Shown here: positions 1 through 64,000 of the stretch, piece by piece
How the letters are laid out: every line of letters starts with the position of its first letter
How positions within the stretch are numbered: the first letter of the stretch is position 1
Source: Candidatus Methanomethylophilaceae archaeon
Lineage (GTDB): Archaea; Thermoplasmatota; Thermoplasmata; Methanomassiliicoccales; Methanomethylophilaceae
Assembly (NCBI GenBank): GCA_944320495.1
Contig: CALUHR010000013.1
Location: forward strand, 416,687-480,686
Reading direction: 5' to 3'
Length of the DNA stretch: 64,000 bases
Program-made: the position numbers and the translations under genes
Notes under the pieces: generated by a model
The model's database searches: none
The model's input: the letters and a program-made list of their open reading frames with translations, nothing else
Told to the model about the DNA's origin: nothing

Positions 1-185
1 TCCGCCCTGCCCTTCCTGGCGAAGCTGGTGGCGGCCATGTAGGCCCCGAACACCAGCAGAATCATCGAGAACGCGTTGATGGCATCCCCGGTGTACCACC
101 AGAGGATGATGCCCAGCGCAACCGCTATAAGCAGCGCCCCGGCGGCTATCGCGTTCCACGTCCTGTTGCTTCCGTTGTCTGACAT
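1..185 (-). CDS. small membrane protein, 3-prime end outside window
   Basis: The reading frame starts at the ATG whose A is at 185 and runs off the left edge after about 61 codons. The visible part has a short polar N-terminus (MSDNGSNRTW) and two hydrophobic stretches, roughly residues 11-29 and 35-52, with a WWYTGDA turn between them, so a small two-helix membrane protein is likely. It lies 8 nt downstream of the zinc-ribbon gene if that gene ends at the CGA at 194-196; otherwise the two would overlap by 40 nt. A GAGGTAA Shine-Dalgarno-like stretch precedes the ATG. I do not recognise the family. Confidence 0.55.
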   Translation of the reverse strand, partial: MSDNGSNRTWNAIAAGALLIAVALGIILWWYTGDAINAFSMILLVFGAYMAATSFARKGRA

Positions 186-193
186 GTGTTACC

Positions 194-1741
194 TCGCAGT
201 TTGAGCAGTTTATCCGGGTTCGCGGCCCGGAGTATGAGGGGTTCCAGCCCTCCGAATGCGTCCGGGAGTGCGAAGCTCCCTCCGGCGGTGTCGCACGGCA
301 CGTACACCAGCCCCTTGACGCTGGGCTTGCTCAGCTTCAGCTTGGAGTGCGTCTGCGAGCACTGGGTCAGGTACATCTCCACCAGCCTGGACGCCTCGGT
401 CCTGGTGCAGAGCGGGATGAACACGGTGCGGGATCCAGGGGACCCCTCGGATGCGGAGTCGGCGAGGCGGCCGATCCCCGCGCTCCCGCTGATGCTGTGC
501 TCCTCGCCTTTGAGGCGGTTCAATATGGAGCTTTCGGGAGCCGCTGCGAAGATGTCGGTCAATCCCGAGCGGGGGTCGGACAGCGCCCTCTCGAACACCG
601 TGAACACGGCGGGGACCATCAGGTCCTCCTTCACGACCACGGACTTCTTGGAGAGGAACGAGCCGGTGGTGAAGCTGTACTGCAGGTCCACGTCCCAGAA
701 GGGCATCAGCGAGTCGCCTCCGCCCTGGCATATCGGTATCGTGCCGCCGTTCTTGGCCGCCACGACGTCGTTGACGTAGCCGTAGAGCTCGAAGTCGCGG
801 GCCTCCGACGTCAGCAGCCTGTTCCATTGCGGGTTGTCCGGGTATTCCGCGGAGGCGACCCCGTTGATCAGCGTGAGCGTCTTGAGCGGGTCCTTGGACG
901 TGCCGTTGTTGACCATGTCGACCACGTTCTTCAGCGTCCTGGTCTGGGAGATCTCCATGTCCACAGCCCTGAGGGTCACGGCGAGCCTGGGGTTGGAGAG
1001 CAGCTCCCTCTTCGCCGCCTCCAGCTCGGAGAGCCCCTCCTCCGCCTTGGCGGAGCATCCGAGGGCGTCCCCGTTGAGCACCATGTCGGATGCAGCGCAG
1101 ACGTCGGACAGCGCCCTGAGCCTGGATGCGAGCGGCTCGTACCCTTCGCACTTCGCCATTGCGTCCGCCGATTCGAGGAAGTTCTTCGACATGATGGCGA
1201 AGCGCCCGGGGGACCCGGTCTCGGTCAGCAGCTTGGAGTTGTTCAGTATCATCGCATAGGCGTTGGCGATGCCCTCGCCGGTGACGATGGATTTCCTGCT
1301 CTCGTCGTCCACGGCCATGGGCTCGACGCTCTTCAGCCTGGCCTGGAACTCGAAGGCCTGCGTGGAGGTGTGGTCGGACCTGACCGGCTCCCCCTTGCTG
1401 AACGGGAGCACGATGAGCGGCGAGGCGATCACGGAGTTCAGCGCGAAGCGGTACTCGTTGATCTCCACGTCCACCCTGGGCTTGACGCTGTTGACGTATA
1501 TGCTGTGCCTGGCGACGGGGTCCACGTTGTCGACCGACCCCATGGCGAAGCCGCCGGGGATGGTCTTGGCGATCCAGCTCTGGATCTGCCCCATCATCTG
1601 CTCCATGTACTTCCTGGCGTCCAGCCTCTGCTGGGTGGTGCCGCAGCTGGGGCAGGTTATGTAGGGGGAGTCGGACTCTATGTCCTTCCTGTCGAGGGGC
1701 GCGCCGCAGTACTTGCAGCGCAGCTCAACCATGTCGTCCAT
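194..1741 (-). CDS. zinc-ribbon protein of unknown function (CGA-terminated)
   Basis: About 515 aa. The N-terminus carries a zinc ribbon (CKYCG near residue 9 and CPSCG near residue 30), followed by a long globular region with no motif I recognise. The only CGA codon in the frame is at 194-196, after NPDKLLKL. Read as Arg, the frame adds a 16-residue tail and overlaps the next gene by 40 nt; read as stop, it ends just before that gene's ribosome binding site. It starts 1 nt after the TAA of the upstream 309-aa gene, so the two are probably one operon. Both carry Cys pairs, suggesting partners, but the role is unknown. Confidence 0.7.
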
Positions 1742-1742
1742 C

Positions 1743-2672
1743 TTATCTTCCCATCCTCGCGAAGGCGATCTGGCTCTGCAGCGCGGCGATCTCCGCCTGC
1801 AACCTGGCCTCCATCGCCATCATCTCCCTCATGGACTGCTGGTAGTACTCGTTGGCGATCTCGTCGGAGCGGTTGGAGATCGCGGTGTAGCATGCCTTGC
1901 AGACGTAGATGTGGTCGTACCCCTCCCTGGACGCCGCGGCCGCAGAGGCCTTGTCCTCCAGGGACTTGGGCGCCTCCGCGGGGGCCGCGTAGAAGTTGAT
2001 GCCCTCCCCGGTGGCGATCCTGCCGCATATCCAGCAGGTGCAGGTGGCGGAGTACTCCCTCACCCTGCGCAGGTTCTCCTCGGCGGACTGCCCGTTCTGC
2101 TGCCTGTACCCCGCCGCGATCTGCTGGTACTCCGCGGCCTGGGACGGATTCTCCCCGACGGTCGCGTCCGCCATGATCTCGTATGCCAGGGCCATGAGGT
2201 TGTAGAACTCGGTGGTCCCGGTGACGGAGGTGTCCTTCCTGAAGAGCGAGAGTGCGATCAGGCTGCGGTCGCCGATCCTGGACTGGAAGTCCTGGGCGAG
2301 AGCTATGAGCTGCTGTCCGCGCTCCATGCCGGACGTCCTGTCGCCGGATGAGAGCAGGGTCATCTTCCTGATGGTGAGCTCGCACTCCGTCTTCATCTCC
2401 GCCACGTCGATGGTCTCCAGCCCGAACTGGACGGTCGTGGCGGAGGTCAGCCTCTCCAGGGTCGTCAGGAGGTTCTGGTATGCCTGCATGCTGCTGAGCC
2501 TGTCCGACAGGTCGATCAGGGCGACCTGTACGGCCGCGACGTCGTCCGTGCCGCCCTCCTTGTCTATGGATTTGATGAGGTAGTCGCGGGCCTTGTCGAA
2601 CTCCCCTCTCTTGATCAGCTCCTGGCTGTCATCGTAGAGCTCGTCGCCGTTCTTGAATAGCTTGAAAGCCAT
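1743..2672 (-). CDS. unknown protein with Cys pairs and C-terminal coiled coil
   Basis: 309 aa ending in TAA. An alpha-helical N-terminal half (TPR-like in feel, with no clear repeat) is followed by two Cys pairs, CTCWICG near residue 210 and CKAC near residue 258, that could bind one zinc. The last 50 residues are rich in Glu, Gln, Met and Ala and look like a coiled coil. The start is supported by GGGAG just upstream and a TATA-like TTTAATC on the minus strand near 2708-2714. It is first in an operon with the zinc-ribbon gene and the small membrane gene. Function unknown. Confidence 0.65.
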   Translation of the reverse strand: MAFKLFKNGDELYDDSQELIKRGEFDKARDYLIKSIDKEGGTDDVAAVQVALIDLSDRLSSMQAYQNLLTTLERLTSATTVQFGLETIDVAEMKTECELTIRKMTLLSSGDRTSGMERGQQLIALAQDFQSRIGDRSLIALSLFRKDTSVTGTTEFYNLMALAYEIMADATVGENPSQAAEYQQIAAGYRQQNGQSAEENLRRVREYSATCTCWICGRIATGEGINFYAAPAEAPKSLEDKASAAAASREGYDHIYVCKACYTAISNRSDEIANEYYQQSMREMMAMEARLQAEIAALQSQIAFARMGR

Positions 2673-2794
2673 GTCCCATCTCCCTGGTTGAGTATGCGCG
2701 TCGCATGATTAAATGGGTGGTCCTGGCGTTCCCCGAGCCGCGGGCCCCGTCCGCGAAGCATGGATTCCGACAACATCTCTGTATGGCCGAATAT

Positions 2795-2845
2795 GATTAG
2801 ACGTTTAGTCTATTGAATCGAATGACCTTGGATGAATGTCTAATC
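2795..2845. promoter_or_regulatory. inverted repeat upstream of GSIII, possible operator
   Basis: GATTAGACGTTT at 2795-2806 and GAATGTCTAATC at 2834-2845 form an imperfect inverted repeat; the first eight bases of each arm match exactly. It lies just upstream of the glutamine synthetase TATA box. A related ATTAGACATTTGTC occurs at 23701-23714, upstream of the amino-acid symporter. A nitrogen-responsive regulator is a guess from context. Confidence 0.35.
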
Positions 2846-2863
2846 TTTTCAGATAATCACAAC

Positions 2864-2871
2864 GTATAAAT
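2864..2871 (+). promoter_or_regulatory. TATA box of the glutamine synthetase gene
   Basis: GTATAAAT is centred about 28 nt before the ATG at 2896. In archaea transcription begins about 25 nt after the TATA box, so the mRNA should be leaderless or nearly so. No Shine-Dalgarno is seen before this ATG, which fits. Confidence 0.65.
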
Positions 2872-2895
2872 CAAAGATATCCCCAATCCGGGTTC

Positions 2896-5079
2896 ATGAC
2901 TTACACCAGGTTCGACGCCGTGGAGGAGGCCTTCACCCACCCTCCCATCAAGGCCGTCCCGCCCGCACCTGCCACATCGGACTACTACGGTTGCAACGTC
3001 TTCAACAGGAAGAACATGAGGAAGTACCTCTCGGCAGACACCAGGCAGAAGGTCTACGAGTCGATCGAGCAGGGCATCACCCTCCAGAGGGACGTGGCCG
3101 AGCAGGTCGCCGCCGGCATGAAGCGCTGGGCGATGGACATGGGGGCCACCCATTACACCCACTGGTTCCAGCCCCTCACCGGCGGAACCGCCGAGAAGCA
3201 CGACTCCTTCGCGGAGCCCTACGGCAAGGGCGAGAGCCTGGAGGAGTTCACCGGCAAGCTGCTGTGCCAGCAGGAGCCGGACGCGTCCTCGTTCCCCTCC
3301 GGAGGGCTGAGGAACACCTTCGAGGCCCGCGGGTACACCGCCTGGGACCCTTCGTCGCCAGCGTTCGTCCTCGGGGACACGCTCTGCATTCCCACCGTCT
3401 TCATCTCCTACACCGGCGAGGCCCTGGATTACAAGACCCCGCTTCTGAGGTCCGAGACCGCCGTCGCCAAGGCCACCGAGGACGTCCTGAGGTACTTCGG
3501 GATCGAGAACGATGCCGTGTTCTCCTACCTCGGGTGGGAGCAGGAGTACTTCCTGGTGGACGCGTCGCTCTATGCGCTGCGCCCCGACATCATCATGGCC
3601 GAGAGGACCCTCGTCGGCCACAACTCCGCCAGGAACCAGCAGCTGGAGGACCACTACTTCGGATGCATCCCCTCCAGGGTCCTGGAGTTCATGAGGGACC
3701 TCGAGTTCTCCGCCTACAAGCTCGGCATCCCGATCAAGACCAGGCACAACGAGGTCGCCCCGAACCAGTTCGAGATCGCCCCCGTGTACGAGCAGGCGAA
3801 CCTCGCGATAGACCACAACCTGGAGCTCATGGCCCTGATGAAGACCACCGCCGAGAAGCACGGCTTCAAGGTCATCCTCCACGAGAAGCCCTTCGCAGGC
3901 ATCAACGGGTCCGGGAAGCACTGCAACTGGTCCCTTGGCACCGCCTCCGGCATCGGCCTGATGTCCCCCGGGAAGACGGACGTGGAGAACCTCAGGTTCC
4001 TCGTGTTCATGGCGAACGTTCTCAAGGCCGTCTACGACAACAACGCCCTGCTCAAGGCGTCCGTCATGTCGGCGAGCAACGCCCACAGGCTCGGAGCCAA
4101 CGAGGCCCCGCCGGCGATCATCTCCTGCTTCCTCGGCACCCAGGTGACCAAGGCCTTCGAGGAGCTGCTCAGCAAGGACTCCGTCAGGATCGAGGGCAAG
4201 AGCAAGTACAATCTGGGGATCCCCCAGGTCCCCGAGCTCCTGATCGACAACACCGACAGGAACAGGACCTCCCCGTTCGCGTTCACCGGCAACAGGTTCG
4301 AGTTCAGGGCGGTCGGCTCGTCGGCCAACTGCTCCAGCGCCGTCACCGTGCTGAACACCATCGTGGCCCATCAGCTCAAGCAGTTCAAGGCCGCCGTGGA
4401 CAAGAGGATCGAGTCCGGCGCGTCCGTCACCCAGGCGCTGCTCGAGGAGACCAAGGAGACCTACCGCAGGTGTCAGAAGATATGCTTCGATGGCAACGGA
4501 TACTCCGAGGAGTGGAAGGCCGAGGCCGCCAAGCGCGGACTGGACTGCGAGACCTCCGCCCCCGTCTGCTACGACGCCTACCTGACCAAGGAGTCCGTCG
4601 GCGTCTACAGGGACGTGGGCGTGATGTCCGAGACCGAGCTGCGCGCCAGGGCGGAGATCTGCTGGGAGATCTACTCCAAGAAGGTGGAGATCGAGGCCCG
4701 TGTGCTCGCCGACCTCACGGCCAACCACATCCTGCCCGTCGCCACCAGGTACGAGTCGGTCCTGCTGGACAACGTCTCGAAGATGAAGGACATCTTCACC
4801 GAGAAGGACGAGTTCGAGCAGGTGGCCGCCGCCGAGATCCAGATCATCAAGGACATCGCCACCCACTGCAGCGCGGCCAGGTCCCTGGCCGTGGAGATGG
4901 AGGACGAGTGCGATGCCATCCTCGGCAAGGATTCCGAGAGGGAGAAGGCGGTCGCATTCCACGACAAGATCACCGGGTACCTTGACAGGATAAGGGAGCA
5001 CGTCGACGCCCTCGAGATGATCGTCGACGACGAGATGTGGCCCCTGCCCAAGTACCGCGAGCTGCTGTTCATCCGCTGA
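2896..5079 (+). CDS. glnN: type III glutamine synthetase
   Basis: 727 aa, the length of GSIII and far longer than the 440-470 aa GSI usual in archaea. It makes glutamine from glutamate, ammonia and ATP in the cytosol. Family hallmarks include the N-terminal VFNRKNMRKYL region, THWFQPLTGGTAEKHDSF near residue 80, the KTRHNEVAPNQFEIAP metal/substrate segment near 275, and FAGINGSGKHCNWS near 335. The first gene of a two-gene unit, it is followed after 13 nt by gltB, giving a complete GS-GOGAT route. It ends in TGA and has no CGA codon. GSIII is mainly bacterial, so old lateral transfer is likely; codon use matches the neighbours. Confidence 0.95.
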   Translation: MTYTRFDAVEEAFTHPPIKAVPPAPATSDYYGCNVFNRKNMRKYLSADTRQKVYESIEQGITLQRDVAEQVAAGMKRWAMDMGATHYTHWFQPLTGGTAEKHDSFAEPYGKGESLEEFTGKLLCQQEPDASSFPSGGLRNTFEARGYTAWDPSSPAFVLGDTLCIPTVFISYTGEALDYKTPLLRSETAVAKATEDVLRYFGIENDAVFSYLGWEQEYFLVDASLYALRPDIIMAERTLVGHNSARNQQLEDHYFGCIPSRVLEFMRDLEFSAYKLGIPIKTRHNEVAPNQFEIAPVYEQANLAIDHNLELMALMKTTAEKHGFKVILHEKPFAGINGSGKHCNWSLGTASGIGLMSPGKTDVENLRFLVFMANVLKAVYDNNALLKASVMSASNAHRLGANEAPPAIISCFLGTQVTKAFEELLSKDSVRIEGKSKYNLGIPQVPELLIDNTDRNRTSPFAFTGNRFEFRAVGSSANCSSAVTVLNTIVAHQLKQFKAAVDKRIESGASVTQALLEETKETYRRCQKICFDGNGYSEEWKAEAAKRGLDCETSAPVCYDAYLTKESVGVYRDVGVMSETELRARAEICWEIYSKKVEIEARVLADLTANHILPVATRYESVLLDNVSKMKDIFTEKDEFEQVAAAEIQIIKDIATHCSAARSLAVEMEDECDAILGKDSEREKAVAFHDKITGYLDRIREHVDALEMIVDDEMWPLPKYRELLFIR

Positions 5080-5092
5080 GAGATTGGTTCAG

Positions 5093-8000
5093 ATGTCGGG
5101 ACGGGACTACGGAGGGCTGTACGACACGGAGGACGCCCGCGACAGCTGCGGCGTCGGCCTGGTCGTCGACATCGGCGGGAGGAGGTCCCACTCCGTCGTG
5201 GAGAAGGGCCTCCGCCTCATCGAGGGCATGGCCCACAGAGGCGCGGAGAACGGGGACGGCAGGAGCGGGGACGGCGCGGGGATACTCGTGCAGATCCCCC
5301 ACGGGTTCGTCTCGTCCCTGGGGATCCCAGTCCCCGAGGCGGGCAGGTACGGCACGGGGCTGGTCTTCCTCCCGAAGGACAGGGATCAGGGCGACGCCCT
5401 GCTCGCGGTCCTGGAGGGGATCTGCGCGGAGCACGCGGTCAGCGTGATCGCCGTCCGCGAGGTGCCGGTCGACCACACGGTCCCGGGACCCATGGCCCTG
5501 GAGGGGGAGCCGCGCATCGTGCAGGTGTTCGCATCCTCCTACGATTCGCAGGAGACCCTCGAGAGGAAGCTGTTCGTCATCAGGAAGACCGCCGGCAACA
5601 GGATCGCTGCGTCGGACATGCCCGGGAGGGACGGGTTCTACATCTGCTCGCTCTCCACCCGCACCATGGTGTACAAGGGGATGCTCACGCCGGAGCAGCT
5701 CCGCGCGTACTACCCCGACCTGTCGGACCCGATGTTCGAGTCGGCCATCGCGATGGTCCATTCCAGGTTCAGCACCAACACCCTGCCCGCATGGAAGCTG
5801 GCGCAGCCCTTCAGGATGCTGTGCCACAACGGCGAGATCAACACCATCCGCGCCAACCGCGCGTGGATGGGCGCCAGGGAGGGCGTGCTGTCGGCGCCGG
5901 CGCTCCCGCGCTCCGACGGGATCTTCCCTGTGGTCCAGGCGGGCATGAGCGACTCCGCGTCGCTGGACAACGTCTTCGAGTTCCTGACCATGGCCGGGAA
6001 GTCGATGCCCAACGCGCTGTCCATCATGATCCCGGAGTCATGGAACGACAGGAACCCCATCCCGGACAGCCTCAAGGCCTACTACGAATACCATTCCATA
6101 ATGATGGAGCCCTGGGACGGCCCAGCCGCGGTGATGTTCACCGACGGCGTGCTCGCCGGGGGGATGCTGGACCGCAACGGCCTGCGCCCCGCCAGGTACG
6201 CCGTGACCGCCGACGGCGAGTTCATCCTCGCCTCCGAGGCGGGGATAATCCGCAGGATGCCCGGGGAGACCATCGAGACCGGCCGCATCAGACCCGGGAA
6301 GATGATCCTCGTGGACACGTCCGAGGGCCGCATCCTCCGCGACTCGGAGATCAAGGAGGTCCTCGCCTCCGCCTACCCGTACAGGGACTGGCTCGAGAGG
6401 AACCGCCTCGACCTGGACAGGCTCTCCTCCGGTAGGCAGGTCGGACGCGCCGTGGAGGACCTGACGGTCATGGAGTCCCGCTTCGGGTACACCGCGGAGG
6501 ACATCGACAGGATCATCGCGCCCATGGTGTCCGGAGGAAAGGAGCCCGTGGGCTCGGCGGCGTACGACGCGCCCCTGGCCGTGCTCTCGGACAGGCCGCA
6601 GTCCCTGTTCTCGTACTTCAGGCAGCTCTTCGCGCAGGTCACCAACCCTCCGATCGACCCGATCAGGGAGGAGCTGGTGATGTCCATCACGGGCTACGTC
6701 GGTTCGGTGAGCCAGAGCATCCTGGACCCGACGCCCAGGAACTGCAAGGTAGTGAAGGTCCGCCACCCGGTCATAACCAACAGGGAGCTGGACCTGCTCC
6801 GCAACCTCCGCTACAGGGGGTTCGATGCCGTGACGATCGATACCACGTTCCCCGCGGCCGGCGGCCCCGGGGCGCTCGGCCCCGAGATCGACCGCGTCTG
6901 CCGCGAGGCGGAGAGGGCGGTGGACGACGGTAACGCGTTCGTGATCCTCTCGGACCGCGCGGTCTCGGCGGAGAGGGCGCCGATGCCCTCGCTCCTCGCG
7001 CTGTCCGCCGTTCACCAGCACCTGCTGTCCAGGAAGAAGAGGATGCAGACCGCGCTGGTCGTGGAGTCCGGGGAGCCGCGCGAGGTCATGCACTTCGCTC
7101 TCCTGATCGGATACGGGGCCAACGCGGTCAACCCGTACCTGGCGCTCGCCGCCGCGGAGGAGCTGTCCGATTCGGGCCGCATCAGGATGGACGCCGATGC
7201 GGCCGAGGCCTCGTACATCAGGGCGGTGGAGAAGGGCCTGCTGAAGGTGATGTCCAAGATGGGCGTCGCCACCATCCGCTCCTACAGGGGATCGGGCCTG
7301 TTCGAGGCCGTGGGGATATCCCACGAGGTCGCCGACAGGTACTTCGGGGGAGCGTCCTCGGAGGTGTCCGGGGTGGGCCCCGATGGCATCGCCGCGGACT
7401 ATCTGAGGATGCACGCATCCGCCGGCGGGGAGCTGGAGGACGCGGGCGTGTACTCGTACAGGAAGGACGGGGAGCGCCACAGCTGGTCCCCGGAGGTCGT
7501 CAGGGCCCTGCGCCAGGCCGCCAGGAGCGGCGATCCGGACGACTACGCCAGGTTCGCCGACGCCGCCGACAGGGGGCTGTTCCACATCCGCGACCTCCTG
7601 GAGATAAGGGAGGGCGACCCGGTGCCCATCGGGTCGGTCGAATCCGCCGAGTCGATCATGCACAGGTTCGAGGCGGCTGCCATATCCTTCGGGGCCATCA
7701 GCAGGCAGGCCCACGAGACGCTCGCCGAGGCCATGAACTCGCTGGGCTGCAGGAGCAACACCGGCGAAGGAGGGGAGGACGAGGCCAGGTTCGGGCCGCT
7801 CCCCGGTGGCAGGAGCCGCCGCTCCGCCGTGAAGCAGGTGGCTTCCGGGAGGTTCGGCGTCACCGCCGCCTACCTCGTGGACGCCGACGACATACAGATC
7901 AAGGTCGCCCAGGGCGCGAAGCCCGGGGAGGGCGGCCAGCTGATGGGGTTCAAGGTGGACGCGGCGATCGCCGCCGTCAGGCACACGATCCCGGGGGTCA

Positions 8001-9499
8001 CGCTGATCTCCCCGCCCCCACATCACGACATCTACTCCATCGAGGACCTGAAGCAGCTGATCCACGACCTGAAGTGCGTCAACCCGCGCGCCAGGATAAG
8101 CGTCAAGCTCGTCTCCGAGACGGGCATAGGGACCGTCGCCGCCGGCGTGGCGAAGGCAGGTGCGGACGCGATCGTGGTCTGCGGGGCCGACGGCGGGACG
8201 GGCGCCAGTCCGCTCTCGTCGATGCGCTACGCGGGGGCCCCCTGGGAGACGGGGCTGTCCGAGGTCCAGCAGGCGCTCGTCGCCAACGGGCTGAGGGACA
8301 GGGTCGCCGTGCAGGTGGACGGCCAGCTCAGGACCGGCCGCGACGTGATCGTGGCGGCGCTCATGGGGGCGGAGGAGTTCGGCTTCGCCACCGCACCGAT
8401 GATCGCGATGGGCTGCGTCATGTGCAGGAAGTGCCAGACCAACACCTGCCCCGTCGGCATAGCCACCCAGGACCCCTCCAGGACGGCGAAGTTCGCCGGC
8501 ACCGCCGACGACGTGAGGAACTACTGGAGGCTCCTGGCCGAGGACGTCCGCGGGAGGCTCGCCGCCATGGGCTTCACATCCCTCGGCGACATCATCGGGA
8601 GGACGGACCTGCTGTGCAGGAGATCCGTCGGCGGAAGGTCGGACTCGCTGGACCTGGGCCCGATGCTCGTCCGTCCCGAAGGGCCGGCCAGCCTCGGGGC
8701 CGGCCAGCCAGAGGAGGACCTAGGACAGATCGACAGGATGGTGATCGGATACGCCGAGGACGCGCTTTCCGGCGGCGGGCCCGTGGAGCTCTCCTGCCCG
8801 ATAGCGAACACGGATCGCTCGGTGGGCGCCATGCTCGCCGGCGAGGCGGTCAGGAGAGGGGCGAAGCTGTCCGACGGCGCGATCCGCGTGACGTTCACCG
8901 GGGCGGCGGGCCAGAGTTTCGGCGCGTTCCTCGTGCCCGGCATCGAGTTCCGCCTCAGGGGAGTGGCCAACGACTACGTCGGCAAGGGGCTGTCCGGAGG
9001 CCGCATCATCGTCACGCCGGACGGGGACGCCTCCGAGGGCAACGTCATCGCGGGGAACACCCTGATGTACGGGGCGACGTCGGGCGAGCTGTACGTCGCC
9101 GGTTCCGTCGGCGAGAGGTTCTGCGTCAGGAACAGCGGCGCCGTGGCCGTCTGCGAGGGCGCCGGCGACCACTGCTGCGAGTACATGACAGGAGGCAGGG
9201 TCGTGGTCCTCGGGCGCTGCGGCAGGAACTTCGCCGCGGGGATGTCCGCGGGCATAGCGTACGTCTACGACGAGGACGGCGACTTCGACAGGCACTGCAA
9301 CATGGACCTGGTGGAGCTCAGTCTCGTGGAGTCCGGGCAGGACGTCGCCGAACTGAGGTCCATCATAGAGAACCACCGCCGCCTGACCGGATCACCGACG
9401 GCGGGACGCATCCTGGAGCATTGGGACGAGGAGCTGCCGAGGTTCCTCAAGGTCATACCCGTCGGCTACAAGCTCCTGCTGGAGCAGTCCTCGGAGTGA
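5093..9499 (+). CDS. gltB: glutamate synthase large subunit
   Basis: About 1468 aa, full bacterial architecture. The class II glutaminase domain begins after a short propeptide: the Cys of DSCGVG near residue 16 is the expected N-terminal nucleophile after processing. Then come the central domain, the FMN-binding synthase domain with the 3Fe-4S cysteines in CRKCQTNTCPVG near residue 1120, and the C-terminal GXGXG beta-helix. It converts glutamine plus 2-oxoglutarate to two glutamates. No small subunit (gltD) is in the window, so the electron donor is unknown. The ATG at 5093 is chosen; an in-frame TTG at 5084 is possible. Cotranscribed with glnN; a strong hairpin follows the TGA. Confidence 0.93.
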   Translation: MSGRDYGGLYDTEDARDSCGVGLVVDIGGRRSHSVVEKGLRLIEGMAHRGAENGDGRSGDGAGILVQIPHGFVSSLGIPVPEAGRYGTGLVFLPKDRDQGDALLAVLEGICAEHAVSVIAVREVPVDHTVPGPMALEGEPRIVQVFASSYDSQETLERKLFVIRKTAGNRIAASDMPGRDGFYICSLSTRTMVYKGMLTPEQLRAYYPDLSDPMFESAIAMVHSRFSTNTLPAWKLAQPFRMLCHNGEINTIRANRAWMGAREGVLSAPALPRSDGIFPVVQAGMSDSASLDNVFEFLTMAGKSMPNALSIMIPESWNDRNPIPDSLKAYYEYHSIMMEPWDGPAAVMFTDGVLAGGMLDRNGLRPARYAVTADGEFILASEAGIIRRMPGETIETGRIRPGKMILVDTSEGRILRDSEIKEVLASAYPYRDWLERNRLDLDRLSSGRQVGRAVEDLTVMESRFGYTAEDIDRIIAPMVSGGKEPVGSAAYDAPLAVLSDRPQSLFSYFRQLFAQVTNPPIDPIREELVMSITGYVGSVSQSILDPTPRNCKVVKVRHPVITNRELDLLRNLRYRGFDAVTIDTTFPAAGGPGALGPEIDRVCREAERAVDDGNAFVILSDRAVSAERAPMPSLLALSAVHQHLLSRKKRMQTALVVESGEPREVMHFALLIGYGANAVNPYLALAAAEELSDSGRIRMDADAAEASYIRAVEKGLLKVMSKMGVATIRSYRGSGLFEAVGISHEVADRYFGGASSEVSGVGPDGIAADYLRMHASAGGELEDAGVYSYRKDGERHSWSPEVVRALRQAARSGDPDDYARFADAADRGLFHIRDLLEIREGDPVPIGSVESAESIMHRFEAAAISFGAISRQAHETLAEAMNSLGCRSNTGEGGEDEARFGPLPGGRSRRSAVKQVASGRFGVTAAYLVDADDIQIKVAQGAKPGEGGQLMGFKVDAAIAAVRHTIPGVTLISPPPHHDIYSIEDLKQLIHDLKCVNPRARISVKLVSETGIGTVAAGVAKAGADAIVVCGADGGTGASPLSSMRYAGAPWETGLSEVQQALVANGLRDRVAVQVDGQLRTGRDVIVAALMGAEEFGFATAPMIAMGCVMCRKCQTNTCPVGIATQDPSRTAKFAGTADDVRNYWRLLAEDVRGRLAAMGFTSLGDIIGRTDLLCRRSVGGRSDSLDLGPMLVRPEGPASLGAGQPEEDLGQIDRMVIGYAEDALSGGGPVELSCPIANTDRSVGAMLAGEAVRRGAKLSDGAIRVTFTGAAGQSFGAFLVPGIEFRLRGVANDYVGKGLSGGRIIVTPDGDASEGNVIAGNTLMYGATSGELYVAGSVGERFCVRNSGAVAVCEGAGDHCCEYMTGGRVVVLGRCGRNFAAGMSAGIAYVYDEDGDFDRHCNMDLVELSLVESGQDVAELRSIIENHRRLTGSPTAGRILEHWDEELPRFLKVIPVGYKLLLEQSSE

Positions 9500-9502
9500 C
9501 GC

Positions 9503-9524
9503 GGACGGGGTCCAGACCCCGTCC
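9503..9524 (+). terminator. hairpin after gltB
   Basis: GGACGGGG and CCCCGTCC form a perfect 8-bp stem with a 6-nt loop, starting 4 nt after the gltB stop codon. No T-tract follows directly, so termination is inferred from position. Confidence 0.5.
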
Positions 9525-9580
9525 GGCCTCCGTCGGGGGCCAGCCGACCGAGTGCTCCTCAAACCCTTTCCCTTTCCGCG

Positions 9581-9641
9581 CCCCTTTAGAAGGGGGACCA
9601 ATCAAGCTTATATAGAAGTTCTAACATAAGCGGGTTTAGAA
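9581..9641 (+). promoter_or_regulatory. thermosome promoter with repeated TTTAGAA elements
   Basis: A TATA box (CTTATATAG, 9607-9615) is flanked by a perfect 15-nt palindrome CCCCTTTAGAAGGGG (9581-9595) and by an inverted pair TTCTAA (9619-9624) and TTAGAA (9636-9641). The motif TTTAGAAG thus appears before and after the TATA box. This could be a heat-shock operator; the binding protein is not known. Confidence 0.45.
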
Positions 9642-9674
9642 GTCCGTACTATCGGATCATTCGGAGGAACTAAT

Positions 9675-11303
9675 ATGGGAATGGGCAACGCACCCGTCAT
9701 CATCCTCAGGGAAGGAACCAAGAGAGAGAAGGGCAAAGACGCTCAGTTCAACAACATCGCCGCCGCCATGGCGATCTCCGACGCCGTCAGGTCCAGCCTG
9801 GGACCCCGCGGCATGGACAAGATGCTCGTCGACTCCGTCGGCGACGTCGTCATCACCAACGACGGTGTGACCATCCTGAAGGAGATGGACGTCCAGCACC
9901 CCGCGGCCAAGATGCTCGTCGAGGTCGCCAAGACCCAGGACGCCGAGGTCGGGGACGGAACCACCACCAGCGTCATCCTCGCCGGTGAGTTCCTGAAGAA
10001 GGCCAGGGACCTGATCGACGCCAACGTCCACCCCACGATCATCGCCAAGGGATACAGGATGGCCAACGAGAAGGCCCAGGAGGTCCTCAAGGCCAAGTCC
10101 ATGAAGGTCGCCCTCGAGGACACCGAGACCCTGAAGCTGATCGCCCAGACCGCCATGATCTCCAAACAGGTCAACTCCTGCAAAGAGGAGTTCTCCGACC
10201 TGGTCGTGGACGCGGTCAGGACCGTCGTCGACAAGGACAAGGACGGCAACTACACCATCGACCTGAAGAACATCCAGACGGTGAAGAAGGAGGGCGCCAG
10301 CATGGAGAACTCCTACATCGTCAAGGGCCTCATCATCGACAAGGAGCCCGTCCAGACCAGCATGCCCAAGTTCGTCAAGGACGCCAAGATCGCCCTGATC
10401 GACGCCGCCTTCGAGGTCAAGAAGACAGAGATCGACGCCAAGATCCAGATCAGCGACCCCAACATGCTCAGCCAGTTCGTCGCCGAGGAGGAGAACATGC
10501 TCAGGGAGATGGTGGCCAAGGTCAAGGCCTCCGGAGCCAACGTCGTGTTCTGCCAGAAGGGAATCGACGACCTCGCCCAGCACTTCCTCGCCAAGGAGGG
10601 CATCTACGCCTGCAGGCGCGTCAAGAAGTCCGACATGGAGAGGCTCGGAAGGTCCACCGGCGCCAACATCGTCAACAAGATCAGCGAGATCACCGCCGAC
10701 GACCTCGGATACGCCGAGACCGTCGAGCTCAAGAAGGTCGAGGACGAGGACATGACCTTCATCACCGGCGTCAAGGAGCCCAAGACCGTGTCCGTGCTCG
10801 TCCGCGGAGGAACCAAGCACGTCGCCGACGAGGTCGAGAGGTCCCTCGTGGACGCCTGGTCCGTCGTCAGGGTCGCCATCGAGGACGGCATGATGGTCAC
10901 CGGCGGAGGATCCACCGCCATGGAGATCGCCATGCAGCTCCGCGACTACGCCGCCTCCGTCGGAGGACGCGAGCAGATCGCCATCGAGGCCTACGCCTCC
11001 GCCATGGAGAGCATCCCCAGGACCCTGGCCGAGAACGCCGGACTGGACCCGATCGACATCCTCATCGAGATGAGGAAGCAGCACAAGGGCGGCAACATCT
11101 ACGCCGGTCTCAATCCCTACACCGGCAAGGTGGAGGACATGAAGGCCCTGAACGTCATCGAGCCCTACAGGATCGGCAAACAGGCCATCAACTCGGCCAC
11201 CGACGCCGCCGTCATGATCCTCAGGATCGACGACGTCATCGCGTCCAAGGCCAGCCCCATGCCCCAGGTCGGCGAGGGCGGAATGCCCCCCGGAATGGAG
11301 TGA
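9675..11303 (+). CDS. thsA: thermosome subunit (group II chaperonin)
   Basis: 542 aa, the normal size. It forms the ATP-driven double-ring folding chamber of the archaeal cytosol. Visible are the N-terminal LGPRGMDKML, the VGDGTTT ATP-site motif near residue 95, the GGGSTAMEI segment near 413 and a Gly/Met-rich tail (GGMPPGME). Start chosen at 9675 because GGAGG lies 7 nt upstream; the next in-frame ATG is two codons on. No CGA codons. A palindromic promoter precedes it and the grpE-dnaK-dnaJ operon follows, making a chaperone block. Another thermosome subunit probably lies elsewhere. Confidence 0.96.
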   Translation: MGMGNAPVIILREGTKREKGKDAQFNNIAAAMAISDAVRSSLGPRGMDKMLVDSVGDVVITNDGVTILKEMDVQHPAAKMLVEVAKTQDAEVGDGTTTSVILAGEFLKKARDLIDANVHPTIIAKGYRMANEKAQEVLKAKSMKVALEDTETLKLIAQTAMISKQVNSCKEEFSDLVVDAVRTVVDKDKDGNYTIDLKNIQTVKKEGASMENSYIVKGLIIDKEPVQTSMPKFVKDAKIALIDAAFEVKKTEIDAKIQISDPNMLSQFVAEEENMLREMVAKVKASGANVVFCQKGIDDLAQHFLAKEGIYACRRVKKSDMERLGRSTGANIVNKISEITADDLGYAETVELKKVEDEDMTFITGVKEPKTVSVLVRGGTKHVADEVERSLVDAWSVVRVAIEDGMMVTGGGSTAMEIAMQLRDYAASVGGREQIAIEAYASAMESIPRTLAENAGLDPIDILIEMRKQHKGGNIYAGLNPYTGKVEDMKALNVIEPYRIGKQAINSATDAAVMILRIDDVIASKASPMPQVGEGGMPPGME

Positions 11304-11329
11304 AAACCGAACAAACGATCGAACAAACC

Positions 11330-11346
11330 GGGGGGCCCAGCCCCCC
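11330..11346 (+). terminator. G/C hairpin after thermosome gene
   Basis: GGGGGG (11330-11335), loop CCCAG, CCCCCC (11341-11346), 26 nt after the thermosome stop codon and before grpE. Likely a terminator, though no T-run follows. Confidence 0.45.
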
Positions 11347-11383
11347 CATTAACCCGTTGTGAACACACTCAAAGGCGATACCC

Positions 11384-11941
11384 ATGACCGGAAGGAAGGA
11401 CAAGTCCGAGGAGATCCAGGCCGAGGCCGAGGCCCCCAGGGACCTGGAGGCGGAGCTGAGGCAGGCGCAGGAGAAGGCCGACCAGTACCTGGACATGGCC
11501 CGTCGCCTGCAGGCCGACTTCGACAACTACCGCAAGAGGACCCAGCGCGAGAACGAGGAGTACAGGAAGTACGCCTGTTCGTCCATCGTGCAGGACCTGC
11601 TCACGGTGGTCGACGACCTAGACAGGGCGCTGGCGAACGCCGGCGAGGACACGGTCTTCGTGCAGGGCGTCCGCGGCGTCAGGTCCAACCTGATGAAGGT
11701 CCTGGAGGCCAACGGCCTGAAGGAGGTCCCCGCCGAGGGGAGGTTCGACCCCGACTACCACGAGGCGCTCTGCGCCGTGGACGGGGACGAGGACGGCATG
11801 ATCGCCGAGGTGTTCCAGAAGGGCTACACCCTGAACGGGAAGGTAGTGCGTTACGCCAAGGTGAAGGTAACGAGGAAGGCGGAGCCGCAGGCGCCCGAGC
11901 AGGCGCCGGAGGCCCCGGAAGTAGAGGATCGCAAGGAGTGA
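11384..11941 (+). CDS. grpE: GrpE nucleotide exchange factor
   Basis: 185 aa. GrpE drives ADP release from DnaK. It has a charged coiled-coil N-terminus (residues 8-60, including [13 protein letters not shown]), a four-helix region and a small C-terminal beta domain with the [13 protein letters not shown] signature near residue 145. The C-terminal tail is Pro/Glu/Ala-rich. It is first of three genes: the stop TGA lies 5 nt before the dnaK ATG and dnaJ follows. The bacterial-type Hsp70 system occurs patchily in archaea, including Thermoplasmata, and is thought to have been acquired from bacteria. Confidence 0.94.
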
Positions 11942-11946
11942 TTGAA

Positions 11947-13821
11947 ATGTCAAGGATAATCGGAATAGATCTCGGAACAAGCAACTCCGCCGCCTCCGTC
12001 ATGGAGGGCGGCAGGCCGACAATGATCCCCAGCGCCGAGGGTACCAGCGTGGGAGGGAAATCGTTCCCCTCGTACGTCGCGTTCACCAAGGACGGACAGC
12101 TCCTGGTCGGAGAGCCCGCCAGGAGGCAGGCCGTCACCAACCCGGACGGGACCATCAAGAACGTCAAGAGGAAGATGGGGTCCAGCGAGAAGGTGACCGC
12201 TCTCGGGAAAGAGTACACCCCTCAGCAGATCTCCGCCTTCATCCTGCAGAAGATCAAGAAGGACGCCGAGTCCTACCTCGGCGAGACGATCGACAAGGCC
12301 GTCATCACCGTTCCCGCCTACTTCAACGACAACCAGAGGCAGGCCACCAAGGACGCCGGTGCCATCGCCGGCCTCGACGTCGTCCGTATCATCAACGAGC
12401 CGACCGCGGCCGCCCTGGCCTACGGTCTCGACAAATCCGATGTGGAGCAGAAGATCATGGTCTTCGACCTCGGAGGCGGGACCCTCGATGTCACCATCAT
12501 GGACTTCAGCGACGGCGTGTTCGAGGTGCTGTCCACCTCAGGGGACACCCAGCTGGGAGGGTCCGACATGGACGAGGCCCTCACCAGGTACGTCATCGGA
12601 GAGTTCCAGAAGGAGACCGGGATCGATCTCGCGAAGGACAACATGGCGTTCTGGAGGGTGCGCGAGGCCTGCGAGAAGGCCAAGATCGAGCTGTCCACCA
12701 CGATGCAGACCGAGATCAACCTCCCGTTCATCGCATCCGACGCGTCCGGCCCGAAGCACCTGATCCAGACCATCACCCGCGCCAAGCTGGAGGAGCTCGT
12801 GGAGCCCATCGTCAGCCGCTGCAAGGGGCCGATGGAGCAGGCCATGAGCGATGCCAAGCTCTCCTCCGACAGGATCGACAAGATCATCATGGTCGGCGGA
12901 CCCACAAGGATGCCCATCGTCCAGAACTTCGTCGAGTCCGTGGTCGGACCCAAGATCCAGCGCGGCATCGACCCCATGGAGTGCGTGTCCATGGGAGCCG
13001 CCATCCAGGGAGCCGTCCTGTCCGGAGAGGTCAAGGACGTCCTGCTCCTGGACGTCACCCCCCTGAGCCTCGGCATCGAGACCCTCGGAGGCGTCGCCAC
13101 CAAGCTGATCGACAGGAACACCACCATCCCGACCAAGAAGTCGCAGGTGTTCTCCACCGCCGTGGACAACCAGCCCTCCGTCGAGATCAACGTCGTGCAG
13201 GGAGAGAGGCCCATGGCCGCCGACAACACATCCCTCGGCAGGTTCGTGCTCGACGGCATACCGCCCGCACCCCGCGGCATCCCTCAGATCGAGGTCACAT
13301 TCGACATCGATGCGAACGGCATCATCAACGTCTCCGCCAAGGACAAGGGCACCGGGAAGGAGCAGAAGATCACCATCGCGTCCTCCAACAAGCTCAGCAA
13401 GGAGGAGATCGACGAGCTGGTCAAGCAGGCCGAGAAGTTCGCCGACGCGGACAAGAGGAAGATGGAGCTCGTCGACATGCACAACCAGGCCGAGACCTCC
13501 ATCTACAGCGTCCGCAAGTCCCTGGACGAGCTGGGCGACAAGGTCACCCAGCAGGAGCGCATGACCATCGACCAGGCCATCTCCGACCTGGAGGCGGCCA
13601 ACAAGGGCGACAACGTGGACGAGATCAAGTCCAAGATGGACGCCCTGATGAAGGCCATGGCGCCGATCAGCCAGAGGATCTACCAGGACGCGCAGCAGCA
13701 GGCCGGGGCCCAGCAGGGAGCCCAGCAGGGTGCGCAGTCCGGAGCCGGGCAGCAGTCGCAGGAGAAGAAGTCCGACGACGGCTACGTCGATGCGGACTAC
13801 AAGATCGTCGACGACGAGTGA
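11947..13821 (+). CDS. dnaK: Hsp70 chaperone DnaK
   Basis: 624 aa. ATP-dependent chaperone of unfolded proteins. The ATPase domain opens with [13 protein letters not shown], contains [13 protein letters not shown] near residue 180 and VGGPTRMP near 318; the substrate-binding domain follows from about 375, and the C-terminal lid ends in a Gln/Gly/Ala-rich linker and an acidic tail (YKIVDDE). The start ATG at 11947 is preceded by GAGTGATT, a Shine-Dalgarno formed at the end of grpE. All arginines are AGG, CGC or CGT. Works with the adjacent GrpE and DnaJ. Confidence 0.97.
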
Positions 13822-13835
13822 GGGGGCCGAGCGGT

Positions 13836-14999
13836 ATGCCGAGGGACTACTACGAGGTGCTTGGGGTCGCCAAGGACTCCTCGCCGGACGAGATCAAGAA
13901 GGCGTACCGCACACTCGCCAAGAAGTACCACCCGGACGTGTCCACCGAGCCTAAGGAGGTCGCCGAGGCCAAGTTCAAGGAGATCTCCGAGGCGTACGAG
14001 GTGCTGTCCGATCCCGAGAAGAGGAAGCTCTACGACCAGTACGGGCACGAGGGGGTCAAGAACTCCTTCGGCCAGGACGGGTTCACGTGGGACGACTTCA
14101 CCAGAGCGGACGACATCTCGGACATATTCGGGGACATCTTCGGCAGCATGTTCGGTGGCGGGTTCGGGGGCCGCGGATCGCGGCGCTCCCGCAACGCGCC
14201 CCAGCAGGGCGACTCCCTCAGGTACGACCTGGAGGTCACCCTGGAGGACGTGCTCAACGGCAAGAAGGTCAACATCGACGTTCCCCACTCGATCGTCTGC
14301 GACGAGTGCAAAGGCACCGGTGGCAAGGGCGGCAAGGTCACCACCTGCAAGACCTGCGGAGGGCAGGGCCAGGTCCAGAAGGTCATGAGGGGCCCGTTCG
14401 GCAACATGGTCTCCATCTCCGACTGCCCCGACTGCAGGGGTCGCGGCACCACCTTCGAGGAGCGCTGCCCCAACTGCCGCGGGACCGGCCGCATCACGAA
14501 GGAGGCCAAGATCTCCCTCAACATCCCCAAGGGCGTCGACGACGGCGTCAGGCTGAGGGTCACCGGGGAGGGCAACGCCGGATACAACGGCGGGCCCGCA
14601 GGCGACCTCTTCGTGATAATCCACGTGAAGGAGGACAGGGTCTTCGACCGCGACGGCCCGAACCTCTGGACCGGCGTGACCGTCTCTTACCCCAAGCTCG
14701 TGCTCGGCGGCGAGGAGAAGGTGAAGACCCTGGAGGGCGAGACCGTCGCCCTGAAGATCCCCGCCGGGACCGACGTGGGCACCGTGCTCCGCATACCCGG
14801 CAAGGGCCTGCCGAGGATGAACTCCTCGTCCAGGGGCGACCTGCTGGTCCGCGTGGCCGTGGACATACCCAAGAGGGTCACCGCCGAGCAGAGGGAGCTC
14901 CTCACCAAGCTGGACTCCTCCGCCGGCTCCAAGGCCAGGAAGGGCAAGTCCAAGCTCAGGGATAAGATCCAGGACACGATCGAAGACCTTACGAACTGA
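13836..14999 (+). CDS. dnaJ: DnaJ (type I Hsp40)
   Basis: 387 aa. It delivers substrates to DnaK and stimulates its ATPase. The J domain (residues 3-68) keeps the HPD motif; a Gly/Phe region follows ([10 protein letters not shown] near 105); the zinc-finger domain has four repeats, [24 protein letters not shown] and CPNCRGTG; then the C-terminal substrate domains. All type I features are present. It starts 14 nt after the dnaK stop and is last in the operon; a hairpin follows immediately. Confidence 0.97.
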
Positions 15000-15002
15000 A
15001 AC

Positions 15003-15023
15003 CGACGGGGGCTACGCCCCCGT
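15003..15023 (+). terminator. hairpin after dnaJ
   Basis: GACGGGGGC, loop TAC, GCCCCCGTC: a perfect 9-bp stem beginning 3 nt after the dnaJ stop codon, followed by a pyrimidine-rich stretch. Probable transcription terminator of the grpE-dnaK-dnaJ operon. Confidence 0.6.
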
Positions 15024-15039
15024 CATCTCCTCCGTACGC

Positions 15040-15330
15040 GGTCGCGGACGGACATTCTATCGGATACGGATCAGCGCCCGACCGCATGCGCACGTCTCCC
15101 ATCCCAGTCGGACAATCCAGATCGCAGCTGCAAGTCCGGAGCGGGCTCCCCGATCAGATGAGAGGGCCCCGGACCACTGGGCCTTCACATCGGAGCAGGA
15201 GGTGTACCACCTCCGCCTCGAGGACAGTGTCAGGTCGGGGACGGCAGGCTCTCAGAGGATCACGGGGGACCCGTCGAAGAGTGTTCGACGGGTCGTGAGA
15301 AGCATCGCCGGGCGGGGGAACCCTCCCGGC
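15040..15330. other. 290-nt gap with hairpins, no convincing gene
   Basis: No open frame here looks like protein. The stretch holds several inverted repeats: GGAGGT (15198-15203) with ACCTCC (15209-15214), and a perfect 11-bp stem GACCCGTCGAA (15268-15278) with TTCGACGGGTC (15284-15294) around a GAGTG loop, flanked by CAC/GTG that could extend it. It could be a non-coding RNA, but I see neither the SRP RNA core nor the RNase P GAGGAAAGTCC motif and no clear TATA box. Left unassigned. Confidence 0.3.
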
Positions 15331-15332
15331 GC

Positions 15333-15349
15333 GGCCGGCATCGCCGGCC
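15333..15349 (-). terminator. hairpin after the flavin-binding protein gene
   Basis: GGCCGGC, loop ATC, GCCGGCC: a perfect 7-bp stem lying 1 nt beyond the stop codon of the minus-strand gene at 15351. Confidence 0.5.
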
Positions 15350-15350
15350 T

Positions 15351-15848
15351 TCACTGGTAGACCTTGTGTCCCGGCTCGGCGGAGTGGTACTTGCCGGTCC
15401 TGGACTCGGGCACAATCTCGAAGATCCCGGTGGGCGGGACCCTCTTCGCGTCGATCTCGTCCATCCTCCTCTCGGGGGTCAGCTTGTCGACGGTGGCCCT
15501 GAGGATCCTCATCTTCTCCGCATCATCCTCGATCGTCCTCACCTTTCCGCGGATGATGACGCACTCGTAGAGCGACGTGGTGTTGCAGGCGCCGTCGTCA
15601 CACCTCTCGAATCCCTGTTCCTCCACGACGGTGAAGCAGCATCTGGGGTCCCTTCTGAGGTTGGAGACCTTCTCGCCGATCTTCCTCCCGTGGAAGAAGA
15701 TCCTCCCGTCCAGGACCACGAAGTTCACAGGGGTACCGTAGGGGTACCCGTCCTCCCCGATGGTGGAGATCACGCCGTAGCGTGACCTCTCCATGAGGGC
15801 GTCCATCTGCTCGTCCGTGAGCTGGTACTTCTGCATGTTGGGCTGCAT
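15351..15848 (-). CDS. pyridoxamine 5-phosphate oxidase-like FMN-binding protein
   Basis: 165 aa from the ATG at 15848. A split-barrel flavin fold is suggested by RYGVISTIGEDGYPYGTPVNF (residues 22-42), the following IFFHGRKIGEKVSNLRRDPRC and the FTVVEE strand, as in the NimA/PNPOx-like group. Such proteins reduce small substrates with flavin or act as redox proteins; the substrate cannot be told. A TATA (TTATAG, minus strand, 15871-15876) 25 nt before the ATG indicates a leaderless mRNA, and two palindromes surround it. A redox-controlled single gene is a reasonable inference. Ends in TGA. Confidence 0.8.
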   Translation of the reverse strand: MQPNMQKYQLTDEQMDALMERSRYGVISTIGEDGYPYGTPVNFVVLDGRIFFHGRKIGEKVSNLRRDPRCCFTVVEEQGFERCDDGACNTTSLYECVIIRGKVRTIEDDAEKMRILRATVDKLTPERRMDEIDAKRVPPTGIFEIVPESRTGKYHSAEPGHKVYQ

Positions 15849-15861
15849 GGGATTAACATGC

Positions 15862-15901
15862 GCATGCCGCCTATAAGGCATGCGTGTTGTAAGGACAACA
15901 C
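15862..15901 (-). promoter_or_regulatory. paired palindromes at the flavin-protein promoter
   Basis: GCATGCC (15862-15868) and GGCATGC (15877-15883) are a perfect inverted repeat that encloses the TATA element. Immediately upstream of the TATA on that strand is GTGTTGTAAGGACAACAC (15884-15901), a 7-bp perfect inverted repeat with a 4-nt spacer. Two dyads in 40 nt at a core promoter look like operators. Confidence 0.5.
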
Positions 15902-15975
15902 ATCCTTCATACGGTTGCCGTGAAGTCCAGGAACGCGTATATCCGTCCCCGTGGATGACATCCATAGGATTTACC

Positions 15976-16587
15976 ATGGACATCATCTCGTTCGTATCTG
16001 TGGCGCTCTCGATATTCCTGGTGATGAACCCGTTCTCCAGCATTCCTACGTTCCTGTCGATCACGGACGGGGTGGACCACGATACGCTGAGGAGCTATGC
16101 CAACCGCGCGGTAGTCGTGGCCGGGGTCCTCCTGTTCGCGTTCATATTCATCGGGGAGCCGCTGATGTCCCTGTTCGGTGTCACCATGGAGAGCTTCAGG
16201 GTGGCCGGAGGTGTGATCCTCGTGCTGATGGGGGCGGAGCTGGTGTTCGGCCTCCATCTCGGGAAGATGGACGACAAGAAGGATGCGCCGTGGATCATAG
16301 TGGCCACGCCGATCATGACGGGCCCCGGAGTCATAACAGCCGCGATCCTGTTCACCCAGGAGTACGGCTACATGGAGGTCGTGCTGGCGGGTCTGCTCGC
16401 CCTGCTGGCCACATGGGCCCTGCTGAGGCTGTCCCCTTCGATCGTTCGTCTCGTGGGTGAGAACGCCCTGAGCATCACGTCGAAGATCGTCGGACTCCTG
16501 CTGGCCGCGCTGGGGGTGGAGTACATGTTCCAGGGAGCCAACGAATGGGCCTCCATGTACTGGGGCGTCACATCCATGCTGGTGTGA
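15976..16587 (+). CDS. MarC family integral membrane protein
   Basis: 203 aa, six hydrophobic segments. The start region FVSVALSIFLVMNPFSSIPTF is the MarC signature, and the repeat half carries VATPIMTGPGVITA. MarC proteins are widespread but their transport role is unsettled; early links to antibiotic resistance were not confirmed. A TATA-like CGTATATC lies about 35 nt upstream. The last 20 nt overlap tail-to-tail with the next gene on the minus strand; no CGA occurs here, so the overlap seems real. Confidence 0.82.
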   Translation: MDIISFVSVALSIFLVMNPFSSIPTFLSITDGVDHDTLRSYANRAVVVAGVLLFAFIFIGEPLMSLFGVTMESFRVAGGVILVLMGAELVFGLHLGKMDDKKDAPWIIVATPIMTGPGVITAAILFTQEYGYMEVVLAGLLALLATWALLRLSPSIVRLVGENALSITSKIVGLLLAALGVEYMFQGANEWASMYWGVTSMLV

Positions 16588-17542
16588 CGGACGGGATGCA
16601 TCCGGAGATCTCCAGATAGAGGGACTCCGTGGACCTCTCGTCCGCGAGGTTGAACACGGTGACGCCTCCGGAATGGTGCACCACTATGCACGTGCCCACA
16701 TCCCTGTGAACCGCGAGATGGTACCTTCCGAACTCGTCGTTCTCGAAGTTCCCCGAGAGATACTTCGAGTTGCCCAGTCCGCCCACGCGGGAGCCGTAGT
16801 CCATGTCCTCCCTCAGTTCGACGGATGTGATGGAATCGTAGGGGATGTCCTCGTGGAGCATGGTGGCGTCGATCGAGACGGAGTCGTCGTCCGCAGAGAC
16901 GTCCACATGGCCGGCGGTCATGGAGACCGCCAATATGATGACGGTCGCGATGACGGCTATCCCGACGACGATGGCGGTCATCCTCTTGTGCGAGCGGTGG
17001 GATCTCTCGGCCGCCTCCCTGCGGGACGGGTCGACCTCCAGTGACCCCGCCTCCGAGGCCACCTTGACGCTCTGGTACGCGGACAGCGTGGTGGCCTCGT
17101 CCACGAGGTTGAACGCCGCGTAGCGTTCCCTGCCCTTGAAGGAGTAACGGACGACGACCATGTTCCTGATGCGTGTGTCGCCGGCCAGGGTGTATCCGCC
17201 CAGGGTCTTGTTGGAGAAGTCCCCCGATCCGCGCTTCAGACCCCCGTAGCCCATGACGCGCAGGCCGACATCGAAGTCCTGGACGCAGTCCACCGCCGTG
17301 ATCGACCGATACGGGATGTCCAGGTTGGCCATTGGGGCGCGTATCTCGATGCGGTCCTCGGTCAGTCTGACCCAATCGCCCTTGAGTGTCAGGAACGGCA
17401 CGAACGTGATGACGAGTCCTACTACCAGCACGATCCAGAACCAGAGCATGGGGAGCCCGACGGCCACGGCCAGGATGACGTCGATGAACACCAACGCCAT
17501 TCCTGCCGCTATCCCGGCCCAGATCTTCACGCCGTCCTTCAT
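16568..17542 (-). CDS. membrane protein with two PH-like domains
   Basis: 324 aa. Two transmembrane helices near residues 8-26 and 33-51, a beta-rich domain (about 55-150), a third helix near 185-208 after a basic HRSHKR stretch, and a second beta-rich domain. The two soluble parts resemble each other: each has I(D/E)I or VSID, then D-I-P-Y-x-S-I-T near its start (LDIPYRSITAVD and EDIPYDSITSVE), like the bacterial PH-like domain of YdbT-type proteins. Function unknown. A run of 12 G lies 29-40 nt before the start codon, which could alter expression by slippage. Confidence 0.65.
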   Translation of the reverse strand: MKDGVKIWAGIAAGMALVFIDVILAVAVGLPMLWFWIVLVVGLVITFVPFLTLKGDWVRLTEDRIEIRAPMANLDIPYRSITAVDCVQDFDVGLRVMGYGGLKRGSGDFSNKTLGGYTLAGDTRIRNMVVVRYSFKGRERYAAFNLVDEATTLSAYQSVKVASEAGSLEVDPSRREAAERSHRSHKRMTAIVVGIAVIATVIILAVSMTAGHVDVSADDDSVSIDATMLHEDIPYDSITSVELREDMDYGSRVGGLGNSKYLSGNFENDEFGRYHLAVHRDVGTCIVVHHSGGVTVFNLADERSTESLYLEISGCIPSVTPAWM

Positions 17543-17570
17543 GTCCCGGAATCGGCACCTGGTATTAAGA

Positions 17571-17582
17571 GGGGGGGGGGGG
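17571..17582. repeat. 12-nt poly-G tract
   Basis: A homopolymer of 12 G on the plus strand (C on the coding strand) in the promoter region of the PH-like membrane protein gene. By far the longest homopolymer I noticed in the window. Confidence 0.8.
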
Positions 17583-17651
17583 TGCTACAATCCGGATGGT
17601 AATCCCGATGCTGTCTGGAGGGGAGCTCAACAGAGGTGTGATGTGGAGAAA

Positions 17652-17736
17652 TGGCGCCGAGGGAGAGATTCGAACTCCCGAGGGTTACCCCAGCGGTTTT
17701 CGAGACCGCCGCCATACCGGGCTTGGCTACCTCGGC
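17652..17736 (-). tRNA. tRNA-Ser (anticodon CGA)
   Basis: On the minus strand the acceptor arm GCCGAGG pairs with CCTCGGC, then G as discriminator and an encoded CCA (17652-17654). The anticodon stem GCGGT/ACCGC holds the loop CTCGAAA, anticodon CGA, reading the serine codon UCG. A long variable arm, typical of tRNA-Ser, and the T loop TTCGAAT are present. No intron is seen. A TATA-like TTTATATCG lies about 25 nt upstream (17757-17766). Confidence 0.93.
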
Positions 17737-17850
17737 CTAGGCGTCCCGACACGATTTCGATATAAATCGTTTTTCGATGCCGGGGGCTGTCGTCCAGCAT
17801 CGACCCCCGTATATACCCGACAGGCGGATGTCATCGTCGAGGTTTCTATC

Positions 17851-18564
17851 ATGGAATCCGCTTCCATCAGCAAATACGTCGCCGAGCTCATCGGGACCAT
17901 GGTCCTGACGCTGGTCGGCTGCGGCGTGGCGGTCGTCGTCGGTTGTGATACGTCCGGCGGTGTCGTCGCGACCGCCCTGGCGTTCGGTCTCTCGGTCGTC
18001 GCCATGGCATACTGCATCGGACGCGTGTCCGGATGTCACATCAACCCCGCGATCACCGTCGGCATGTACCTCGACAAGAGGATGGACGCCAAGGACGCGG
18101 TCGGATACATCGTGTTCCAGTTCATCGGGGCCATCATCGGAGCCGCCATCCTGTGGTTCGTGCTCAGCCAGACCGGGGACGGAGTCACCGGGCTAGGCAC
18201 AAACGGATACGGCGTGGCCGTCGACAGCGGCATCTCGCTCGCCGGAGCGCTGGTCGTCGAGGTCGTCATGACATTCATCTTCGTCCTGGCCGCCCTCGGG
18301 GTCACCTCCACCAAGGCGACCTCCGCCCAGGCCGGACTCGTCATCGGTCTGACCCTCGTGCTCGTCCACCTGATGGCCATCGGTCTGACCGGAACATCCG
18401 TCAACCCCGCCAGGTCCTTCGGACCCGCCCTCATGATGCTCGCCGAAGGTTCCACCCTCGCCATCGAGCAGGTCTGGGTCTTCATCGTCGCACCGGTCAT
18501 CGGAGCGATCATCGCCGCCCTCGTCTGGAAGGTGCTCAAGCCCGCCGACGAGGAGGAGGCCTGA
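17851..18564 (+). CDS. aquaporin / MIP family channel
   Basis: 237 aa with six predicted helices and the two half-helix NPA boxes: SGCHINPAIT near residue 66 and GTSVNPARSFGPA near 183. The residues after the second NPA (ARS) and the overall length suggest a water-type channel such as AqpM, which also passes small gases or glycerol poorly; specificity is not provable here. TATA (CGTATATAC, 17808-17816) is about 38 nt before the ATG. Single gene between tRNA-Ser and proA. Confidence 0.9.
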   Translation: MESASISKYVAELIGTMVLTLVGCGVAVVVGCDTSGGVVATALAFGLSVVAMAYCIGRVSGCHINPAITVGMYLDKRMDAKDAVGYIVFQFIGAIIGAAILWFVLSQTGDGVTGLGTNGYGVAVDSGISLAGALVVEVVMTFIFVLAALGVTSTKATSAQAGLVIGLTLVLVHLMAIGLTGTSVNPARSFGPALMMLAEGSTLAIEQVWVFIVAPVIGAIIAALVWKVLKPADEEEA

Positions 18565-18791
18565 AACCTCTCTCCCCGGGGACCCCTGCTCCGGCCGGGC
18601 CCCGAATTCAATGTTCCAGACTCTGCGGATGTGTCCAGGATTGTTGTGCGATCACACGACCTGCATGGGTTCCCAGGGTCGATTATTCACTAGATGCATG
18701 ATGGGGTGGTGCCGATCGGAACACCATCCAGACGCATCGGCGTTCTGGCCCCATCGCCAACAGTTTAACCGTGCGCGCGCATGCGCCCCCC

Positions 18792-20114
18792 ATGAACGAC
18801 GTGATTGCGGAGGTCAAGGCCGCCAAGACGGCCTCCGTGGCGCTCTCGGCGATCGGCACCGATGTCAAGGACTCCGCCCTGGAGGCGATGGCTAACGCTC
18901 TGGACTCCCACAGGGAGGAGATCCTGGAGGCCAACGCCGTCGACATGCGCAACGGGCAGGAACTGGTCGACTCCGGCGCCATCTCTAGGTCGATGTACAA
19001 GAGGCTCGCGATAGACGGCCCCAAGATCGACGGGATGATCGCAGGCATCCGCGACGTCATGAGGCTCAGGGACCCGGTGGGGGAGGTCATGTCCGCCCTC
19101 GACCTGGACGACGGTCTCACCCTGTACCAGATTCGCTGTCCCATAGGGATGCTCGGCGTGATATTCGAGTCCCGTCCGGACGTCGTCCCGCAGATAATGT
19201 CGCTCTGCTTGAAGTCGGGCAACGCGGTGGCCTTCAAGGGCGGCCGCGAGGCGACCGAGTCCATCCGCACGCTCTTCAACATCCTGCGCGACGCGGCGGC
19301 CTCCGCAGGCATACCCGGGGAGGCGTTCGTGCTCATGGAGTCCAGGGAGGACATCAACAGCATCCTCGGCCTCCACGACTACATCGACCTCCTGATCCCC
19401 CGCGGGTCCAACGAGTTCGTCAGGTACATTCAGTCCAACACCAGGATACCGGTGCTCGGCCACGCCGCGGGGATCTGCCACCTATATGTAGACCCGTCCG
19501 CCGATTTGGACATGGCGTGCGACGTGGTCCTCGATTCGAAGACCCAGTACCCCGCCGTTTGCAACGCGCTGGAGACGCTGCTCGTCGACGCTTCCGTCGC
19601 GGAGGCCTTCCTGCCGAGGATGGCGGAGCTGTTCAGGTCCAAGGGCGTGGAGGTCCGCGGGGACAACCGCACCCGTGCGATCATCGACGCGATCCCGGCG
19701 ACGAGTGAGGACTGGGACACCGAGTACGGCGACCTCATTATCTCCATTCACATCGTCGATTCGATGGAGGATGCGATGTCCTTCATCAACTCCCACGGCT
19801 CCCATCACACCGACGCCATCGTAACATCAGACATGTCCCGCGCCGCTAGGTTCGTCGCCGGCGTAGACTCCGCCGACGTGTTCGTCAACGCCTCCACCCG
19901 CTTCGCCGACGGATACCGCTACGGCAAGGGCGCGGAGGTCGGCATCAGCACCAACAAGATCCACGCCCGCGGGCCGGTCGGCATGGAGGGCCTGATGATC
20001 TACAAGTACGTCCTCGTCGGCCACGGCCAGGTCGTCAGGGACTACGTCGGTCCCGACGCGAAGCCCTTCACCCACGTCCCCTCATCCGATCCCTATCCAT
20101 TCGGGGGCGAGTGA
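18792..20114 (+). CDS. proA: gamma-glutamyl phosphate reductase
   Basis: 440 aa from the ATG at 18792. It reduces glutamyl-5-phosphate to glutamate semialdehyde with NADPH, the second step of proline synthesis. The catalytic Cys lies in SKTQYPAVCNALET near residue 255; FESRPDVVPQ near 125 and the ALDH-like NASTRFADGYRYG near 370 are present. A GTG 21 nt upstream is a less likely start. It is directly followed by proB (TGA then TTG without a gap). The order proA-proB reverses the common bacterial order. The 227 nt before it hold no gene. Confidence 0.94.
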   Translation: MNDVIAEVKAAKTASVALSAIGTDVKDSALEAMANALDSHREEILEANAVDMRNGQELVDSGAISRSMYKRLAIDGPKIDGMIAGIRDVMRLRDPVGEVMSALDLDDGLTLYQIRCPIGMLGVIFESRPDVVPQIMSLCLKSGNAVAFKGGREATESIRTLFNILRDAAASAGIPGEAFVLMESREDINSILGLHDYIDLLIPRGSNEFVRYIQSNTRIPVLGHAAGICHLYVDPSADLDMACDVVLDSKTQYPAVCNALETLLVDASVAEAFLPRMAELFRSKGVEVRGDNRTRAIIDAIPATSEDWDTEYGDLIISIHIVDSMEDAMSFINSHGSHHTDAIVTSDMSRAARFVAGVDSADVFVNASTRFADGYRYGKGAEVGISTNKIHARGPVGMEGLMIYKYVLVGHGQVVRDYVGPDAKPFTHVPSSDPYPFGGE

Positions 20115-21227
20115 TTGGAGTCCAGGAAGGACCTGCTCGGCGAGGTCGGCCGCGTGGTCATCAAGATAGGGTCCTCGTCGATCATGAGGAACCAGACTTC
20201 CATCTCGAGGGACTTCATGGACTCCGTGGCGGAGCAGGTCGCCCGTCTCAGGGAGATGGGCATGGAGGTGCTCATCGTCTCGTCCGGTGCGATAGCGATC
20301 GGCCTCAAGGCGATGAAGGTCAAGCCCAAGCCCAACGAGATACCCATAAGGCAGGCCGCATCGGCGGTCGGCCAGAGCATCCTGATGAAGGAGTGGGGCG
20401 AGTGCTTCCAGCGCCACGGGATGCTCGTCGGCCAGGTCCTCATGACCCTGGACAACTACTCCGACCGCACCGAGGCGGTCAACATGAACAACACCATCGA
20501 GTCGCTCCTGAAGAACGGCGTGGTGCCGATCTTCAACGAGAACGACGCGGTGTGCATCAGCGAGATCAAATTCGGGGACAACGACACCCTCTCCGCGATA
20601 GTTGCGAGCAGGACCGACGCGGACCTGCTGGTGATCCTATCGGATGTCGCGGGCCTCTACACCGGCGATCCCACATCCGACCCTTACGCCAGGCTGGTGC
20701 CGGTGGTCTGGAACATCGAGGACGTCCGTCATATGGCCGGGGACTCCGTCTCCGGCGTGGGCACCGGCGGCATGAAGACCAAGCTCAGCGCCGCCCAGGT
20801 CTGTCACGATGCGGAGTGCGGGATGATCATCGCCCTCAGCAGGGAGGACCAGGTCATCTACAGGGCATGCACCGGCGAGGACATCGGCACGATCTTCGTG
20901 GCCGACAAGGGCATCTCGAAGAAGCGCCGCTGGATAAAGTCCGCCCACCCGTCCGGTCGCATAATCATCGACGAGGGGGCCGGGAGGGCCGTGGCCGCCC
21001 ACAAGTCGCTGCTCCCTGTGGGCATCCGCGATGTGGAGGGCCGTTTCAACAAGGGCGACGTCGTGGACATCGTCTGCAACGGTGTCGTCGTCGCCAAGGG
21101 CATCATCGGATACGATTCGACGGACCTGAAGATGATCAAGGGCAAGCACAGCGACGAGATCGAGTTCATCCTCGGCTACAAGGCCCACGACGATGCCGTG
21201 ATCTCGGAGAACATCGCGCTGATATGA
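20115..21227 (+). CDS. proB: glutamate 5-kinase with PUA domain
   Basis: 370 aa with a TTG start abutting the proA stop. It phosphorylates glutamate for proline synthesis. The amino-acid kinase domain shows VVIKIGSSS near residue 14, SSGAIAIG near 55, the FNENDAV loop near 138 and the GVGTGGMKTKL loop near 213; a PUA domain follows from about 275, as in full-length bacterial enzymes. Proline probably inhibits it, as known for the family. A 10-bp hairpin follows the TGA. No proC is in the window. Confidence 0.93.
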   Translation: MESRKDLLGEVGRVVIKIGSSSIMRNQTSISRDFMDSVAEQVARLREMGMEVLIVSSGAIAIGLKAMKVKPKPNEIPIRQAASAVGQSILMKEWGECFQRHGMLVGQVLMTLDNYSDRTEAVNMNNTIESLLKNGVVPIFNENDAVCISEIKFGDNDTLSAIVASRTDADLLVILSDVAGLYTGDPTSDPYARLVPVVWNIEDVRHMAGDSVSGVGTGGMKTKLSAAQVCHDAECGMIIALSREDQVIYRACTGEDIGTIFVADKGISKKRRWIKSAHPSGRIIIDEGAGRAVAAHKSLLPVGIRDVEGRFNKGDVVDIVCNGVVVAKGIIGYDSTDLKMIKGKHSDEIEFILGYKAHDDAVISENIALI

Positions 21228-21259
21228 ACCGGTCGCGGCCCACCGGGGTCGCGACCGGT
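21228..21259 (+). terminator. hairpin after proB with following CT repeat
   Basis: ACCGGTCGCG (21228-21237) pairs perfectly with CGCGACCGGT (21250-21259), starting at the base after the proB stop. A (CT)6 tract (21261-21272) follows, which could help termination. It also separates proB from the convergent gene ending at 21279. Confidence 0.6.
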
Positions 21260-21278
21260 GCTCTCTCTCTCTCGGATC

Positions 21279-21605
21279 TCGCTCGGGAAGGCGCTCGATC
21301 CTGAAGATGACGGGTCTCGTCCCGTCGTTGCAGCAGGCGATCATGACGCCGTCGTCCCTGTTCCACCCGTCCATGATGGCTCCGCCGTTCATGGCGGCGT
21401 AGACGTACCTGCTGATGCAGCTCCATGCCTCCGAGCAGAACCTCCCGTGCATCAGATGACGCCATTCGTCGGGGGTGACGATGAACTCGTCGCCCGGGTG
21501 GAATAGCGAGCACGGCCCCGTCTCGGGGTTCGACAGATACTCCTTCTGGAGGTCATCGTAGCATCTGCATTCGAGGACGGTGATCCTCACGTTGTGCATC
21601 GTCAT
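21279..21605 (-). CDS. TIGR04076-like protein, paralog 1 (CGA-terminated)
   Basis: About 108 aa. It resembles its neighbour at 21602-21955: both share the VTVL/ITVL opening, SRYVY, a G-W-(S/N)-R-D-D stretch and the ending CCNDGTRPVIFRIERL. This pattern recalls the small TIGR04076 family, whose function is not known. The start overlaps the upstream stop (ATGA). No TGA, TAA or TAG ends this frame where the paralog ends; instead CGA at 21279-21281 follows RIERLPE. Read as Arg, the frame runs on for over 200 codons antisense through proB. Read as stop, it ends just short of the proB hairpin. Confidence 0.7.
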
Positions 21606-21955
21606 TCCGACTCCTCCTCGTCGAGCCTCTCTATCCTGAATATCACCGGTCTCGTCCCGTCGTTGCAGCAGGCGATGAACTGCCTGTCGTCCCTGGACCA
21701 GCCCGTCATCGGCGACCCGCCGTGTAGCGCCGTGTAGACGTACCTGCTGATGCAGTCCCACGCCTCGGCGCACGGGAAGTTCCCTCCGAGCATGTGCCAG
21801 AAGTCCTCCCTGCTGCCGTCGTTCCATGAGAAGACGAACTCCTGCCCCACATCGAAGAACGGGCACGGCCCCGCCTTCGGATCCATGAGGTATTGCTCCT
21901 GCAGCCTCTCGTCGCACTCCTTGCGGAGTACGGTGACCTTGCATCTGTGCTCCAT
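21602..21955 (-). CDS. TIGR04076-like protein, paralog 2
   Basis: 117 aa starting at the ATG at 21955, chosen because GGAGGG lies 9 nt upstream and the TATA (ATTATAAC, minus strand, about 21995-22003) would place the mRNA start near 21975; an upstream ATG at 21982 would lie before it. Conserved Cys residues (KEC, CPFF, CCND) and SRYVYTALHGGSPMTGW are shared with paralog 1. Ends with TGA after RLDEEESE, overlapping the next gene by 4 nt. The pair looks like a tandem duplication. Confidence 0.72.
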   Translation of the reverse strand: MEHRCKVTVLRKECDERLQEQYLMDPKAGPCPFFDVGQEFVFSWNDGSREDFWHMLGGNFPCAEAWDCISRYVYTALHGGSPMTGWSRDDRQFIACCNDGTRPVIFRIERLDEEESE

Positions 21956-22016
21956 CGGTCGTTTCCCTCCGTACGGAGCCATCTCCGTCCGGGGTTATAA
22001 TCCTGATAAAAAGGTC

Positions 22017-22037
22017 CCTCCCCTCGGCGAGGGGAGG
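22017..22037 (-). terminator. hairpin plus T-run after the AGCS symporter gene
   Basis: On the minus strand CCTCCCC pairs with GGGGAGG around a 7-nt loop and is followed by GACCTTTTT. The flanking bases (AAACCCCTTACC before, GGGACCTTTT after) closely match the hairpin after the L15e gene at 35545-35562. Confidence 0.7.
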
Positions 22038-22056
22038 TAAGGGGTTTACGGGGGGA

Positions 22057-23508
22057 TCACTCCCACTCGGTGATCTTGGCGTTCTTCTCGTCTATGAGGT
22101 CCTGCACGACGGAGCGGTGGAACACCGGGTCCTCGATGCCCGCGTCCTCCTGCTCGCGCCAGTCCTTGTAGGCGCGGAAGACGAACTTGCTCAGGTAGAA
22201 CACGACGATCATGTTCACGGCGCCCATCGCGGCCATGAACGTGTCGCAGATGGTCTCCATCTGCCCGGTGCTGATGACGCACGAGAGGAAGGCGACCGCG
22301 ATGACCAGGATGCGGACCGCGAAGATGAAGCCCTTCTTGTCGGAGATGAACCTGACGTTGGACTCGCTCATCGTGTAGTACCCGATCAGGCTGGTGAACG
22401 CGAAGATCAGCATGAAGAACGAGATGATGATCCCGCCGATCTCCCCTCCGAGGGTGGAGTTGACGATGGCCTGCACGAGCTGGGCGTTACCGATGTTGTC
22501 GGCCTGGGTCGGGTTGATGGCGGTGATGTCGCCGTAGGACCCGAAGGACAGGATGACGAAGGCGGTGAACGAGCAGACGACGAGGGTGTCGACGATGGTG
22601 CCGAAGGACTGGATCATGCCCTGCTTGATGGGGTGCTTGACGTCCGCGGTTCCGGCGATGTTGGCGATGGAACCGAGACCCGCCTCGTTGGAGAAGACGC
22701 CGCGCTTGAGGCCCATCATCATGACGGCTCCGAGCGCTCCCCCTCCGACGGACTGGATACCGAAGGCGTTCTTGAAGATCATCTCCACGGCGTGGACGAC
22801 GCCGTCGATGTTCATGACGATGACCACGATGCAGAAGACGAACCAGAGGAGGGCCATGACGGGCACGACCTTGGTGGAGAACTGGGCGATCCTCTTGACG
22901 CCGCCGAAGATGATGACGGCGGCGGCGATGGCGATGATCGCCCCGAAGATCAGCATGTTGTTCTCGAACTCGAACGCTCCGGCGAGGGCGGCCGCGGAGT
23001 TGGTGGCCTGGACGCCGACGAATCCGATCCCGAAGGTGACGATGATCAGAACGGCCAGCAGAACCGCGAGAGGGCGGCTGCCGACGCCCTTGAGGGCGTA
23101 GTAGGCGGGGCCGCTGTGGTACTGGCCGTCGGACTTCTTCTCCTTGAACAGCTGGGAGAGGGTGGACTCCATGAAGCTGCTCGCGGAGCCGATGATGGCG
23201 AATATCCACATCCAGAAGACCGCTCCCGGTCCTCCGACGATGATGGCGCTGGCGACTCCGGCGATGTTACCGACGCCGACGCGGGCGCCCAATCCGATGC
23301 AGAAGGCCTCGAAGGACGAGACCGTGTGGCTGTGCTTGCCCTCTTTCGTCCCGGAGAGCGCAAGACGGGATGTCTTGTGGATCCTCAGGATCGGAAGGCC
23401 CTTCAGCCTGATCATGAAGTATATGCCGAGACCGACGAGGAACACGAACGCGACGTACCACACGTAGGTGTTGGCTGTCCCGATGGCTGCGGCGAAATCA
23501 ATAGCCAT
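22057..23508 (-). CDS. alanine/glycine:cation symporter (AGCS family)
   Basis: 483 aa, about ten to eleven membrane segments. Family signatures are GLGARVGVGNIAGVA near residue 72, the preceding SSFEAFC, and GLKRGVFSNEAGLGS near 265. It likely imports alanine or glycine with Na+. Glycine, alanine or D-alanine uptake would feed the GS/GltB nitrogen pool, but this link is inference. Expressed alone: terminator at 22017-22037 downstream, a long upstream region with palindrome and TATA at about 23649-23658. No CGA codons; ends in TGA. Confidence 0.9.
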   Translation of the reverse strand: MAIDFAAAIGTANTYVWYVAFVFLVGLGIYFMIRLKGLPILRIHKTSRLALSGTKEGKHSHTVSSFEAFCIGLGARVGVGNIAGVASAIIVGGPGAVFWMWIFAIIGSASSFMESTLSQLFKEKKSDGQYHSGPAYYALKGVGSRPLAVLLAVLIIVTFGIGFVGVQATNSAAALAGAFEFENNMLIFGAIIAIAAAVIIFGGVKRIAQFSTKVVPVMALLWFVFCIVVIVMNIDGVVHAVEMIFKNAFGIQSVGGGALGAVMMMGLKRGVFSNEAGLGSIANIAGTADVKHPIKQGMIQSFGTIVDTLVVCSFTAFVILSFGSYGDITAINPTQADNIGNAQLVQAIVNSTLGGEIGGIIISFFMLIFAFTSLIGYYTMSESNVRFISDKKGFIFAVRILVIAVAFLSCVISTGQMETICDTFMAAMGAVNMIVVFYLSKFVFRAYKDWREQEDAGIEDPVFHRSVVQDLIDEKNAKITEWE

Positions 23509-23625
23509 GGTATCAAATCCCCGGGGACCGTCCGAAGGCGGTCGTACCCGATTCAGAAGCCGGTATGACGTGCTCTGTCATGGCATACCACTCGGGGCGC
23601 GATGATCCATTACCCGTCGAATCCA

Positions 23626-23714
23626 GCATGCGCGCGCATGCCTTTGATGTTTATAAAAAAGTTATGGGGACGCCACAATTGTCTTGAAGATTGATGGATA
23701 ATTAGACATTTGTC
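23626..23714 (-). promoter_or_regulatory. promoter region of the AGCS symporter with palindrome
   Basis: A TATA-like TTTATAAAC on the minus strand (about 23649-23658) would start an mRNA with a leader of about 115 nt. A perfect 16-nt palindrome GCATGCGCGCGCATGC (23626-23641) lies at the expected transcription start. ATTAGACATTTGTC (23701-23714) farther upstream resembles the element before the glutamine synthetase gene. Confidence 0.4.
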
Positions 23715-23749
23715 GAGGAGAACCTCATACAAACATTTGGTCCAGAAGA

Positions 23750-23825
23750 TGGTGGGCCCGGCCGGAATCGAACCGGCGATCTCCGCCATGTCAAGGCGAC
23801 GTCATAACCCCTAGACCACGAGCCC
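23750..23825 (-). tRNA. tRNA-Val (anticodon GAC)
   Basis: Minus-strand cloverleaf: acceptor GGGCTCG with CGGGCCC, D arm GTC...GAC, anticodon stem TCGCC/GGCGG with loop TTGACAT (anticodon GAC), T arm GCCGG-TTCGATT-CCGGC, discriminator A and encoded CCA (23750-23752). A TATA-like stretch (about 23837-23846) lies roughly 20 nt upstream. Confidence 0.94.
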
Positions 23826-23960
23826 AGTGAACCGAGGATATACTTATGATAGATAAACATTACTGTCGGGTATATAAACTCCAGAATTGGACGACATCTC
23901 CGAAGGCCTCCTCGGACAGAACAACCCTATATCTGGACCCCGTTCCGGTGGCGAAGACCG

Positions 23961-24941
23961 ATGCTGACTCTAGGGATCGAAGGGACCGCACATACGTTGG
24001 GCGTTGGGATAGTTGACTCCGAGTGCAACGTCCTCGCCAACGAGATCGACATGTTCCGCCCTCCTCAGGGCGGGCTGCACCCCCGTGAGGCCGCCAACCA
24101 TCACGCCGAGGTGGCAGCGAAGACGATCTCCGCCGCGCTGGACCACGCCGGCGTGGATCCTTCGGACATAGGTCTCGTGTCGTTCTCCATGGGACCAGGC
24201 CTCGGACCCTGCCTCAGGGTGGCGGCCACCGCCGCCAGGGCGTTCGCCTGCACCCTCGGCGTTCCGATCGTCGGCGTCAACCACTGCATCGCCCACATCG
24301 AGATCGGACGCGCGCTCACCGGCTGTACCGACCCCGCTCTGCTCTACGCCTCTGGCGGGAACACGCAGGTCATCGCCTACGCGGAGGGCAGGTACAGGAT
24401 ATTCGGGGAGACGCAGGACATAGGCATCGGGAACATGCTGGACAAGCTCGGCAGGGACCTCGGCATGGGGTTCTACGCCGGGCCGATGTTCGAGAAGCTC
24501 GCCCGTGAGGGCACGAGGTACCACGAGCTCCCCTACTCGGTGAAGGGCATGGACGTCGCGTTCTCCGGTATGATAACCGCCGCGGTCTCGCTATACAAGA
24601 AGGGGGTCCCGCTGGAGGACATAGCTCTCTCGGTGCAGGAAACCGCGTTCGCCATGCTGACCGAGGTCACGGAGCGTGCCATGGCCCACATTGGGAAGAG
24701 GGAGGTCCTCCTCGGGGGCGGCGTGGCGCAGAACGGGCGTCTCAGGGACATGGTCGAGGACATGGCCCACGCCCGCGGGGCGGAGATGTTCGTCCCGGAC
24801 AGGCAGTTCTGCAGGGACAACGGCGCGATGATTGCCTGGCTCGGCAGCGAGATGCACTCGTCCGGGGTCAGGATGTCCGTCATGGACACCGTCGTGCGCC
24901 AGAGGTTCAGGACCGACGAGGTCGATGTGACCTGGCGCTGA
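23961..24941 (+). CDS. kae1: tRNA N6-threonylcarbamoyladenosine synthase subunit Kae1
   Basis: 326 aa. The catalytic subunit of the KEOPS complex, making t6A37 in tRNAs that read ANN codons. Visible are LGIEGTAHTLGVGI at the N-terminus, the metal-binding His pair in NHCIAHIE near residue 110, ASGGNTQV near 129 and LGGGVAQN near 252. The C-terminus (RQRFRTDEV) matches Kae1 where many archaea fuse it to the kinase Bud32; here the protein stops and no Bud32 gene follows. TATA CCTATATCT (23926-23934) is about 30 nt before the ATG. Confidence 0.95.
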   Translation: MLTLGIEGTAHTLGVGIVDSECNVLANEIDMFRPPQGGLHPREAANHHAEVAAKTISAALDHAGVDPSDIGLVSFSMGPGLGPCLRVAATAARAFACTLGVPIVGVNHCIAHIEIGRALTGCTDPALLYASGGNTQVIAYAEGRYRIFGETQDIGIGNMLDKLGRDLGMGFYAGPMFEKLAREGTRYHELPYSVKGMDVAFSGMITAAVSLYKKGVPLEDIALSVQETAFAMLTEVTERAMAHIGKREVLLGGGVAQNGRLRDMVEDMAHARGAEMFVPDRQFCRDNGAMIAWLGSEMHSSGVRMSVMDTVVRQRFRTDEVDVTWR

Positions 24942-24950
24942 GAACGGTCC

Positions 24951-26300
24951 TCACTCCTTCTTCCCCTCGGCGAGCTGCCTCCCCAGGATGTCGTCGAGGT
25001 TCCTCAGGAACTGGTCCACCATGTCCTCGGGAACGGATCCTCCGGCCGCGATCCTGTGGCCGCCGCCCTCCCCTCCGACGGACGCGCACGCCTCGCGCAT
25101 TGCCGCGGCGAGGTCTATGCCCCTCTCCAGCTGGGAGAACATCCCCCTGGAGGAGAGGTTCACCGGGTCGTTGGAGCGGTTCATGCCGATGGTCGGTTTC
25201 GTCGGATCGGCGATGGACTGCATCGCGATGCCGCAGAGCATCCCCGTGTATCCGGAGTCGGTGGAGTCGAACCACTGGAAGTTGGTCATCTGTGTCAGAC
25301 CGCGCCTATCGAGTTCGACCATTGCGGCCACGAGTCCCCTCGCGGCCTCCTCGTCGGTGTCGGAGGCGATCTTCAGGCACCTCTCGTCACCCATCCCGGC
25401 GGCGATGCCGGCGCCTCCGAGCCCGGAGCGTCCGCAGCTGTTGAGGAGGTTCGACAGATGCTCGGCATCCATCCTCCAATCCCTCAGCTCGTACCTGTCG
25501 CGGGCGACCTCCATCATGGAGGACAGCTGGACGCCCTGCTCGGTGAGCCTGACGGCTATCAGCGACGCGAGCCTGCTGCGCTCGTCCTCGCTCAGATCCG
25601 AATAGGACTTGTCGTTGGGGATGCCAGCCTCCTTCATGAGTGCCGCGACCCCCTCCACGCTGCCGCTGACGCCGCGTATGTACGGGTCGGTGTCGAGGAA
25701 CAGGCGGGTCATGAGATTGCCCGACGGGACCAGGGACCCCTGGGTCCTGGTGACGAACCCGCGCCTGGACCCTTCCTCGAAGAGGTAGGTGTTCAGGCCG
25801 GACAGTCCGTTGATGTGCTGCCTGTCGCCGGCGATGCCGGCGAACGCGACCTGCACGAGGTCCCAGTTGCTCTCGTCCATGGCGACCGCGAACAGGAGGC
25901 TCATGGTGGCTCCGCACCCGGACGTCATGCCGTCGATGCCGTAGAGGTGGGGGTTCGCGTAGACGATCCTCTTCGCCTCGGAGATGACGGTGTGGTGGTC
26001 CAGGACGATGACCGGCGTGTCCATCTCGTCCAGCTGGTCGATGTAGGACGCACCCAGGTCGGATATGATGATGCAGTCCGCCTTGGTGGCGCGGATGGTC
26101 TTCATGTTGTTGTCGTTCAGCGTCGTGAACAGGGTGACCCTGAACTCCTTCCCCGCGCGGATGAGCGTCTTGGCGATGATCGCCGCGGAAGAAACGCCGT
26201 CCGCATCGTAGTGCGAGTAGACCTGGAAGAACCGGTGGCCGCGGACGACGTCCGCGGCTTTGGAAAGTGTGTTAAGAAGTTTTGGCGGAAGTTCGTCCAT
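24951..26300 (-). CDS. archaeal RecJ-like DHH exonuclease (GAN type)
   Basis: About 449 aa from the ATG at 26300; a GTG at 26312 overlapping the S15 stop is the alternative. DHH phosphoesterase motifs: SHYDADGVSSA near residue 32, IISDLGAS near 80, VLDHHT near 102 and GCGATMS near 130; the DHHA1 part ends with GGEGGGHRIAAG near 415. GAN/RecJ enzymes degrade single-stranded DNA or RNA 5-prime to 3-prime and join the GINS-MCM replisome. Sitting directly downstream of the S15 gene is a known archaeal arrangement. Ends in TGA, facing the Kae1 gene. Confidence 0.88.
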   Translation of the reverse strand: MDELPPKLLNTLSKAADVVRGHRFFQVYSHYDADGVSSAAIIAKTLIRAGKEFRVTLFTTLNDNNMKTIRATKADCIIISDLGASYIDQLDEMDTPVIVLDHHTVISEAKRIVYANPHLYGIDGMTSGCGATMSLLFAVAMDESNWDLVQVAFAGIAGDRQHINGLSGLNTYLFEEGSRRGFVTRTQGSLVPSGNLMTRLFLDTDPYIRGVSGSVEGVAALMKEAGIPNDKSYSDLSEDERSRLASLIAVRLTEQGVQLSSMMEVARDRYELRDWRMDAEHLSNLLNSCGRSGLGGAGIAAGMGDERCLKIASDTDEEAARGLVAAMVELDRRGLTQMTNFQWFDSTDSGYTGMLCGIAMQSIADPTKPTIGMNRSNDPVNLSSRGMFSQLERGIDLAAAMREACASVGGEGGGHRIAAGGSVPEDMVDQFLRNLDDILGRQLAEGKKE

Positions 26301-26308
26301 AGGTGGAC

Positions 26309-26764
26309 TCACTTGAGCATGAGCTCCGCGTTGCTGAGAGAGTACTTCCAGTCTGCGGGAAGGGTTCCGATCCTCTTGTAGTAGCGCTCCAGCCTCCTGA
26401 TCTTGGCCTCAATCATGTTGAGACCCCTCTTGTTGGAGACGTCTCCCTTGTTGTCCCTGAGGTGGACGTTCAGGTCGATGGCGCGCCTCATGAGGTTGGC
26501 GAGGTCCTCGGGCAGGGAGCCCGCGACACCCTTCTCCTCCATGATCTGGGTGATGCTCTTGCCAGTGGCGAGCTTGACGTTGGGAACTCCGTACTGGTCC
26601 CTCAGGACGAGTCCGATCCTAGCGGAGATCATTCCGTCCTTGGCGAGTTTCACGACCAGGTCCTCGATCTCGGTGGCGTTGAGAGGAACCCAGGAGGGAT
26701 TCTCGGAGATCATCGGGCGGGTGGAGCCCGACTTTCCCTTTCTTCTAGTGTGCATTCTTGCCAT
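26309..26764 (-). CDS. rps15: 30S ribosomal protein S15
   Basis: 151 aa, the archaeal/eukaryotic length with N-terminal extension (MARMHTRRKGKSGSTRP). The core contains IGLVLRDQYGVPNV near residue 50 and NKRGLNMIEAKIRRLERYYK near 110. It binds 16S rRNA in the platform. Shine-Dalgarno GGAGG lies 8 nt before the ATG and a TATA (ATTTATATAG on the minus strand, about 26819-26828) lies upstream. First gene of an operon with the DHH nuclease. Confidence 0.96.
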   Translation of the reverse strand: MARMHTRRKGKSGSTRPMISENPSWVPLNATEIEDLVVKLAKDGMISARIGLVLRDQYGVPNVKLATGKSITQIMEEKGVAGSLPEDLANLMRRAIDLNVHLRDNKGDVSNKRGLNMIEAKIRRLERYYKRIGTLPADWKYSLSNAELMLK

Positions 26765-26941
26765 TTTTGATCCTCCGAATCATATGGCGGCGAGGCTGAT
26801 TCTCGCGATGCGCGTGCTCTATATAAATGGTAGCATTGTCGTCGAGCATTTGATTATCAATATAGCAGCGTACCGAATCCGCAGGAGAATCCGAGACGAT
26901 CGAACCGGGTCCACATCCGGACGCCAGGCGCCTCACCGGTA

Positions 26942-27319
26942 TCGAAGGGCCGATGGGGGAACCCGAGGGATGACGCGGTCCACCTCGTTCTTCGCCCATG
27001 GCACGGTGTCCAGATACTCATCGCGGTCGAAGGACAGCTCGTCCGGCAGCTCCGAGAACAGGCGGGACTCCATCTCGCAGTCCTCCCTGACCTTCCTACC
27101 GAGGATCGCCGCGCACACGTCGCAGTACCCGATGTCGCGGGTGGCCACAATCTCGATCTCGTACCCCGCCTCCTCCAGGAACTCCCTCGCGGCGGCCTGG
27201 GCGGAGGTCTCTCCCTCCTCGACGTGTCCGCCGGGCATCTCCCAGCCCTTCCTGCGCCTGTGCCAGACCATCAGGAACCTGTCGCCGTCGAAGGCCACGG
27301 CGTAGGCGGTCCTGCCCAT
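26942..27319 (-). CDS. Nudix hydrolase (CGA-terminated)
   Basis: About 125 aa. The Nudix box is intact: GGHVEEGETSAQAAAREFLEEAGYE, residues 30-54, with the REFLEEAG metal-binding core. It should hydrolyse a nucleoside diphosphate linked to another group; the substrate is not evident, though a small size and the MVWHRRRKGWEMPGG lead-in recall MutT/8-oxo-dGTP-like enzymes. It begins 1 nt after the fibrillarin stop. The only CGA codon (26942-26944, after PPSAL) is followed two codons later by TGA, so the end differs by only 3 codons between readings. Confidence 0.87.
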
Positions 27320-27320
27320 G

Positions 27321-27974
27321 TCACGCCCTCCTGGCGACGATCATCCTGTGGTCCTTCTCGTAGGGTTCCAGGGACCTGGAGTCGACGATGCGGTAGCCCC
27401 TCTCGCGTATGCGGGCCTCCGCCTGCTCGAAGATCCTCTCGGGCGGGGCCGTCACGTCCTCGGACCTGGCCTTCACGGCGACCATCCCCCACTGCGCGTT
27501 GAACGCGTCCATGTTGTCGCAAAGGATGTCAGCCTGGTGCTTCTGGGCCACGTCCTGGTACACCGCGTCCACCCTCTCGGCGAACATGGCGTACTCCTCC
27601 GGCTTCGTGGCATCCCCCAGCACCGGCATCATCATGGGCCTGCCCTCGGAGTTCCGGACCAGCTCCCTGAACATCCTCGGCGCGAACTCCACGCAGACGA
27701 CCCTCCCGTCGCGGACGATGTCGGCCACGTGCGACGGCGTCGTTCCGCTGGACGCTCCGAGGTAGAGCACGGTGGACCCCCTGCCGAACGGGACGTCCCT
27801 CCCGCCCGCGGTCAGGTACGCGGACAGCTTGCTCCTGCGCGGGTCCCACTCGCGGTATTCCCTGCCGCCGGAGGAGACCAGCCTCTCGCCGTATACCCTG
27901 AATCCGGGCCGTGCCGATTCGGTGTACAGCCTGCCGCGGTCCTCGAAGACGCCATCCGGTCCCAAAGGTTGCAT
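27321..27974 (-). CDS. flpA: fibrillarin-like rRNA 2-prime-O-methyltransferase
   Basis: 217 aa from the ATG at 27974. The methyltransferase of box C/D sRNPs, using S-adenosylmethionine. Signatures: YREWDPRRSKLSAYL near residue 60, VLYLGASSGTTPSHV near 90 (motif I), FAPRMFREL and the DVAQKHQADIL segment near 150. In most archaea it is adjacent to nop5, but here nop5 is about 32 kb away (59944-61044). A TATA-like CTTAATAG centred 26 nt before the ATG is shared with the divergent gene at 28026, so the mRNA is probably leaderless. It leads into the Nudix gene. Confidence 0.94.
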   Translation of the reverse strand: MQPLGPDGVFEDRGRLYTESARPGFRVYGERLVSSGGREYREWDPRRSKLSAYLTAGGRDVPFGRGSTVLYLGASSGTTPSHVADIVRDGRVVCVEFAPRMFRELVRNSEGRPMMMPVLGDATKPEEYAMFAERVDAVYQDVAQKHQADILCDNMDAFNAQWGMVAVKARSEDVTAPPERIFEQAEARIRERGYRIVDSRSLEPYEKDHRMIVARRA

Positions 27975-27995
27975 GCCGCTTTCCAGGGCAACCAC

Positions 27996-28003
27996 CTATT
28001 AAG
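27996..28003. promoter_or_regulatory. single TATA element serving both strands
   Basis: CTATTAAG on the plus strand (CTTAATAG on the minus) is centred at 27999.5. The plus-strand ATG at 28026 and the minus-strand ATG at 27974 are each about 26 nt from the centre, the distance expected for a leaderless transcript. No other TATA candidate lies between the genes. Confidence 0.6.
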
Positions 28004-28025
28004 GGATGGTGCCTACGGCCCCCTC

Positions 28026-29636
28026 ATGATAACGATGCGGGACCTCGTGGCCATCGCCGACGCGGTCCAGGAGGCTGTCGACAGCATACCCAGTTCGGAG
28101 GAGCGGGGCAAGAAGGTGTGCATGGGCGCGGACGGGTCGTGCTCGTCCGAGGTGGACAAGGTCGCCGAGAACGCCGCCCTGATGTACATCGAGCGCGAGC
28201 ATCTGCCGCTGAACGTCCTGAGCGAGGAGATCGGCTACGTGGACAACGGCGGCGAGGAGGTCCTGGTCATGGACCCGGTCGACGGGACGTCCAACGCCAT
28301 AGCCGGGCTGCCGCTGTACACCGTGTCCCTGGCCGTGGGCGCCTCGTGCCTGTCCGATGTGCGCCTGGCGTACATGAGGAACCTCGCCACCGGCGACGCC
28401 ATGTGGGCGGAGAGGGGCAAGGGGGCGTTCAAGAACGGCGAGCCCATCCACGTCAGGCGCGCCGAGCTGGACGACATCTTCCTGATGATCTACGAGGGCA
28501 ACGGGGCCCACCCGGATGCATTCTCCGTCGCCAAGGTCGTCCGCTCCTCCAGGTCGCTGGGCTGCACCTCCCTCGAGATGGGCATCGTCGCCGAGGGCCA
28601 GGCGGACGGCTACTTCATGAAGGCCGAGAAGTACACCCGCTCGGTCCGCGTGGTGGACATCGCCGCCAGCTCCCTCATCCTGAGGGAGGCGGGAGGGGAG
28701 GTCTACGACCTTGACAACAACGTCCTCGACATGCCCTTCGACCTCGAGCACCGCTCCAACTTCCTCGCCGTGGGCGACCGGAGGATCTACGACATCATCG
28801 TCAGGCACAGGGTCAGCCACGTCCACAGGTACGGGGTGTACGCGAACGCGCATATAGGCAACATCCTGGACCCCGCCCGCAGGGTCATCGACGTGCTCAG
28901 GGAGGAGGGCGCCGACTTCTGCGTAGACACCGAGATCGCCGATGCGCTGGGAGTCCCGGGCATACCCCTGTCCAGGATGGGCGCTGACATCGTGATCGTC
29001 GTCGGAGGGGACGGCACCATCCTCCGCGCGCTCCAGGCCACCGACGCCATAATCGTCGGCGTCAACGGCGGCAGCGTGGGGTTCCTCGCGGAGATCGAGA
29101 CCGACGGCATCGAGGAGGGCATCAGGAGGCTACTGGCCGAGGACTACATCGTGGAGTCCAGGTTCAAGATCGCCACCTTCTACAACGGCGAGTACCTGAA
29201 GGACTCGGTGAACGAGGCCGTGGTGCACACCGACACGATCGCCAAGATCCGCCACTTCAGGGTGTACGTCGACGACGTGCTCGCCTCGGAGCTCAGATCC
29301 GACGGCGTCATAGTCTCCACCCCGACCGGGTCCACCTGCTACGCGATGTCCCTCGGTGCCCCGTACATGGATCCGAAGGTCGAGGCGATGATGGTGGTCC
29401 CGATGGCCGCCTACAGGTTCAACTCCCGCCCGTTCGTGGTCCCCGCCACATCCAAGGTCACCGTAGAGAACGTCCTGGACAAGGGATGCATCATCGTGCT
29501 GGACGGACAGGAGGAGATCTACATGGAGGGAGGGTCCAAGGTCGAGTTCATGATGTCCGAGAGGAGGGCGAGGTTCGTCCGCTTCGACACCGACTTCTAC
29601 TCCAGGGTCAAGGACAAGCTGGTGAACTCCCTATGA
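28026..29636 (+). CDS. bifunctional NADP phosphatase / NAD kinase
   Basis: 536 aa with two joined enzymes. Residues 1 to about 260 form an inositol-monophosphatase/FBPase-type domain with MDPVDGTSNAIAG near residue 80; residues from about 270 form an NAD kinase with VGGDGTILRA near 325, NGGSVGFLAE and STPTGSTCYAMSLGAP near 430. The same fusion is known from Methanocaldococcus jannaschii (MJ0917), where it balances NAD and NADP. The start is supported by the TATA 26 nt upstream. Its stop overlaps the ATG of the JAMM-domain gene. No CGA codon. Confidence 0.92.
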   Translation: MITMRDLVAIADAVQEAVDSIPSSEERGKKVCMGADGSCSSEVDKVAENAALMYIEREHLPLNVLSEEIGYVDNGGEEVLVMDPVDGTSNAIAGLPLYTVSLAVGASCLSDVRLAYMRNLATGDAMWAERGKGAFKNGEPIHVRRAELDDIFLMIYEGNGAHPDAFSVAKVVRSSRSLGCTSLEMGIVAEGQADGYFMKAEKYTRSVRVVDIAASSLILREAGGEVYDLDNNVLDMPFDLEHRSNFLAVGDRRIYDIIVRHRVSHVHRYGVYANAHIGNILDPARRVIDVLREEGADFCVDTEIADALGVPGIPLSRMGADIVIVVGGDGTILRALQATDAIIVGVNGGSVGFLAEIETDGIEEGIRRLLAEDYIVESRFKIATFYNGEYLKDSVNEAVVHTDTIAKIRHFRVYVDDVLASELRSDGVIVSTPTGSTCYAMSLGAPYMDPKVEAMMVVPMAAYRFNSRPFVVPATSKVTVENVLDKGCIIVLDGQEEIYMEGGSKVEFMMSERRARFVRFDTDFYSRVKDKLVNSL

Positions 29637-30007
29637 CGAGGATACGCGGGGTGGACGTGGACTTCATAGACGCCTTCAACGAGGCGGCCCGTTCCACCTA
29701 CCCCGACGAGTTCCTCTGCATGCACCGCGAGATCGACGGCATCATCAGCGAGATGGTCATGCTGCCAGGGACGGTGTACGGGGACTCGCACAGCTTCCTG
29801 AACCAGTGGATGGCCCCGATAGACTACAGTCTGGCGGGCTCCGCCCACTCGCACCCGGGGTACTCGAACGAGCCCTCTGATGCCGACAAGGACTTCTTCA
29901 GGAACACAGGGGGCATCCACTTCATAACGTGTCAGCCATACGACAGGACCAGCTGGCGCGCCTATGACTCCTACGGGGAGCCGGTAGACATCGAGGTCAT
30001 CTACCGA
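29633..30007 (+). CDS. JAMM/MPN metalloprotease-like protein (CGA-terminated)
   Basis: 124 aa. The JAMM zinc motif is complete: HSHPGYSNEPSDAD (HxHP, then SxxD) near residue 80, with a conserved Glu upstream in ISEMVMLPG. Archaeal proteins of this type remove ubiquitin-like SAMP modifiers or act in sulfur-carrier processing; which applies here is not known. ATG overlaps the NAD kinase stop (ATGA), so the two are cotranscribed. The first in-frame CGA (30005-30007, after EVIY) abuts exactly the stop codon of the convergent gene (30008-30010). Read as Arg, the frame would continue about 383 codons antisense through that gene. Confidence 0.82.
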
Positions 30008-31354
30008 TCACTCGGCCCTGAGGACGCGCTGGACCAGTTCGTCGGCCATCTCCATCAGGCCGATGATGTAGGCCATGTCCTGGGACTCGGCTATTGTCTC
30101 GACGACCTGGTCCTCCCCGTCCTGCCTGAGGCGCACGAGGAACCATCCGCCGTCCATGGACACGCGGAACTCAGATCCGTACTGGGAGGTCCTCCCAGCC
30201 ACCTGCCCGAGGTTCTCCTCCACGGCCCTCCTGAACACATCGGGCCTCATCTGACACTCGTAGGTGCGGCTGTCGCGGATGTAGGACGGCAGCCTCTCCG
30301 TGACCGAGTGGAGGCTGTTGCCCCCGGCCATCTTGGCGATGGCCGCCGCGGTGCGCACGCCGTCTCCTATGGCGGCTCCGCCCCCGAAGACGATGCTGCC
30401 GTGGTAGTATCCGAGGTCCGCACCGGACGCGACCGCCTCGCATATGGCGGCGGCACTGTCCTGGGTCATCACGGCGCTCCTCTCCGGCGGTTCCTCGAAC
30501 GGGGTGCTCACCTCGACGTCTATGCGACCCATGAGGGCGTCCTCGATCACCGACGGGGCGTCTGCGGTGATGGCGATGGTGGCCGGTCTCATGTACAGGA
30601 CCAGGAGGGCGAACACGCGGTCCATGGGTATCACGTCGCCCTGCTCGTCCACGACGTCGACGGCCGTGCCCACGGGGTTGATCCCGATGCCGATGCTTCC
30701 CGGGGTCGCCCCGACGAGTCTCTTCAGCCCGTCGAGCGAATCCTCGTCCGCCGTCGGGAGCGGGTGGAAGTCCTCGTCCCACTGCGCGTTGACAGCAAGA
30801 ACGTCGGCGCCGAGGGCGTTGAGGATCTGGGGGACGGAATGGGCCCCGCATCCGCACCGGCAGTCCACGACGACGGTGCATCCGGCGCCCCCCACGAACA
30901 TGGACTCGACCTTCGCGTTGTACTCCTCGGTGATCCCGTCGCGGATGGAGTAGCCTCCGAGACCTTCGTGATCCGGGGCCGGCGGGGGGTTCTGGAGGAC
31001 GACCTCCAGGTGCCTGATCTGGTCGTCCCTGAACAGGCTCCCGTCGGGATTGACGAGGAAGTACCCGCTGATCATGCCCGGGCGGGCGGCGACGTACACC
31101 AGGCAGTCGCCCAGGTCCGAGCGGCTGGCCGCCACGGGTATCCCTACGACACCTAGGTCGATGACGTCCGCCCCCTGGGACAGCAGCCCCGAGATCACGG
31201 CGTCTGCCATCATCGAGCTGCTGCGCATCGGGTCGCGAGCGACGACCACCCTGCCGTGGTCCGCGGCAAGGGCCCTTCCGAGCACGATGCCGTCCTCCGG
31301 GGACATCTCCCCCGTCTGGGAGGACTTGAGGACGATCCTCCCTCTCTGATTCAT
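30008..31354 (-). CDS. degenerate phosphohexomutase-like protein
   Basis: 448 aa, with the length and layout of a phosphomannomutase/phosphoglucomutase. All catalytic motifs look lost: the TASHNP phosphoserine loop is replaced by VYVAARPGMIS near residue 85, the metal loop DGDGDR by GINPVGTAVD near 200, and the RPSGTEP phosphate site near 410 by VRLRQDGEDQV. It is probably a non-catalytic relative with a structural or regulatory role; the long intact frame argues against a pseudogene. An active-type paralog is at 56984-58372. It converges with the JAMM gene. Ends in TGA. Confidence 0.7.
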   Translation of the reverse strand: MNQRGRIVLKSSQTGEMSPEDGIVLGRALAADHGRVVVARDPMRSSSMMADAVISGLLSQGADVIDLGVVGIPVAASRSDLGDCLVYVAARPGMISGYFLVNPDGSLFRDDQIRHLEVVLQNPPPAPDHEGLGGYSIRDGITEEYNAKVESMFVGGAGCTVVVDCRCGCGAHSVPQILNALGADVLAVNAQWDEDFHPLPTADEDSLDGLKRLVGATPGSIGIGINPVGTAVDVVDEQGDVIPMDRVFALLVLYMRPATIAITADAPSVIEDALMGRIDVEVSTPFEEPPERSAVMTQDSAAAICEAVASGADLGYYHGSIVFGGGAAIGDGVRTAAAIAKMAGGNSLHSVTERLPSYIRDSRTYECQMRPDVFRRAVEENLGQVAGRTSQYGSEFRVSMDGGWFLVRLRQDGEDQVVETIAESQDMAYIIGLMEMADELVQRVLRAE

Positions 31355-31556
31355 GCTGATGCCATCGCCCTGCCATTGAAATGGATTTTGTTCGGATTAT
31401 ACATCCATCTTCAGCCATGTGACCCATTCGTCGATCCTCTCGGATGCTCGGTCACAATCGTAGGGAGATCGAACGGATGTGCTGGCTATGCGGGCCTTAT
31501 ATTTTTATATTTAAATAGGCTTAAAAAGCTCAGACTAGGGGGGATTTGCCATAGTC

Positions 31557-31769
31557 ATGGAGAAAATCGACATCAAGAAGGCCCAGGCCATCGCCAAGAA
31601 CAAGGGTCTCAAGCCCGGCAAGGTCAAGGGAACCGACGGGGTCCAGTTCACGAAGGGGAAGAACGAGAGGCTCGACGTCATCACATGGGATGAGTTCGAG
31701 GCCATTCTCGCCAAGAGGAGCCTGGCCATCTATGAGTCGGGCGGTTGGATGAAGATAATGAAGGCCTGA
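31557..31769 (+). CDS. small conserved-looking protein, 70 aa
   Basis: 70 aa, basic, with IDIKKAQAIAKNKGLKPGKV at the start, a TWDEFEAIL helix and the ending IYESGGWMKIMKA. AT-rich DNA with TATA candidates (TATATTTAAAT, about 31506-31516) and a GGGGGG Shine-Dalgarno-like run (31538-31543) precede it and a perfect hairpin follows, so it looks like an independent, well expressed gene. I do not know its function. Codon use matches the neighbours. Confidence 0.72.
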   Translation: MEKIDIKKAQAIAKNKGLKPGKVKGTDGVQFTKGKNERLDVITWDEFEAILAKRSLAIYESGGWMKIMKA

Positions 31770-31797
31770 ATCACGATTTCATCGCTTCACATTCAGA

Positions 31798-31821
31798 CCT
31801 GCCCGGATCCGGACGGGCAGG
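31798..31821 (+). terminator. hairpin after the 70-aa gene
   Basis: CCTGCCCG and CGGGCAGG form a perfect 8-bp stem with an 8-nt loop, 28 nt after the stop codon; a T-rich stretch ending in TCTTTTTA follows, which also contains the tRNA-Leu TATA box. Confidence 0.6.
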
Positions 31822-31873
31822 TTCACTTCATCTTTTTATACTATGACAATATCCGCGTCTTAAGGCTCTCCGT

Positions 31874-31961
31874 GCAAGGGTATCCGAGCCTGGCCAAAGG
31901 AGATAGGTTCAGGGCCTATTCTCGTAGGAGTTCGAGGGTTCAAATCCCTTCCCTTGCACCA
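31874..31961 (+). tRNA. tRNA-Leu (anticodon CAG)
   Basis: Acceptor GCAAGGG with CCCTTGC, discriminator A, encoded CCA at 31959-31961. Anticodon stem ATAGG/CCTAT holds the loop TTCAGGG, anticodon CAG, reading CUG. A long variable arm and T loop TTCAAAT are present. TATA TTTTATAC (31835-31842) lies about 35 nt upstream. Confidence 0.92.
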
Positions 31962-32088
31962 ATTTCTGCATCCTGACAGCTCGTCAGAGCGTCACGCCCC
32001 CCATCCCCCGATTTCGAAGCATCCGCCCATCTGTCGTCCCATCCCATCGCCGAATAGCTCTCCGGCTACATGTCTGGCACATCGCGTC

Positions 32089-32352
32089 TCACAGCGAGAT
32101 GAGGATCCCGACGACCGTTATGGCCAGCAGTATGCCGGCGACCATCGCCCAGAACATGTCCCTCTCCTTCAGGAGGCAGGCGAGGCTGACGATAATGCCC
32201 GCGAACGGGGAGAGTATGAGTACGAGGATGCCCGCGTGGAGGAGGCCGTCCCCCATGCCGAGGAGCTCCGCGGCGATGCCGGCGACCATCAGGACCATCC
32301 CGATCATCACGACCGCACGGAGCATGAGCGCGGTGGACTTGTTCAGCTCCAT
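32089..32352 (-). CDS. DUF1634 membrane protein
   Basis: 87 aa with three hydrophobic helices, fitting DUF1634 (MLRAVVMIGMVLMVAGIAAELLG; then SPFAGIIVSLACLLKERDMFWAMVAG). DUF1634 genes are usually paired with TauE/SafE transporters, as here, and the protein may be an accessory subunit. Its ATG overlaps the CGA of the upstream gene in a CGATG junction (32350-32354). Ends in TGA. Confidence 0.8.
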   Translation of the reverse strand: MELNKSTALMLRAVVMIGMVLMVAGIAAELLGMGDGLLHAGILVLILSPFAGIIVSLACLLKERDMFWAMVAGILLAITVVGILISL

Positions 32353-33173
32353 CGGAGCACCCCCGCCGCCTGTAGAAGGACGATCGTCGCCATCACGAAC
32401 ACGACGACGGAGAAGTACTTCCTGAGATGCCTGGCGTTGATCCTGCGCGTCACCACGGTCCCGGCCAGGGACCCTAGGAACGCACCTATCGCGATCCCGG
32501 CGGCGAACTCCAGGAGGACCTGTCCGCCGAGGAAGTAGGTGATCGCTCCGGAGAAGGCGGTGATGCCGATCATGTAGCTGCTGGTGGCGCTGGCCGTCTT
32601 CATCGGCACGTGCATGTACAGGTTCATCAGTGGGACCTTGACCATCCCGCCGCCGACGCCCGTCATGGAGGATATCATCCCGGCGACGGTGCAGAGTGCC
32701 ATCCCACCTCTGACGTGTTGGAGCTCGTACGAGACGTCCTCCCCGCTCGCCTCGTCCCTGTAAGAGAAGGCGTACCTGCCCCTTGCGTCCTCGGATGGGT
32801 GGACTATCGTCTCGGGGCTCCTGATCATGCGGTATCCGCTGAAGTAGACGATGATGGCGAAGATCACCATGAGGACCCATTCCTCGAGGTACGTCGCGAC
32901 TATCGCCCCGATTATCGCTCCTGTCGCCGTGGTTATCTCGAGAAGGAGGCCCAGGCGCACGTTCGAGAGGCCCTTGTCCACGTAGACCGTGGACGCTCCC
33001 ACGGATCCGGCTATGATGCCTATGAGGCTGATCGCCACCGCCTCCGTCGGCTCCAGACCCATGAGGAGGAGGACGGGCACGAAGATGATGCCTCCACCGA
33101 GGCCGAACAGGGCCCCGAGTATGCCGGCTCCGAGGCCGATGACCATCAGCAGAACCAGCAGCAGCGGATCCAT
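32352..33173 (-). CDS. TauE/SafE family transporter (CGA-terminated)
   Basis: 273 aa, about eight membrane segments with duplicated halves, including GALFGLGGGIIFVPVLLLMG near residue 20 and the repeat SSMTGVGGGMVKVPLMNLY near 172. The family exports or imports sulfonates, sulfite and other organosulfur anions; the substrate here is unknown. A TATA (GTATAGAAA, minus strand, 33194-33203) 25 nt upstream suggests a leaderless mRNA. The only in-frame CGA is at 32352-32354 and overlaps the DUF1634 ATG as CGATG; a TGA follows two codons later, so either reading changes the end by 3 codons. Confidence 0.87.
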
Positions 33174-33193
33174 GCAACCCGCATCGGTGATCC

Positions 33194-33228
33194 GTTTCTA
33201 TACCTTACGCGGAAACGCTCTTAATCGC
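33194..33228. promoter_or_regulatory. divergent TATA boxes for TauE/SafE and purine permease genes
   Basis: Minus-strand GTATAGAAA (33194-33203) is 25 nt before the TauE/SafE ATG; plus-strand CTTAATCG (about 33219-33226) is about 25 nt before the permease ATG at 33248. Both mRNAs should be leaderless. Confidence 0.5.
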
Positions 33229-33247
33229 ACATCCCGTGACAACGCTC

Positions 33248-34564
33248 ATGGGCGTCTCCGAGTCGCTTGACAGGTTCTTCGAGATAAGCGGCAGGGGATC
33301 CACCATCTCCACGGAGGTCAAGGGCGGCGTCCTGATCTTCCTCTCGATGGTGTACATCATCGCCGTAAACACGGGCATGATGGTGGCCGCCGGGATGGAC
33401 GAGTCGGCCTGCTACACCGCGACCATCGTGATGGCCATCATCGGAACTCTCCTGATGGCGCTGTATGCCAAGTTCCCGGTGGCGCAGGCCCCGCTCATGG
33501 GCGTCAACGCGTTCTTCGCCTACACGATAGCGGGGACCATGGGGTTCTCCTGGCAGGAGGCCCTCGTGGCGGTCCTGATCTCGGGAGTGATATTCTTCGT
33601 GATCGCGATCACCGGCGTGAGGAAGCGCGTGCTGGACCAGATTCCCGCGAGCCTCAGGTTCGGGATCACCGCCGGCATCGGATGCTTCATCGTCTTCATC
33701 GGTCTGCAGAACGCCGGTCTGATAGCTGATTCCACCACCCTCGTGGGTCTCGGGGACTTCTCCGACCCCGCGGTCATCCTGGCGTTCTTCTGCATCATCC
33801 TCACCCTGTTCCTCTACGCCATGAGGGTCCCGGGGGCGGTGTTCTTCGGGATGATCGTCACGGCGGTGATCGGTGTGGCGATAGGCATCATCCCGTTGCC
33901 CGACGAGCTCGTCTCCATGCCATCCATGCCGCCGGTGGGCGACTTTATGGACGGGATATCTTCCAAACTCCTGAGCGTCGACTTCCTCGTGGCGGTGATC
34001 TCGCTGGCATTCGTCCAGTTCTTCGACAGCACCGGCACCCTGATGGCGACCGGGGAGAGGGCGGGGATCCTGGACGAGAAAGGCAACGTGAAGTGCGATA
34101 GGGCCCTCAATGCGGATTCGGCCACGTCCGTGATCAGCGGGCTCGTCGGAGCCACCCCCACCGGGTCCTTCGCGGAGTCCACTGTGGGCATCGAGGCGGG
34201 AGCAAGGACCGGCCTGGCGGCACTGACGGTCGCGTGCCTGTTCGCCGTCGCCCTGTTCGTGGGGCCGGCGTTCTCCGTGATCGGATACAGTTGCACGGTC
34301 GGAGCGATGGTCATCGTCGGCGCCGCCATGATAACCCAGCTCAAGGGAGTGACATGGGACGACTGGCCGACCGCCGTGGCGGTCATGGCGACGGTCATCA
34401 TCATGATCCTCACCTACTCGATCACCGACGGCATAGTGTTCGGCATACTGTTCTACTGCGTGTGCATGCTCGGGGCCCGCAGGTGGAGGGAGGTCAGCCC
34501 GATCATCTACGGTCTCGCGGTCCTGTTCGTGCTGTACCTGGTGTTCGTCGTGGGGAGGCTGTGA
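33248..34564 (+). CDS. NCS2/AzgA-type purine permease
   Basis: 438 aa from the ATG at 33248, selected over one 12 nt upstream because of the TATA spacing. Twelve to fourteen membrane segments; LIFLSMVYIIAVNTGMM near residue 28, AQAPLMGVNAFFAYTI near 80, VQFFDSTGTLMATGERAG near 255 and GATPTGSFAESTVGIEAGARTG near 300 identify the AzgA branch, which takes up adenine, guanine or hypoxanthine with protons. It stands alone. Ends in TGA, no CGA codons. Confidence 0.9.
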   Translation: MGVSESLDRFFEISGRGSTISTEVKGGVLIFLSMVYIIAVNTGMMVAAGMDESACYTATIVMAIIGTLLMALYAKFPVAQAPLMGVNAFFAYTIAGTMGFSWQEALVAVLISGVIFFVIAITGVRKRVLDQIPASLRFGITAGIGCFIVFIGLQNAGLIADSTTLVGLGDFSDPAVILAFFCIILTLFLYAMRVPGAVFFGMIVTAVIGVAIGIIPLPDELVSMPSMPPVGDFMDGISSKLLSVDFLVAVISLAFVQFFDSTGTLMATGERAGILDEKGNVKCDRALNADSATSVISGLVGATPTGSFAESTVGIEAGARTGLAALTVACLFAVALFVGPAFSVIGYSCTVGAMVIVGAAMITQLKGVTWDDWPTAVAVMATVIIMILTYSITDGIVFGILFYCVCMLGARRWREVSPIIYGLAVLFVLYLVFVVGRL

Positions 34565-34604
34565 CATCCGTCACTGTTTTATCCGCAGTGCCGATGGTCC
34601 GTGC

Positions 34605-35435
34605 GTGTCCGTAATACTCGCCAGATACGCGGAGATAGGCCTGAAGAGCGCGCCGGTCAGGCGCCGGTTCGAGAACCAGCTCCGCGAGAACGCCGTCAAC
34701 ATGCTCATGGAGGACGGCGTGGAGGCCATCGTCGAGAAGCAGGGAGCCAGGCTCTACGTGGAGGCCGAGGATCCCGAGAGGGCGGTGGCGACCCTGAGGA
34801 GGGTGTTCGGCATAGCCTCCGTCTCCGTCACGGAGACGACCTCGTCCAAGATGGAGGACATCTGCGCACTGGCGGCCTCGTACTCCCTTCCCAGGCTGTC
34901 GCAGGGGCAGTCCTTCGCCGTCCGCGCCCGCAGGGAGGGATCCCAGGGATACACGAGCATGGACGTCGGCCGCGAGGCCGGCTCGGCGATATTCATCGCC
35001 AACGAGGACAAGGGAGTCAGGGTCGACCTCACCGATCCGGACGTGGTCTTCAACGTGGAGGTCAGGGACAACAGGGCCTTCGTGTTCGGCGACGTGGTGA
35101 GGTGTCACGGCGGGTTCCCGGTCGGGAGCCAGGGCAAGGTCCTCGCCAGGATCGATGACGACCGCGGCATCGTGTCCGCCTGGCTCATGATGAAGCGCGG
35201 GTGCAGGGTCATAGCTTCCGGTTCCGCGGACTGGTCCTGCCTCAGGGCGTACGACCCGATGATCCGCGAGGGCACCGAGCACAGGCAGGCCCTGGGCCTG
35301 GTCATGGGCACCGCGCTGGAGGGCCTCGACTCGGTGGACGTGTCGCAGTACGATCTCCCGGTCTATTTCCCGACCATCGGGATGACCGATGCGGAGGTCG
35401 CGGAGCTGGCCGAGACGATCAGGGCTGGTCTCTGA
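34605..35435 (+). CDS. ThiI-like THUMP protein lacking the PP-loop
   Basis: 276 aa with a GTG start 25 nt after a TATA (TTTTAT, 34578-34583), so leaderless. The N-terminal ferredoxin-like and THUMP domains resemble ThiI (RYAEIGLKS, RVFGIASVS, DLTDPDVVFNVEVRD, GGFPVGSQGKVL). Where ThiI has the ATP-binding SGGIDSPVA, this protein reads ARIDDDRGIVSAW near residue 190, and the C-terminus is shorter than the 380-480 aa usual. It probably binds tRNA but cannot activate it as ThiI does; 4-thiouridine or thiazole synthesis should not be assigned on the family name. Confidence 0.75.
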   Translation: MSVILARYAEIGLKSAPVRRRFENQLRENAVNMLMEDGVEAIVEKQGARLYVEAEDPERAVATLRRVFGIASVSVTETTSSKMEDICALAASYSLPRLSQGQSFAVRARREGSQGYTSMDVGREAGSAIFIANEDKGVRVDLTDPDVVFNVEVRDNRAFVFGDVVRCHGGFPVGSQGKVLARIDDDRGIVSAWLMMKRGCRVIASGSADWSCLRAYDPMIREGTEHRQALGLVMGTALEGLDSVDVSQYDLPVYFPTIGMTDAEVAELAETIRAGL

Positions 35436-35544
35436 TTCTATTCCCTCACACCTCGAACGACTTCGAGAGGCTGCCGGTCCGCGAATCATGTGCGGGTGAA
35501 ACGGTACCGGATCCGATATCGGAATTCTATGGGCTGAAAAGGTC

Positions 35545-35562
35545 CCGCCCCCGAAGGGGCGG
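35545..35562 (-). terminator. hairpin plus T-run after the L15e gene
   Basis: CCGCCCC and GGGGCGG pair around a CGAA loop; in the minus-strand transcript the stem is preceded by AAACCTCTTACC and followed by GGGACCTTTT. The flanks match the terminator at 22017-22037. Confidence 0.7.
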
Positions 35563-35585
35563 TAAGAGGTTTCAGGAAGTGAATA

Positions 35586-36215
35586 TCACTTGATCCTTCT
35601 CTGGTTGGCCCTGACGGAAGGCCTGGCCTTCTCGGCACCCTTTCCGGTGTGCCTCATTCCACGGCCCTTCTGGCCTGCGGAGGTCTTACCGCGGTAGACA
35701 CGGTTGGTGTGCTCCTTGTCGCAGATCCAGTTGATCTTGGGGTCGGCCTTGATCACGGGGTGCGCGGGGTCCACGAGGATGACCTCGTACCACTCCTGCT
35801 GTCCGTCGGCTCCGACCCAGTAGGAGTTCAGAACCTCGAGGTTGGGGTAGCGCTTGGCGGTCCTCTCCTCGGCCATCCTCTGGAGGGACTTGCCGACGGT
35901 GATCTGGTTGATTCCCTTCCTCTTGGCCCTGCGTCCGGTGACGATGGCCCTCTTCTGGAAGGAACCCTTCCTGACCCTGGCCCTGACGACGACGTATCCC
36001 TGCTTGGCCTTGTAGCCGAGAGCCCTTGCCCTGTCGAGCCTGGTGGGGCGCTCGATGCGGAGGAAGTTCTCCTCCTTGCGCCACTGGATCCTGCGCTCGT
36101 AGTTCAGGGCCTTGACGTAGCTCTTCTCGGGGACGTCCCAGGCCTTTCCGATATAGTAGTACATGCTTTTCCCGTTGACCGGGCGTGTCTCCTGCTGCTG
36201 AGTCTCTTCGCTCAT
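35586..36215 (-). CDS. rpl15e: 50S ribosomal protein L15e
   Basis: 209 aa from the ATG at 36215, preceded by an AAGGTGATT Shine-Dalgarno. Archaeal/eukaryotic L15e: [13 protein letters not shown] near residue 20, [21 protein letters not shown] near 55, [11 protein letters not shown] near 85 and the C-terminal [19 protein letters not shown]. It binds 23S rRNA. Its likely TATA (36300-36309) lies at the 3-prime end of the transposase frame, in intergenic DNA if that frame stops at its CGA. Terminator directly downstream. Confidence 0.96.
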
Positions 36216-36299
36216 TGGAATCACCTTTACGGATTCACCGATGGACGGCACATCTCCGTTCGCGCGGCTAAGCGCCGCACTACGGTGGCGAGGGTCATC

Positions 36300-36309
36300 C
36301 GCTATAAAT
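36300..36309 (-). promoter_or_regulatory. likely TATA box of the L15e gene
   Basis: CTATTTATAG on the minus strand, the strongest TATA match upstream of L15e, about 90 nt before its start codon and giving a leader of roughly 60 nt that carries the Shine-Dalgarno. It would be coding if the transposase frame ran to its TGA at 36295-36297. Confidence 0.5.
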
Positions 36310-36333
36310 AGTCTGTTTCCCGGGCAGGATGTC

Positions 36334-37890
36334 TCGGTCCGAGTAGCTCCTCCTCATGGATGATGACGGGACTGGGATGCCCAGAGATTCGAAGATGACC
36401 TTCTGGTCATACGTCGGAGGATTGACGCGGTACTCGTCGTTCACTCTGAACGCTTTGATGTCGGAAGCCGCGGAGATGACGTCGAGATAGTTTATGCGAC
36501 CGGCCAGTTCCGACCCTTCCACCATGCCTATGAGGGCCGATTTCATTATGGATGCGAAGAAGTCCCCCATCATCGAAGCCAATGCCGTCTCGTTCGACGG
36601 AAACAGGGACGCCCCGCCCTGAAGGTCCGTCCTGAAGATGGTCCAGTCCTGCTGATAACGGCCTGATTTCCAGATGATCCCAAGCATCTCCTCGATGGAG
36701 TACCTGGAGTTTGACACTATGACGGTTGCGCCGAGGCACAGTTCCTCCGACAATATGGCTTCCGCGTTACGTTCGACGTCTATGCCTCCGTCCGGGCCTC
36801 TGTTCAGCGTGAAGAACCGCATCAGATCGTCGAATCCGTAGTCTGCGATGATGCGGTCCTCGATCGATGGGCTCCATCTCATGCGCGATACGGTGTCCTC
36901 GAACTGTCTTAGATTGGAATAGAACTCGACGGTGCGCTCGTCATGCGCTCTCATGTCAACGACCAGGTACACGTCGCAGCGGTTCAGTCCGAACGTCCTC
37001 TCCAGACGGAGAATCTTGTACAGGGACCTGTCATAAACGACCGAGTCGTATCTCACGATGTCGCGGTTCTCCAGCAGCAGTTCCCTGGCGATGGGGGACG
37101 AGGAACCGACATCCACGATGGTACTGTAGTCGGTCCCCAGGTAGTGTTCGATCTCGGACTCCGTGTATTCCCTTTCGCTCATGCAGAACGTGACGTCATT
37201 CACACCCATCCGGTCCAGATCCGCCGAGATGGCCTTCATCGTGCTGCGGTCTGCGCCGGAGTAGTTCGCCATGCGGAAGTAGAATGGCAATCCGGATTCG
37301 ATGCTCAGTCCGAGGAACAGGCTCTTCGACGGAAAGTGGTCGAAGGATGCATGGCTGCTCGTGCCGAACAGCTTGTAGATGCTGATGGGCTCCTTGAGGA
37401 CGTCTATGTCGTACACGATGGCAGATTTGCCCTTCGCAAACCTGGCGAAGAATTCGTGACGGTGGCGGTATACGGTGATCAGCAGGTTCATGTATCCGTG
37501 GAGGGACATCGGCGCAGAGTCCAGGGGCATGTCGAAGAACTCCGGCAGTATCGAGGACCTGATGTTCTGCGTGGACTGCGTCGGGGGACAGCAGCGGATC
37601 GCCCTACTGACGCAGTGGGAGAAGAGGTATTTCGAACAGTCCGTGCCGTACACATCGCACAATGCATCCCAGAGGCCGCAGCGTCTGCAGACGTTGAACA
37701 TGAGATAGTACTCGCCCATGTCCTTGCTGTCGACGTCCACCGATTTGGACGATACGAGGTTGCCGTCCTTGTCGCATTTGCCGATGTACTTCCTCTTCTG
37801 TCTGGAGCGCTTCTTCTCAGGGTCCCACTCGGCCGTCACCTCATAGAGGTAGTAGTTGTCGCGAACCTTCTGGACCACGTTATAAGACAT
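36334..37890 (-). CDS. IS4/IS1634-like transposase (CGA-terminated)
   Basis: About 518 aa. The N-terminus ([26 protein letters not shown]) is characteristic of archaeal IS1634/IS4-like DDE transposases, followed by a catalytic-domain layout with YDIDVLK near residue 160 and [13 protein letters not shown] near 285. Codon use is mixed and more AT-rich than the neighbours, consistent with mobile DNA. No terminal inverted repeats or target duplication could be recognised. The one in-frame CGA (36334-36336, after RRSYSD) comes 13 codons before a TGA. The frame is intact, so the element may be active. Confidence 0.75.
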
Positions 37891-37904
37891 GGTAACTATG
37901 ATTG

Positions 37905-37987
37905 TAATAACTCGTTATTAACATCACACATCATTCATCAAAGCTAGAATATTTCGATTATGGGCATATGTTGATAACCATGTTATC
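37905..37987. promoter_or_regulatory. palindromes between transposase and methyltransferase genes
   Basis: TAATAACTCGTTATTA (37905-37920) is a perfect inverted repeat 15 nt upstream of the transposase start. GATAACCATGTTATC (37973-37987) is a perfect 15-nt palindrome about 65 nt before the methyltransferase ATG. Either could be a regulator site; the first could also belong to the element's end. Confidence 0.4.
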
Positions 37988-38051
37988 TCGACGTGGGTCT
38001 TTACCTTTGGTTCGACATGTTGTCCGTTCAACCTCTTGAGGAGGAGACGAC

Positions 38052-39866
38052 ATGGAACAGGTACTCAACGATGTCAAGGAATGCATCACGAAATACCGCT
38101 TCAGGGACATAGTCCCCAAGGTGAACGCTGCCCTCGATGCCGGATTCACGGCAGGACAGATCCTGGACCAGGGCATGGTCGCAGGAATGAACGAGATCGG
38201 AGAGGGCTTCAAGAACAACACGATCTTCATGCCCCAGATGCTCATGGCCGCCAAGACCATGCAGGCAGGGCTGGAGGTTCTCAGGCCCAAGCTTGCCGAG
38301 TCTGACGACTCCGGCGTCAAGGGCAGGGCGATCGTCGGATCCGTCATGGGGGACGTTCATGACATCGGGAAGAACCTGGTCACCGTCATGTTGCAGGGTG
38401 TCGGAATGGACGTCATCGATCTCGGTGCCGATGTCCCCCCGGAGGACTTCGTGTCGAAGCTCGACGAGAACCCCGACACGCGGATCGTCGCGTGCTCCTC
38501 GTCCATGACCCCCACCCGTCAGGCCCTCAAGGACACCGCTGACAGGCTCAATGCCAGGGCCGACAGATCTGGTTTCGCCATTTTCGTGGGAGGGGCCACC
38601 ATGGATCAGATGTTCAGCGACGAGATAAAGGCCGACATCTACACAGTCGATGCGGCAACTGCCGCCGACAGGGCGAAGGCGCTCCTCAGCGGATGTCCCA
38701 TCGCGAAGCTCTCCGAGGAATCCAGGAGGGCGGCACTGGATTCGATGAGGGAGGTCGAGAGGGACATCGAGGCGGAGGAGGCGGTTGAGGTCCGCCACCG
38801 TCACATGGAGCCCCCTGCGATCAGGGCCCTCAGGGACTCCGGCAGGTACGACAGGTCCAAGATGTCCATCTGGGAGAACCTCCAGGAGTGGCTCAAGCAC
38901 GACGAGGGTGTCCCGGACGCGTTCCTGAACCAGTACTTCTTCGATGTGCTCTTCGATCCCGTCATGATGAACTCGAGGAACCTCAAGGATGAGCTCCTCG
39001 AGCCCCTGCCCAGGTACGTGGACGCATGGGGCGTGACGCACCTCAACCCCGAAGGGTCCGCAGGGTCCCATCCCGAGGAGACTCCCGAGACCATCGTCAT
39101 CAAGGACATCACAAAGTGGAGGGAGTATGTCCACGAGCAGCCCGCCACCGAGTTCCCTGATGAGGCCTGGGCGTTGGCGGATCAGCAGGCGGCGGCAGCA
39201 CGCGAGGCAGGAAGGCCGATCGCCATCCCGATGTTCCCCGGACTGTTCGAGAGGACCCACTTCCTCCTCGGGATGAACGCGGCGCTCACCGCGTACTACG
39301 AGCACCCCGACGAGATGCACGAGCTCATCGATTGGATCGCGGACTGGGAGTGCAGGTCCCTGGATGCCACCATGGGACGCTACCACGCCGAGATCCTCTT
39401 CCACCACGATGACTGGGGAACGGCCATCAACTCGTTCCTGGACCCAGACACCCACAGGGAGTTCTTCCTCAAGCCATACAAGAGGATCTTCGACCATTTC
39501 AGGGAGCTCGGCGGAAAGGTCGTGATCCACCACTCCGACAGCTACGCCGCCAATCTGGTGCCGATACAGATCGACATGGGCGCTGACATCTGGCAGGGTC
39601 CGGTCAGTGCCAACAACATCCCGGAGCTGATCGACAAGTACGGAGACCGCTTCATCTTCATGGGCGGGATCGACAACGCCATCATCGATGCCCCCGGATT
39701 CACCGATGAGGGCGTCGAGGAGTTCGTCAGGCAGAGGATCGAGCAGAACGGATGTCACAGCTACATCCCCTGCCTCACCAGGGGCCTGGGGATCTCCATC
39801 GTCCCCGGCGTGTACGACTCGGTCTCCAAGGCGATAGACAAGATCTCCGCCGAGAAGTTCGATTGA
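38052..39866 (+). CDS. fused corrinoid protein / UroD-type methyltransferase
   Basis: 604 aa. Residues 1-210 are a corrinoid (B12) protein of the MtaC/MtbC type: helical cap, DVHDIGKNLV lower-ligand motif near residue 101, the SSSMTPTR loop and FVGGATM. Residues from about 250 form a UroD-fold methyltransferase like MtaA/MtbA/MtsA. This domain order matches the fused MtsD/F/H proteins of Methanosarcina (methyl-sulfide metabolism) and reverses CmuA. The MtaA zinc site HxC...C reads HHS (near 498) and IPC (near 577), so one Cys ligand is replaced. Good Shine-Dalgarno (GAGGAGGAGA). Substrate unknown. MFS, DUF2284 and DUF1638 genes follow. Confidence 0.8.
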   Translation: MEQVLNDVKECITKYRFRDIVPKVNAALDAGFTAGQILDQGMVAGMNEIGEGFKNNTIFMPQMLMAAKTMQAGLEVLRPKLAESDDSGVKGRAIVGSVMGDVHDIGKNLVTVMLQGVGMDVIDLGADVPPEDFVSKLDENPDTRIVACSSSMTPTRQALKDTADRLNARADRSGFAIFVGGATMDQMFSDEIKADIYTVDAATAADRAKALLSGCPIAKLSEESRRAALDSMREVERDIEAEEAVEVRHRHMEPPAIRALRDSGRYDRSKMSIWENLQEWLKHDEGVPDAFLNQYFFDVLFDPVMMNSRNLKDELLEPLPRYVDAWGVTHLNPEGSAGSHPEETPETIVIKDITKWREYVHEQPATEFPDEAWALADQQAAAAREAGRPIAIPMFPGLFERTHFLLGMNAALTAYYEHPDEMHELIDWIADWECRSLDATMGRYHAEILFHHDDWGTAINSFLDPDTHREFFLKPYKRIFDHFRELGGKVVIHHSDSYAANLVPIQIDMGADIWQGPVSANNIPELIDKYGDRFIFMGGIDNAIIDAPGFTDEGVEEFVRQRIEQNGCHSYIPCLTRGLGISIVPGVYDSVSKAIDKISAEKFD

Positions 39867-39876
39867 GGTGGAAACC

Positions 39877-41031
39877 GTGGGCGCGTACTCCGACGGGATG
39901 GGGAAGCCGGGTCTGGCGGCCGTGATGACCCTGTACTTCTTCAGTCTGGGGTTCTGCATAGTGACCCCTGCGATGGCGAAGTTTGCCGAGGCCTTCCCGT
40001 CCCAGGAGTACGCGCTCATAAACTCCCTTCCGACGATCTTCATAGCGGCTGCAGGGATAGCCTTCGGATTCGTGGCCGGCAGAAAGGTCGGATACAGGAC
40101 GATGGCCGTCGCAGGTTCAGCTCTGTGCCTGGTCGCCGGCATAGCTCCCGCGTTCATCGACGATTTCGGGCTCATCCTCGTATGCCGCTCCATCGTCGGC
40201 ATCGGGGTCGGGCTGCTCATACCGATGGCGAACGCCCTGGTCAACGGCTCCTTCGAGGGGGATGCCAGGGCAAGGTTGCTGTCTGCAGGCAGCCTGATGC
40301 TCAACCTGGGCGGCATAGTCCTGCAGTCCGTCGGAGGGTTCCTGGCAGACGTCGGATGGCAGACGACGTTCTACGGCTACCTCCTATTCATCGTGGCGCT
40401 GGTGATGTCGTTCATGATCCCCGATGTCCGCAGCGACGGACCCATGGGGTGGAGGTGCCTGGACCGCCGGATGGCCGTCGTGGTGGCCCTCTTCATGGTT
40501 TACGGCATCCTCCAGTTCTCGGTCATGCAAAACACCTCCGAGCTGTTCGAGCTCCGTGGCGCGGGAGGCGCATCCGCATCAGGCCTGGCACTGTCGGTTT
40601 TCACCGCTCTGGGGTGCGTCGGCGGGATGCTGTATTCACGCATAAGGTCGGTCTCAACCCGTGCGGTGTTTCCCCTGCTGTGGGCGGCAACGGCGGTGGG
40701 CGCGCTGATACAGGCGGTCTCCGAGAGCGGAGCGCTGATGACCGCAGGGCTGGCGGTGTTCGGATTCGGCTTCGGAATGATCATCCCCGCCTTCGTCGAT
40801 TGGGCAGGGGTCATGAGCAAGCCGTCCACCGTCGCATTCGCCACGGCCCTGACGACATCCGGGCTCTACACGGGCAGCTTCCTCTCCCTGGTGTGGAGCG
40901 GGGTCGGCGATTCGCTGTTCGGGGAGCACCTGGTGTCGAATCTGTGGGCGGCGGTCGCTGTCGGTGCACTGCTGGCGGTCGTGTTCCTCCTCTATGACCC
41001 CCTGAGGTCCAGCTCCGATGGGAGGAGCCGA
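39877..41031 (+). CDS. MFS transporter (CGA-terminated)
   Basis: About 384 aa, twelve hydrophobic segments, a normal MFS size. GTG at 39877 is chosen for the GAGGTGG 6 nt upstream; another GTG lies at 39868. The loop 2-3 motif appears as GFVAGRKVGYRTM near residue 65 and CRSIVGIGVGLLIP near 105. The first in-frame CGA (41029-41031) falls after a short cytoplasmic tail, 4 nt before the next ATG; read as Arg, 31 more Arg-rich residues would overlap that gene. It probably imports the methyl donor used by the adjacent methyltransferase or exports its product; this is inference. Confidence 0.82.
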
Positions 41032-41035
41032 GCGG

Positions 41036-41596
41036 ATGGACGCCGTCGAAGCAGCCGTGCGTTCGGTGCCAGGTCCGAACGTCACGTACGTGGGGTCGTT
41101 CGATCTGGCGGAGCACCCGGTTAGGATAACGGAGGAGGTCCGCCGTGCCTGCGAAGCCAACTACTGCGGGCACTATGGGAGGAATCGGGCATGTCCTCCT
41201 CACGCACCGCCGTGCCAGACGTGCGCAGCGATGCTCTCGCGTTACATCAAGGTGATATTGATCAGGACGACGTTTGCACGCGACGGACCGTTCGACCTCG
41301 AAGGGATGGAGAGGGCGTCAGAGGCGCACGCGGGCTACTCCTTCGATGTTCGTAGGATGCTCCGGGGCATCGACGGGCTGGAATTCACGATGCTTGGGGC
41401 CGGTCCTTGCACCCATTGCTCGGGACGCCCCTGTCCGGAGGATGGGTGCAGGTCGCCTCCCGATCGCATGTTCTCGATAGAGGCGTACGGCATCGATCTG
41501 ACATCGTTCCTCGTCTCCAACGGCATTGACCGCAGGGGAGGAGACAGGGAGCAGTCGTACTTCTCGATGGTCTTCTACAACCCTCTGGAGCATCGA
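41036..41596 (+). CDS. DUF2284 metal-binding protein (CGA-terminated)
   Basis: About 186 aa; ATG at 41036 with GGGAGGAG 9 nt upstream. Cys clusters C-x4-C then RACPPHAPPCQTC near residue 42-62 and GPCTHCSGRPCPEDGC near 130, followed by SIEAYGID, are the DUF2284 pattern, predicted to bind metal or Fe-S. DUF2284 genes often accompany corrinoid methyltransferases, possibly in reductive activation of cobalt. The first CGA (41594-41596, after NPLEH) lies 7 nt from the stop of the convergent gene; read as Arg, the frame overlaps that gene by 26 nt and ends in TAG, used nowhere else here. Confidence 0.8.
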
Positions 41597-41603
41597 CGGA
41601 GCA

Positions 41604-42473
41604 TCAGTCCGCGGACGTCGGACGTGTAGAGTTCAGGAACGACTTGCACTTGGCGTAGAGGTCGACGGTGGGCTGCGTGCTCGCCCATCCCGGCTCGGCA
41701 TCCTTGATCTCGAGGCGCATCCTCCTTTCCAGGACCTTCAGGTTCTCGTCGAAGTTCTCGTTCCCGATCCCGTTGTCCAGTCTGAGCAGGTACTTGTAAT
41801 CCCCGAGGCTCAGCAGCCATCTCATGTACCCGTCCTGTCCCGGCTCTATCCCGAGCACCTCCATCATGTCGGGCGTAAGGTTCTCGGCGATGGCCTCGGC
41901 CTCCTTGTTGTTGGCCCTCATGAAGTCGTCGTAGTTCGTCGCCATCGCCGGGAACACGTACATGCACCTCGGATAGCGCTTCTCCATCTGGAAGTACTTC
42001 GGGCCGCCGGCGATGTTGACGCCGACGCAGTCGTGGCACAGGTTGCCTTCGGAGTCGCAGAACATCGCGGACGGCTTGTAGCCCTTCGAGCGGCACCACT
42101 CGGGGATGTTCCATTCGTAGTTGCCGCACGTCCCGAGGTAGAACCCTATGGCGTCGACATGGGGCTGCATCTCCTCGGTCATCGCCTCCACCTTGGCCCT
42201 AAGGTCGTCGGGGACCGCATGGAGTCCCAGATTGAACATGAGCACGACGAGGTTGAACCGGTCAGAGGACGGTACGTACCTCCCTGCGAGGAAGTCCCCC
42301 TCCTCGATCAGCCTGTAGGGGATGGAGTGGCTCTCCAGCTTCCTGCACATGGACCCGATGTTCTCGTTCCTGATGATTGCCACGTCCTTCTCCTCGGGGT
42401 CGCTGCTGAGGCTGTAGATGAGATTGTCCTCCAGCATAGGGCATCCGATGATGCCCAGAACTCCAGATGTCAT
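41604..42473 (-). CDS. DUF1638 protein
   Basis: 289 aa. The start at 42473 is chosen because the TATA (42497-42507) would initiate near 42476; an ATG at 42491 lies too close to the TATA. DUF1638 features: a GVLGIIGCPMLEDNL N-terminus, FYLGTCGNYEW near 95, DCVGVNIAGGPKYF near 127 and FPAMATNYDDFM near 155. Members are regularly linked to corrinoid-dependent methyl transfer and may bind a cofactor or substrate, but no activity is proven. It converges on the DUF2284 gene. Ends in TGA. Confidence 0.75.
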   Translation of the reverse strand: MTSGVLGIIGCPMLEDNLIYSLSSDPEEKDVAIIRNENIGSMCRKLESHSIPYRLIEEGDFLAGRYVPSSDRFNLVVLMFNLGLHAVPDDLRAKVEAMTEEMQPHVDAIGFYLGTCGNYEWNIPEWCRSKGYKPSAMFCDSEGNLCHDCVGVNIAGGPKYFQMEKRYPRCMYVFPAMATNYDDFMRANNKEAEAIAENLTPDMMEVLGIEPGQDGYMRWLLSLGDYKYLLRLDNGIGNENFDENLKVLERRMRLEIKDAEPGWASTQPTVDLYAKCKSFLNSTRPTSAD

Positions 42474-42496
42474 GAGTATGACATATCGCAATCCGG

Positions 42497-42553
42497 CGTA
42501 TATATTGGGAGGGGAAACGGATTATACCTGGGTCCGGCGGCATCGGGTTTAAT
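42497..42553. promoter_or_regulatory. divergent TATA boxes for DUF1638 and K+ channel genes
   Basis: Minus strand: AATATATACG (42497-42507) about 29 nt before the DUF1638 ATG. Plus strand: GTTTAATAC (42546-42554) about 27 nt before the channel ATG at 42578. Both spacings fit leaderless transcripts. Confidence 0.55.
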
Positions 42554-42577
42554 ACGCCGTCGGGTTTGAGGCGCCGC

Positions 42578-42991
42578 ATGGATACGCGCGTCCGGTATCT
42601 GGTTGTGCTCATCGCGTACGTGGCCATCGTGATAGTCGCTGGCACTGCGGTGACGATCAGGTTCACGGAGCTGGACGCCGTCGATTCGTTCTATTACGTG
42701 GTGCAGACCCTGTGGACGGTCGGCTACGGCGATGTCGTCCCGGCAGGACACGTCGGCAAGGTGATCACGCTCTGGCTGAACATCCTGGGGACGGTGGCCG
42801 TCCTCTCCGCGATCGGAATCGTCAGCGGCATCGTCCTGGACCGGTTCATGGACCGCCAGAGGAAGCTGGAGTCCGAGGCGTCGGAGCGCCGCAGGGAGAT
42901 GCGCAGGGCCGTCCTGGCATGGGCCGACCGCAACGGCATAGACCGCTCCGAGATCGAGGGGGTGATTGGCGATGGTCCTAAGGAGCACCGA
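42578..42991 (+). CDS. two-TM potassium channel subunit (CGA-terminated)
   Basis: 137 aa. Two membrane helices flank a pore loop with the K+ selectivity filter LWTVGYGDVVP (near residue 50); a charged helix (RQRKLESEASERRREMRR) follows. This is a minimal KcsA/MthK-like subunit; four filters make a pore. The first in-frame CGA (42989-42991) ends the protein at PKEH, 20 nt into the next channel gene; its Shine-Dalgarno GGTGATT lies within this end. Read as Arg, the frame continues 136 codons out of phase over the second channel. Leaderless by TATA spacing. Confidence 0.8.
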
Positions 42992-43445
42992 TGCGGAGCT
43001 GCTGAGGTGGGTCCTCATCGTCGCCGTCGTCCTGGGCGCGTTCACCCTCATGTTCTCTCACGTGGAGGGGTGGGACCTCTTCGACTCGTTCTACTTCGTG
43101 CTCTGCACGTCCACCACCTCCGGCTTCGGGGACGTCGTGGTCTCTCCGGAGAACAGGCTGCTGGCATCCGTCTTCATCATCGTGGCCGCCACCCTGGTCC
43201 TGTCCCTGGCCGCCAACGTGGGGCAGTGGATCATGGACTCGGTGGGCCGCAGGATGGCGGTAAGGAGGTTCAGGGGCGAGGTGGCGGATACGAAGCTCCG
43301 GCTGAGGGGCCTGGGTGCCGACACGTCGGACCTGGAGGCCGAGCTGGATCGCATCATGGAGGCCGGGAGCAGGGCCATGGGGGAGATGAGGGCCGATGAG
43401 CTCGATCTCGGTCCAGAGCTGGAGGGTCTCCGCAGGAGGCGCCGA
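42972..43445 (+). CDS. second two-TM channel subunit, TSGFGD filter (CGA-terminated)
   Basis: 157 aa from the ATG at 42972, with GGTGATT upstream. Two helices, a pore loop with TSGFGDVVV near residue 49, then a basic segment and a coiled-coil-like tail (DLEAELDRIMEAGSRAMGEM). The filter resembles the second pore of two-pore channels (GFGD instead of GYGD). With the preceding gene it may form a heteromeric K+ channel, a split version of a two-pore design. The first CGA (43443-43445) ends it after LRRR; without it the frame fuses to the downstream AsnB-like gene across a TATA box. Confidence 0.75.
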
Positions 43446-43465
43446 CCGTCCCCATGGCTACGTTC

Positions 43466-43474
43466 ACTTTATCA
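43466..43474 (+). promoter_or_regulatory. TATA box of the AsnB-like gene
   Basis: ACTTTATCA, centred about 26 nt before the ATG at 43497. Its presence just after the second channel's CGA supports separate genes instead of a channel-AsnB fusion. Confidence 0.45.
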
Positions 43475-43496
43475 CGGTCCCGCGCATCTCTCGTGC

Positions 43497-44453
43497 ATGT
43501 ACCGCCACGCCGACCTGGGGGAAGCCATAGCACGCTCGGTCAGGGAGTCCTCCGAGGGGCGCGATGTCGCCGTAGCATTCTCTGGCGGCCTGGATTCCGG
43601 ACTCGTCGCAGGTCTTGCGGCGAGATATGCGAGGTCCGTGCATCTGTACACGTGCGGCACCGCCAACGCCTACGACGTGGTCGCCGCCGACGAGCTCTCG
43701 AAGAGGCTCGGCCTGCCGTGGACGCATGTGAGGCTCACCACCGGGAACATAGGTCCTCTGATCGTCGAACTGATGTCCGCCACTGGGGTGACCGATCCGT
43801 TCACCGTGTCCTACGAGCTCCAGCTGTTCAGCGTCTGCAGGGAGTGCTCCGAGGACGTGGTCCTCACCGGGCAGGGTGCGGACGAGTACTTCATGGGATG
43901 CGCCAAGTACGTGGGGAGGACGGCGGAGGCCTACGACTCACTGGTGAGGGCGGGGAAGGACCGTCTCCGCGAGGTGTCGATTCCGTGCGAGCTCGCCATA
44001 GCATCCCACTTCTCGAAGGACCTGCGTTATCCGTACATGGATCCGGAGGTCGTCGAGCAGGCGGAGGCCCTGGACCCGGAGGAGCTCTTGCCGAGGGATA
44101 TGGATTCGAGGAAGGCCGTGCTGAAGGACATCGCCCGCGGCCTGGGGTTCGACTGCCTTCTGGACAGGAGGAAGAAGTCCTCCCAGTACGGCTCCGGGAC
44201 CACCGACCTCATAAGGGCGGTCGCCAGGGAGAGGGGCATGAGGTACAACGAGTACATCGATTCCCTGCGCGGTGCCGCAACGTCGGGTCTGCCGATGAGC
44301 GGACGCGGGTCCGTGGTGGACGCCAGGGTGGACTCGGTCCTCAAGGCGGAGGCGGAGAGGATCATCCGTGAGGGTGGGATGGACCCGTCGGCGGTCATCG
44401 AGGCGGTTTACCGCAGGATCGTCAGGGACGGGGACCTGAGGTCCGTCAGGTGA
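43497..44453 (+). CDS. asparagine synthase-like ATP pyrophosphatase
   Basis: 318 aa, only the synthase (AANH/PP-loop) half of AsnB; no glutaminase domain. AVAFSGGLDSGLVAG near residue 25 is the PP-loop; LTGQGADEYFMGCAKY near 125 matches the synthase second motif. It should adenylate a carboxyl or other group and use ammonia or another nucleophile, but the true product is unknown: such stand-alone archaeal domains are not proven asparagine synthetases. The start follows the TATA at 43466 (leaderless). No CGA codons; ends in TGA. The following 160 nt hold no gene. Confidence 0.78.
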   Translation: MYRHADLGEAIARSVRESSEGRDVAVAFSGGLDSGLVAGLAARYARSVHLYTCGTANAYDVVAADELSKRLGLPWTHVRLTTGNIGPLIVELMSATGVTDPFTVSYELQLFSVCRECSEDVVLTGQGADEYFMGCAKYVGRTAEAYDSLVRAGKDRLREVSIPCELAIASHFSKDLRYPYMDPEVVEQAEALDPEELLPRDMDSRKAVLKDIARGLGFDCLLDRRKKSSQYGSGTTDLIRAVARERGMRYNEYIDSLRGAATSGLPMSGRGSVVDARVDSVLKAEAERIIREGGMDPSAVIEAVYRRIVRDGDLRSVR

Positions 44454-44615
44454 ACGATAAGCCCTCGATCCAAAAGCAATCGAGGGGCCATCCAAACGCT
44501 CGCTCAGCAATCCAGAATATCTGAAGCCGGGTCTCGGGATCCGGACCGGCGTCCGGATGACGGCAACGCGCATAACCATTTTAGGCGGGGCCACCATCCG
44601 GAACCAGGTGCCAAC

Positions 44616-45188
44616 ATGGATGTCATCGGCGTTATCGCCATCATGCTGAACGGACTCTGGCTGTTCCTGCCCGCGATGCTGCCGAACTCGGCGGCCGTCG
44701 TGTTCGGCGGAGGCACCAAGATAGACTTCGGCAAGTCCTGGAGGGGCAGGAGGATCTTCGGGGACGGGAAGTCCTGGAGGGGATTCTTCGGAGGCGCGTT
44801 CTCCGGGATCCTGTTCGGGCTGATCCTGATCGGGATCTCCGCCCTGTTCGGTTCGGAGGACTACTGGGGCTTCGGGGCGTTCTGGGGCAACGTGGGCGTT
44901 CTCGCCTGCCTGTCCTTCGGAGCGGTGCTCGGGGACCTCTGCGGGGCGTTCATCAAGAGGCGCCTCGGCATGGAGAGGGGCCAGAAGGCCCCGATCCTGG
45001 ACCAGTATGACTTCGTCATAGGCGCGTTCCTCGTGACGGCGCTGTTCTTCCCCGACTGGGTCTACGCCAACTTCATCGAGGGCTGGCACATCGCGGCCCT
45101 GATCTTCATCATAGTCATCATGTTCGCCATCCACAGGCTGGTGAACATAATCGGTTACAGGATGGGCCTGAAGAAGGAACCCTGGTGA
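44616..45188 (+). CDS. carS: CDP-archaeol synthase
   Basis: 190 aa, about five membrane helices. Key sites: KIDFGKSWRGRRIFGDGKSWRGFFGG near residues 30-55, LSFGAVLGDLCGAFIKRRLGMERG near 115 and PILDQYDFVIGA near 135, the substrate and metal residues of CarS/CdsA-like enzymes. It transfers CMP from CTP to unsaturated archaetidic acid in membrane lipid synthesis. A TATA-like TTTTAGG lies about 30 nt upstream. pyrE starts 5 nt after its stop, so the two are cotranscribed. Confidence 0.93.
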   Translation: MDVIGVIAIMLNGLWLFLPAMLPNSAAVVFGGGTKIDFGKSWRGRRIFGDGKSWRGFFGGAFSGILFGLILIGISALFGSEDYWGFGAFWGNVGVLACLSFGAVLGDLCGAFIKRRLGMERGQKAPILDQYDFVIGAFLVTALFFPDWVYANFIEGWHIAALIFIIVIMFAIHRLVNIIGYRMGLKKEPW

Positions 45189-45193
45189 TTCAA

Positions 45194-45724
45194 ATGAGCG
45201 AGCTATCCGACGCATTGAAGGAGTGCGGAGCGCTGCAGTTCGGCGAGTTCACCCTCGCCTCCGGCGCCAAGAGCGACTACTACATCAACATCAAGAAGGC
45301 CAGCACGGACCCGAAGGTCCTGGGCCTCATCGCCCGCCTGATGGCGGAGAAGGTCCGCGAGAACGGCATCGAGGCCGACAGGATCGCCGGCGTCGTGCTC
45401 GGGGCCGTGCCGCTGGAGGCCGCGCTGGCCCTGGAGACGGGCCTCCCGTTCGTCATGGTCCGCAAGGAGAAGAAGGACCACGGGACCGGGAAGCAGATCG
45501 AGGGCGACCTGAACGAGGGCGAGAGCGTCCTGATGGTGGAGGACGTGGTCACCACCGCCGGGTCCTGCATCAAGGGCATCCACGTGCTCCGCGAGGCCGG
45601 TGCGGACGTGAAGTGGGTCCTCTCCGTCATAGATCGCGAGGCCGGAGGCGCCGAGGCCCTGGAGGCCGAGGGAGTGAGGTTCATCCCGCTCGTCAAGGGC
45701 TCCGAGCTCCTGGGTGAGAGATGA
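45194..45724 (+). CDS. pyrE: orotate phosphoribosyltransferase
   Basis: 176 aa from the ATG at 45194 (a GTG at 45185 overlapping the carS stop is possible). FTLASGAKSDYYINIKKA near residue 18 and the PRPP loop VLMVEDVVTTAGS near 113 identify OPRTase, which forms OMP from orotate and PRPP in pyrimidine synthesis. It overlaps the next gene by ATGA. Ends with AGA TGA; no CGA. Confidence 0.94.
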   Translation: MSELSDALKECGALQFGEFTLASGAKSDYYINIKKASTDPKVLGLIARLMAEKVRENGIEADRIAGVVLGAVPLEAALALETGLPFVMVRKEKKDHGTGKQIEGDLNEGESVLMVEDVVTTAGSCIKGIHVLREAGADVKWVLSVIDREAGGAEALEAEGVRFIPLVKGSELLGER

Positions 45725-47061
45725 GGCCCGATCCCGACTGCAGGCTCTGCGGGCTCTGCGAGGGCCGCACGCAGGTCGTCTACCCGGACGGGAACCCCGG
45801 CAACGGGATCATCTTCGTCGGGGAGGGGCCGGGCGAGAACGAGGACCTGAAGGGCAGGCCGTTCGTGGGCAAGTCGGGGAAGATCCTGGAGGACATGATG
45901 GCGGCCCACGGCTTCGGCCGCGCCGACGTCATGATCACCAACACCGTCAAGTGCAGGCCGCCTGGCAACAGGGACCCCCTCCCGGAGGAGATGGCCGCCT
46001 GCCGCCCGTTCCTGTTCTCCGAGCTGGAGGATGCCAGGCTGGTCGTCGGCCTGGGGAAGTCGGCCTGCAGGAACCTGATGGGGTACGAGGGGCCGATGTC
46101 CCAGATAGTCAACGTTCCCGTGACGATAGACATCAACGGCCGCGAGGTCCTGTTCATCCCCACGTACCATCCGGCGGCGACGATATACAACCGCAACTCG
46201 CGTGCCGCCCTGGACGAGACCATGAGGGTGGTGTCCCAGTGGCTCGGGAGGCCGGAACGGCAGGAGCCGAAGACCATGAGGTTCGGCGGGTTGATGCTGG
46301 ACATGGACGGGACCGTCTACAAGGGCGGCGTCCCGATCCCTGGGGCCAGGGAGCTCATATCGTTCCTGAGGGACCAGAGGGTGCCATTCGTCTTCCTGAC
46401 GAACAACTCTTCCCACCCGCGCTCGTTCTACGGCGACAAGCTCAGGCGCCTGGGCTTCGACGTCACCGACCGCGAGGTCCTGACTTCGACGATCGCGACC
46501 ATAAGGTTCCTCCTCTCCCAGCGGATGGGCAGGACCGTGTACCCTGTGGCGGTGCCCGGGGTCGTCGACGAGCTCAGGGAGGCGGGCATCCCGCTGGTCG
46601 AGGAGGACCCGGACATCGTGCTGCTGACCTTCGACACGATGATCACCTACGAGAAGATCAACAGGGCGTACAGGTTCCTGAAGGGCGGGGCGGAGCTCAT
46701 AGCCACGCACCCTGACGACCTGTGCCCGACCGAGGACTCCTACGACATAGACATCGGACCGTTCATCAGGATGTTCGAGCAGATGTGCCAGACCACCGCG
46801 ACGGTCATCGGGAAGCCGAACCGTCTGATGCTCGAGATGGCCGCCCGCGAGATGGGCGTCGACCCGGGCGAGTGCGTCATGGTCGGAGACCGCCTGTACA
46901 CGGACATAGCGATGGCGCAGAACGCCGGCACGCAGTCGGTGCTGGTCCTCTCCGGCGAGACCGACGAGGGGATGCTGGAGGGCTCCGACATCCACCCGAC
47001 GGCCGTGCTCGGGTCCGTCGCGGAGCTCCCAGAGCTCATACTCCAGTCATTCGACGATCGA
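45721..47061 (+). CDS. uracil-DNA glycosylase fused to HAD phosphatase (CGA-terminated)
   Basis: About 446 aa. Residues 1-180 are a family 4-like UDG with Fe-S cysteines (CRLCGLC near residue 7), GEGPGENEDLKGRPFVGKSG near 35 and the HPAA motif near 152. Residues 195-446 are a HAD-IIA (NagD-like) phosphatase: LMLDMDGTVYKGG, FLTNNSS, IGKPNRLM and VGDRLYTDI. No stop or CGA separates them, so this is a true fusion, perhaps joining uracil excision with removal of a nucleotide or sugar phosphate. CGA at 47059-47061 follows LQSFDD; a second CGA comes 12 codons later and TAA only at 47125. Confidence 0.8.
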
Positions 47062-47133
47062 CGTCAGCCGGTCGCAGGGCATCCCACGGATCCCCGAGGA
47101 CAGGTGGCCAGATGTTCCTGGCTTTAAACCCCC

Positions 47134-47142
47134 TTTAAATAT
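47134..47142 (+). promoter_or_regulatory. TATA box of the smc operon
   Basis: TTTAAATAT, an AT-rich island in GC-rich DNA, about 120 nt before the smc start codon. It lies outside coding DNA only if the preceding gene stops at or near its CGA. Confidence 0.45.
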
Positions 47143-47259
47143 TCGCACCCCTTATCCTTTTAGGTCGTGCGCGCGTCCGGGAAGAGAAGGGTTCCCGGCC
47201 GGAAACCGCACAGGCACGGCATGGGATGCAGGGACGCATGTCCTGGAGAGGTGTGACAG

Positions 47260-50200
47260 TTGCATTTGAAAGCGGTCGAGATGGAGAACTTCAAGTCGTT
47301 CGGCGGTAAGATCGCCGTTCCGCTCATGGACGGATACACGGCGGTCACGGGACCGAACGGCTCGGGCAAGTCCAACATCACCGACGCCATCCTCTTCGTC
47401 CTGGGACCCAAGAGCTCCAAGGCCGTCCGCGCCGGGAAGCTCACCGACCTGATATTCGACGGCGGGAAGTCCCGCGGGAAGGCCGGGTTCACCAAGGTCT
47501 CCCTCGTGTTCGACAACACCGACCGCCTCATGCCGTGGGACGACGACGAGGTCCGCCTCACACGCTTCGTCAAGCTCTCGGACAACGGCACCGACTACAG
47601 CTCATACTTCTACGTCAACGACCGCAAGTCCACGATGTCCGAGTTCGACGCCCTCCTCACCAAGGCCAGGATATCCGCCGACGGGTACAACCTCGTGCAG
47701 CAGGGGGACGTCACACGCATCGTCCAGATGAGCAACATGGAGCGCCGCCGCATCATCGACGGCATCTCGGGCATATCGAGCTTCGATGCCGACATCGAGA
47801 AGGCGCGCACCGAGAGGGCGGAGGCCGAGACCAACCTGGACAGGATCGGCATCGTGATGGAGGAGCTCGCCGTCCAGATCCAGAGGCTGGACCACGACAG
47901 GCAGGACGCCCAGAGGTACCTGGATGCTCAGGCCGCCCTGGAGACCGCCAAGGCGCAGTACGCTCACCGCAGGCTGCAGATGGAGACCGCCAAGCAGGCC
48001 TCCGTCGCCGAGCAGATAGGCCGCCTGGAGGCGTCCATCTCATCGGACACGGACTCCAAGGCCGAGATGGAGAGGCAGCGTGACGAGAAGATCGCGGAGA
48101 TCCAGGCGAAGGAGCAGGAGATCGCCTCGAGGATCGGACCCGAGTACACCGAGCTCAAGAAGAGGATCGAGGGTGCGAAGATCGACCTGGCCACCAAGAA
48201 GAACGTGGTCGAGAGCGCCCAGACGGACATGGAGGAGCAGGAGGAGTTCCGCCAGACCTTCGAGGAGTCCATGGCCGCCAACAACGAGCAGGCCAACATG
48301 CTCAGGCAGAAGTCCGTGGAGCTCGACGAGGCCATATCCAAGGCGGAGTCGGAGCTCCAGGCCGCATCCGCGGAGGAGGCGGAGGCCTCGGAGGCCATCG
48401 CCCAGACCGGAGGGGAGCAGAGGGAGCTCCAGGCCAGGCTCGACAGCCTCGACGCGGAGTTCTCGCAGCGCTCGGAATCGCTCAGGCAGGCGCAGGCGGA
48501 GCTGTCCAAGGCGGAGGCCGAGGCGGACGAGGCCCACACGGCCGTCGCCGACCTGGACGAGCGCATCCAGAGCATCGATTTCGAGATCAAGGACGCCAAG
48601 TGGAGCCTGGACCAGCTGAAGGCGGAGGCCGGGCCCAGCACCGAGGACTTCGGGCAGAGGATCCTGGAGGCCAAGAGGCGCGAGGCGGAGCTGGAGAGGC
48701 AGGAGTCCGAGCTGGACTCCGCGTACCGCAGGATTGACGGGGAGTACAACGCCCTGCAGGCCGAGAAGCGCGTCACCGAACGCATGGGCCGCGGAAGCGC
48801 GGCCGTGGAGGCCATCCTCGCGCTGAGGAATCGCGGCGAGATGCGCGGCATCCACGGCACCATCCAGGAGCTCGCCACCGTCGACAAGGAGTACGAGACC
48901 GCGCTCTCCGTCGCGGCGGGCAGCAAGATGATGGCGGTCGTCGTGGACGACGACCAGGTCGCCGCGGACGCGATCGCCTTCCTGAAGAGGGAGAGGCTGG
49001 GCCGCGTGACGTTCCTGCCCCTCACCAAGATGATGGGTGGCAAGCCCAGGGCCAAGGCGATCATCTCGGAGAAGGACTCCGAGGGGTACGCGATCAACCT
49101 CATCGATTTCGACCCGAAGTACCAGAACGCCTTCTGGTACGTCCTCGGGGACACCCTCGTGGTGAGGGACATGGACGCGGCCAGGAGGATCATGGGCGGC
49201 GTCAGGATCGTGACCAGGGCCGGGGAGCTCGTGGAGGCCTCCGGAGCCATGGTGGGAGGGACGCTGAGCCTCCAGAACATGCCGCGCTTCGGCGCCGCGT
49301 CGGAGGACAAGCTCGCCGCCACCGGCGAGAAGCTCAGGAAGGCGCAGGAGGCCCTGGCCGATGTGCGCGCGAAGCTCCGCCAGGTGCGCGAGGAGATCCG
49401 CGGCATAGACGACGAGATGCGCAAGGCGTCCTCGTCGGGCATGGAGCAAAGGGAGCTCATGGCCCAGACCAAGGGCCGCGTGGAGGAGCTGGAGCGCTCC
49501 AGGAAGGCCGCCGCCGAGCAGATGAGGGCCGCCCGCGAGAGGATGTCCGCCGCCGACACCGCGCTGGAGGCGGCCACCAAGGCGTTCTCCGAGGGATCCT
49601 CGGAGATGTCCCGCGTGTCGGAGGAGAGGGCCGCGGTCAAGGACCGTATGGCGAAGATCGCCCCGGCCGACCTCCAGGCGAGGATACAGGCGGTCCGCGA
49701 CAGGATATACAGGCTGAAGGACAGGCTGTCCGACCTCAGGATGCAGCGCAACGGCGCCTCCACCGAGATCAACGGTCTCGCGAAGCAGAACGAGTCCCTG
49801 CAGGTCCAGTTGGACTCCGTCCTCCGCGCGATCGAGCAGGACCGCACGGCCATAGCCGAGGGTACCGCGCAGATCGAGAGGTCCAGGCTGGACCTGGACG
49901 CCCTCCGCAGGATCGAGTCCGAGATGGAGAGCGGCATCGAGGGCCTCCGCAACGAGAAGGACGCCCTCAACGAGGCGCGCTACAAGCTGGACGCGGACAT
50001 CCGCGAGAAGTCGAAGGACATCGAGAACTCCGTGTCCGCACTGTCCTCGTTCAGGGCGCAGGCCATCCAGGTGGCCGACGCGGTGGAGCAGTGCCGCGCG
50101 GAGGTCGCCGCCATAACGGTGGAGGTCCCGGAGCCGATCCCCTCGGAGGAGGAGATCCGCAGGGCCATACGCACCCATGAGTCCACCATCGCCAAGATCG

Positions 50201-50844
50201 GGAACGTCAACCTGAGGGCGATCCAGGACTACGAGGAGCGCAAGAGCCGCCACGACGCCCTGGGCGCCGAGGTGGAGAGCCTCAACCGCCACATCAGGGA
50301 GCTCAACGACCTGATGGACACGCTCACCTCCAAGAAGCGCGGGCTCTTCATGTCGTCCTACGAGGCGGTCAACGAGAACTTCAAGGCCATATACGCCCAG
50401 CTCTCCGGAGGAGGGGAGGCGTTCATGGGCCTGGAGAACGAGGACGACCCGTTCGCGGGCGGCCTCATGATAAACGCGAAGCCCAGGAACGGCAAGCTCC
50501 TGAGGCTGGAGGCGCTGTCCGGAGGGGAGAAGTCCCTCACGGCGCTCTCGTTCATCTTCGCGATCCAGGAGTACCAGCCCTCGCCCTTCTACGTGCTGGA
50601 TGAGGTGGACATGTTCCTGGACTCCGTGAACGCGGAGATGGTCGCCAAGAGGGTGAAGGAGAGCTCCTCGAAGGCGCAGTTCATACAGGTGTCCCTGAGG
50701 AAGGTCACCCTGGCGCTCGCCGACCATCTGATCGGCGTCACCAGACCGCCCACGGGGATCAGCAGGATAATCATGCAGCCGGACCTGGCCGAGGTCTCCA
50801 AGTACGAGGAGGAGGCCGAGGCCAAGAGGAAGGAGGCGATGTGA
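47260..50844 (+). CDS. smc: chromosome segregation ATPase SMC
   Basis: 1194 aa with a TTG start preceded by GGAGAGGTG. Walker A GPNGSGKSN near residue 33, long coiled coils, a hinge around 510-660, the second coiled coil, the signature LSGGEKSLTALSF near 1088 and Walker B FYVLDEVDMFLD near 1110. It compacts and segregates chromosomes as a dimer with ScpA and ScpB, whose genes follow at once. All arginine codons are AGG, CGC, CGT or AGA; no CGA in about 1,200 codons, a strong control for the stop-codon proposal. Confidence 0.97.
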   Translation: MHLKAVEMENFKSFGGKIAVPLMDGYTAVTGPNGSGKSNITDAILFVLGPKSSKAVRAGKLTDLIFDGGKSRGKAGFTKVSLVFDNTDRLMPWDDDEVRLTRFVKLSDNGTDYSSYFYVNDRKSTMSEFDALLTKARISADGYNLVQQGDVTRIVQMSNMERRRIIDGISGISSFDADIEKARTERAEAETNLDRIGIVMEELAVQIQRLDHDRQDAQRYLDAQAALETAKAQYAHRRLQMETAKQASVAEQIGRLEASISSDTDSKAEMERQRDEKIAEIQAKEQEIASRIGPEYTELKKRIEGAKIDLATKKNVVESAQTDMEEQEEFRQTFEESMAANNEQANMLRQKSVELDEAISKAESELQAASAEEAEASEAIAQTGGEQRELQARLDSLDAEFSQRSESLRQAQAELSKAEAEADEAHTAVADLDERIQSIDFEIKDAKWSLDQLKAEAGPSTEDFGQRILEAKRREAELERQESELDSAYRRIDGEYNALQAEKRVTERMGRGSAAVEAILALRNRGEMRGIHGTIQELATVDKEYETALSVAAGSKMMAVVVDDDQVAADAIAFLKRERLGRVTFLPLTKMMGGKPRAKAIISEKDSEGYAINLIDFDPKYQNAFWYVLGDTLVVRDMDAARRIMGGVRIVTRAGELVEASGAMVGGTLSLQNMPRFGAASEDKLAATGEKLRKAQEALADVRAKLRQVREEIRGIDDEMRKASSSGMEQRELMAQTKGRVEELERSRKAAAEQMRAARERMSAADTALEAATKAFSEGSSEMSRVSEERAAVKDRMAKIAPADLQARIQAVRDRIYRLKDRLSDLRMQRNGASTEINGLAKQNESLQVQLDSVLRAIEQDRTAIAEGTAQIERSRLDLDALRRIESEMESGIEGLRNEKDALNEARYKLDADIREKSKDIENSVSALSSFRAQAIQVADAVEQCRAEVAAITVEVPEPIPSEEEIRRAIRTHESTIAKIGNVNLRAIQDYEERKSRHDALGAEVESLNRHIRELNDLMDTLTSKKRGLFMSSYEAVNENFKAIYAQLSGGGEAFMGLENEDDPFAGGLMINAKPRNGKLLRLEALSGGEKSLTALSFIFAIQEYQPSPFYVLDEVDMFLDSVNAEMVAKRVKESSSKAQFIQVSLRKVTLALADHLIGVTRPPTGISRIIMQPDLAEVSKYEEEAEAKRKEAM

Positions 50845-50845
50845 G

Positions 50846-51715
50846 ATGGATGGGAACACAAGGATGGAGGATCTGGAGCAGCATCTGCTGTTCCACAGGG
50901 CGCTCGCCGACGACGACGAGTCGCTCAGGAGGATAGGGGGATACATGGACATCCTCTCCCGGGCGGAGTCCGGGGAGAGGCTCCAGGACCCCGTGGACGA
51001 GTCGATCAGGGCCGTCTTCAGCCTGGTGCTGGAGAAGGGCATCGACCCCTGGGAGGTGGACCTCTCGGAGTTCGCCCGCATGTACGAGGCCAAGGTCTCC
51101 AGGGACAGCTTCGACATGATCGTCGCGGGCAAGCTGCTGCTCATGGCATGGAGAATCCTGCGCATGCAGTCGGAGTCCACTAGGGCCAGGAGCGAGCCGC
51201 CGGTCGAGCCCGTCATCGAGGAGGCCGACGACAGCTTCTTCTTCGAGGACGAGCCGCTGTACGTGCCCGAGGTCAGCTTCAGGGAGGCCTTCAGGAGGCA
51301 GACCGAGAGGCCCGTCACCGTGTACGAGCTCATCGACGCCTTCGAGGACGCCCGCAGGGACATCGATATCCAGCGCGAGCGCGAGCGCGTCCGCCGCGAG
51401 CTCAAGGCCAAGGAGCCCAAGAGGTTCGACAACAAGGCCCACGACGAGGACGACGAGCGCGACGTCGAGGCCGTGTGGAAGCGGATCGAGAGGCTCGGCA
51501 CCGGGCAGATCGCCATCCGCGACCTCTACACAGCCGACCTCCAGGAGAACCTCACCACCTTCGTGGCGGTGCTCCACCTGGTCAGGGACGGCAGGCTGGC
51601 CGTCTGGCAGGACGAGCTGCCCTACGGCACCATCTATCTGGAGATCAAGACGGACTGGTCCTCAGGGACCCTCGAGGACTCGCCCGGCCAGCTGGTGACC
51701 GAGGCGGTGAACCGA
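50846..51715 (+). CDS. scpA: kleisin ScpA (CGA-terminated)
   Basis: 289 aa, usual ScpA size. Starts 1 nt after the smc stop. The N-terminal helical domain (EKGIDPWEVDLSEFARMYEA near residue 67) and the C-terminal winged helix ending in AVLHLVRDGRLAVWQDE near 237 bind the SMC neck and head. The first in-frame CGA (51713-51715, after TEAVN) lies 1 nt before the TTG start of scpB, a normal operon junction. Read as Arg, 120 unrelated residues rich in Arg, His and Gly would overlap scpB. Confidence 0.88.
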
Positions 51716-51716
51716 T

Positions 51717-52241
51717 TTGGACGCCAAGGGAGCGGCCGAGGCCGCGCTGTTCGCCAGTCCGGAGAACCTGAGGATCTCCGACATAGCGGAGCGCACGGGG
51801 TTCCCGGAGGAGGAGATCCGCACCGCGCTGATGGACCTCCGCAGGGAGTACGAGGAGCGCGATTCAGCCATAGTCATAGCCAAGATAGGCTCCGAGTACG
51901 GCATGATGCTCCGCGCGGAGTACTCCGACTTCCCCGGCATGTTCGGGAAGGCGGAGATGTCCGGAGGGCTGATGAGGACCCTCAGCACCATCGCATACAA
52001 CCAGCCCGTGCTGCAGTCGGAGCTCGTGAGGACCAGGGGTCCCCGCGGGTACGACGACGTCCACAGGCTGATTGAGATGGGATTCGTCTCGGGGAAGAAG
52101 AGCGGGCAGACGCTGGAGCTGACGACGACCAAGAAGTTCTCGGACTACTTTGGCATCGGCTCCACCCGCAAGGCGGACATCCGCAAGTGGATCGAGTCCC
52201 AGGCGTCCAACTCCCGCATGCCCGAAGACGGCCAGGAATGA
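51717..52241 (+). CDS. scpB: segregation and condensation protein ScpB
   Basis: 174 aa, TTG start. Two winged helices: ALFASPENLRISDIAERTGF at the start and ELVRTRGPRGYDDVHRLIEMGFV near residue 110, the family signature. It dimerises on ScpA. Third gene of the smc operon. Ends in TGA. The next 165 nt hold no gene but contain an 8-bp inverted repeat GCAATCGG/CCGATTGC that may act as terminator or operator. Confidence 0.92.
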   Translation: MDAKGAAEAALFASPENLRISDIAERTGFPEEEIRTALMDLRREYEERDSAIVIAKIGSEYGMMLRAEYSDFPGMFGKAEMSGGLMRTLSTIAYNQPVLQSELVRTRGPRGYDDVHRLIEMGFVSGKKSGQTLELTTTKKFSDYFGIGSTRKADIRKWIESQASNSRMPEDGQE

Positions 52242-52381
52242 CAGATTGCGTATAAGCATTCGTCTCACACAATCATTTTGTGCAATCGGGTGTCGAAAGG
52301 CATCCGATTGCATACATATTGCATAAGGACAATTCCATATCGCTATCTATCCCGTCTGGACTACATATCCCTAAAGAAAAT

Positions 52382-52389
52382 CCTTATAT
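52382..52389 (+). promoter_or_regulatory. TATA box of the ABC importer operon
   Basis: CCTTATAT, centred about 29 nt before an ATG at 52416 (and 20 nt before one at 52407), so a short ORF would be translated from the very 5-prime end of the mRNA. Confidence 0.5.
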
Positions 52390-52406
52390 GGGTTCACGAG
52401 GGTGAG

Positions 52407-52490
52407 ATGAGCATCATGACGGTGCCCTCTGCCGACGTAGATGCCGCTCCGAGTGCCAGTGCAGTCCATCGGGACCTGGAGGACTGCCGA
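52407..52490 (+). CDS. short leader ORF, 24-27 codons (CGA-terminated)
   Basis: From ATG 52407 or, fitting the TATA better, ATG 52416, the frame reads MTVPSADVDAAP... and ends GAC TGC CGA, the CGA overlapping the permease ATG as CGATG (52488-52492). If CGA were Arg it would end four codons later at TGA. The permease Shine-Dalgarno GGAGG lies inside it. It looks like a translationally coupled leader peptide, but it is short and could be spurious. Confidence 0.4.
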
Positions 52491-54136
52491 TGTCCCTCCT
52501 GAAGAAGATAGATGAGATATCCGGCAGCTACAAGGCGAGGAACGCCTGGCTGACGTTCGCCATAGTTCTCTTCATAGCGATCATCGTCATCCCCGCGATA
52601 TTCGTAGTCACCAAGCTCTTCACGGAGTGGGACCTGGTCAGCGGGGTCCTGAACGATCCCGCGAGCATGGAGGTAATCGAGGGCGCGGTGTGGAACTCGT
52701 TCAGCATAGCGGCCATAGTCACGGTCATCGACATCCTCGTGGGACTGCCGATGGCGTGGATCATGGTCCGCAGGGATTTCAAGGGCAAGAAATGGCTCGA
52801 CACCCTGCTGGACATGCCCCTGGCGTTCCCGACCGCCGTCCTCGGAATCTCGGTGGTCATGTTCTGGGGCGCCCCCGAGGGCATCACGATCCCGGGGCTG
52901 GGGCTGGACCTGTCACCGTACGTGATGCTCCTGTTCCTCCACATCATATTCACCTATCCGTACATGGTCCGCTCCCTGTCCGGAATCCTGGAGCAGATCG
53001 ACGTCAACTACGAGACCGCGGCCATGACCCTCGGCGCTTCGAAATGGACCGCCGTGAGGACCATCACGATCCCCCTGTTCCGCGCCGGTCTCGCCACCGG
53101 GTTCATCCTGTGCTTCGCCAGGTCCCTGTCGGAGACCGGGGGCACATACATCGCCCTGACCATGATGGGCGTCGAGAGCACCTTCTTCACCGGGCCGTCG
53201 TTCATCAGCTGGCTGAAGTCCGACCCGACCATGGTCGACTCCGGGGACTACATGGGCGCCATGATCCTGATCAGCGTAGTCATGATCGTCCTGGCCCTGA
53301 TCCTCCTCGTGGTGGTGAAGTGGATCATCGCGAGGTTCAGGATCCCCTGGAAGAAGGTCTGGCCGGAGATCGGCAGGAGCGTCAGCCGCGGCCCCCTCCC
53401 GAAGGTCAAGGACGTCATCACAGTCGTGTTCCTGATTATCGTGGTCCTGCTGCCCTCTTTCTACATATTCGCGTATCTGACGGAGCCGATCCCCGACATA
53501 GACTACGGGACGCTCCTGTCGTCCACCGGGGTGTCGTTCCTGGTTGCGGGCGTGGCCGTCCTCGTCGACCTCATCCTGGGCATCCCGCTGTCGCTCTACA
53601 TCGCCAGGCACAAGGGCGGGAAGCTCGCCGGCATCCTGGACGGGCTGGTCAACGTCCCCCTGATCATCCCGACCACCGCGCTTGGATTCTCCCTGGCGCT
53701 GTTCTGGGCCAGCTTCGGTGCTGGGGACTCGATGGCCATCGTGCTGGTCATCCTCGGTCACATCTCGTTCACGTATCCGCTCGTGGTGAGGAACCTGGTG
53801 GGCGCGATAGAGGAGGTCAACCCGGAGTGCGAGGAGATCGCCATGACCCTCGGCGCCAAGCCCTTCCGCGCGTTCAGGACAATCCTCATGCCGATCATCA
53901 AGTCGTCCGTCGTCGCCGGATGCATCCTGGCGTTCACCAGGTCCCTGGGCGAGACGGGCGCGACCATCGCCATCAGCGACAGCGTCAGCACGGTCCCGAT
54001 CTACATCACCAACCTGGTCCAGGACCACATGTACACCGAGGCGGCGATGTGCTCCATCGTCCTGATCGCCATCTGCTTCGTGCTGATGATGGTCGTCAGG
54101 ATGCTAACACACAGGAGGCAGGGTAGGGATGCCTGA
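52490..54136 (+). CDS. ABC transporter permease, two fused domains
   Basis: 548 aa, about twelve helices in two homologous halves, each with the EAA loop: NYETAAMTLGASKWTAVRTI near residue 182 and ECEEIAMTLGAKPFRAFRTI near 447. The fused layout is that of FbpB (ferric iron) or ThiP (thiamine) permeases. Two ATPase genes follow, overlapping (its TGA lies inside the first), but no substrate-binding protein gene is present, so the substrate is open. ATG at 52490 with GGAGG 9 nt upstream. Confidence 0.87.
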   Translation: MSLLKKIDEISGSYKARNAWLTFAIVLFIAIIVIPAIFVVTKLFTEWDLVSGVLNDPASMEVIEGAVWNSFSIAAIVTVIDILVGLPMAWIMVRRDFKGKKWLDTLLDMPLAFPTAVLGISVVMFWGAPEGITIPGLGLDLSPYVMLLFLHIIFTYPYMVRSLSGILEQIDVNYETAAMTLGASKWTAVRTITIPLFRAGLATGFILCFARSLSETGGTYIALTMMGVESTFFTGPSFISWLKSDPTMVDSGDYMGAMILISVVMIVLALILLVVVKWIIARFRIPWKKVWPEIGRSVSRGPLPKVKDVITVVFLIIVVLLPSFYIFAYLTEPIPDIDYGTLLSSTGVSFLVAGVAVLVDLILGIPLSLYIARHKGGKLAGILDGLVNVPLIIPTTALGFSLALFWASFGAGDSMAIVLVILGHISFTYPLVVRNLVGAIEEVNPECEEIAMTLGAKPFRAFRTILMPIIKSSVVAGCILAFTRSLGETGATIAISDSVSTVPIYITNLVQDHMYTEAAMCSIVLIAICFVLMMVVRMLTHRRQGRDA

Positions 54137-55229
54137 GATTGTTCTGGACGACCTCTGCAAGGACTTCGACGGCCATGTCGCAGCCGACCATCTGAGCCTG
54201 ACCATAGGCGATGGGGAGTACGTCTGCATCCTGGGTCCCACCGGGGCCGGGAAGACCACCGCCATGAGGATGATCTGCGGTCTCACGATCCCCGATTCCG
54301 GGAGGGTGCTCCTGGACGGGAGGGACGTGACCATGGATTCGCCGGACTCCAGGAACGCCACCATGCTCACGCAGACCTACGCGCTATTCCCGCACATGAC
54401 GGTCTACAACAACGTCATGTTCGCCCCCAAGACCAAGGGGTGGCCGGAGGGCGAGTCGAAGCAGATCGTCAGGAGCATGCTGCACCTGGTGCATCTCGAC
54501 CAGAAGGCGGACTGGGTCCCCGGGGAGCTATCCGGCGGCCAGCAGCAGCGCATTGCCCTCGCCCGCGCCCTCGCATCCGGGTCGAAGATCCTCCTGCTGG
54601 ACGAGCCGCTCAGGGCGCTGGACGCGCGCCTGAGGATCGACCTGAGGAAGGAGCTCAGGTCCCTGGCCAAGGAGATGGGGCTCACGTGCATCCACGTCAC
54701 CCACGACCAGGATGAGGCCCTGGAGATGGCCGACCGCATCGCCGTCATCCGCAAGGGCAGGATCATACAGTTCGGGACCCCCCGCGAGGTCTTCGAGAAC
54801 CCGGCCACGCCGTTCGTGGCCAACTTCGTGGGCAGGTCCAACATATTCTCCGGCAAGGTCGTCGGAGCCGGCGACGGCAGGGTGTCCGTGGACGTCGGCG
54901 GGATCGTCCTGACCGGGAGGGGGGACGGGATGGAGCCCGGCTCCGAGGCGGTTCTCGCCGTCAAGGTCGGGTTCACCAGGCTCTCGGCGCCCGGGGAGGG
55001 GCCGGAAGGTTCCGTGAAGGGCATAGTGGAGCGCATCGTGTACGAGGGGGCCACCGTGACCGTGGAGGTCTCCGCCGGGTCGTTGGGCCTGGTTTCGTCC
55101 AAGCTGCCGAGCGCGAGGTTCGAGGAGTTCAGCGTCGGAGCCGCGGTCGATGTATCGTGGCCGGCCGACAAGGCGACGGTGTTCCAGATGCCCGCCGGCG
55201 GGCTCGAAGAGGAGATGAGGTTGGACCGA
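54129..55229 (+). CDS. ABC transporter ATPase 1 (CGA-terminated)
   Basis: 366 aa. Walker A GPTGAGKTT near residue 35, signature LSGGQQQRIAL near 133, Walker B ILLLDEPLRALD near 155, H loop HVTHDQ, then a TOBE-type C-terminal domain: the CUT1/PotA group. The first in-frame CGA (55227-55229) follows EEEMRLD and overlaps the next ATG as CGATG. The second ATPase ends in almost the same residues (EEEIRLE then TAA), direct support that the natural end is here. Read as Arg, 32 unrelated residues would follow. Confidence 0.88.
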
Positions 55230-56314
55230 TGGCAAGGATCAAGTTGGACAGGATCTCCATGCGCTTCGGCGATTTCTACGCCGTCAGGGACATATCGCTC
55301 GAGATCGGGAACGGCGAGTACGTGACCATCCTCGGACCGTCCGGTTGCGGCAAGACCACGCTCATCAAGGTCATATCGGGGATCTGGACCCCGACCGAGG
55401 GGAAGGTCTACGTGGATGGCAGGGACGTCACGAACATCCCCATGGAGGACAGGGACGTCGGATACGTGTTCCAGAACATCGCACTGTTCCCGCACATGAA
55501 CCTGAGGGACAACGTCGAGTACAGTCCCAGGGTGAAGGACCAGGGCGACGAGAGGATGGCCGAGCTGTCAGAGGAGTACCTCAAGCTCGTGGGCATGTTC
55601 CAGAGGGCCGGGATGCTCCCGTCGGAGCTCTCCGGAGGGGAGCAGCAGAAGGTCGCCATCGCCCGCGCGCTGGCATCCGGTTCCAAGATGCTGATGCTCG
55701 ACGAGCCGCTGTCCGCTCTGGACGCTCGCGTCCGCGTCGAGCTGAGGTACGAGCTCCGCAGGATCGTCAAGAAGCTCGGGATAACCGTTCTCCACGTCAC
55801 GCACGACCAGGAGGAGGCCATGTCGGTCTCCGACCGCATCGTGCTCATGCGCTACGGCGCCATCGCCGAGTCCGGTGCGCCCCTGGACATATACCGCCGT
55901 CCGAAGTCCGTCTTCGCGGCCAACTTCATCGGGGAGACCAACCTCTTCGAGTGCACCGTCTCCGATTGGTCCAAGAGCGGGAAGACCAGGGTCACCATGC
56001 GCGGTGGCCGCGAGATCCGCGTGTCCCGCACGGACTTCCGTCCCGGGGACGCCGTCGTAGTGTCCGTGAGGCCGGAGCATGTGCGTCCGGACGAGGACGG
56101 GATCGAGGCGAAGGTGCGCTCCGTGTCCTTCAGAGGGGTCTACTGGAGGGTGAGGACCATGGCCGAGAGCAGTGACTATATTGAGTACGACGTACCTGCA
56201 GACGGTGAGGTCCCCGAGGTGGGAGACACCGTGCGCCTGTCCTTCGACAGGAACGCATCCGTCGTGTTCCCCAGACCCGAGGGCGGAATAGAGGAGGAGA
56301 TCAGACTTGAGTAA
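55229..56314 (+). CDS. ABC transporter ATPase 2
   Basis: 361 aa, paralog of the preceding gene: GPSGCGKTT near residue 35, LSGGEQQKVAI near 132, MLMLDEPLSALD near 153, HVTHDQEE and a C-terminal TOBE domain with RPEHVRPDEDG. Two different ATPases with one fused permease suggest a heterodimeric engine. Ends in TAA, one of only two here; that TAA overlaps the TTG start region of the PhoU-like gene. Confidence 0.9.
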   Translation: MARIKLDRISMRFGDFYAVRDISLEIGNGEYVTILGPSGCGKTTLIKVISGIWTPTEGKVYVDGRDVTNIPMEDRDVGYVFQNIALFPHMNLRDNVEYSPRVKDQGDERMAELSEEYLKLVGMFQRAGMLPSELSGGEQQKVAIARALASGSKMLMLDEPLSALDARVRVELRYELRRIVKKLGITVLHVTHDQEEAMSVSDRIVLMRYGAIAESGAPLDIYRRPKSVFAANFIGETNLFECTVSDWSKSGKTRVTMRGGREIRVSRTDFRPGDAVVVSVRPEHVRPDEDGIEAKVRSVSFRGVYWRVRTMAESSDYIEYDVPADGEVPEVGDTVRLSFDRNASVVFPRPEGGIEEEIRLE

Positions 56315-56987
56315 GGATCAATCCGGCCTGCTTGGATGGTTCGGGAAGAGGAAGGAGGGCGTCGTCGGAGACGGTCTCCGCGCCATGTCCCTCTCCGTCC
56401 GCGACTGCGTAACCGAACTTGGCCTGGCACTGCGCGCCATGGGCGAGGAGGACTCCTCCGCCGCCAAGAAGGCCATCGAGAGGCTGTTCAAGTGCGAGCA
56501 CGAGGCCGACGCCCAGGAGGACGAGCTCTGCAACCAGATAAGCATAGGCGAGCTCGGCGCCCAGGAGCGCGAGGACCTCATGCACTTCATCCGCAAGACG
56601 GACAAGATCGCCAACTGGAGCAAGGAGGCCGCCATCGGCGTCTCCCTGGTCGACGAGCTGGGCATGAAGGTGCCCAAGGGCATCTGGGACATGCTCGCGC
56701 AGTCCGTGTCCGACCTGGAGTCGGAGGTCCGCGGCCTCGCCAATTCGATAGAGATGATGGGGTCCGAGGGATCCGACATCATGGAGTGCGTCCGCGGCAT
56801 CAGGGAGATGGAGAGGACGCTCGACCGCGCCTACTACGAGATGACGAAGACCATCTTCCGCGCGGACATCGATCCCAAGGCGGTCATCATGCTGCTGAGG
56901 ATAGTGGACGCCATCGAGATGGCGGCGGACACCTGCAAGGCCTGCTCCGACACCGTCGCGATCCTCCACTACGCCAAGAGGGTGTGA
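56307..56987 (+). CDS. PhoU-like protein (DUF47)
   Basis: 226 aa, all helical, TTG start within the end of ATPase 2. The pattern of paired helices with EHEADAQEDEL near residue 56 and RKTDKIANWSKEA near 98 fits the DUF47/PhoU-like group, which usually accompanies Pit phosphate carriers and binds metal clusters. Its place behind an ABC importer suggests a regulator of that importer; phosphate or another oxyanion would be a guess. Its TGA overlaps the GTG start of the next gene. Confidence 0.8.
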   Translation: MSKDQSGLLGWFGKRKEGVVGDGLRAMSLSVRDCVTELGLALRAMGEEDSSAAKKAIERLFKCEHEADAQEDELCNQISIGELGAQEREDLMHFIRKTDKIANWSKEAAIGVSLVDELGMKVPKGIWDMLAQSVSDLESEVRGLANSIEMMGSEGSDIMECVRGIREMERTLDRAYYEMTKTIFRADIDPKAVIMLLRIVDAIEMAADTCKACSDTVAILHYAKRV

Positions 56988-58372
56988 GCCTGACCCTCTT
57001 CGGGCCCGGCGGCGTCAGGGCCGTCGTCAACAGCGACCTGACGCCGGAGGTGGCGCTGGATCTGGGACGCGCCGTGGGGAGGACCCTCGGCGGCACGGTG
57101 GCCCTCGCCACCGACGCAAGGGACTCCGCCCGCATGGTCAGGTCGGCCATGGTCGCCGGCATGATGGCCGTCGGGGCGGACGTCGTGGATCTCGGCATGA
57201 TCCCCACGCCGGCGCTGCAGTTCTACGTCCGCGAGCATCCGGGGATATCCGGAGGCGTCATGGTGACGGCCTCCCACAACCCTCCCGAGTATAACGGTAT
57301 GAAGCTGATACTCGGTGACGGCACGGAGGCCACCACCGAGGACGAGGCCGAGCTGGGCACATCCTACGCAATGGAGGCCCGCGATGCCGATTGGGACAGG
57401 GTCGGGCGCATCCGCACCGAGGAGGGCGCGATATCCGATTACATAGACGCGATAGTCTCCAAGGTCGATGCTGAGGCCATCCGTTCCGCCGGTCTGACCG
57501 TTTGCGTCGATTGCGCGTGCGGTGCGGCCAGCTTCTCGACGCCGCTGCTCCTCAAGAGGCTCGGCGTCTCCACGGTGACGATAGGCTGCGACCCCGTGGC
57601 GTCCCCTCACAGGGACAGCGACCCGACGGAGGAGAACCTCACGACCCTCATGGGTCTGGTAAGGTCCTCCGGCGCCGACATGGGCATCGCCCACGACGGT
57701 GACGGGGGCCGCGCAGTGTTCATCGACGGGACTGGGAGGTTCCTCAACGGATCAGTCTCCGGGGCCATAGTCGCAAGGAGCATCCTGGCCGAGGGCAAGG
57801 GCAAGGTCGTGACCCCGATAAGCTCGTCAAAGGTCCTGGAGGACGTGGTGACCGAGGCAGGAGGGCTGGTGAAGTACACCGAGGTCCTCTCGCACCAGGT
57901 CGTCCGTAAGATGCAGGAGAACCTCGCGGTGTTCGGGGTCGAGGAGCACGGGGGCATGGTGTTCCCCCAGATGCAGATGTGCAGGGACGGCGCCATGGCG
58001 CTCGCCAAGATGCTGGAGATCATCGCCAAGAACGGTCCGCTGGCCGACATGGTGTCGCAGCTCCCGTCGTACAGCACGAGGAAGGTCAAGGTCCCCTGTC
58101 CGGAGGGGCTCAAGGTGCCCGTGATGGACAGGCTTCACAGGGATGTGGAGGCCGCGGGGTCCCGCATGGACGTGACCGACGGCATCAAGATAATCCTGAA
58201 CGACGGATGGGCGCTGATCCGCGCCTCTACGACGGAGCCCTGCATCAGGGTGTACTCGGAATCGATGGACGCCGGTACCGCCGACAGGATACTGTCGGAG
58301 TACTCCAGGATGGTCAAGGACCTGGTTCGCGGGCTCACAGATGCTTCGCGTGCACAGCCAGAGCCTCGTTGA
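56984..58372 (+). CDS. phosphohexomutase (phosphoglucosamine/phosphomannomutase type)
   Basis: 462 aa, GTG start overlapping the upstream TGA. TASHNPPEYNGMK near residue 95 is the phosphoserine loop. The metal loop reads DGDGGR near 235 in place of DGD(G/A)DR, losing the third Asp, and the phosphate site reads RASTTEP near 415 in place of RPSGTEP. Activity is likely but altered. It interconverts hexose 1- and 6-phosphates for glycan synthesis. Its 3-prime end overlaps the agmatinase stop by 38 nt on the other strand, with no CGA, so this overlap is real. Confidence 0.83.
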   Translation: MSLTLFGPGGVRAVVNSDLTPEVALDLGRAVGRTLGGTVALATDARDSARMVRSAMVAGMMAVGADVVDLGMIPTPALQFYVREHPGISGGVMVTASHNPPEYNGMKLILGDGTEATTEDEAELGTSYAMEARDADWDRVGRIRTEEGAISDYIDAIVSKVDAEAIRSAGLTVCVDCACGAASFSTPLLLKRLGVSTVTIGCDPVASPHRDSDPTEENLTTLMGLVRSSGADMGIAHDGDGGRAVFIDGTGRFLNGSVSGAIVARSILAEGKGKVVTPISSSKVLEDVVTEAGGLVKYTEVLSHQVVRKMQENLAVFGVEEHGGMVFPQMQMCRDGAMALAKMLEIIAKNGPLADMVSQLPSYSTRKVKVPCPEGLKVPVMDRLHRDVEAAGSRMDVTDGIKIILNDGWALIRASTTEPCIRVYSESMDAGTADRILSEYSRMVKDLVRGLTDASRAQPEPR

Positions 58373-59192
58373 TGAGCCTGGCCGCCAGGATCGAGGTTAT
58401 GCCGGAGGGGTCGGCCGGAGGGCAGACCTCGTTGACGTCGAATCCCACGAGCCTCTCGCCGATGATGTTGATGACCTTCTTCACATCCATCGGCATGAGG
58501 CCGAACGGTTCGGGTGTGCCGGTCCCGGGTGCGAACGCGGGGTCGATCCCGTCTATGTCCACGGTGAGGTAGACCTTCTCGGCCTTGACCTCGTCGAGGG
58601 CCTTGCCGATGGCCTTCTCGATCCCCATGTCCATGATGTCGTAGGAACTGATGAACGGGACGACGTCGTCCCTGTCGAGCTCCTCCTCGCCGATGGCTCT
58701 GGCTCCGAGGACGTAGACGTTGTCCAGTCCCAGGTGCTCCGCGGCGCGCCTCATGACGCAGGCGTGGCTGTTCGGGGTCCCGAGGTACTCGCCCCTCGAA
58801 TCGAGGTGGGCGTCTATCGAGATGAGCGCGATGCTTTTCTCGGGGAAGGCGCGGACGATCGGGATGTTGATGGAGTGCTCCCCTCCGATGGCCACCGTGA
58901 ACTTCCCGTCGTTGATGGCGGGACGGACGGCGAAGTCCACCTCGGCGAACATGTCCTCGGGAAGGATGAAGTCGTCGCAGTTCCCGTAGTCGTACACCTC
59001 GAGACGTCTCTGGTGGATCCCGTGCTCGAAGTGTATCTCCTCAAAATTGTAGGAGGCCCGCCGGATGGCGGTCGGGGCCTCCCTGGCACCCGCCTTGAAA
59101 CAGGCGGTGTGGTCGTACGGGATGCCGAATATCACGGCCTCCGCGTCGTTGTATTCTGATTCGGCGCCGGCGTAGGCAAGCCCGTACGACAT
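58335..59192 (-). CDS. speB: agmatinase / ureohydrolase
   Basis: 285 aa from the ATG at 59192 (GAGGTG 7 nt upstream; a GTG at 59201 is the alternative). Manganese ligands of the arginase fold: GGEHSINI near residue 112, SIDAHLDSR near 132 and TVDIDGIDPAFAPGTGTPEP near 205. It hydrolyses agmatine to putrescine and urea. It sits 10 nt downstream of aIF5A: polyamines supply the hypusine or deoxyhypusine modification of that factor, so the pairing makes sense and is common in archaea. Ends in TGA. Confidence 0.92.
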   Translation of the reverse strand: MSYGLAYAGAESEYNDAEAVIFGIPYDHTACFKAGAREAPTAIRRASYNFEEIHFEHGIHQRRLEVYDYGNCDDFILPEDMFAEVDFAVRPAINDGKFTVAIGGEHSINIPIVRAFPEKSIALISIDAHLDSRGEYLGTPNSHACVMRRAAEHLGLDNVYVLGARAIGEEELDRDDVVPFISSYDIMDMGIEKAIGKALDEVKAEKVYLTVDIDGIDPAFAPGTGTPEPFGLMPMDVKKVINIIGERLVGFDVNEVCPPADPSGITSILAARLINEALAVHAKHL

Positions 59193-59202
59193 TGGTTTCA
59201 CC

Positions 59203-59580
59203 TCACATTATCTTGTATCTGCCCATGGCCTCGAGGTAGAGGATCTCTCCGCCCTCGGCGAGGGGCTGCTCGTGGTCGGCGTTGATGGGGATAGAGATCT
59301 GCTCGAAGGTCTCCATGTCCATGATGAGGGCCTCCTCATCGCTGAGGGTCAGGATCTGTCCCTTCCTCTTGTCGATGACGGGCACCTGGACCTTGGTGCT
59401 CACGGGTCCGACGATGGACTTCTTAGCGCCGGTGAAGATGCTGACCGCGTCAACGTTGGCTTTGGCGGATCCGTGCTTTCCGGGCTTGGAGGTCGTGATC
59501 TTGATGATCTTGCAGGGCTCGTCGTCGACGTTGACGTACCTGCCCTCTTTCAGCTCCCTGATCTCTTTCATCTCCCACAT
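59203..59580 (-). CDS. eif5a: translation factor aIF5A (hypusine-containing)
   Basis: 125 aa. An SH3-like N-domain carries the modification loop TSKPGKHGSAKA near residue 32, whose Lys is turned into (deoxy)hypusine, and an OB-fold C-domain follows. It helps ribosomes through difficult peptide bonds and also aids termination in eukaryotes. TTAATATCC on the minus strand (59713-59722) is a possible TATA. Upstream of agmatinase in one operon. Confidence 0.95.
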   Translation of the reverse strand: MWEMKEIRELKEGRYVNVDDEPCKIIKITTSKPGKHGSAKANVDAVSIFTGAKKSIVGPVSTKVQVPVIDKRKGQILTLSDEEALIMDMETFEQISIPINADHEQPLAEGGEILYLEAMGRYKIM

Positions 59581-59943
59581 TTGGACTCACTCTCTCATAT
59601 TGATGAATGGCTCCGCGCCCATCAAGGCCGGAGGTTCACCCCCGTGAAGGAGGCGTCGATACGCATGTTCTTTGCAATCATGCTATCTGGACCACCCCTA
59701 CGGGAGTATCTGGATATTAAGATTACTGGGAAAACGGAATCTGGCACTCGTCTGGTGCCGGCATGTGTGGATCAGGTCCGGCGGATAGTTCGTCAGCGTC
59801 CCGCAGGGGTCTCCGGTCGGCGACGGCGGTGAGCACCACCGATGTGATCAGGTACGTGATTAGACCGGCGCCCGGGGATGTCCGCGCGGAGCCTTCCGGC
59901 TCCGTACGCGGTCACGAGCCCGGGGTCGCGGTGGCGAAGCCGA
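59581..59943. other. 363-nt region without a supported gene
   Basis: Between the aIF5A start and the Nop5 end. It holds the aIF5A promoter and, on the plus strand, a short frame (about 59665-59832) with unusual codon choice, including a CGA near its end; I see no family resemblance and do not call it. The Nop5 frame would extend into this region only if its two CGA codons were read as Arg. Confidence 0.4.
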
Positions 59944-61044
59944 TCGCCGCCTGCGCGGTCCGCCCTTGCCCTTGCCGCCCCTGTTCCTGGGCTTCCCCGA
60001 CTTCTGCTTCTGGGGCTTCTTCGGCGGGTCGGGGTACCTCCTGCGGATGTCCTCCACCCTGGCCCTGAACTCCTCGTTCAGGCGGTCCCCGGCGAACTCG
60101 CCGTGGTACTCGTCGATCTTCGCCGCGATCAGGACCTTGCCGGCCAGCGCCCTGGCGACCTTCCCGCGCTGCCAATAGGGCGAGCGGTGGACCTCCGGGT
60201 GCTGGTAGATTATGCCGTGCTTGGGCCCCCTCTTGCCGGAGCGCATGCTCCTGAACATGGCCTTCTCGGCCCCGAGGAGCTGCACGGTGGAAGACGGGAG
60301 GGAGGCGAGCCTCTCCAGCCCTCCGGCGAGGGACACCAGCCTCGCGGCCAGCGGTCCTCCGAGCATGGCGCACATGTTGGGGCACGACTCCTCGACGATC
60401 CCCTGGATGTAGGCCTGGGTCCTGAGCTCGTCGTCGTAGAGGCGGTCGAGGGTGTCCGCCAGGTCCATGACCGCGCGGAGGTCCTCGTCATCCATGTCGG
60501 ACCCGATGGACTCGATGTCTATGCCGAGCTCCCCCATCACGGAGTCCCTGTCGCCGTATCTGGCGACGAGCTCGGCGTACCTCCTGTCGTGGGCGTAGTC
60601 CGCGAGCTCCGGGAAGTGCATCCCGTACCACTCGTGCAGCCTCTCGTTGTACAGGTTGATCGTCGCGATCTGGTCGTCCAGGCATCTGATGGCCTGGGCC
60701 ATGCTGCGGTCCCTGGCTATGGGCTCGGAGGTCCTGAGCCTGCCGAGTCCCAGCATGACCTCGTGCATGAACGCGTCGTCGTATCCGTAGTCGGCGGCAT
60801 GGATGAACGAGGAGTCGAACATCATGGGCTTCCCGAGCTCGGACTGCCTGCGCTCGGATACGGAGGGCTTCTCGATTCCGGCGACGAGCTCGCGCTCCTC
60901 GTCGAGCACGCCCCCGCGCTGCATCTCCGCCAGCTTCTGCGCCGCGGCCTCGGCGTCCTTGGGCATCAGCCTCTTGTCGAGGATCCTCCCGGACTTCTCG
61001 TCCACGAGGAAGCACCCGAACCATTTCGTCACGAGCACCGCCAT
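59944..61044 (-). CDS. nop5: Nop5/Nop56-58 box C/D sRNP core protein (CGA-terminated)
   Basis: 366 aa. N-terminal fibrillarin-binding domain, a coiled coil, and the Nop domain with SCPNMCAMLGGPLAARLVSLAGG near residue 220 and GAEKAMFRSMRSGKRGPKHGIIYQHP near 258. The tail is Lys/Gly/Arg-rich (KGKGGPRRR), as usual. The first CGA (59944-59946) follows that tail; read as Arg, 28 further residues containing a second CGA would be added. It guides rRNA methylation together with fibrillarin (27321-27974). The ATG overlaps the CGA of the upstream aldolase gene as CGATG. Confidence 0.9.
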
Positions 61045-61646
61045 CGCATCACCCCCAGCTTCGCGAGCTCGGAGTCCGGGAGGTCCTCAGCATCGCCGCA
61101 GAGCAGCTGCAGGCGGGCCTGGAACTCCAGCTCCTCCATCCTGTCGAAGGCCTCCTCCAGGGTGGTCCCCTGCGTGAGGGCGCCGTGGCGGACCATGAGC
61201 ATGGCCTTCGCGTCGGCGTGCTCGGCCACGGCGTCCACGAGCTCCTGGGTGCCCGGGGTCACGTACGGGACCTCCGCGACCCTCCCCAGGAGGAGCGCCC
61301 CTTCTGGGGTGAGGTTGCATCTGAGCCTCTCGCCCCGGACGGTGATCGCGATGCAGTTGAGCGGGTGGCAGTGGACCACCGCGTTCGTTCCGGGGTTGGC
61401 GCGGTACAGTGCCAGATGGAAGCCCGTCTCGATCGACGGCCTCCCTCCTGACACGACGGTGCCGTCCATGGAGACCTTCACCAGGTCCTCGGGGGACAGC
61501 AGGCTCTTGTTCCTGCCGGACGGCGTGATCAGGATGCCGTCGTCGATCCTGACGCTCATGTTCCCGCCGGCCGACACGGTGAGGTCCCTGTCGTACAGCA
61601 TCCTGCAGGTCGCGACCAGCGCCCCGCGAGCCTCCGCCTCGTCCAT
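61044..61646 (-). CDS. class II aldolase (CGA-terminated)
   Basis: 200 aa. Zinc-dependent class II aldolase/adducin fold: SAGGNMSVRI near residue 25, TPSGRNKSLLSPEDLV near 41 and the metal pair HCHPLN near 92. Directly downstream of mtnA (1-nt gap), it fits the aldolase of the DHAP shunt, which splits 5-deoxy- or 5-methylthio-ribulose phosphate into DHAP and an aldehyde; MtnB dehydratase or fuculose-phosphate aldolase are alternatives. CGA at 61044-61046 follows AKLGVM and overlaps the nop5 ATG; a TGA follows 5 codons later. Confidence 0.82.
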
Positions 61647-61647
61647 G

Positions 61648-62646
61648 TCAGTCCCTCATGACGTGGACCTCGTCCGGTCTGAGGATCCCTTTCTCGGTGA
61701 TGAACCCGGTCACGAGCTCCGCGGGGGTGACGTCGAACGCAGGGTTCAGCGCCTGGGAGCCCTCCGGGGCGATCCTGGCGCCGTTCATGACGCAGACCTC
61801 GTCCTGGGAGCGCTGCTCGATGACGATGTCCTTGCCCGACTCCATGGACAGGTCGAAGGTGGACACGGGCGCGGCGACGTAGAACGGGATGCCGAAGTGC
61901 TTCGCGACGATGGCCTTATCGAATGTCCCGATCTTGTTGGCGAAGTCCCCGTTGGCGGTGATCCTGTCCGCCCCGGTGATGATCATGTCGACGCCCTGGC
62001 TCATGTAATATGCGGACGCCCCGTCCGGGATGATCCTGTGCTCGATGCCCTCCTGCCACAGCTCCCAGGCGGTGAGCTGCATGCCCTGGAGGCGCGGTCT
62101 CGTTTCGGACACGTAGACGAAGAAGTCCCTGCCGGCGTCGTGCGCGTACCTCATGGGGGCGAGCGCGGTGCCGACGTCGACGGTGGCGAGGGCCCCGGCG
62201 TTGCAGTGGGTCATCAGCTTCATGCCGTCCTCTATGAGCTCGCCGCCGTACCTGCCGATACTCCTGCACTTCTCGACGGTGGTCTCCGCATAGGTGTCAG
62301 CGGCCTTCACCGGGTCCTCGCCCTCGGCGAGCCTGGCGGACATCCAGTCCACGGCGTGGAAGAGGTCGTACGCGGTGGGGCGGGCGGCCTTGATGTCACT
62401 GGCGGCCCGGGCGAGGTCGTCCCCGTTCAGGGCCGCGAGGCACATGCCGTAGGCGGCGGAGGCCCCGATGGACGGCGCCCCGCGGGTGGTCATGTTCCTG
62501 ATGGCCTCGGCCACGTCGCGGTAGTCCCTGAACCCGACGATGCCGATCCTGGCCGGCAGCAGCCTCTGGTCGATCATGCGGACCTCACCGCCCTCGAACC
62601 AGACGGCCCTGATGTCCTTCCTGATTCCGTCTACGACAGCCTTCAT
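61648..62646 (-). CDS. mtnA: 5-methylthioribose-1-phosphate isomerase
   Basis: 332 aa from the ATG at 62646. Family motifs: MTTRGAPSIGASAAYG near residue 52, THCNAGALATVDVGTAL near 145, ITGADRITANGDFANKIGT near 226 and the C-terminal NPAFDVTPAELVTGFITEKG. It isomerises methylthioribose-1-phosphate (or deoxyribose-1-phosphate analogues) in recycling of S-adenosylmethionine by-products. With the next gene it makes a two-step salvage path. A TATA-like CTTATCTAC lies about 30 nt upstream. Ends in TGA. Confidence 0.9.
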   Translation of the reverse strand: MKAVVDGIRKDIRAVWFEGGEVRMIDQRLLPARIGIVGFRDYRDVAEAIRNMTTRGAPSIGASAAYGMCLAALNGDDLARAASDIKAARPTAYDLFHAVDWMSARLAEGEDPVKAADTYAETTVEKCRSIGRYGGELIEDGMKLMTHCNAGALATVDVGTALAPMRYAHDAGRDFFVYVSETRPRLQGMQLTAWELWQEGIEHRIIPDGASAYYMSQGVDMIITGADRITANGDFANKIGTFDKAIVAKHFGIPFYVAAPVSTFDLSMESGKDIVIEQRSQDEVCVMNGARIAPEGSQALNPAFDVTPAELVTGFITEKGILRPDEVHVMRD

Positions 62647-62730
62647 GTTAACAACGGGGGAAGGTCGGGGACGTAGATAAGATGATGCCGATCCCCGTCC
62701 GTGCGAATCTCCAGTTCCATGATGCGTACA

Positions 62731-62739
62731 GTTTTTATC
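62731..62739 (+). promoter_or_regulatory. TATA box of the ArsR-like regulator gene
   Basis: GTTTTTATC, centred about 27 nt before the ATG at 62762; a leaderless mRNA is expected. Confidence 0.5.
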
Positions 62740-62761
62740 ATTCGCAGGCATCACCCGGCTC

Positions 62762-63508
62762 ATGACCGACGGCCCACTCACAGACTTCGAGCTGTACTTC
62801 ACCAAGAACGGACTGGTGCAGGTGTCGAACGACGTGAGGCGCCGCATCCTCCACGAGCTGGAGACGAAGGACCTGTCCCTCACAGACCTCTCCAAGATCC
62901 TCGGCAAGGCGCAGTCTACCCTTTCGGTACATCTGGACAAGATGGTCGACGAGAGCCTCATCGCCGTACACGACGATCCGGAGGACAGCAGGAGGAAGGT
63001 GTACTCCCTCGTGTCCATCATGCTCGCGTACTCCAAGCCCCCGTCGGACGACGCCATGACCATGGCGATGAAGGTCCTCACGGAGGTCGCGGATGACCCC
63101 ATCGCGACGCGCAACGCCCTGACCAAGTTCCTCTTCCTGGGGTTCGACGGGATGGGTCTTTCGGTGGAGCCCATGGCCACGATCCTGGGGTCCATACACG
63201 CTATGGCGCTGGGAGGGTTCCTCACGGGACCCACCATCGAGGACACGGTCGCCAACGCCAGGGACTACTACAAGAAGATGGGGTTCGGTGACGCCAGTGT
63301 GTTCTCCCTGAAACCGCTGTCCATCACGATAAAGGACGACCTCTCGTTCTCGGCGGACGCCGCCAAGTCTCTCGGCAACTACGCCATCGGGTTCTTCAGC
63401 AAGGTCCTGGAGGACGCCACAGGGAAGACCTACTCCGTCACATCGAGCGAGGTCTTCGGTCTCGACGGCAACTACTTCCGCTTCACCATCGAGCCCGTGA
63501 GCCAGCGA
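62762..63508 (+). CDS. ArsR-like winged-helix regulator (CGA-terminated)
   Basis: 248 aa. Residues 15-85 form a winged helix (VSNDVRRRILHELETKDLSLTDLSKIL, then STLSVHLDKMVDESLI). The remaining 160 residues, with GLDGNYFRFTIEPVS at the end, are probably a ligand-sensing domain I cannot place. The frame has no TGA, TAA or TAG before the window's right edge; the first CGA (63506-63508, after EPVSQ) abuts the CGA of the convergent gene. Msr regulators of methylsulfide genes in Methanosarcina are ArsR-type, but a link to the methyltransferase at 38052 is speculation. Confidence 0.78.
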
Positions 63509-64000
63509 TCGCCTCGACGGTTCGAACGTCAGGAGGGCGCCGTTGCCCAGGGTCTCGCAGGAGACGAGCGTGAGCCTCATGCCTCCGTCGGCCACCCATC
63601 CGTCGCCGTCGCAGGGCGTGGGGGCGTCGCGGCCGCCGATGACGAGGCCTCCGACGAACACGGTGTACCTGTCCACCATGCCTGCTCTGAAGAACGACGA
63701 TATCGTCTCGCCGCCGCCCTCCACGAGGACGTTCTCGACCCCCATGTCCGCGAGCTCCTTCATGACCTTCTCCAGGTCGATGCGGTCGGCGCCGGCGCGG
63801 ATTATCTCCTCGCAGTCCCACTCGCGGTCGCAGCCCTCCAGGGTGACCATTATTGTCGGTGCCCTCTCGTCCAGGATCTTCGCTTCGTCCGGGGTCCTCC
63901 CGTGGGGGTCCAGAACGATCCTGATGGGGTTGGTGTCGTAGTCCAGGTCCTTGAGCGTGAGATGCGGGTCGTCAGCGACGACGGTGCCGACGCCCACGAG
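63509..64000 (-). CDS. RibD-type pyrimidine reductase (CGA-terminated, 5-prime end outside window)
   Basis: About 163 codons visible. The DHFR-like reductase of riboflavin/F420 precursor synthesis: GVGTVVADDPHLTLKD near the edge, NPIRIVLDPHGRTP, NVLVEGGGETISSFF and VGGLVIGGRDAPTP. In archaea the stand-alone form reduces 2,5-diamino-6-ribosylamino-pyrimidinone phosphate. The C-terminus after LLTFEPSR is CGA (63509-63511); read as Arg, the frame continues to 62738 antisense through the regulator. The two convergent genes meet with no gap at the palindrome CGATCG. Confidence 0.85.

What the first reader, a model, noticed from the sequence alone, without database searches (positions are those of the whole stretch)
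194..63511. CGA appears to be a third stop codon in this archaeon
In 18 genes (ends at 194, 21279, 26942, 30007, 32352, 36334, 41031, 41596, 42991, 43445, 47061, 51715, 52490, 55229, 59944, 61044, 63508 and 63509) the first in-frame CGA lies where the protein family or the spacing to the next gene says translation should end. Reading every other convincing gene codon by codon (including 1468-aa GltB, 1194-aa SMC and 727-aa GSIII) I found no internal CGA, although AGG and CGC are common. Read as Arg, the 18 frames run on as antisense or out-of-phase sequence, by up to 383 codons or off the window. Manual tally: 38 TGA, 18 CGA, 2 TAA, 0 TAG. A sense codon captured as stop beside TGA is new to me for any archaeon. 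Alternatives: C-to-U mRNA editing giving UGA, or an unassigned CGA that stalls ribosomes.
Basis: partly seen in the sequence, partly recalled or inferred. Interest (0 to 1): 0.97.

Follow-up and report, generated by a model that had tools for sequence, protein, structure and literature searches.

The report
Arginine codon captured as stop
In this methanogen-related archaeon the arginine codon CGA sits at the ends of about a quarter of the genes and is almost absent inside them, so it likely works as an extra stop codon, and the single CGA kept inside its release-factor gene is predicted to let the cell sense how much release factor it has.

Summary
All 18 listed sites read CGA; 17 are supported as gene ends, 52490 is not. 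Genome-wide, 415 of 1676 called genes end in CGA, 1185 in TGA, 56 in TAA, 20 in TAG. After coding sequence, CGA is followed by coding sequence in 7 of 255 cases, like TGA (62 of 921), unlike CGC (6045 of 7190). Orthologous ends swap CGA with TGA or TAA. Outgroups use CGA as ordinary arginine (5-6% of Arg codons).

New here: the aRF1 gene holds one in-frame CGA, codon 78, in 26 of 27 genus genomes, and one at codon 25 in all 11 aRF1s of a second clade including Methanomethylophilus. tRNA-Arg(UCG) survives, but its anticodon arm is damaged in 26 of 26 genus copies read.

Best reading: aRF1 ends translation at CGA, a weakened tRNA-Arg(UCG) still reads it sometimes, and aRF1 senses its own level through its internal CGA, as bacterial RF2 does with UGA. 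Termination by aRF1 and autoregulation are inferred. Ribosomal protein L18e also needs CGA read as Arg: two meanings.

The parts
194..1741 (-). gene ending in CGA (stop codon 196-194)
   Evidence: no Pfam family; run-on 15 codons, score -9.4
21279..21605 (-). gene ending in CGA
   Evidence: run-on 213 codons, first 30 score -7.8
26942..27319 (-). gene ending in CGA
   Evidence: run-on 2 codons
29633..30007 (+). gene ending in CGA
   Evidence: run-on 382 codons, first 30 score +0.5 (weak by score)
32352..33173 (-). gene ending in CGA
   Evidence: run-on 2 codons
36334..37890 (-). gene ending in CGA
   Evidence: no Pfam family; run-on 12 codons, score +1.9 (weak by score)
39868..41031 (+). gene ending in CGA
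   Evidence: run-on 30 codons, score -11.2
41231..41596 (+). gene ending in CGA (start uncertain; 41018)
   Evidence: run-on 10 codons, score -5.5
42605..42991 (+). gene ending in CGA
   Evidence: run-on 135 codons, first 30 score -24.0
42972..43445 (+). gene ending in CGA
   Evidence: run-on 335 codons, first 30 score -6.3
45721..47061 (+). gene ending in CGA; uracil-DNA glycosylase plus HAD hydrolase domains, the last domain ending at residue 436 of 446
   Evidence: run-on 21 codons, score -8.0
   Evidence: run-on 119 codons, first 30 score -9.3
54129..55229 (+). gene ending in CGA; ABC transporter ATPase with TOBE_2 domain ending at residue 352 of 366
   Evidence: run-on 31 codons, first 30 score -26.1
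59944..61044 (-). gene ending in CGA; Nop domain protein (fibrillarin partner)
   Evidence: run-on 27 codons, score -20.9
61044..61646 (-). gene ending in CGA
   Evidence: run-on 4 codons
62762..63508 (+). gene ending in CGA
   Evidence: run-on 220 codons, first 30 score -7.2
63509..64000 (-). 3' part of a gene ending in CGA; its start lies outside the window (window coordinate 64138)
   Evidence: run-on 256 codons, first 30 score -7.4

Best explanation
CGA ends about a quarter of this archaeon's genes and is nearly absent inside them, which most likely means that its release factor aRF1 stops translation at CGA as well as at UGA and UAA. The codon keeps a minority meaning as arginine. tRNA-Arg(UCG) is still encoded but its anticodon arm is damaged in this genus, which would let aRF1 win the race for CGA at gene ends. 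The aRF1 gene carries one conserved in-frame CGA. When aRF1 is plentiful it would cut its own synthesis short there; when aRF1 is scarce the weak tRNA would read the codon as Arg and full-length aRF1 would be made, the logic of bacterial RF2 but by readthrough in the same frame instead of frameshifting. Shown by sequence: CGA at ends, its near absence inside genes, stop swaps at orthologous ends, the single aRF1 CGA, the damaged tRNA. Inferred: that aRF1 itself recognises CGA, that the damaged tRNA is slow, that the aRF1 gene is autoregulated. Inferred history: CGA became rare in the family (about 1% of Arg codons in its other members), then was captured as stop.
For: Gene ends: 415 of 1676 called genes; CGA after coding sequence behaves like TGA, not like other Arg codons; run-ons score non-coding. 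Stop swaps: at exactly matching orthologous ends in the genus (20 named loci plus G014), CGA in G000 versus TGA in the relative 22, TGA versus CGA 5, CGA versus TAA 2, both CGA 3, both TGA 147, TGA versus TAA 10; 11 distinct G000 genes swap. GmhA-GmhB junction: in the 14 loci read the codon is CGA in 12, CGA one codon earlier in 1, TAG in 1; the search table also reports TAG within the match in G035 and TAA in G003, G011, G012. Sense use: non-aRF1 CGA 3 of 4692 Arg codons in 20 genus loci and 0 of 1928 in G014, against 141 of 2332 and 99 of 1918 in two outgroup sets; CGA at homologous ends 17 of 210 and 5 of 86 in the genus, 3 of 273 in the rest of the family, 2 of 83 and 0 of 64 in outgroups. 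aRF1: one CGA, codon 78, in 26 of 27 genus genomes that cover the site, and no other CGA in the aligned part of any of the 28 aRF1 stretches (three partial); codon 25 and no other in 11 of 11 rows of a second clade (100/100); 12 order-level aRF1s carry 0-5 CGA at scattered sites. tRNA-Arg(UCG): in 26 genus copies read, 31-39 pair broken in 18, C33 in place of U33 in 8 (7 of these also 27-43 broken); 7 of 7 outgroup copies intact. A 31-39 mismatch in a yeast tRNA gave an unstable, poorly charged tRNA with 80% lower effective concentration, and U33 is described there as present in almost all tRNAs (PMC3664417, passages).
Against: A tRNA-Arg(UCG) gene is present in G000 and in 26 of 31 genus genomes. 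L18e needs CGA read as Arg: codon 30 is CGA in 18 of 22 genus loci and in all 10 further genomes tried, seven of them outgroups where CGA is ordinary Arg, so that CGA is older than any stop role. The decoding motifs of aRF1 (NIKS, YxCxxxF) are unchanged and no substitution found explains acceptance of C in the first position. G035 has CGC at aRF1 codon 78, so the sensor is not obligatory. In G005 a second CGA falls inside GmhB. Three of the 7 cases of coding sequence after CGA in G000 are unexplained. In the homology test 27 CGA remained in 15,681 aligned codons; many lie at N- or C-terminal edges, not all were resolved. The yeast 31-39 mismatch also raised first-position wobble (PMC3664417), so the damage may not simply weaken the tRNA. 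For the codon-25 group the tRNA is intact (3 of 3) and the gene-end evidence is thin: 11 of 125, six of them apparently one orthologous junction, and at exactly matching ends a single swap to CGA. Single aRF1 CGAs also occur in family members that use CGA as rare Arg, e.g. L183 and L184. No RNA or protein data.
Confidence: 0.77

Rival explanations
1. CGA is effectively unassigned: the weak tRNA-Arg(UCG) cannot keep up, ribosomes stall at CGA and rescue factors (pelota-type) or slow leakage end the chain; aRF1 does not recognise CGA.
For: Damaged tRNA anticodon arm in 26 of 26 genus copies read; aRF1 decoding motifs unchanged.
Against: 415 genes would end in a stall, a costly routine; in the codon-25 group the three tRNAs read look intact yet CGA is avoided; a single CGA kept in the aRF1 gene itself points to aRF1 as the factor that acts there.
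Confidence: 0.12
2. The DNA codon CGA is edited to UGA in mRNA at gene ends, so termination is ordinary.
For: CGA differs from UGA by one C-to-U change; CGA and TGA swap at orthologous ends. DNA data cannot exclude it.
Against: It would need an editor acting at some 400 sites while sparing aRF1 and L18e (a shared motif at the sites was not looked for); CGA also swaps with TAA and TAG; editing does not predict a damaged tRNA-Arg(UCG).
Confidence: 0.05
3. CGA is an ordinary but avoided Arg codon; the run-ons are real C-terminal extensions and the ends are misread.
For: A tRNA-Arg(UCG) gene is present, and L18e and aRF1 contain CGA.
Against: Run-ons score as non-coding, CGA is followed by coding sequence in only 7 of 255 cases, orthologues stop at the same codon with TGA or TAA.
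Confidence: 0.04
4. The single CGA in aRF1 is kept for another reason (an RNA element or slow-folding pause), without autoregulation, while CGA is a stop elsewhere. This rival concerns only the autoregulation step and can be true together with termination at CGA.
For: In L18e a CGA is conserved across the order independently of any stop role, so conserved CGA codons can have other causes; the codon before the aRF1 CGA is GCT or TCT in 24 of 24 genus copies listed, rare spellings in G000.
Against: In aRF1 the site differs between groups (25, 50, 78) while the number stays at one, which fits a requirement for an in-frame CGA and not for one sequence element.
Confidence: 0.2

Closest known systems
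[quoted passage not shown] UUR in Pycnococcus; AGR of vertebrates recalled)
   Same: A sense codon vanishes from coding sequence and appears at gene ends (PMC6821328, passages).
   Different: Cellular archaeal genome with about 1700 genes; an aRF1-type factor, not mtRF1a; the cognate tRNA gene is kept in damaged form; there, unique mtRF1a changes were reported, here the known motifs are unchanged.
Bacterial release factor 2 autoregulation
   Same: In-frame stop early in the release-factor gene (E. coli codon 26; here codon 25 or 78), sensing of factor level by competition (inferred here); UGA nearly always followed by C (PMC5009743, passages), as is the aRF1 CGA in 24 of 24 genus copies listed.
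   Different: Bypass would be readthrough in the same frame, not +1 frameshifting; the sensor is a former sense codon; unrelated protein family (recalled); in the codon-25 group the next base is G. The C after codon 78 is largely dictated by the invariant Leu.
Arginine-codon reassignments in bacteria found by Codetta (AGG, CGA, CGG)
   Same: CGA is among the codons that change meaning (PMC8629427, passages).
   Different: Those are sense-to-sense. That survey's Table 2 lists no unexpected amino acid for archaeal sense codons, and Codetta cannot detect sense-to-stop changes (PMC9825746, passages).
Dual-meaning stop codons of ciliates
   Same: One codon is sense or stop by context (PMC4967479, search listing only).
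   Different: There standard stops gained sense; here a sense codon gained stop.

Membership tests
Sense-to-stop genetic code change | Codon marks gene ends | tested here: met
   415 of 1676 genes; orthologous stop swaps
Sense-to-stop genetic code change | Codon absent from coding sequence as sense | tested here: inconclusive
   Near absent (3 of 4692 and 0 of 1928 non-aRF1 Arg codons) but apparently used as Arg in aRF1 and L18e
Sense-to-stop genetic code change | Cognate tRNA lost | tested here: not met
   tRNA-Arg(UCG) gene present in G000, with a damaged anticodon arm
Sense-to-stop genetic code change | Release factor able to read the codon | not testable with these tools
   Motifs unchanged; residue 119 is Ala in 21/21 genus, 11/11 codon-25-clade and 5/5 other single-CGA rows, against 10 of 46 in the rest, two rows left out; effect unknown
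RF2-type release-factor autoregulation | In-frame stop-like codon early in the release-factor gene, conserved across species | tested here: met
   26 of 27 genus genomes, codon 78; 11 of 11 rows of the second clade, codon 25
RF2-type release-factor autoregulation | Bypass by +1 frameshift | tested here: not met
   The aRF1 frame continues unshifted after CGA
RF2-type release-factor autoregulation | Bypass responds to factor level | not testable with these tools
   needs expression data

The most novel reading that the evidence does not exclude
CGA is the first sense codon captured as a stop in a cellular genome: a whole clade of methanogens, many of them from gut and rumen, ends genes at CGA, has wrecked the tRNA that used to read it in two different ways, and keeps one CGA inside aRF1 so that the release factor gauges its own activity.
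Probability: 0.72. Interest if true: 0.97.

Novelty: new variant of a known kind. Interest (0 to 1): 0.95.

Why it matters
[quoted passage not shown] A sense codon turned stop in a free-standing archaeal genome would be a new direction of code change in cells, with intermediates laid out across living relatives: ordinary CGA in outgroups, rare CGA in the family, one CGA in aRF1, a damaged tRNA. It would make the route of codon capture directly testable, would give archaea an RF2-like feedback loop, and would mean that C-termini are wrongly annotated in many genomes of these methanogens. My searches (open-access library, titles and abstract starts of the listed papers only: 25 of 157, 0 of 0, 20 of 73, 25 of 26, 6 of 6, 6 of 6, 6 of 6, 11 of 12, 12 of 69) showed no report of it.

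Tried and rejected
Rejected: that only G000 and its near twin G008 use CGA as stop. Their long aRF1 and pelota frames suggested this, but the aRF1 codon showed the genus shares it. Rejected: that L18e is a second self-regulating site made for the new code; its CGA is order-wide in the genomes tried, and Rfam shows no RNA family there. Weak: a preference for T after CGA stops, 75 of 177 free ends against 158 of 554 for TGA (Fisher p 0.0008), but intergenic CGA is also followed by T in 34%. Failed designs: outgroup ORFs including antisense shadows as queries (discarded, redone); the first run of the coding test crashed on an N after five groups and part of a sixth, and one search gave the outgroups for four codons and the rest of the family for CGA only; ARAGORN run inside a script printed nothing and was replaced by the tool. 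The 'codon-25 set' was picked by its aRF1 codon (11 loci, L203 among them, which the tree puts elsewhere); the clade of the tree has L194 in place of L203, and one search used that clade. A claim that tRNA-Arg(UCG) is missing in G035, G013 or G016 was dropped: only 30 loci were read and those genomes are 87-88% complete. Pyrrolysine: TAG is followed by coding sequence in 36 of 64 cases, but PylB is not over its cut-off in G000; left open. No structure was predicted.
Full report
WHAT WAS CHECKED. The window is G000:C13:416687-480686, part of a 1.77-Mb genome in 14 contigs, 90.6% complete, 1.8% contaminated. The record titles of the 80 named loci found with its aRF1 mostly say Methanomassiliicoccales, Methanomassiliicoccaceae or Methanomethylophilaceae, and the UBA71 record falls inside its genus group in the aRF1 tree. 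All 18 sites of the finding carry CGA, 17 of them at ends of genes in my gene set.

GENOME-WIDE PATTERN. With CGA treated as a stop, 1676 genes cover 88% of the sequence and end in TGA 1185, CGA 415, TAA 56, TAG 20. They hold 514,247 codons and 32,785 Arg codons. Because that set excludes internal CGA by construction, other tests matter more. After 40 codons of coding sequence, CGA (255 cases) is followed by a standard stop within 40 codons in 150, by non-coding sequence in 86, is unclear in 12 and is followed by coding sequence in 7. For TGA coding follows in 62 of 921, for CGC in 6045 of 7190, for AGG in 9991 of 12316. Of the 7, by inspection, C8:98215 and C1:9793 are junctions to a following gene with its own ATG, two are aRF1 and the GmhA-GmhB junction, and three are unexplained (C5:178733, C8:9851, and C8:55685 in a flavodoxin-like frame, motif recalled). 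Run-ons of 20 codons or more (208 of 376 well-scored genes) average -0.32 per codon against +0.51 in genes; 33 of 208 are positive.

THE SAME TEST IN RELATIVES. Genus, 20 named loci: 31 cases, 14 coding of which 13 are aRF1 codon 78, 13 with a stop soon, 3 non-coding, 1 unclear. G014: 9 cases, 2 coding (aRF1 and one at L160:17519), 7 with a stop soon. Codon-25 set: 12 cases, 5 coding (one junction, each with an ATG two codons on), 3 non-coding, 3 with a stop soon, 1 unclear. Rest of the family, 20 loci: 28 cases, 21 coding, 5 with a stop soon, 2 unclear. Outgroups: 40 cases, 30 coding, 8 with a stop soon, 2 unclear.

HOMOLOGY COUNTS. These use G000 genes as queries, so a CGA at a place where G000 itself has CGA is not covered. 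In 20 named genus loci 3 of 4692 Arg codons outside aRF1 are CGA, in G014 0 of 1928, in the codon-25 set 2 of 2366, in the rest of the family 79 of 6317 (32 loci), in two outgroup sets of 12 loci 141 of 2332 and 99 of 1918 (at least two contigs occur in both outgroup sets). CGA at homologous gene ends, aRF1 left out: 17 of 210, 5 of 86, 11 of 125, 3 of 273, 2 of 83, 0 of 64 in the same order; four further loci with a single aRF1 CGA gave 0 of 32 ends. So CGA is a minor stop elsewhere in the genus and much commoner in G000. At exactly matching ends in the genus CGA meets TGA 22 times, TGA meets CGA 5 times, CGA meets TAA twice; in the codon-25 clade TGA meets CGA once and CGA meets TGA 9 times. 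At the in-frame GmhA-GmhB junction the codon is CGA in 12 of the 14 loci read, CGA one codon earlier in one (G005, which has a further CGA inside GmhB), and TAG in one; the search table also reports stops within the match in G035 (TAG) and G003, G011, G012 (TAA), whose exact position I did not read.

THE RELEASE-FACTOR GENE. aRF1 (eRF1_1, eRF1_2 and eRF1_3 domains) lies at G000:C2, followed directly by a frame that looks like argS. Its only in-frame CGA is codon 78, at an Arg invariant in the 15-sequence alignment. In the genus, 27 of 28 aRF1 stretches cover the site: 26 CGA, one CGC (G035), and none of the 28 (three partial) has a CGA elsewhere in its aligned part. G035's aRF1 frame meets a CGA just after the aligned part, where it should end. 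In 12 order-level relatives aRF1 has 0 to 5 CGA at scattered positions. In the clade of 11 rows that includes Methanomethylophilus 1R26 and UBA78 (100/100) the one CGA is codon 25 in 11 of 11; in L190 and L200 it is codon 50; in L197 and L201 codon 78 again. The genus forms one group (100/98) with G035 as sister to the rest. Whether one ancient event with moving sites or several events is right was not tested. In other family members with rare sense CGA, aRF1 also holds 0-4 CGA, often at 25, 27 or 123, and L183 and L184 have codon 25 alone, so part of the pattern may predate the stop role.

THE tRNA. G000 has Arg tRNAs with anticodons GCG, UCG, CCG, UCU and CCU. In 26 genus copies of tRNA-Arg(UCG) the anticodon arm is damaged: 31-39 mismatch in 18, C33 in 8, of which 7 also have a 27-43 mismatch. 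Seven outgroup copies and three from the codon-25 clade have U33 and five pairs, G-U counted. Five of the 31 genus genomes (G011, G013, G016, G017, G035) gave no copy in what I read; this is not evidence of loss. In a yeast tRNA the 31-39 mismatch lowered the tRNA's level and charging but also raised first-position wobble (PMC3664417, passages); a UCG anticodon could pair with UGA by such wobble, so the net effect here has to be measured.

THE EXCEPTION. L18e codon 30 is CGA in 18 of 22 genus loci and CGT in 4, and CGA in 10 of 10 further genomes, seven of them outgroups. Over all 32 loci it is CGA 28, CGT 4, while other Arg columns are mainly AGG. This CGA is older than the stop role and must be read as Arg for L18e to exist, so readthrough has to be workable in that context. 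It is the strongest result against a clean reassignment and may be one reason why the tRNA is kept.

MECHANISM. I judge aRF1-mediated termination at CGA with a weakened competitor tRNA most likely. Shown: positions, swaps, conservation, tRNA damage. Inferred: recognition by aRF1, slow tRNA, autoregulation. The parallel to RF2 (codon 26 in E. coli, UGA followed by C; PMC5009743, passages) is a likeness of logic, not of family.

LITERATURE. Seen as passages only: PMC8629427, PMC6821328, PMC9825746, PMC3664417, PMC13092985, PMC5009743. Searches listed no paper whose title or abstract start reports CGA as a stop in archaea; the library is open-access only and several lists were cut.

Noticed in passing
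L260, L263 and L358-L367 (rpl18e, codon 30): A stretch ATCTGGCGAGA(C/T) in ribosomal protein L18e keeps its CGA across the genomes tried in the order (28 of 32 loci CGA, 4 CGT), even where CGA is ordinary Arg; the reason is unknown.
   Followed up: partly
G000:C13:194145 (L342-L355): GmhA and GmhB are joined in frame by a stop-like codon (CGA, or TAG in G038) with no ATG in the codons just after it; it may be a programmed readthrough fusion.
   Followed up: partly
G000 genome: TAG is followed by coding sequence in 36 of 64 cases, as if read as an amino acid (pyrrolysine is known in this order), yet PylB was not found over its cut-off in this assembly; several cases look like antisense shadows.
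   Followed up: partly
L133 (G035), L277: G035, sister to the rest of the genus in the aRF1 tree, has CGC in aRF1 and CGT in L18e in place of CGA, and its aRF1 frame meets a CGA at its expected end.
   Followed up: partly
L060:4153-7165 minus; L103:10098-13110: aRF1 and a frame that looks like arginyl-tRNA synthetase (motif recalled, no family search run) lie one base apart on one strand in G000 and G008.
   Followed up: no
window:52490: The listed gene end at 52490 is not supported: no gene is called in that frame and the codons before it do not score as coding.
   Followed up: yes
L198:1144, L204:1561, L207:1477, L210:1394, L231:1090: In five codon-25 loci a CGA separates two in-frame coding stretches with a Met two codons after it; the homologous G000 gene appears to end in TAA.
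   Followed up: partly
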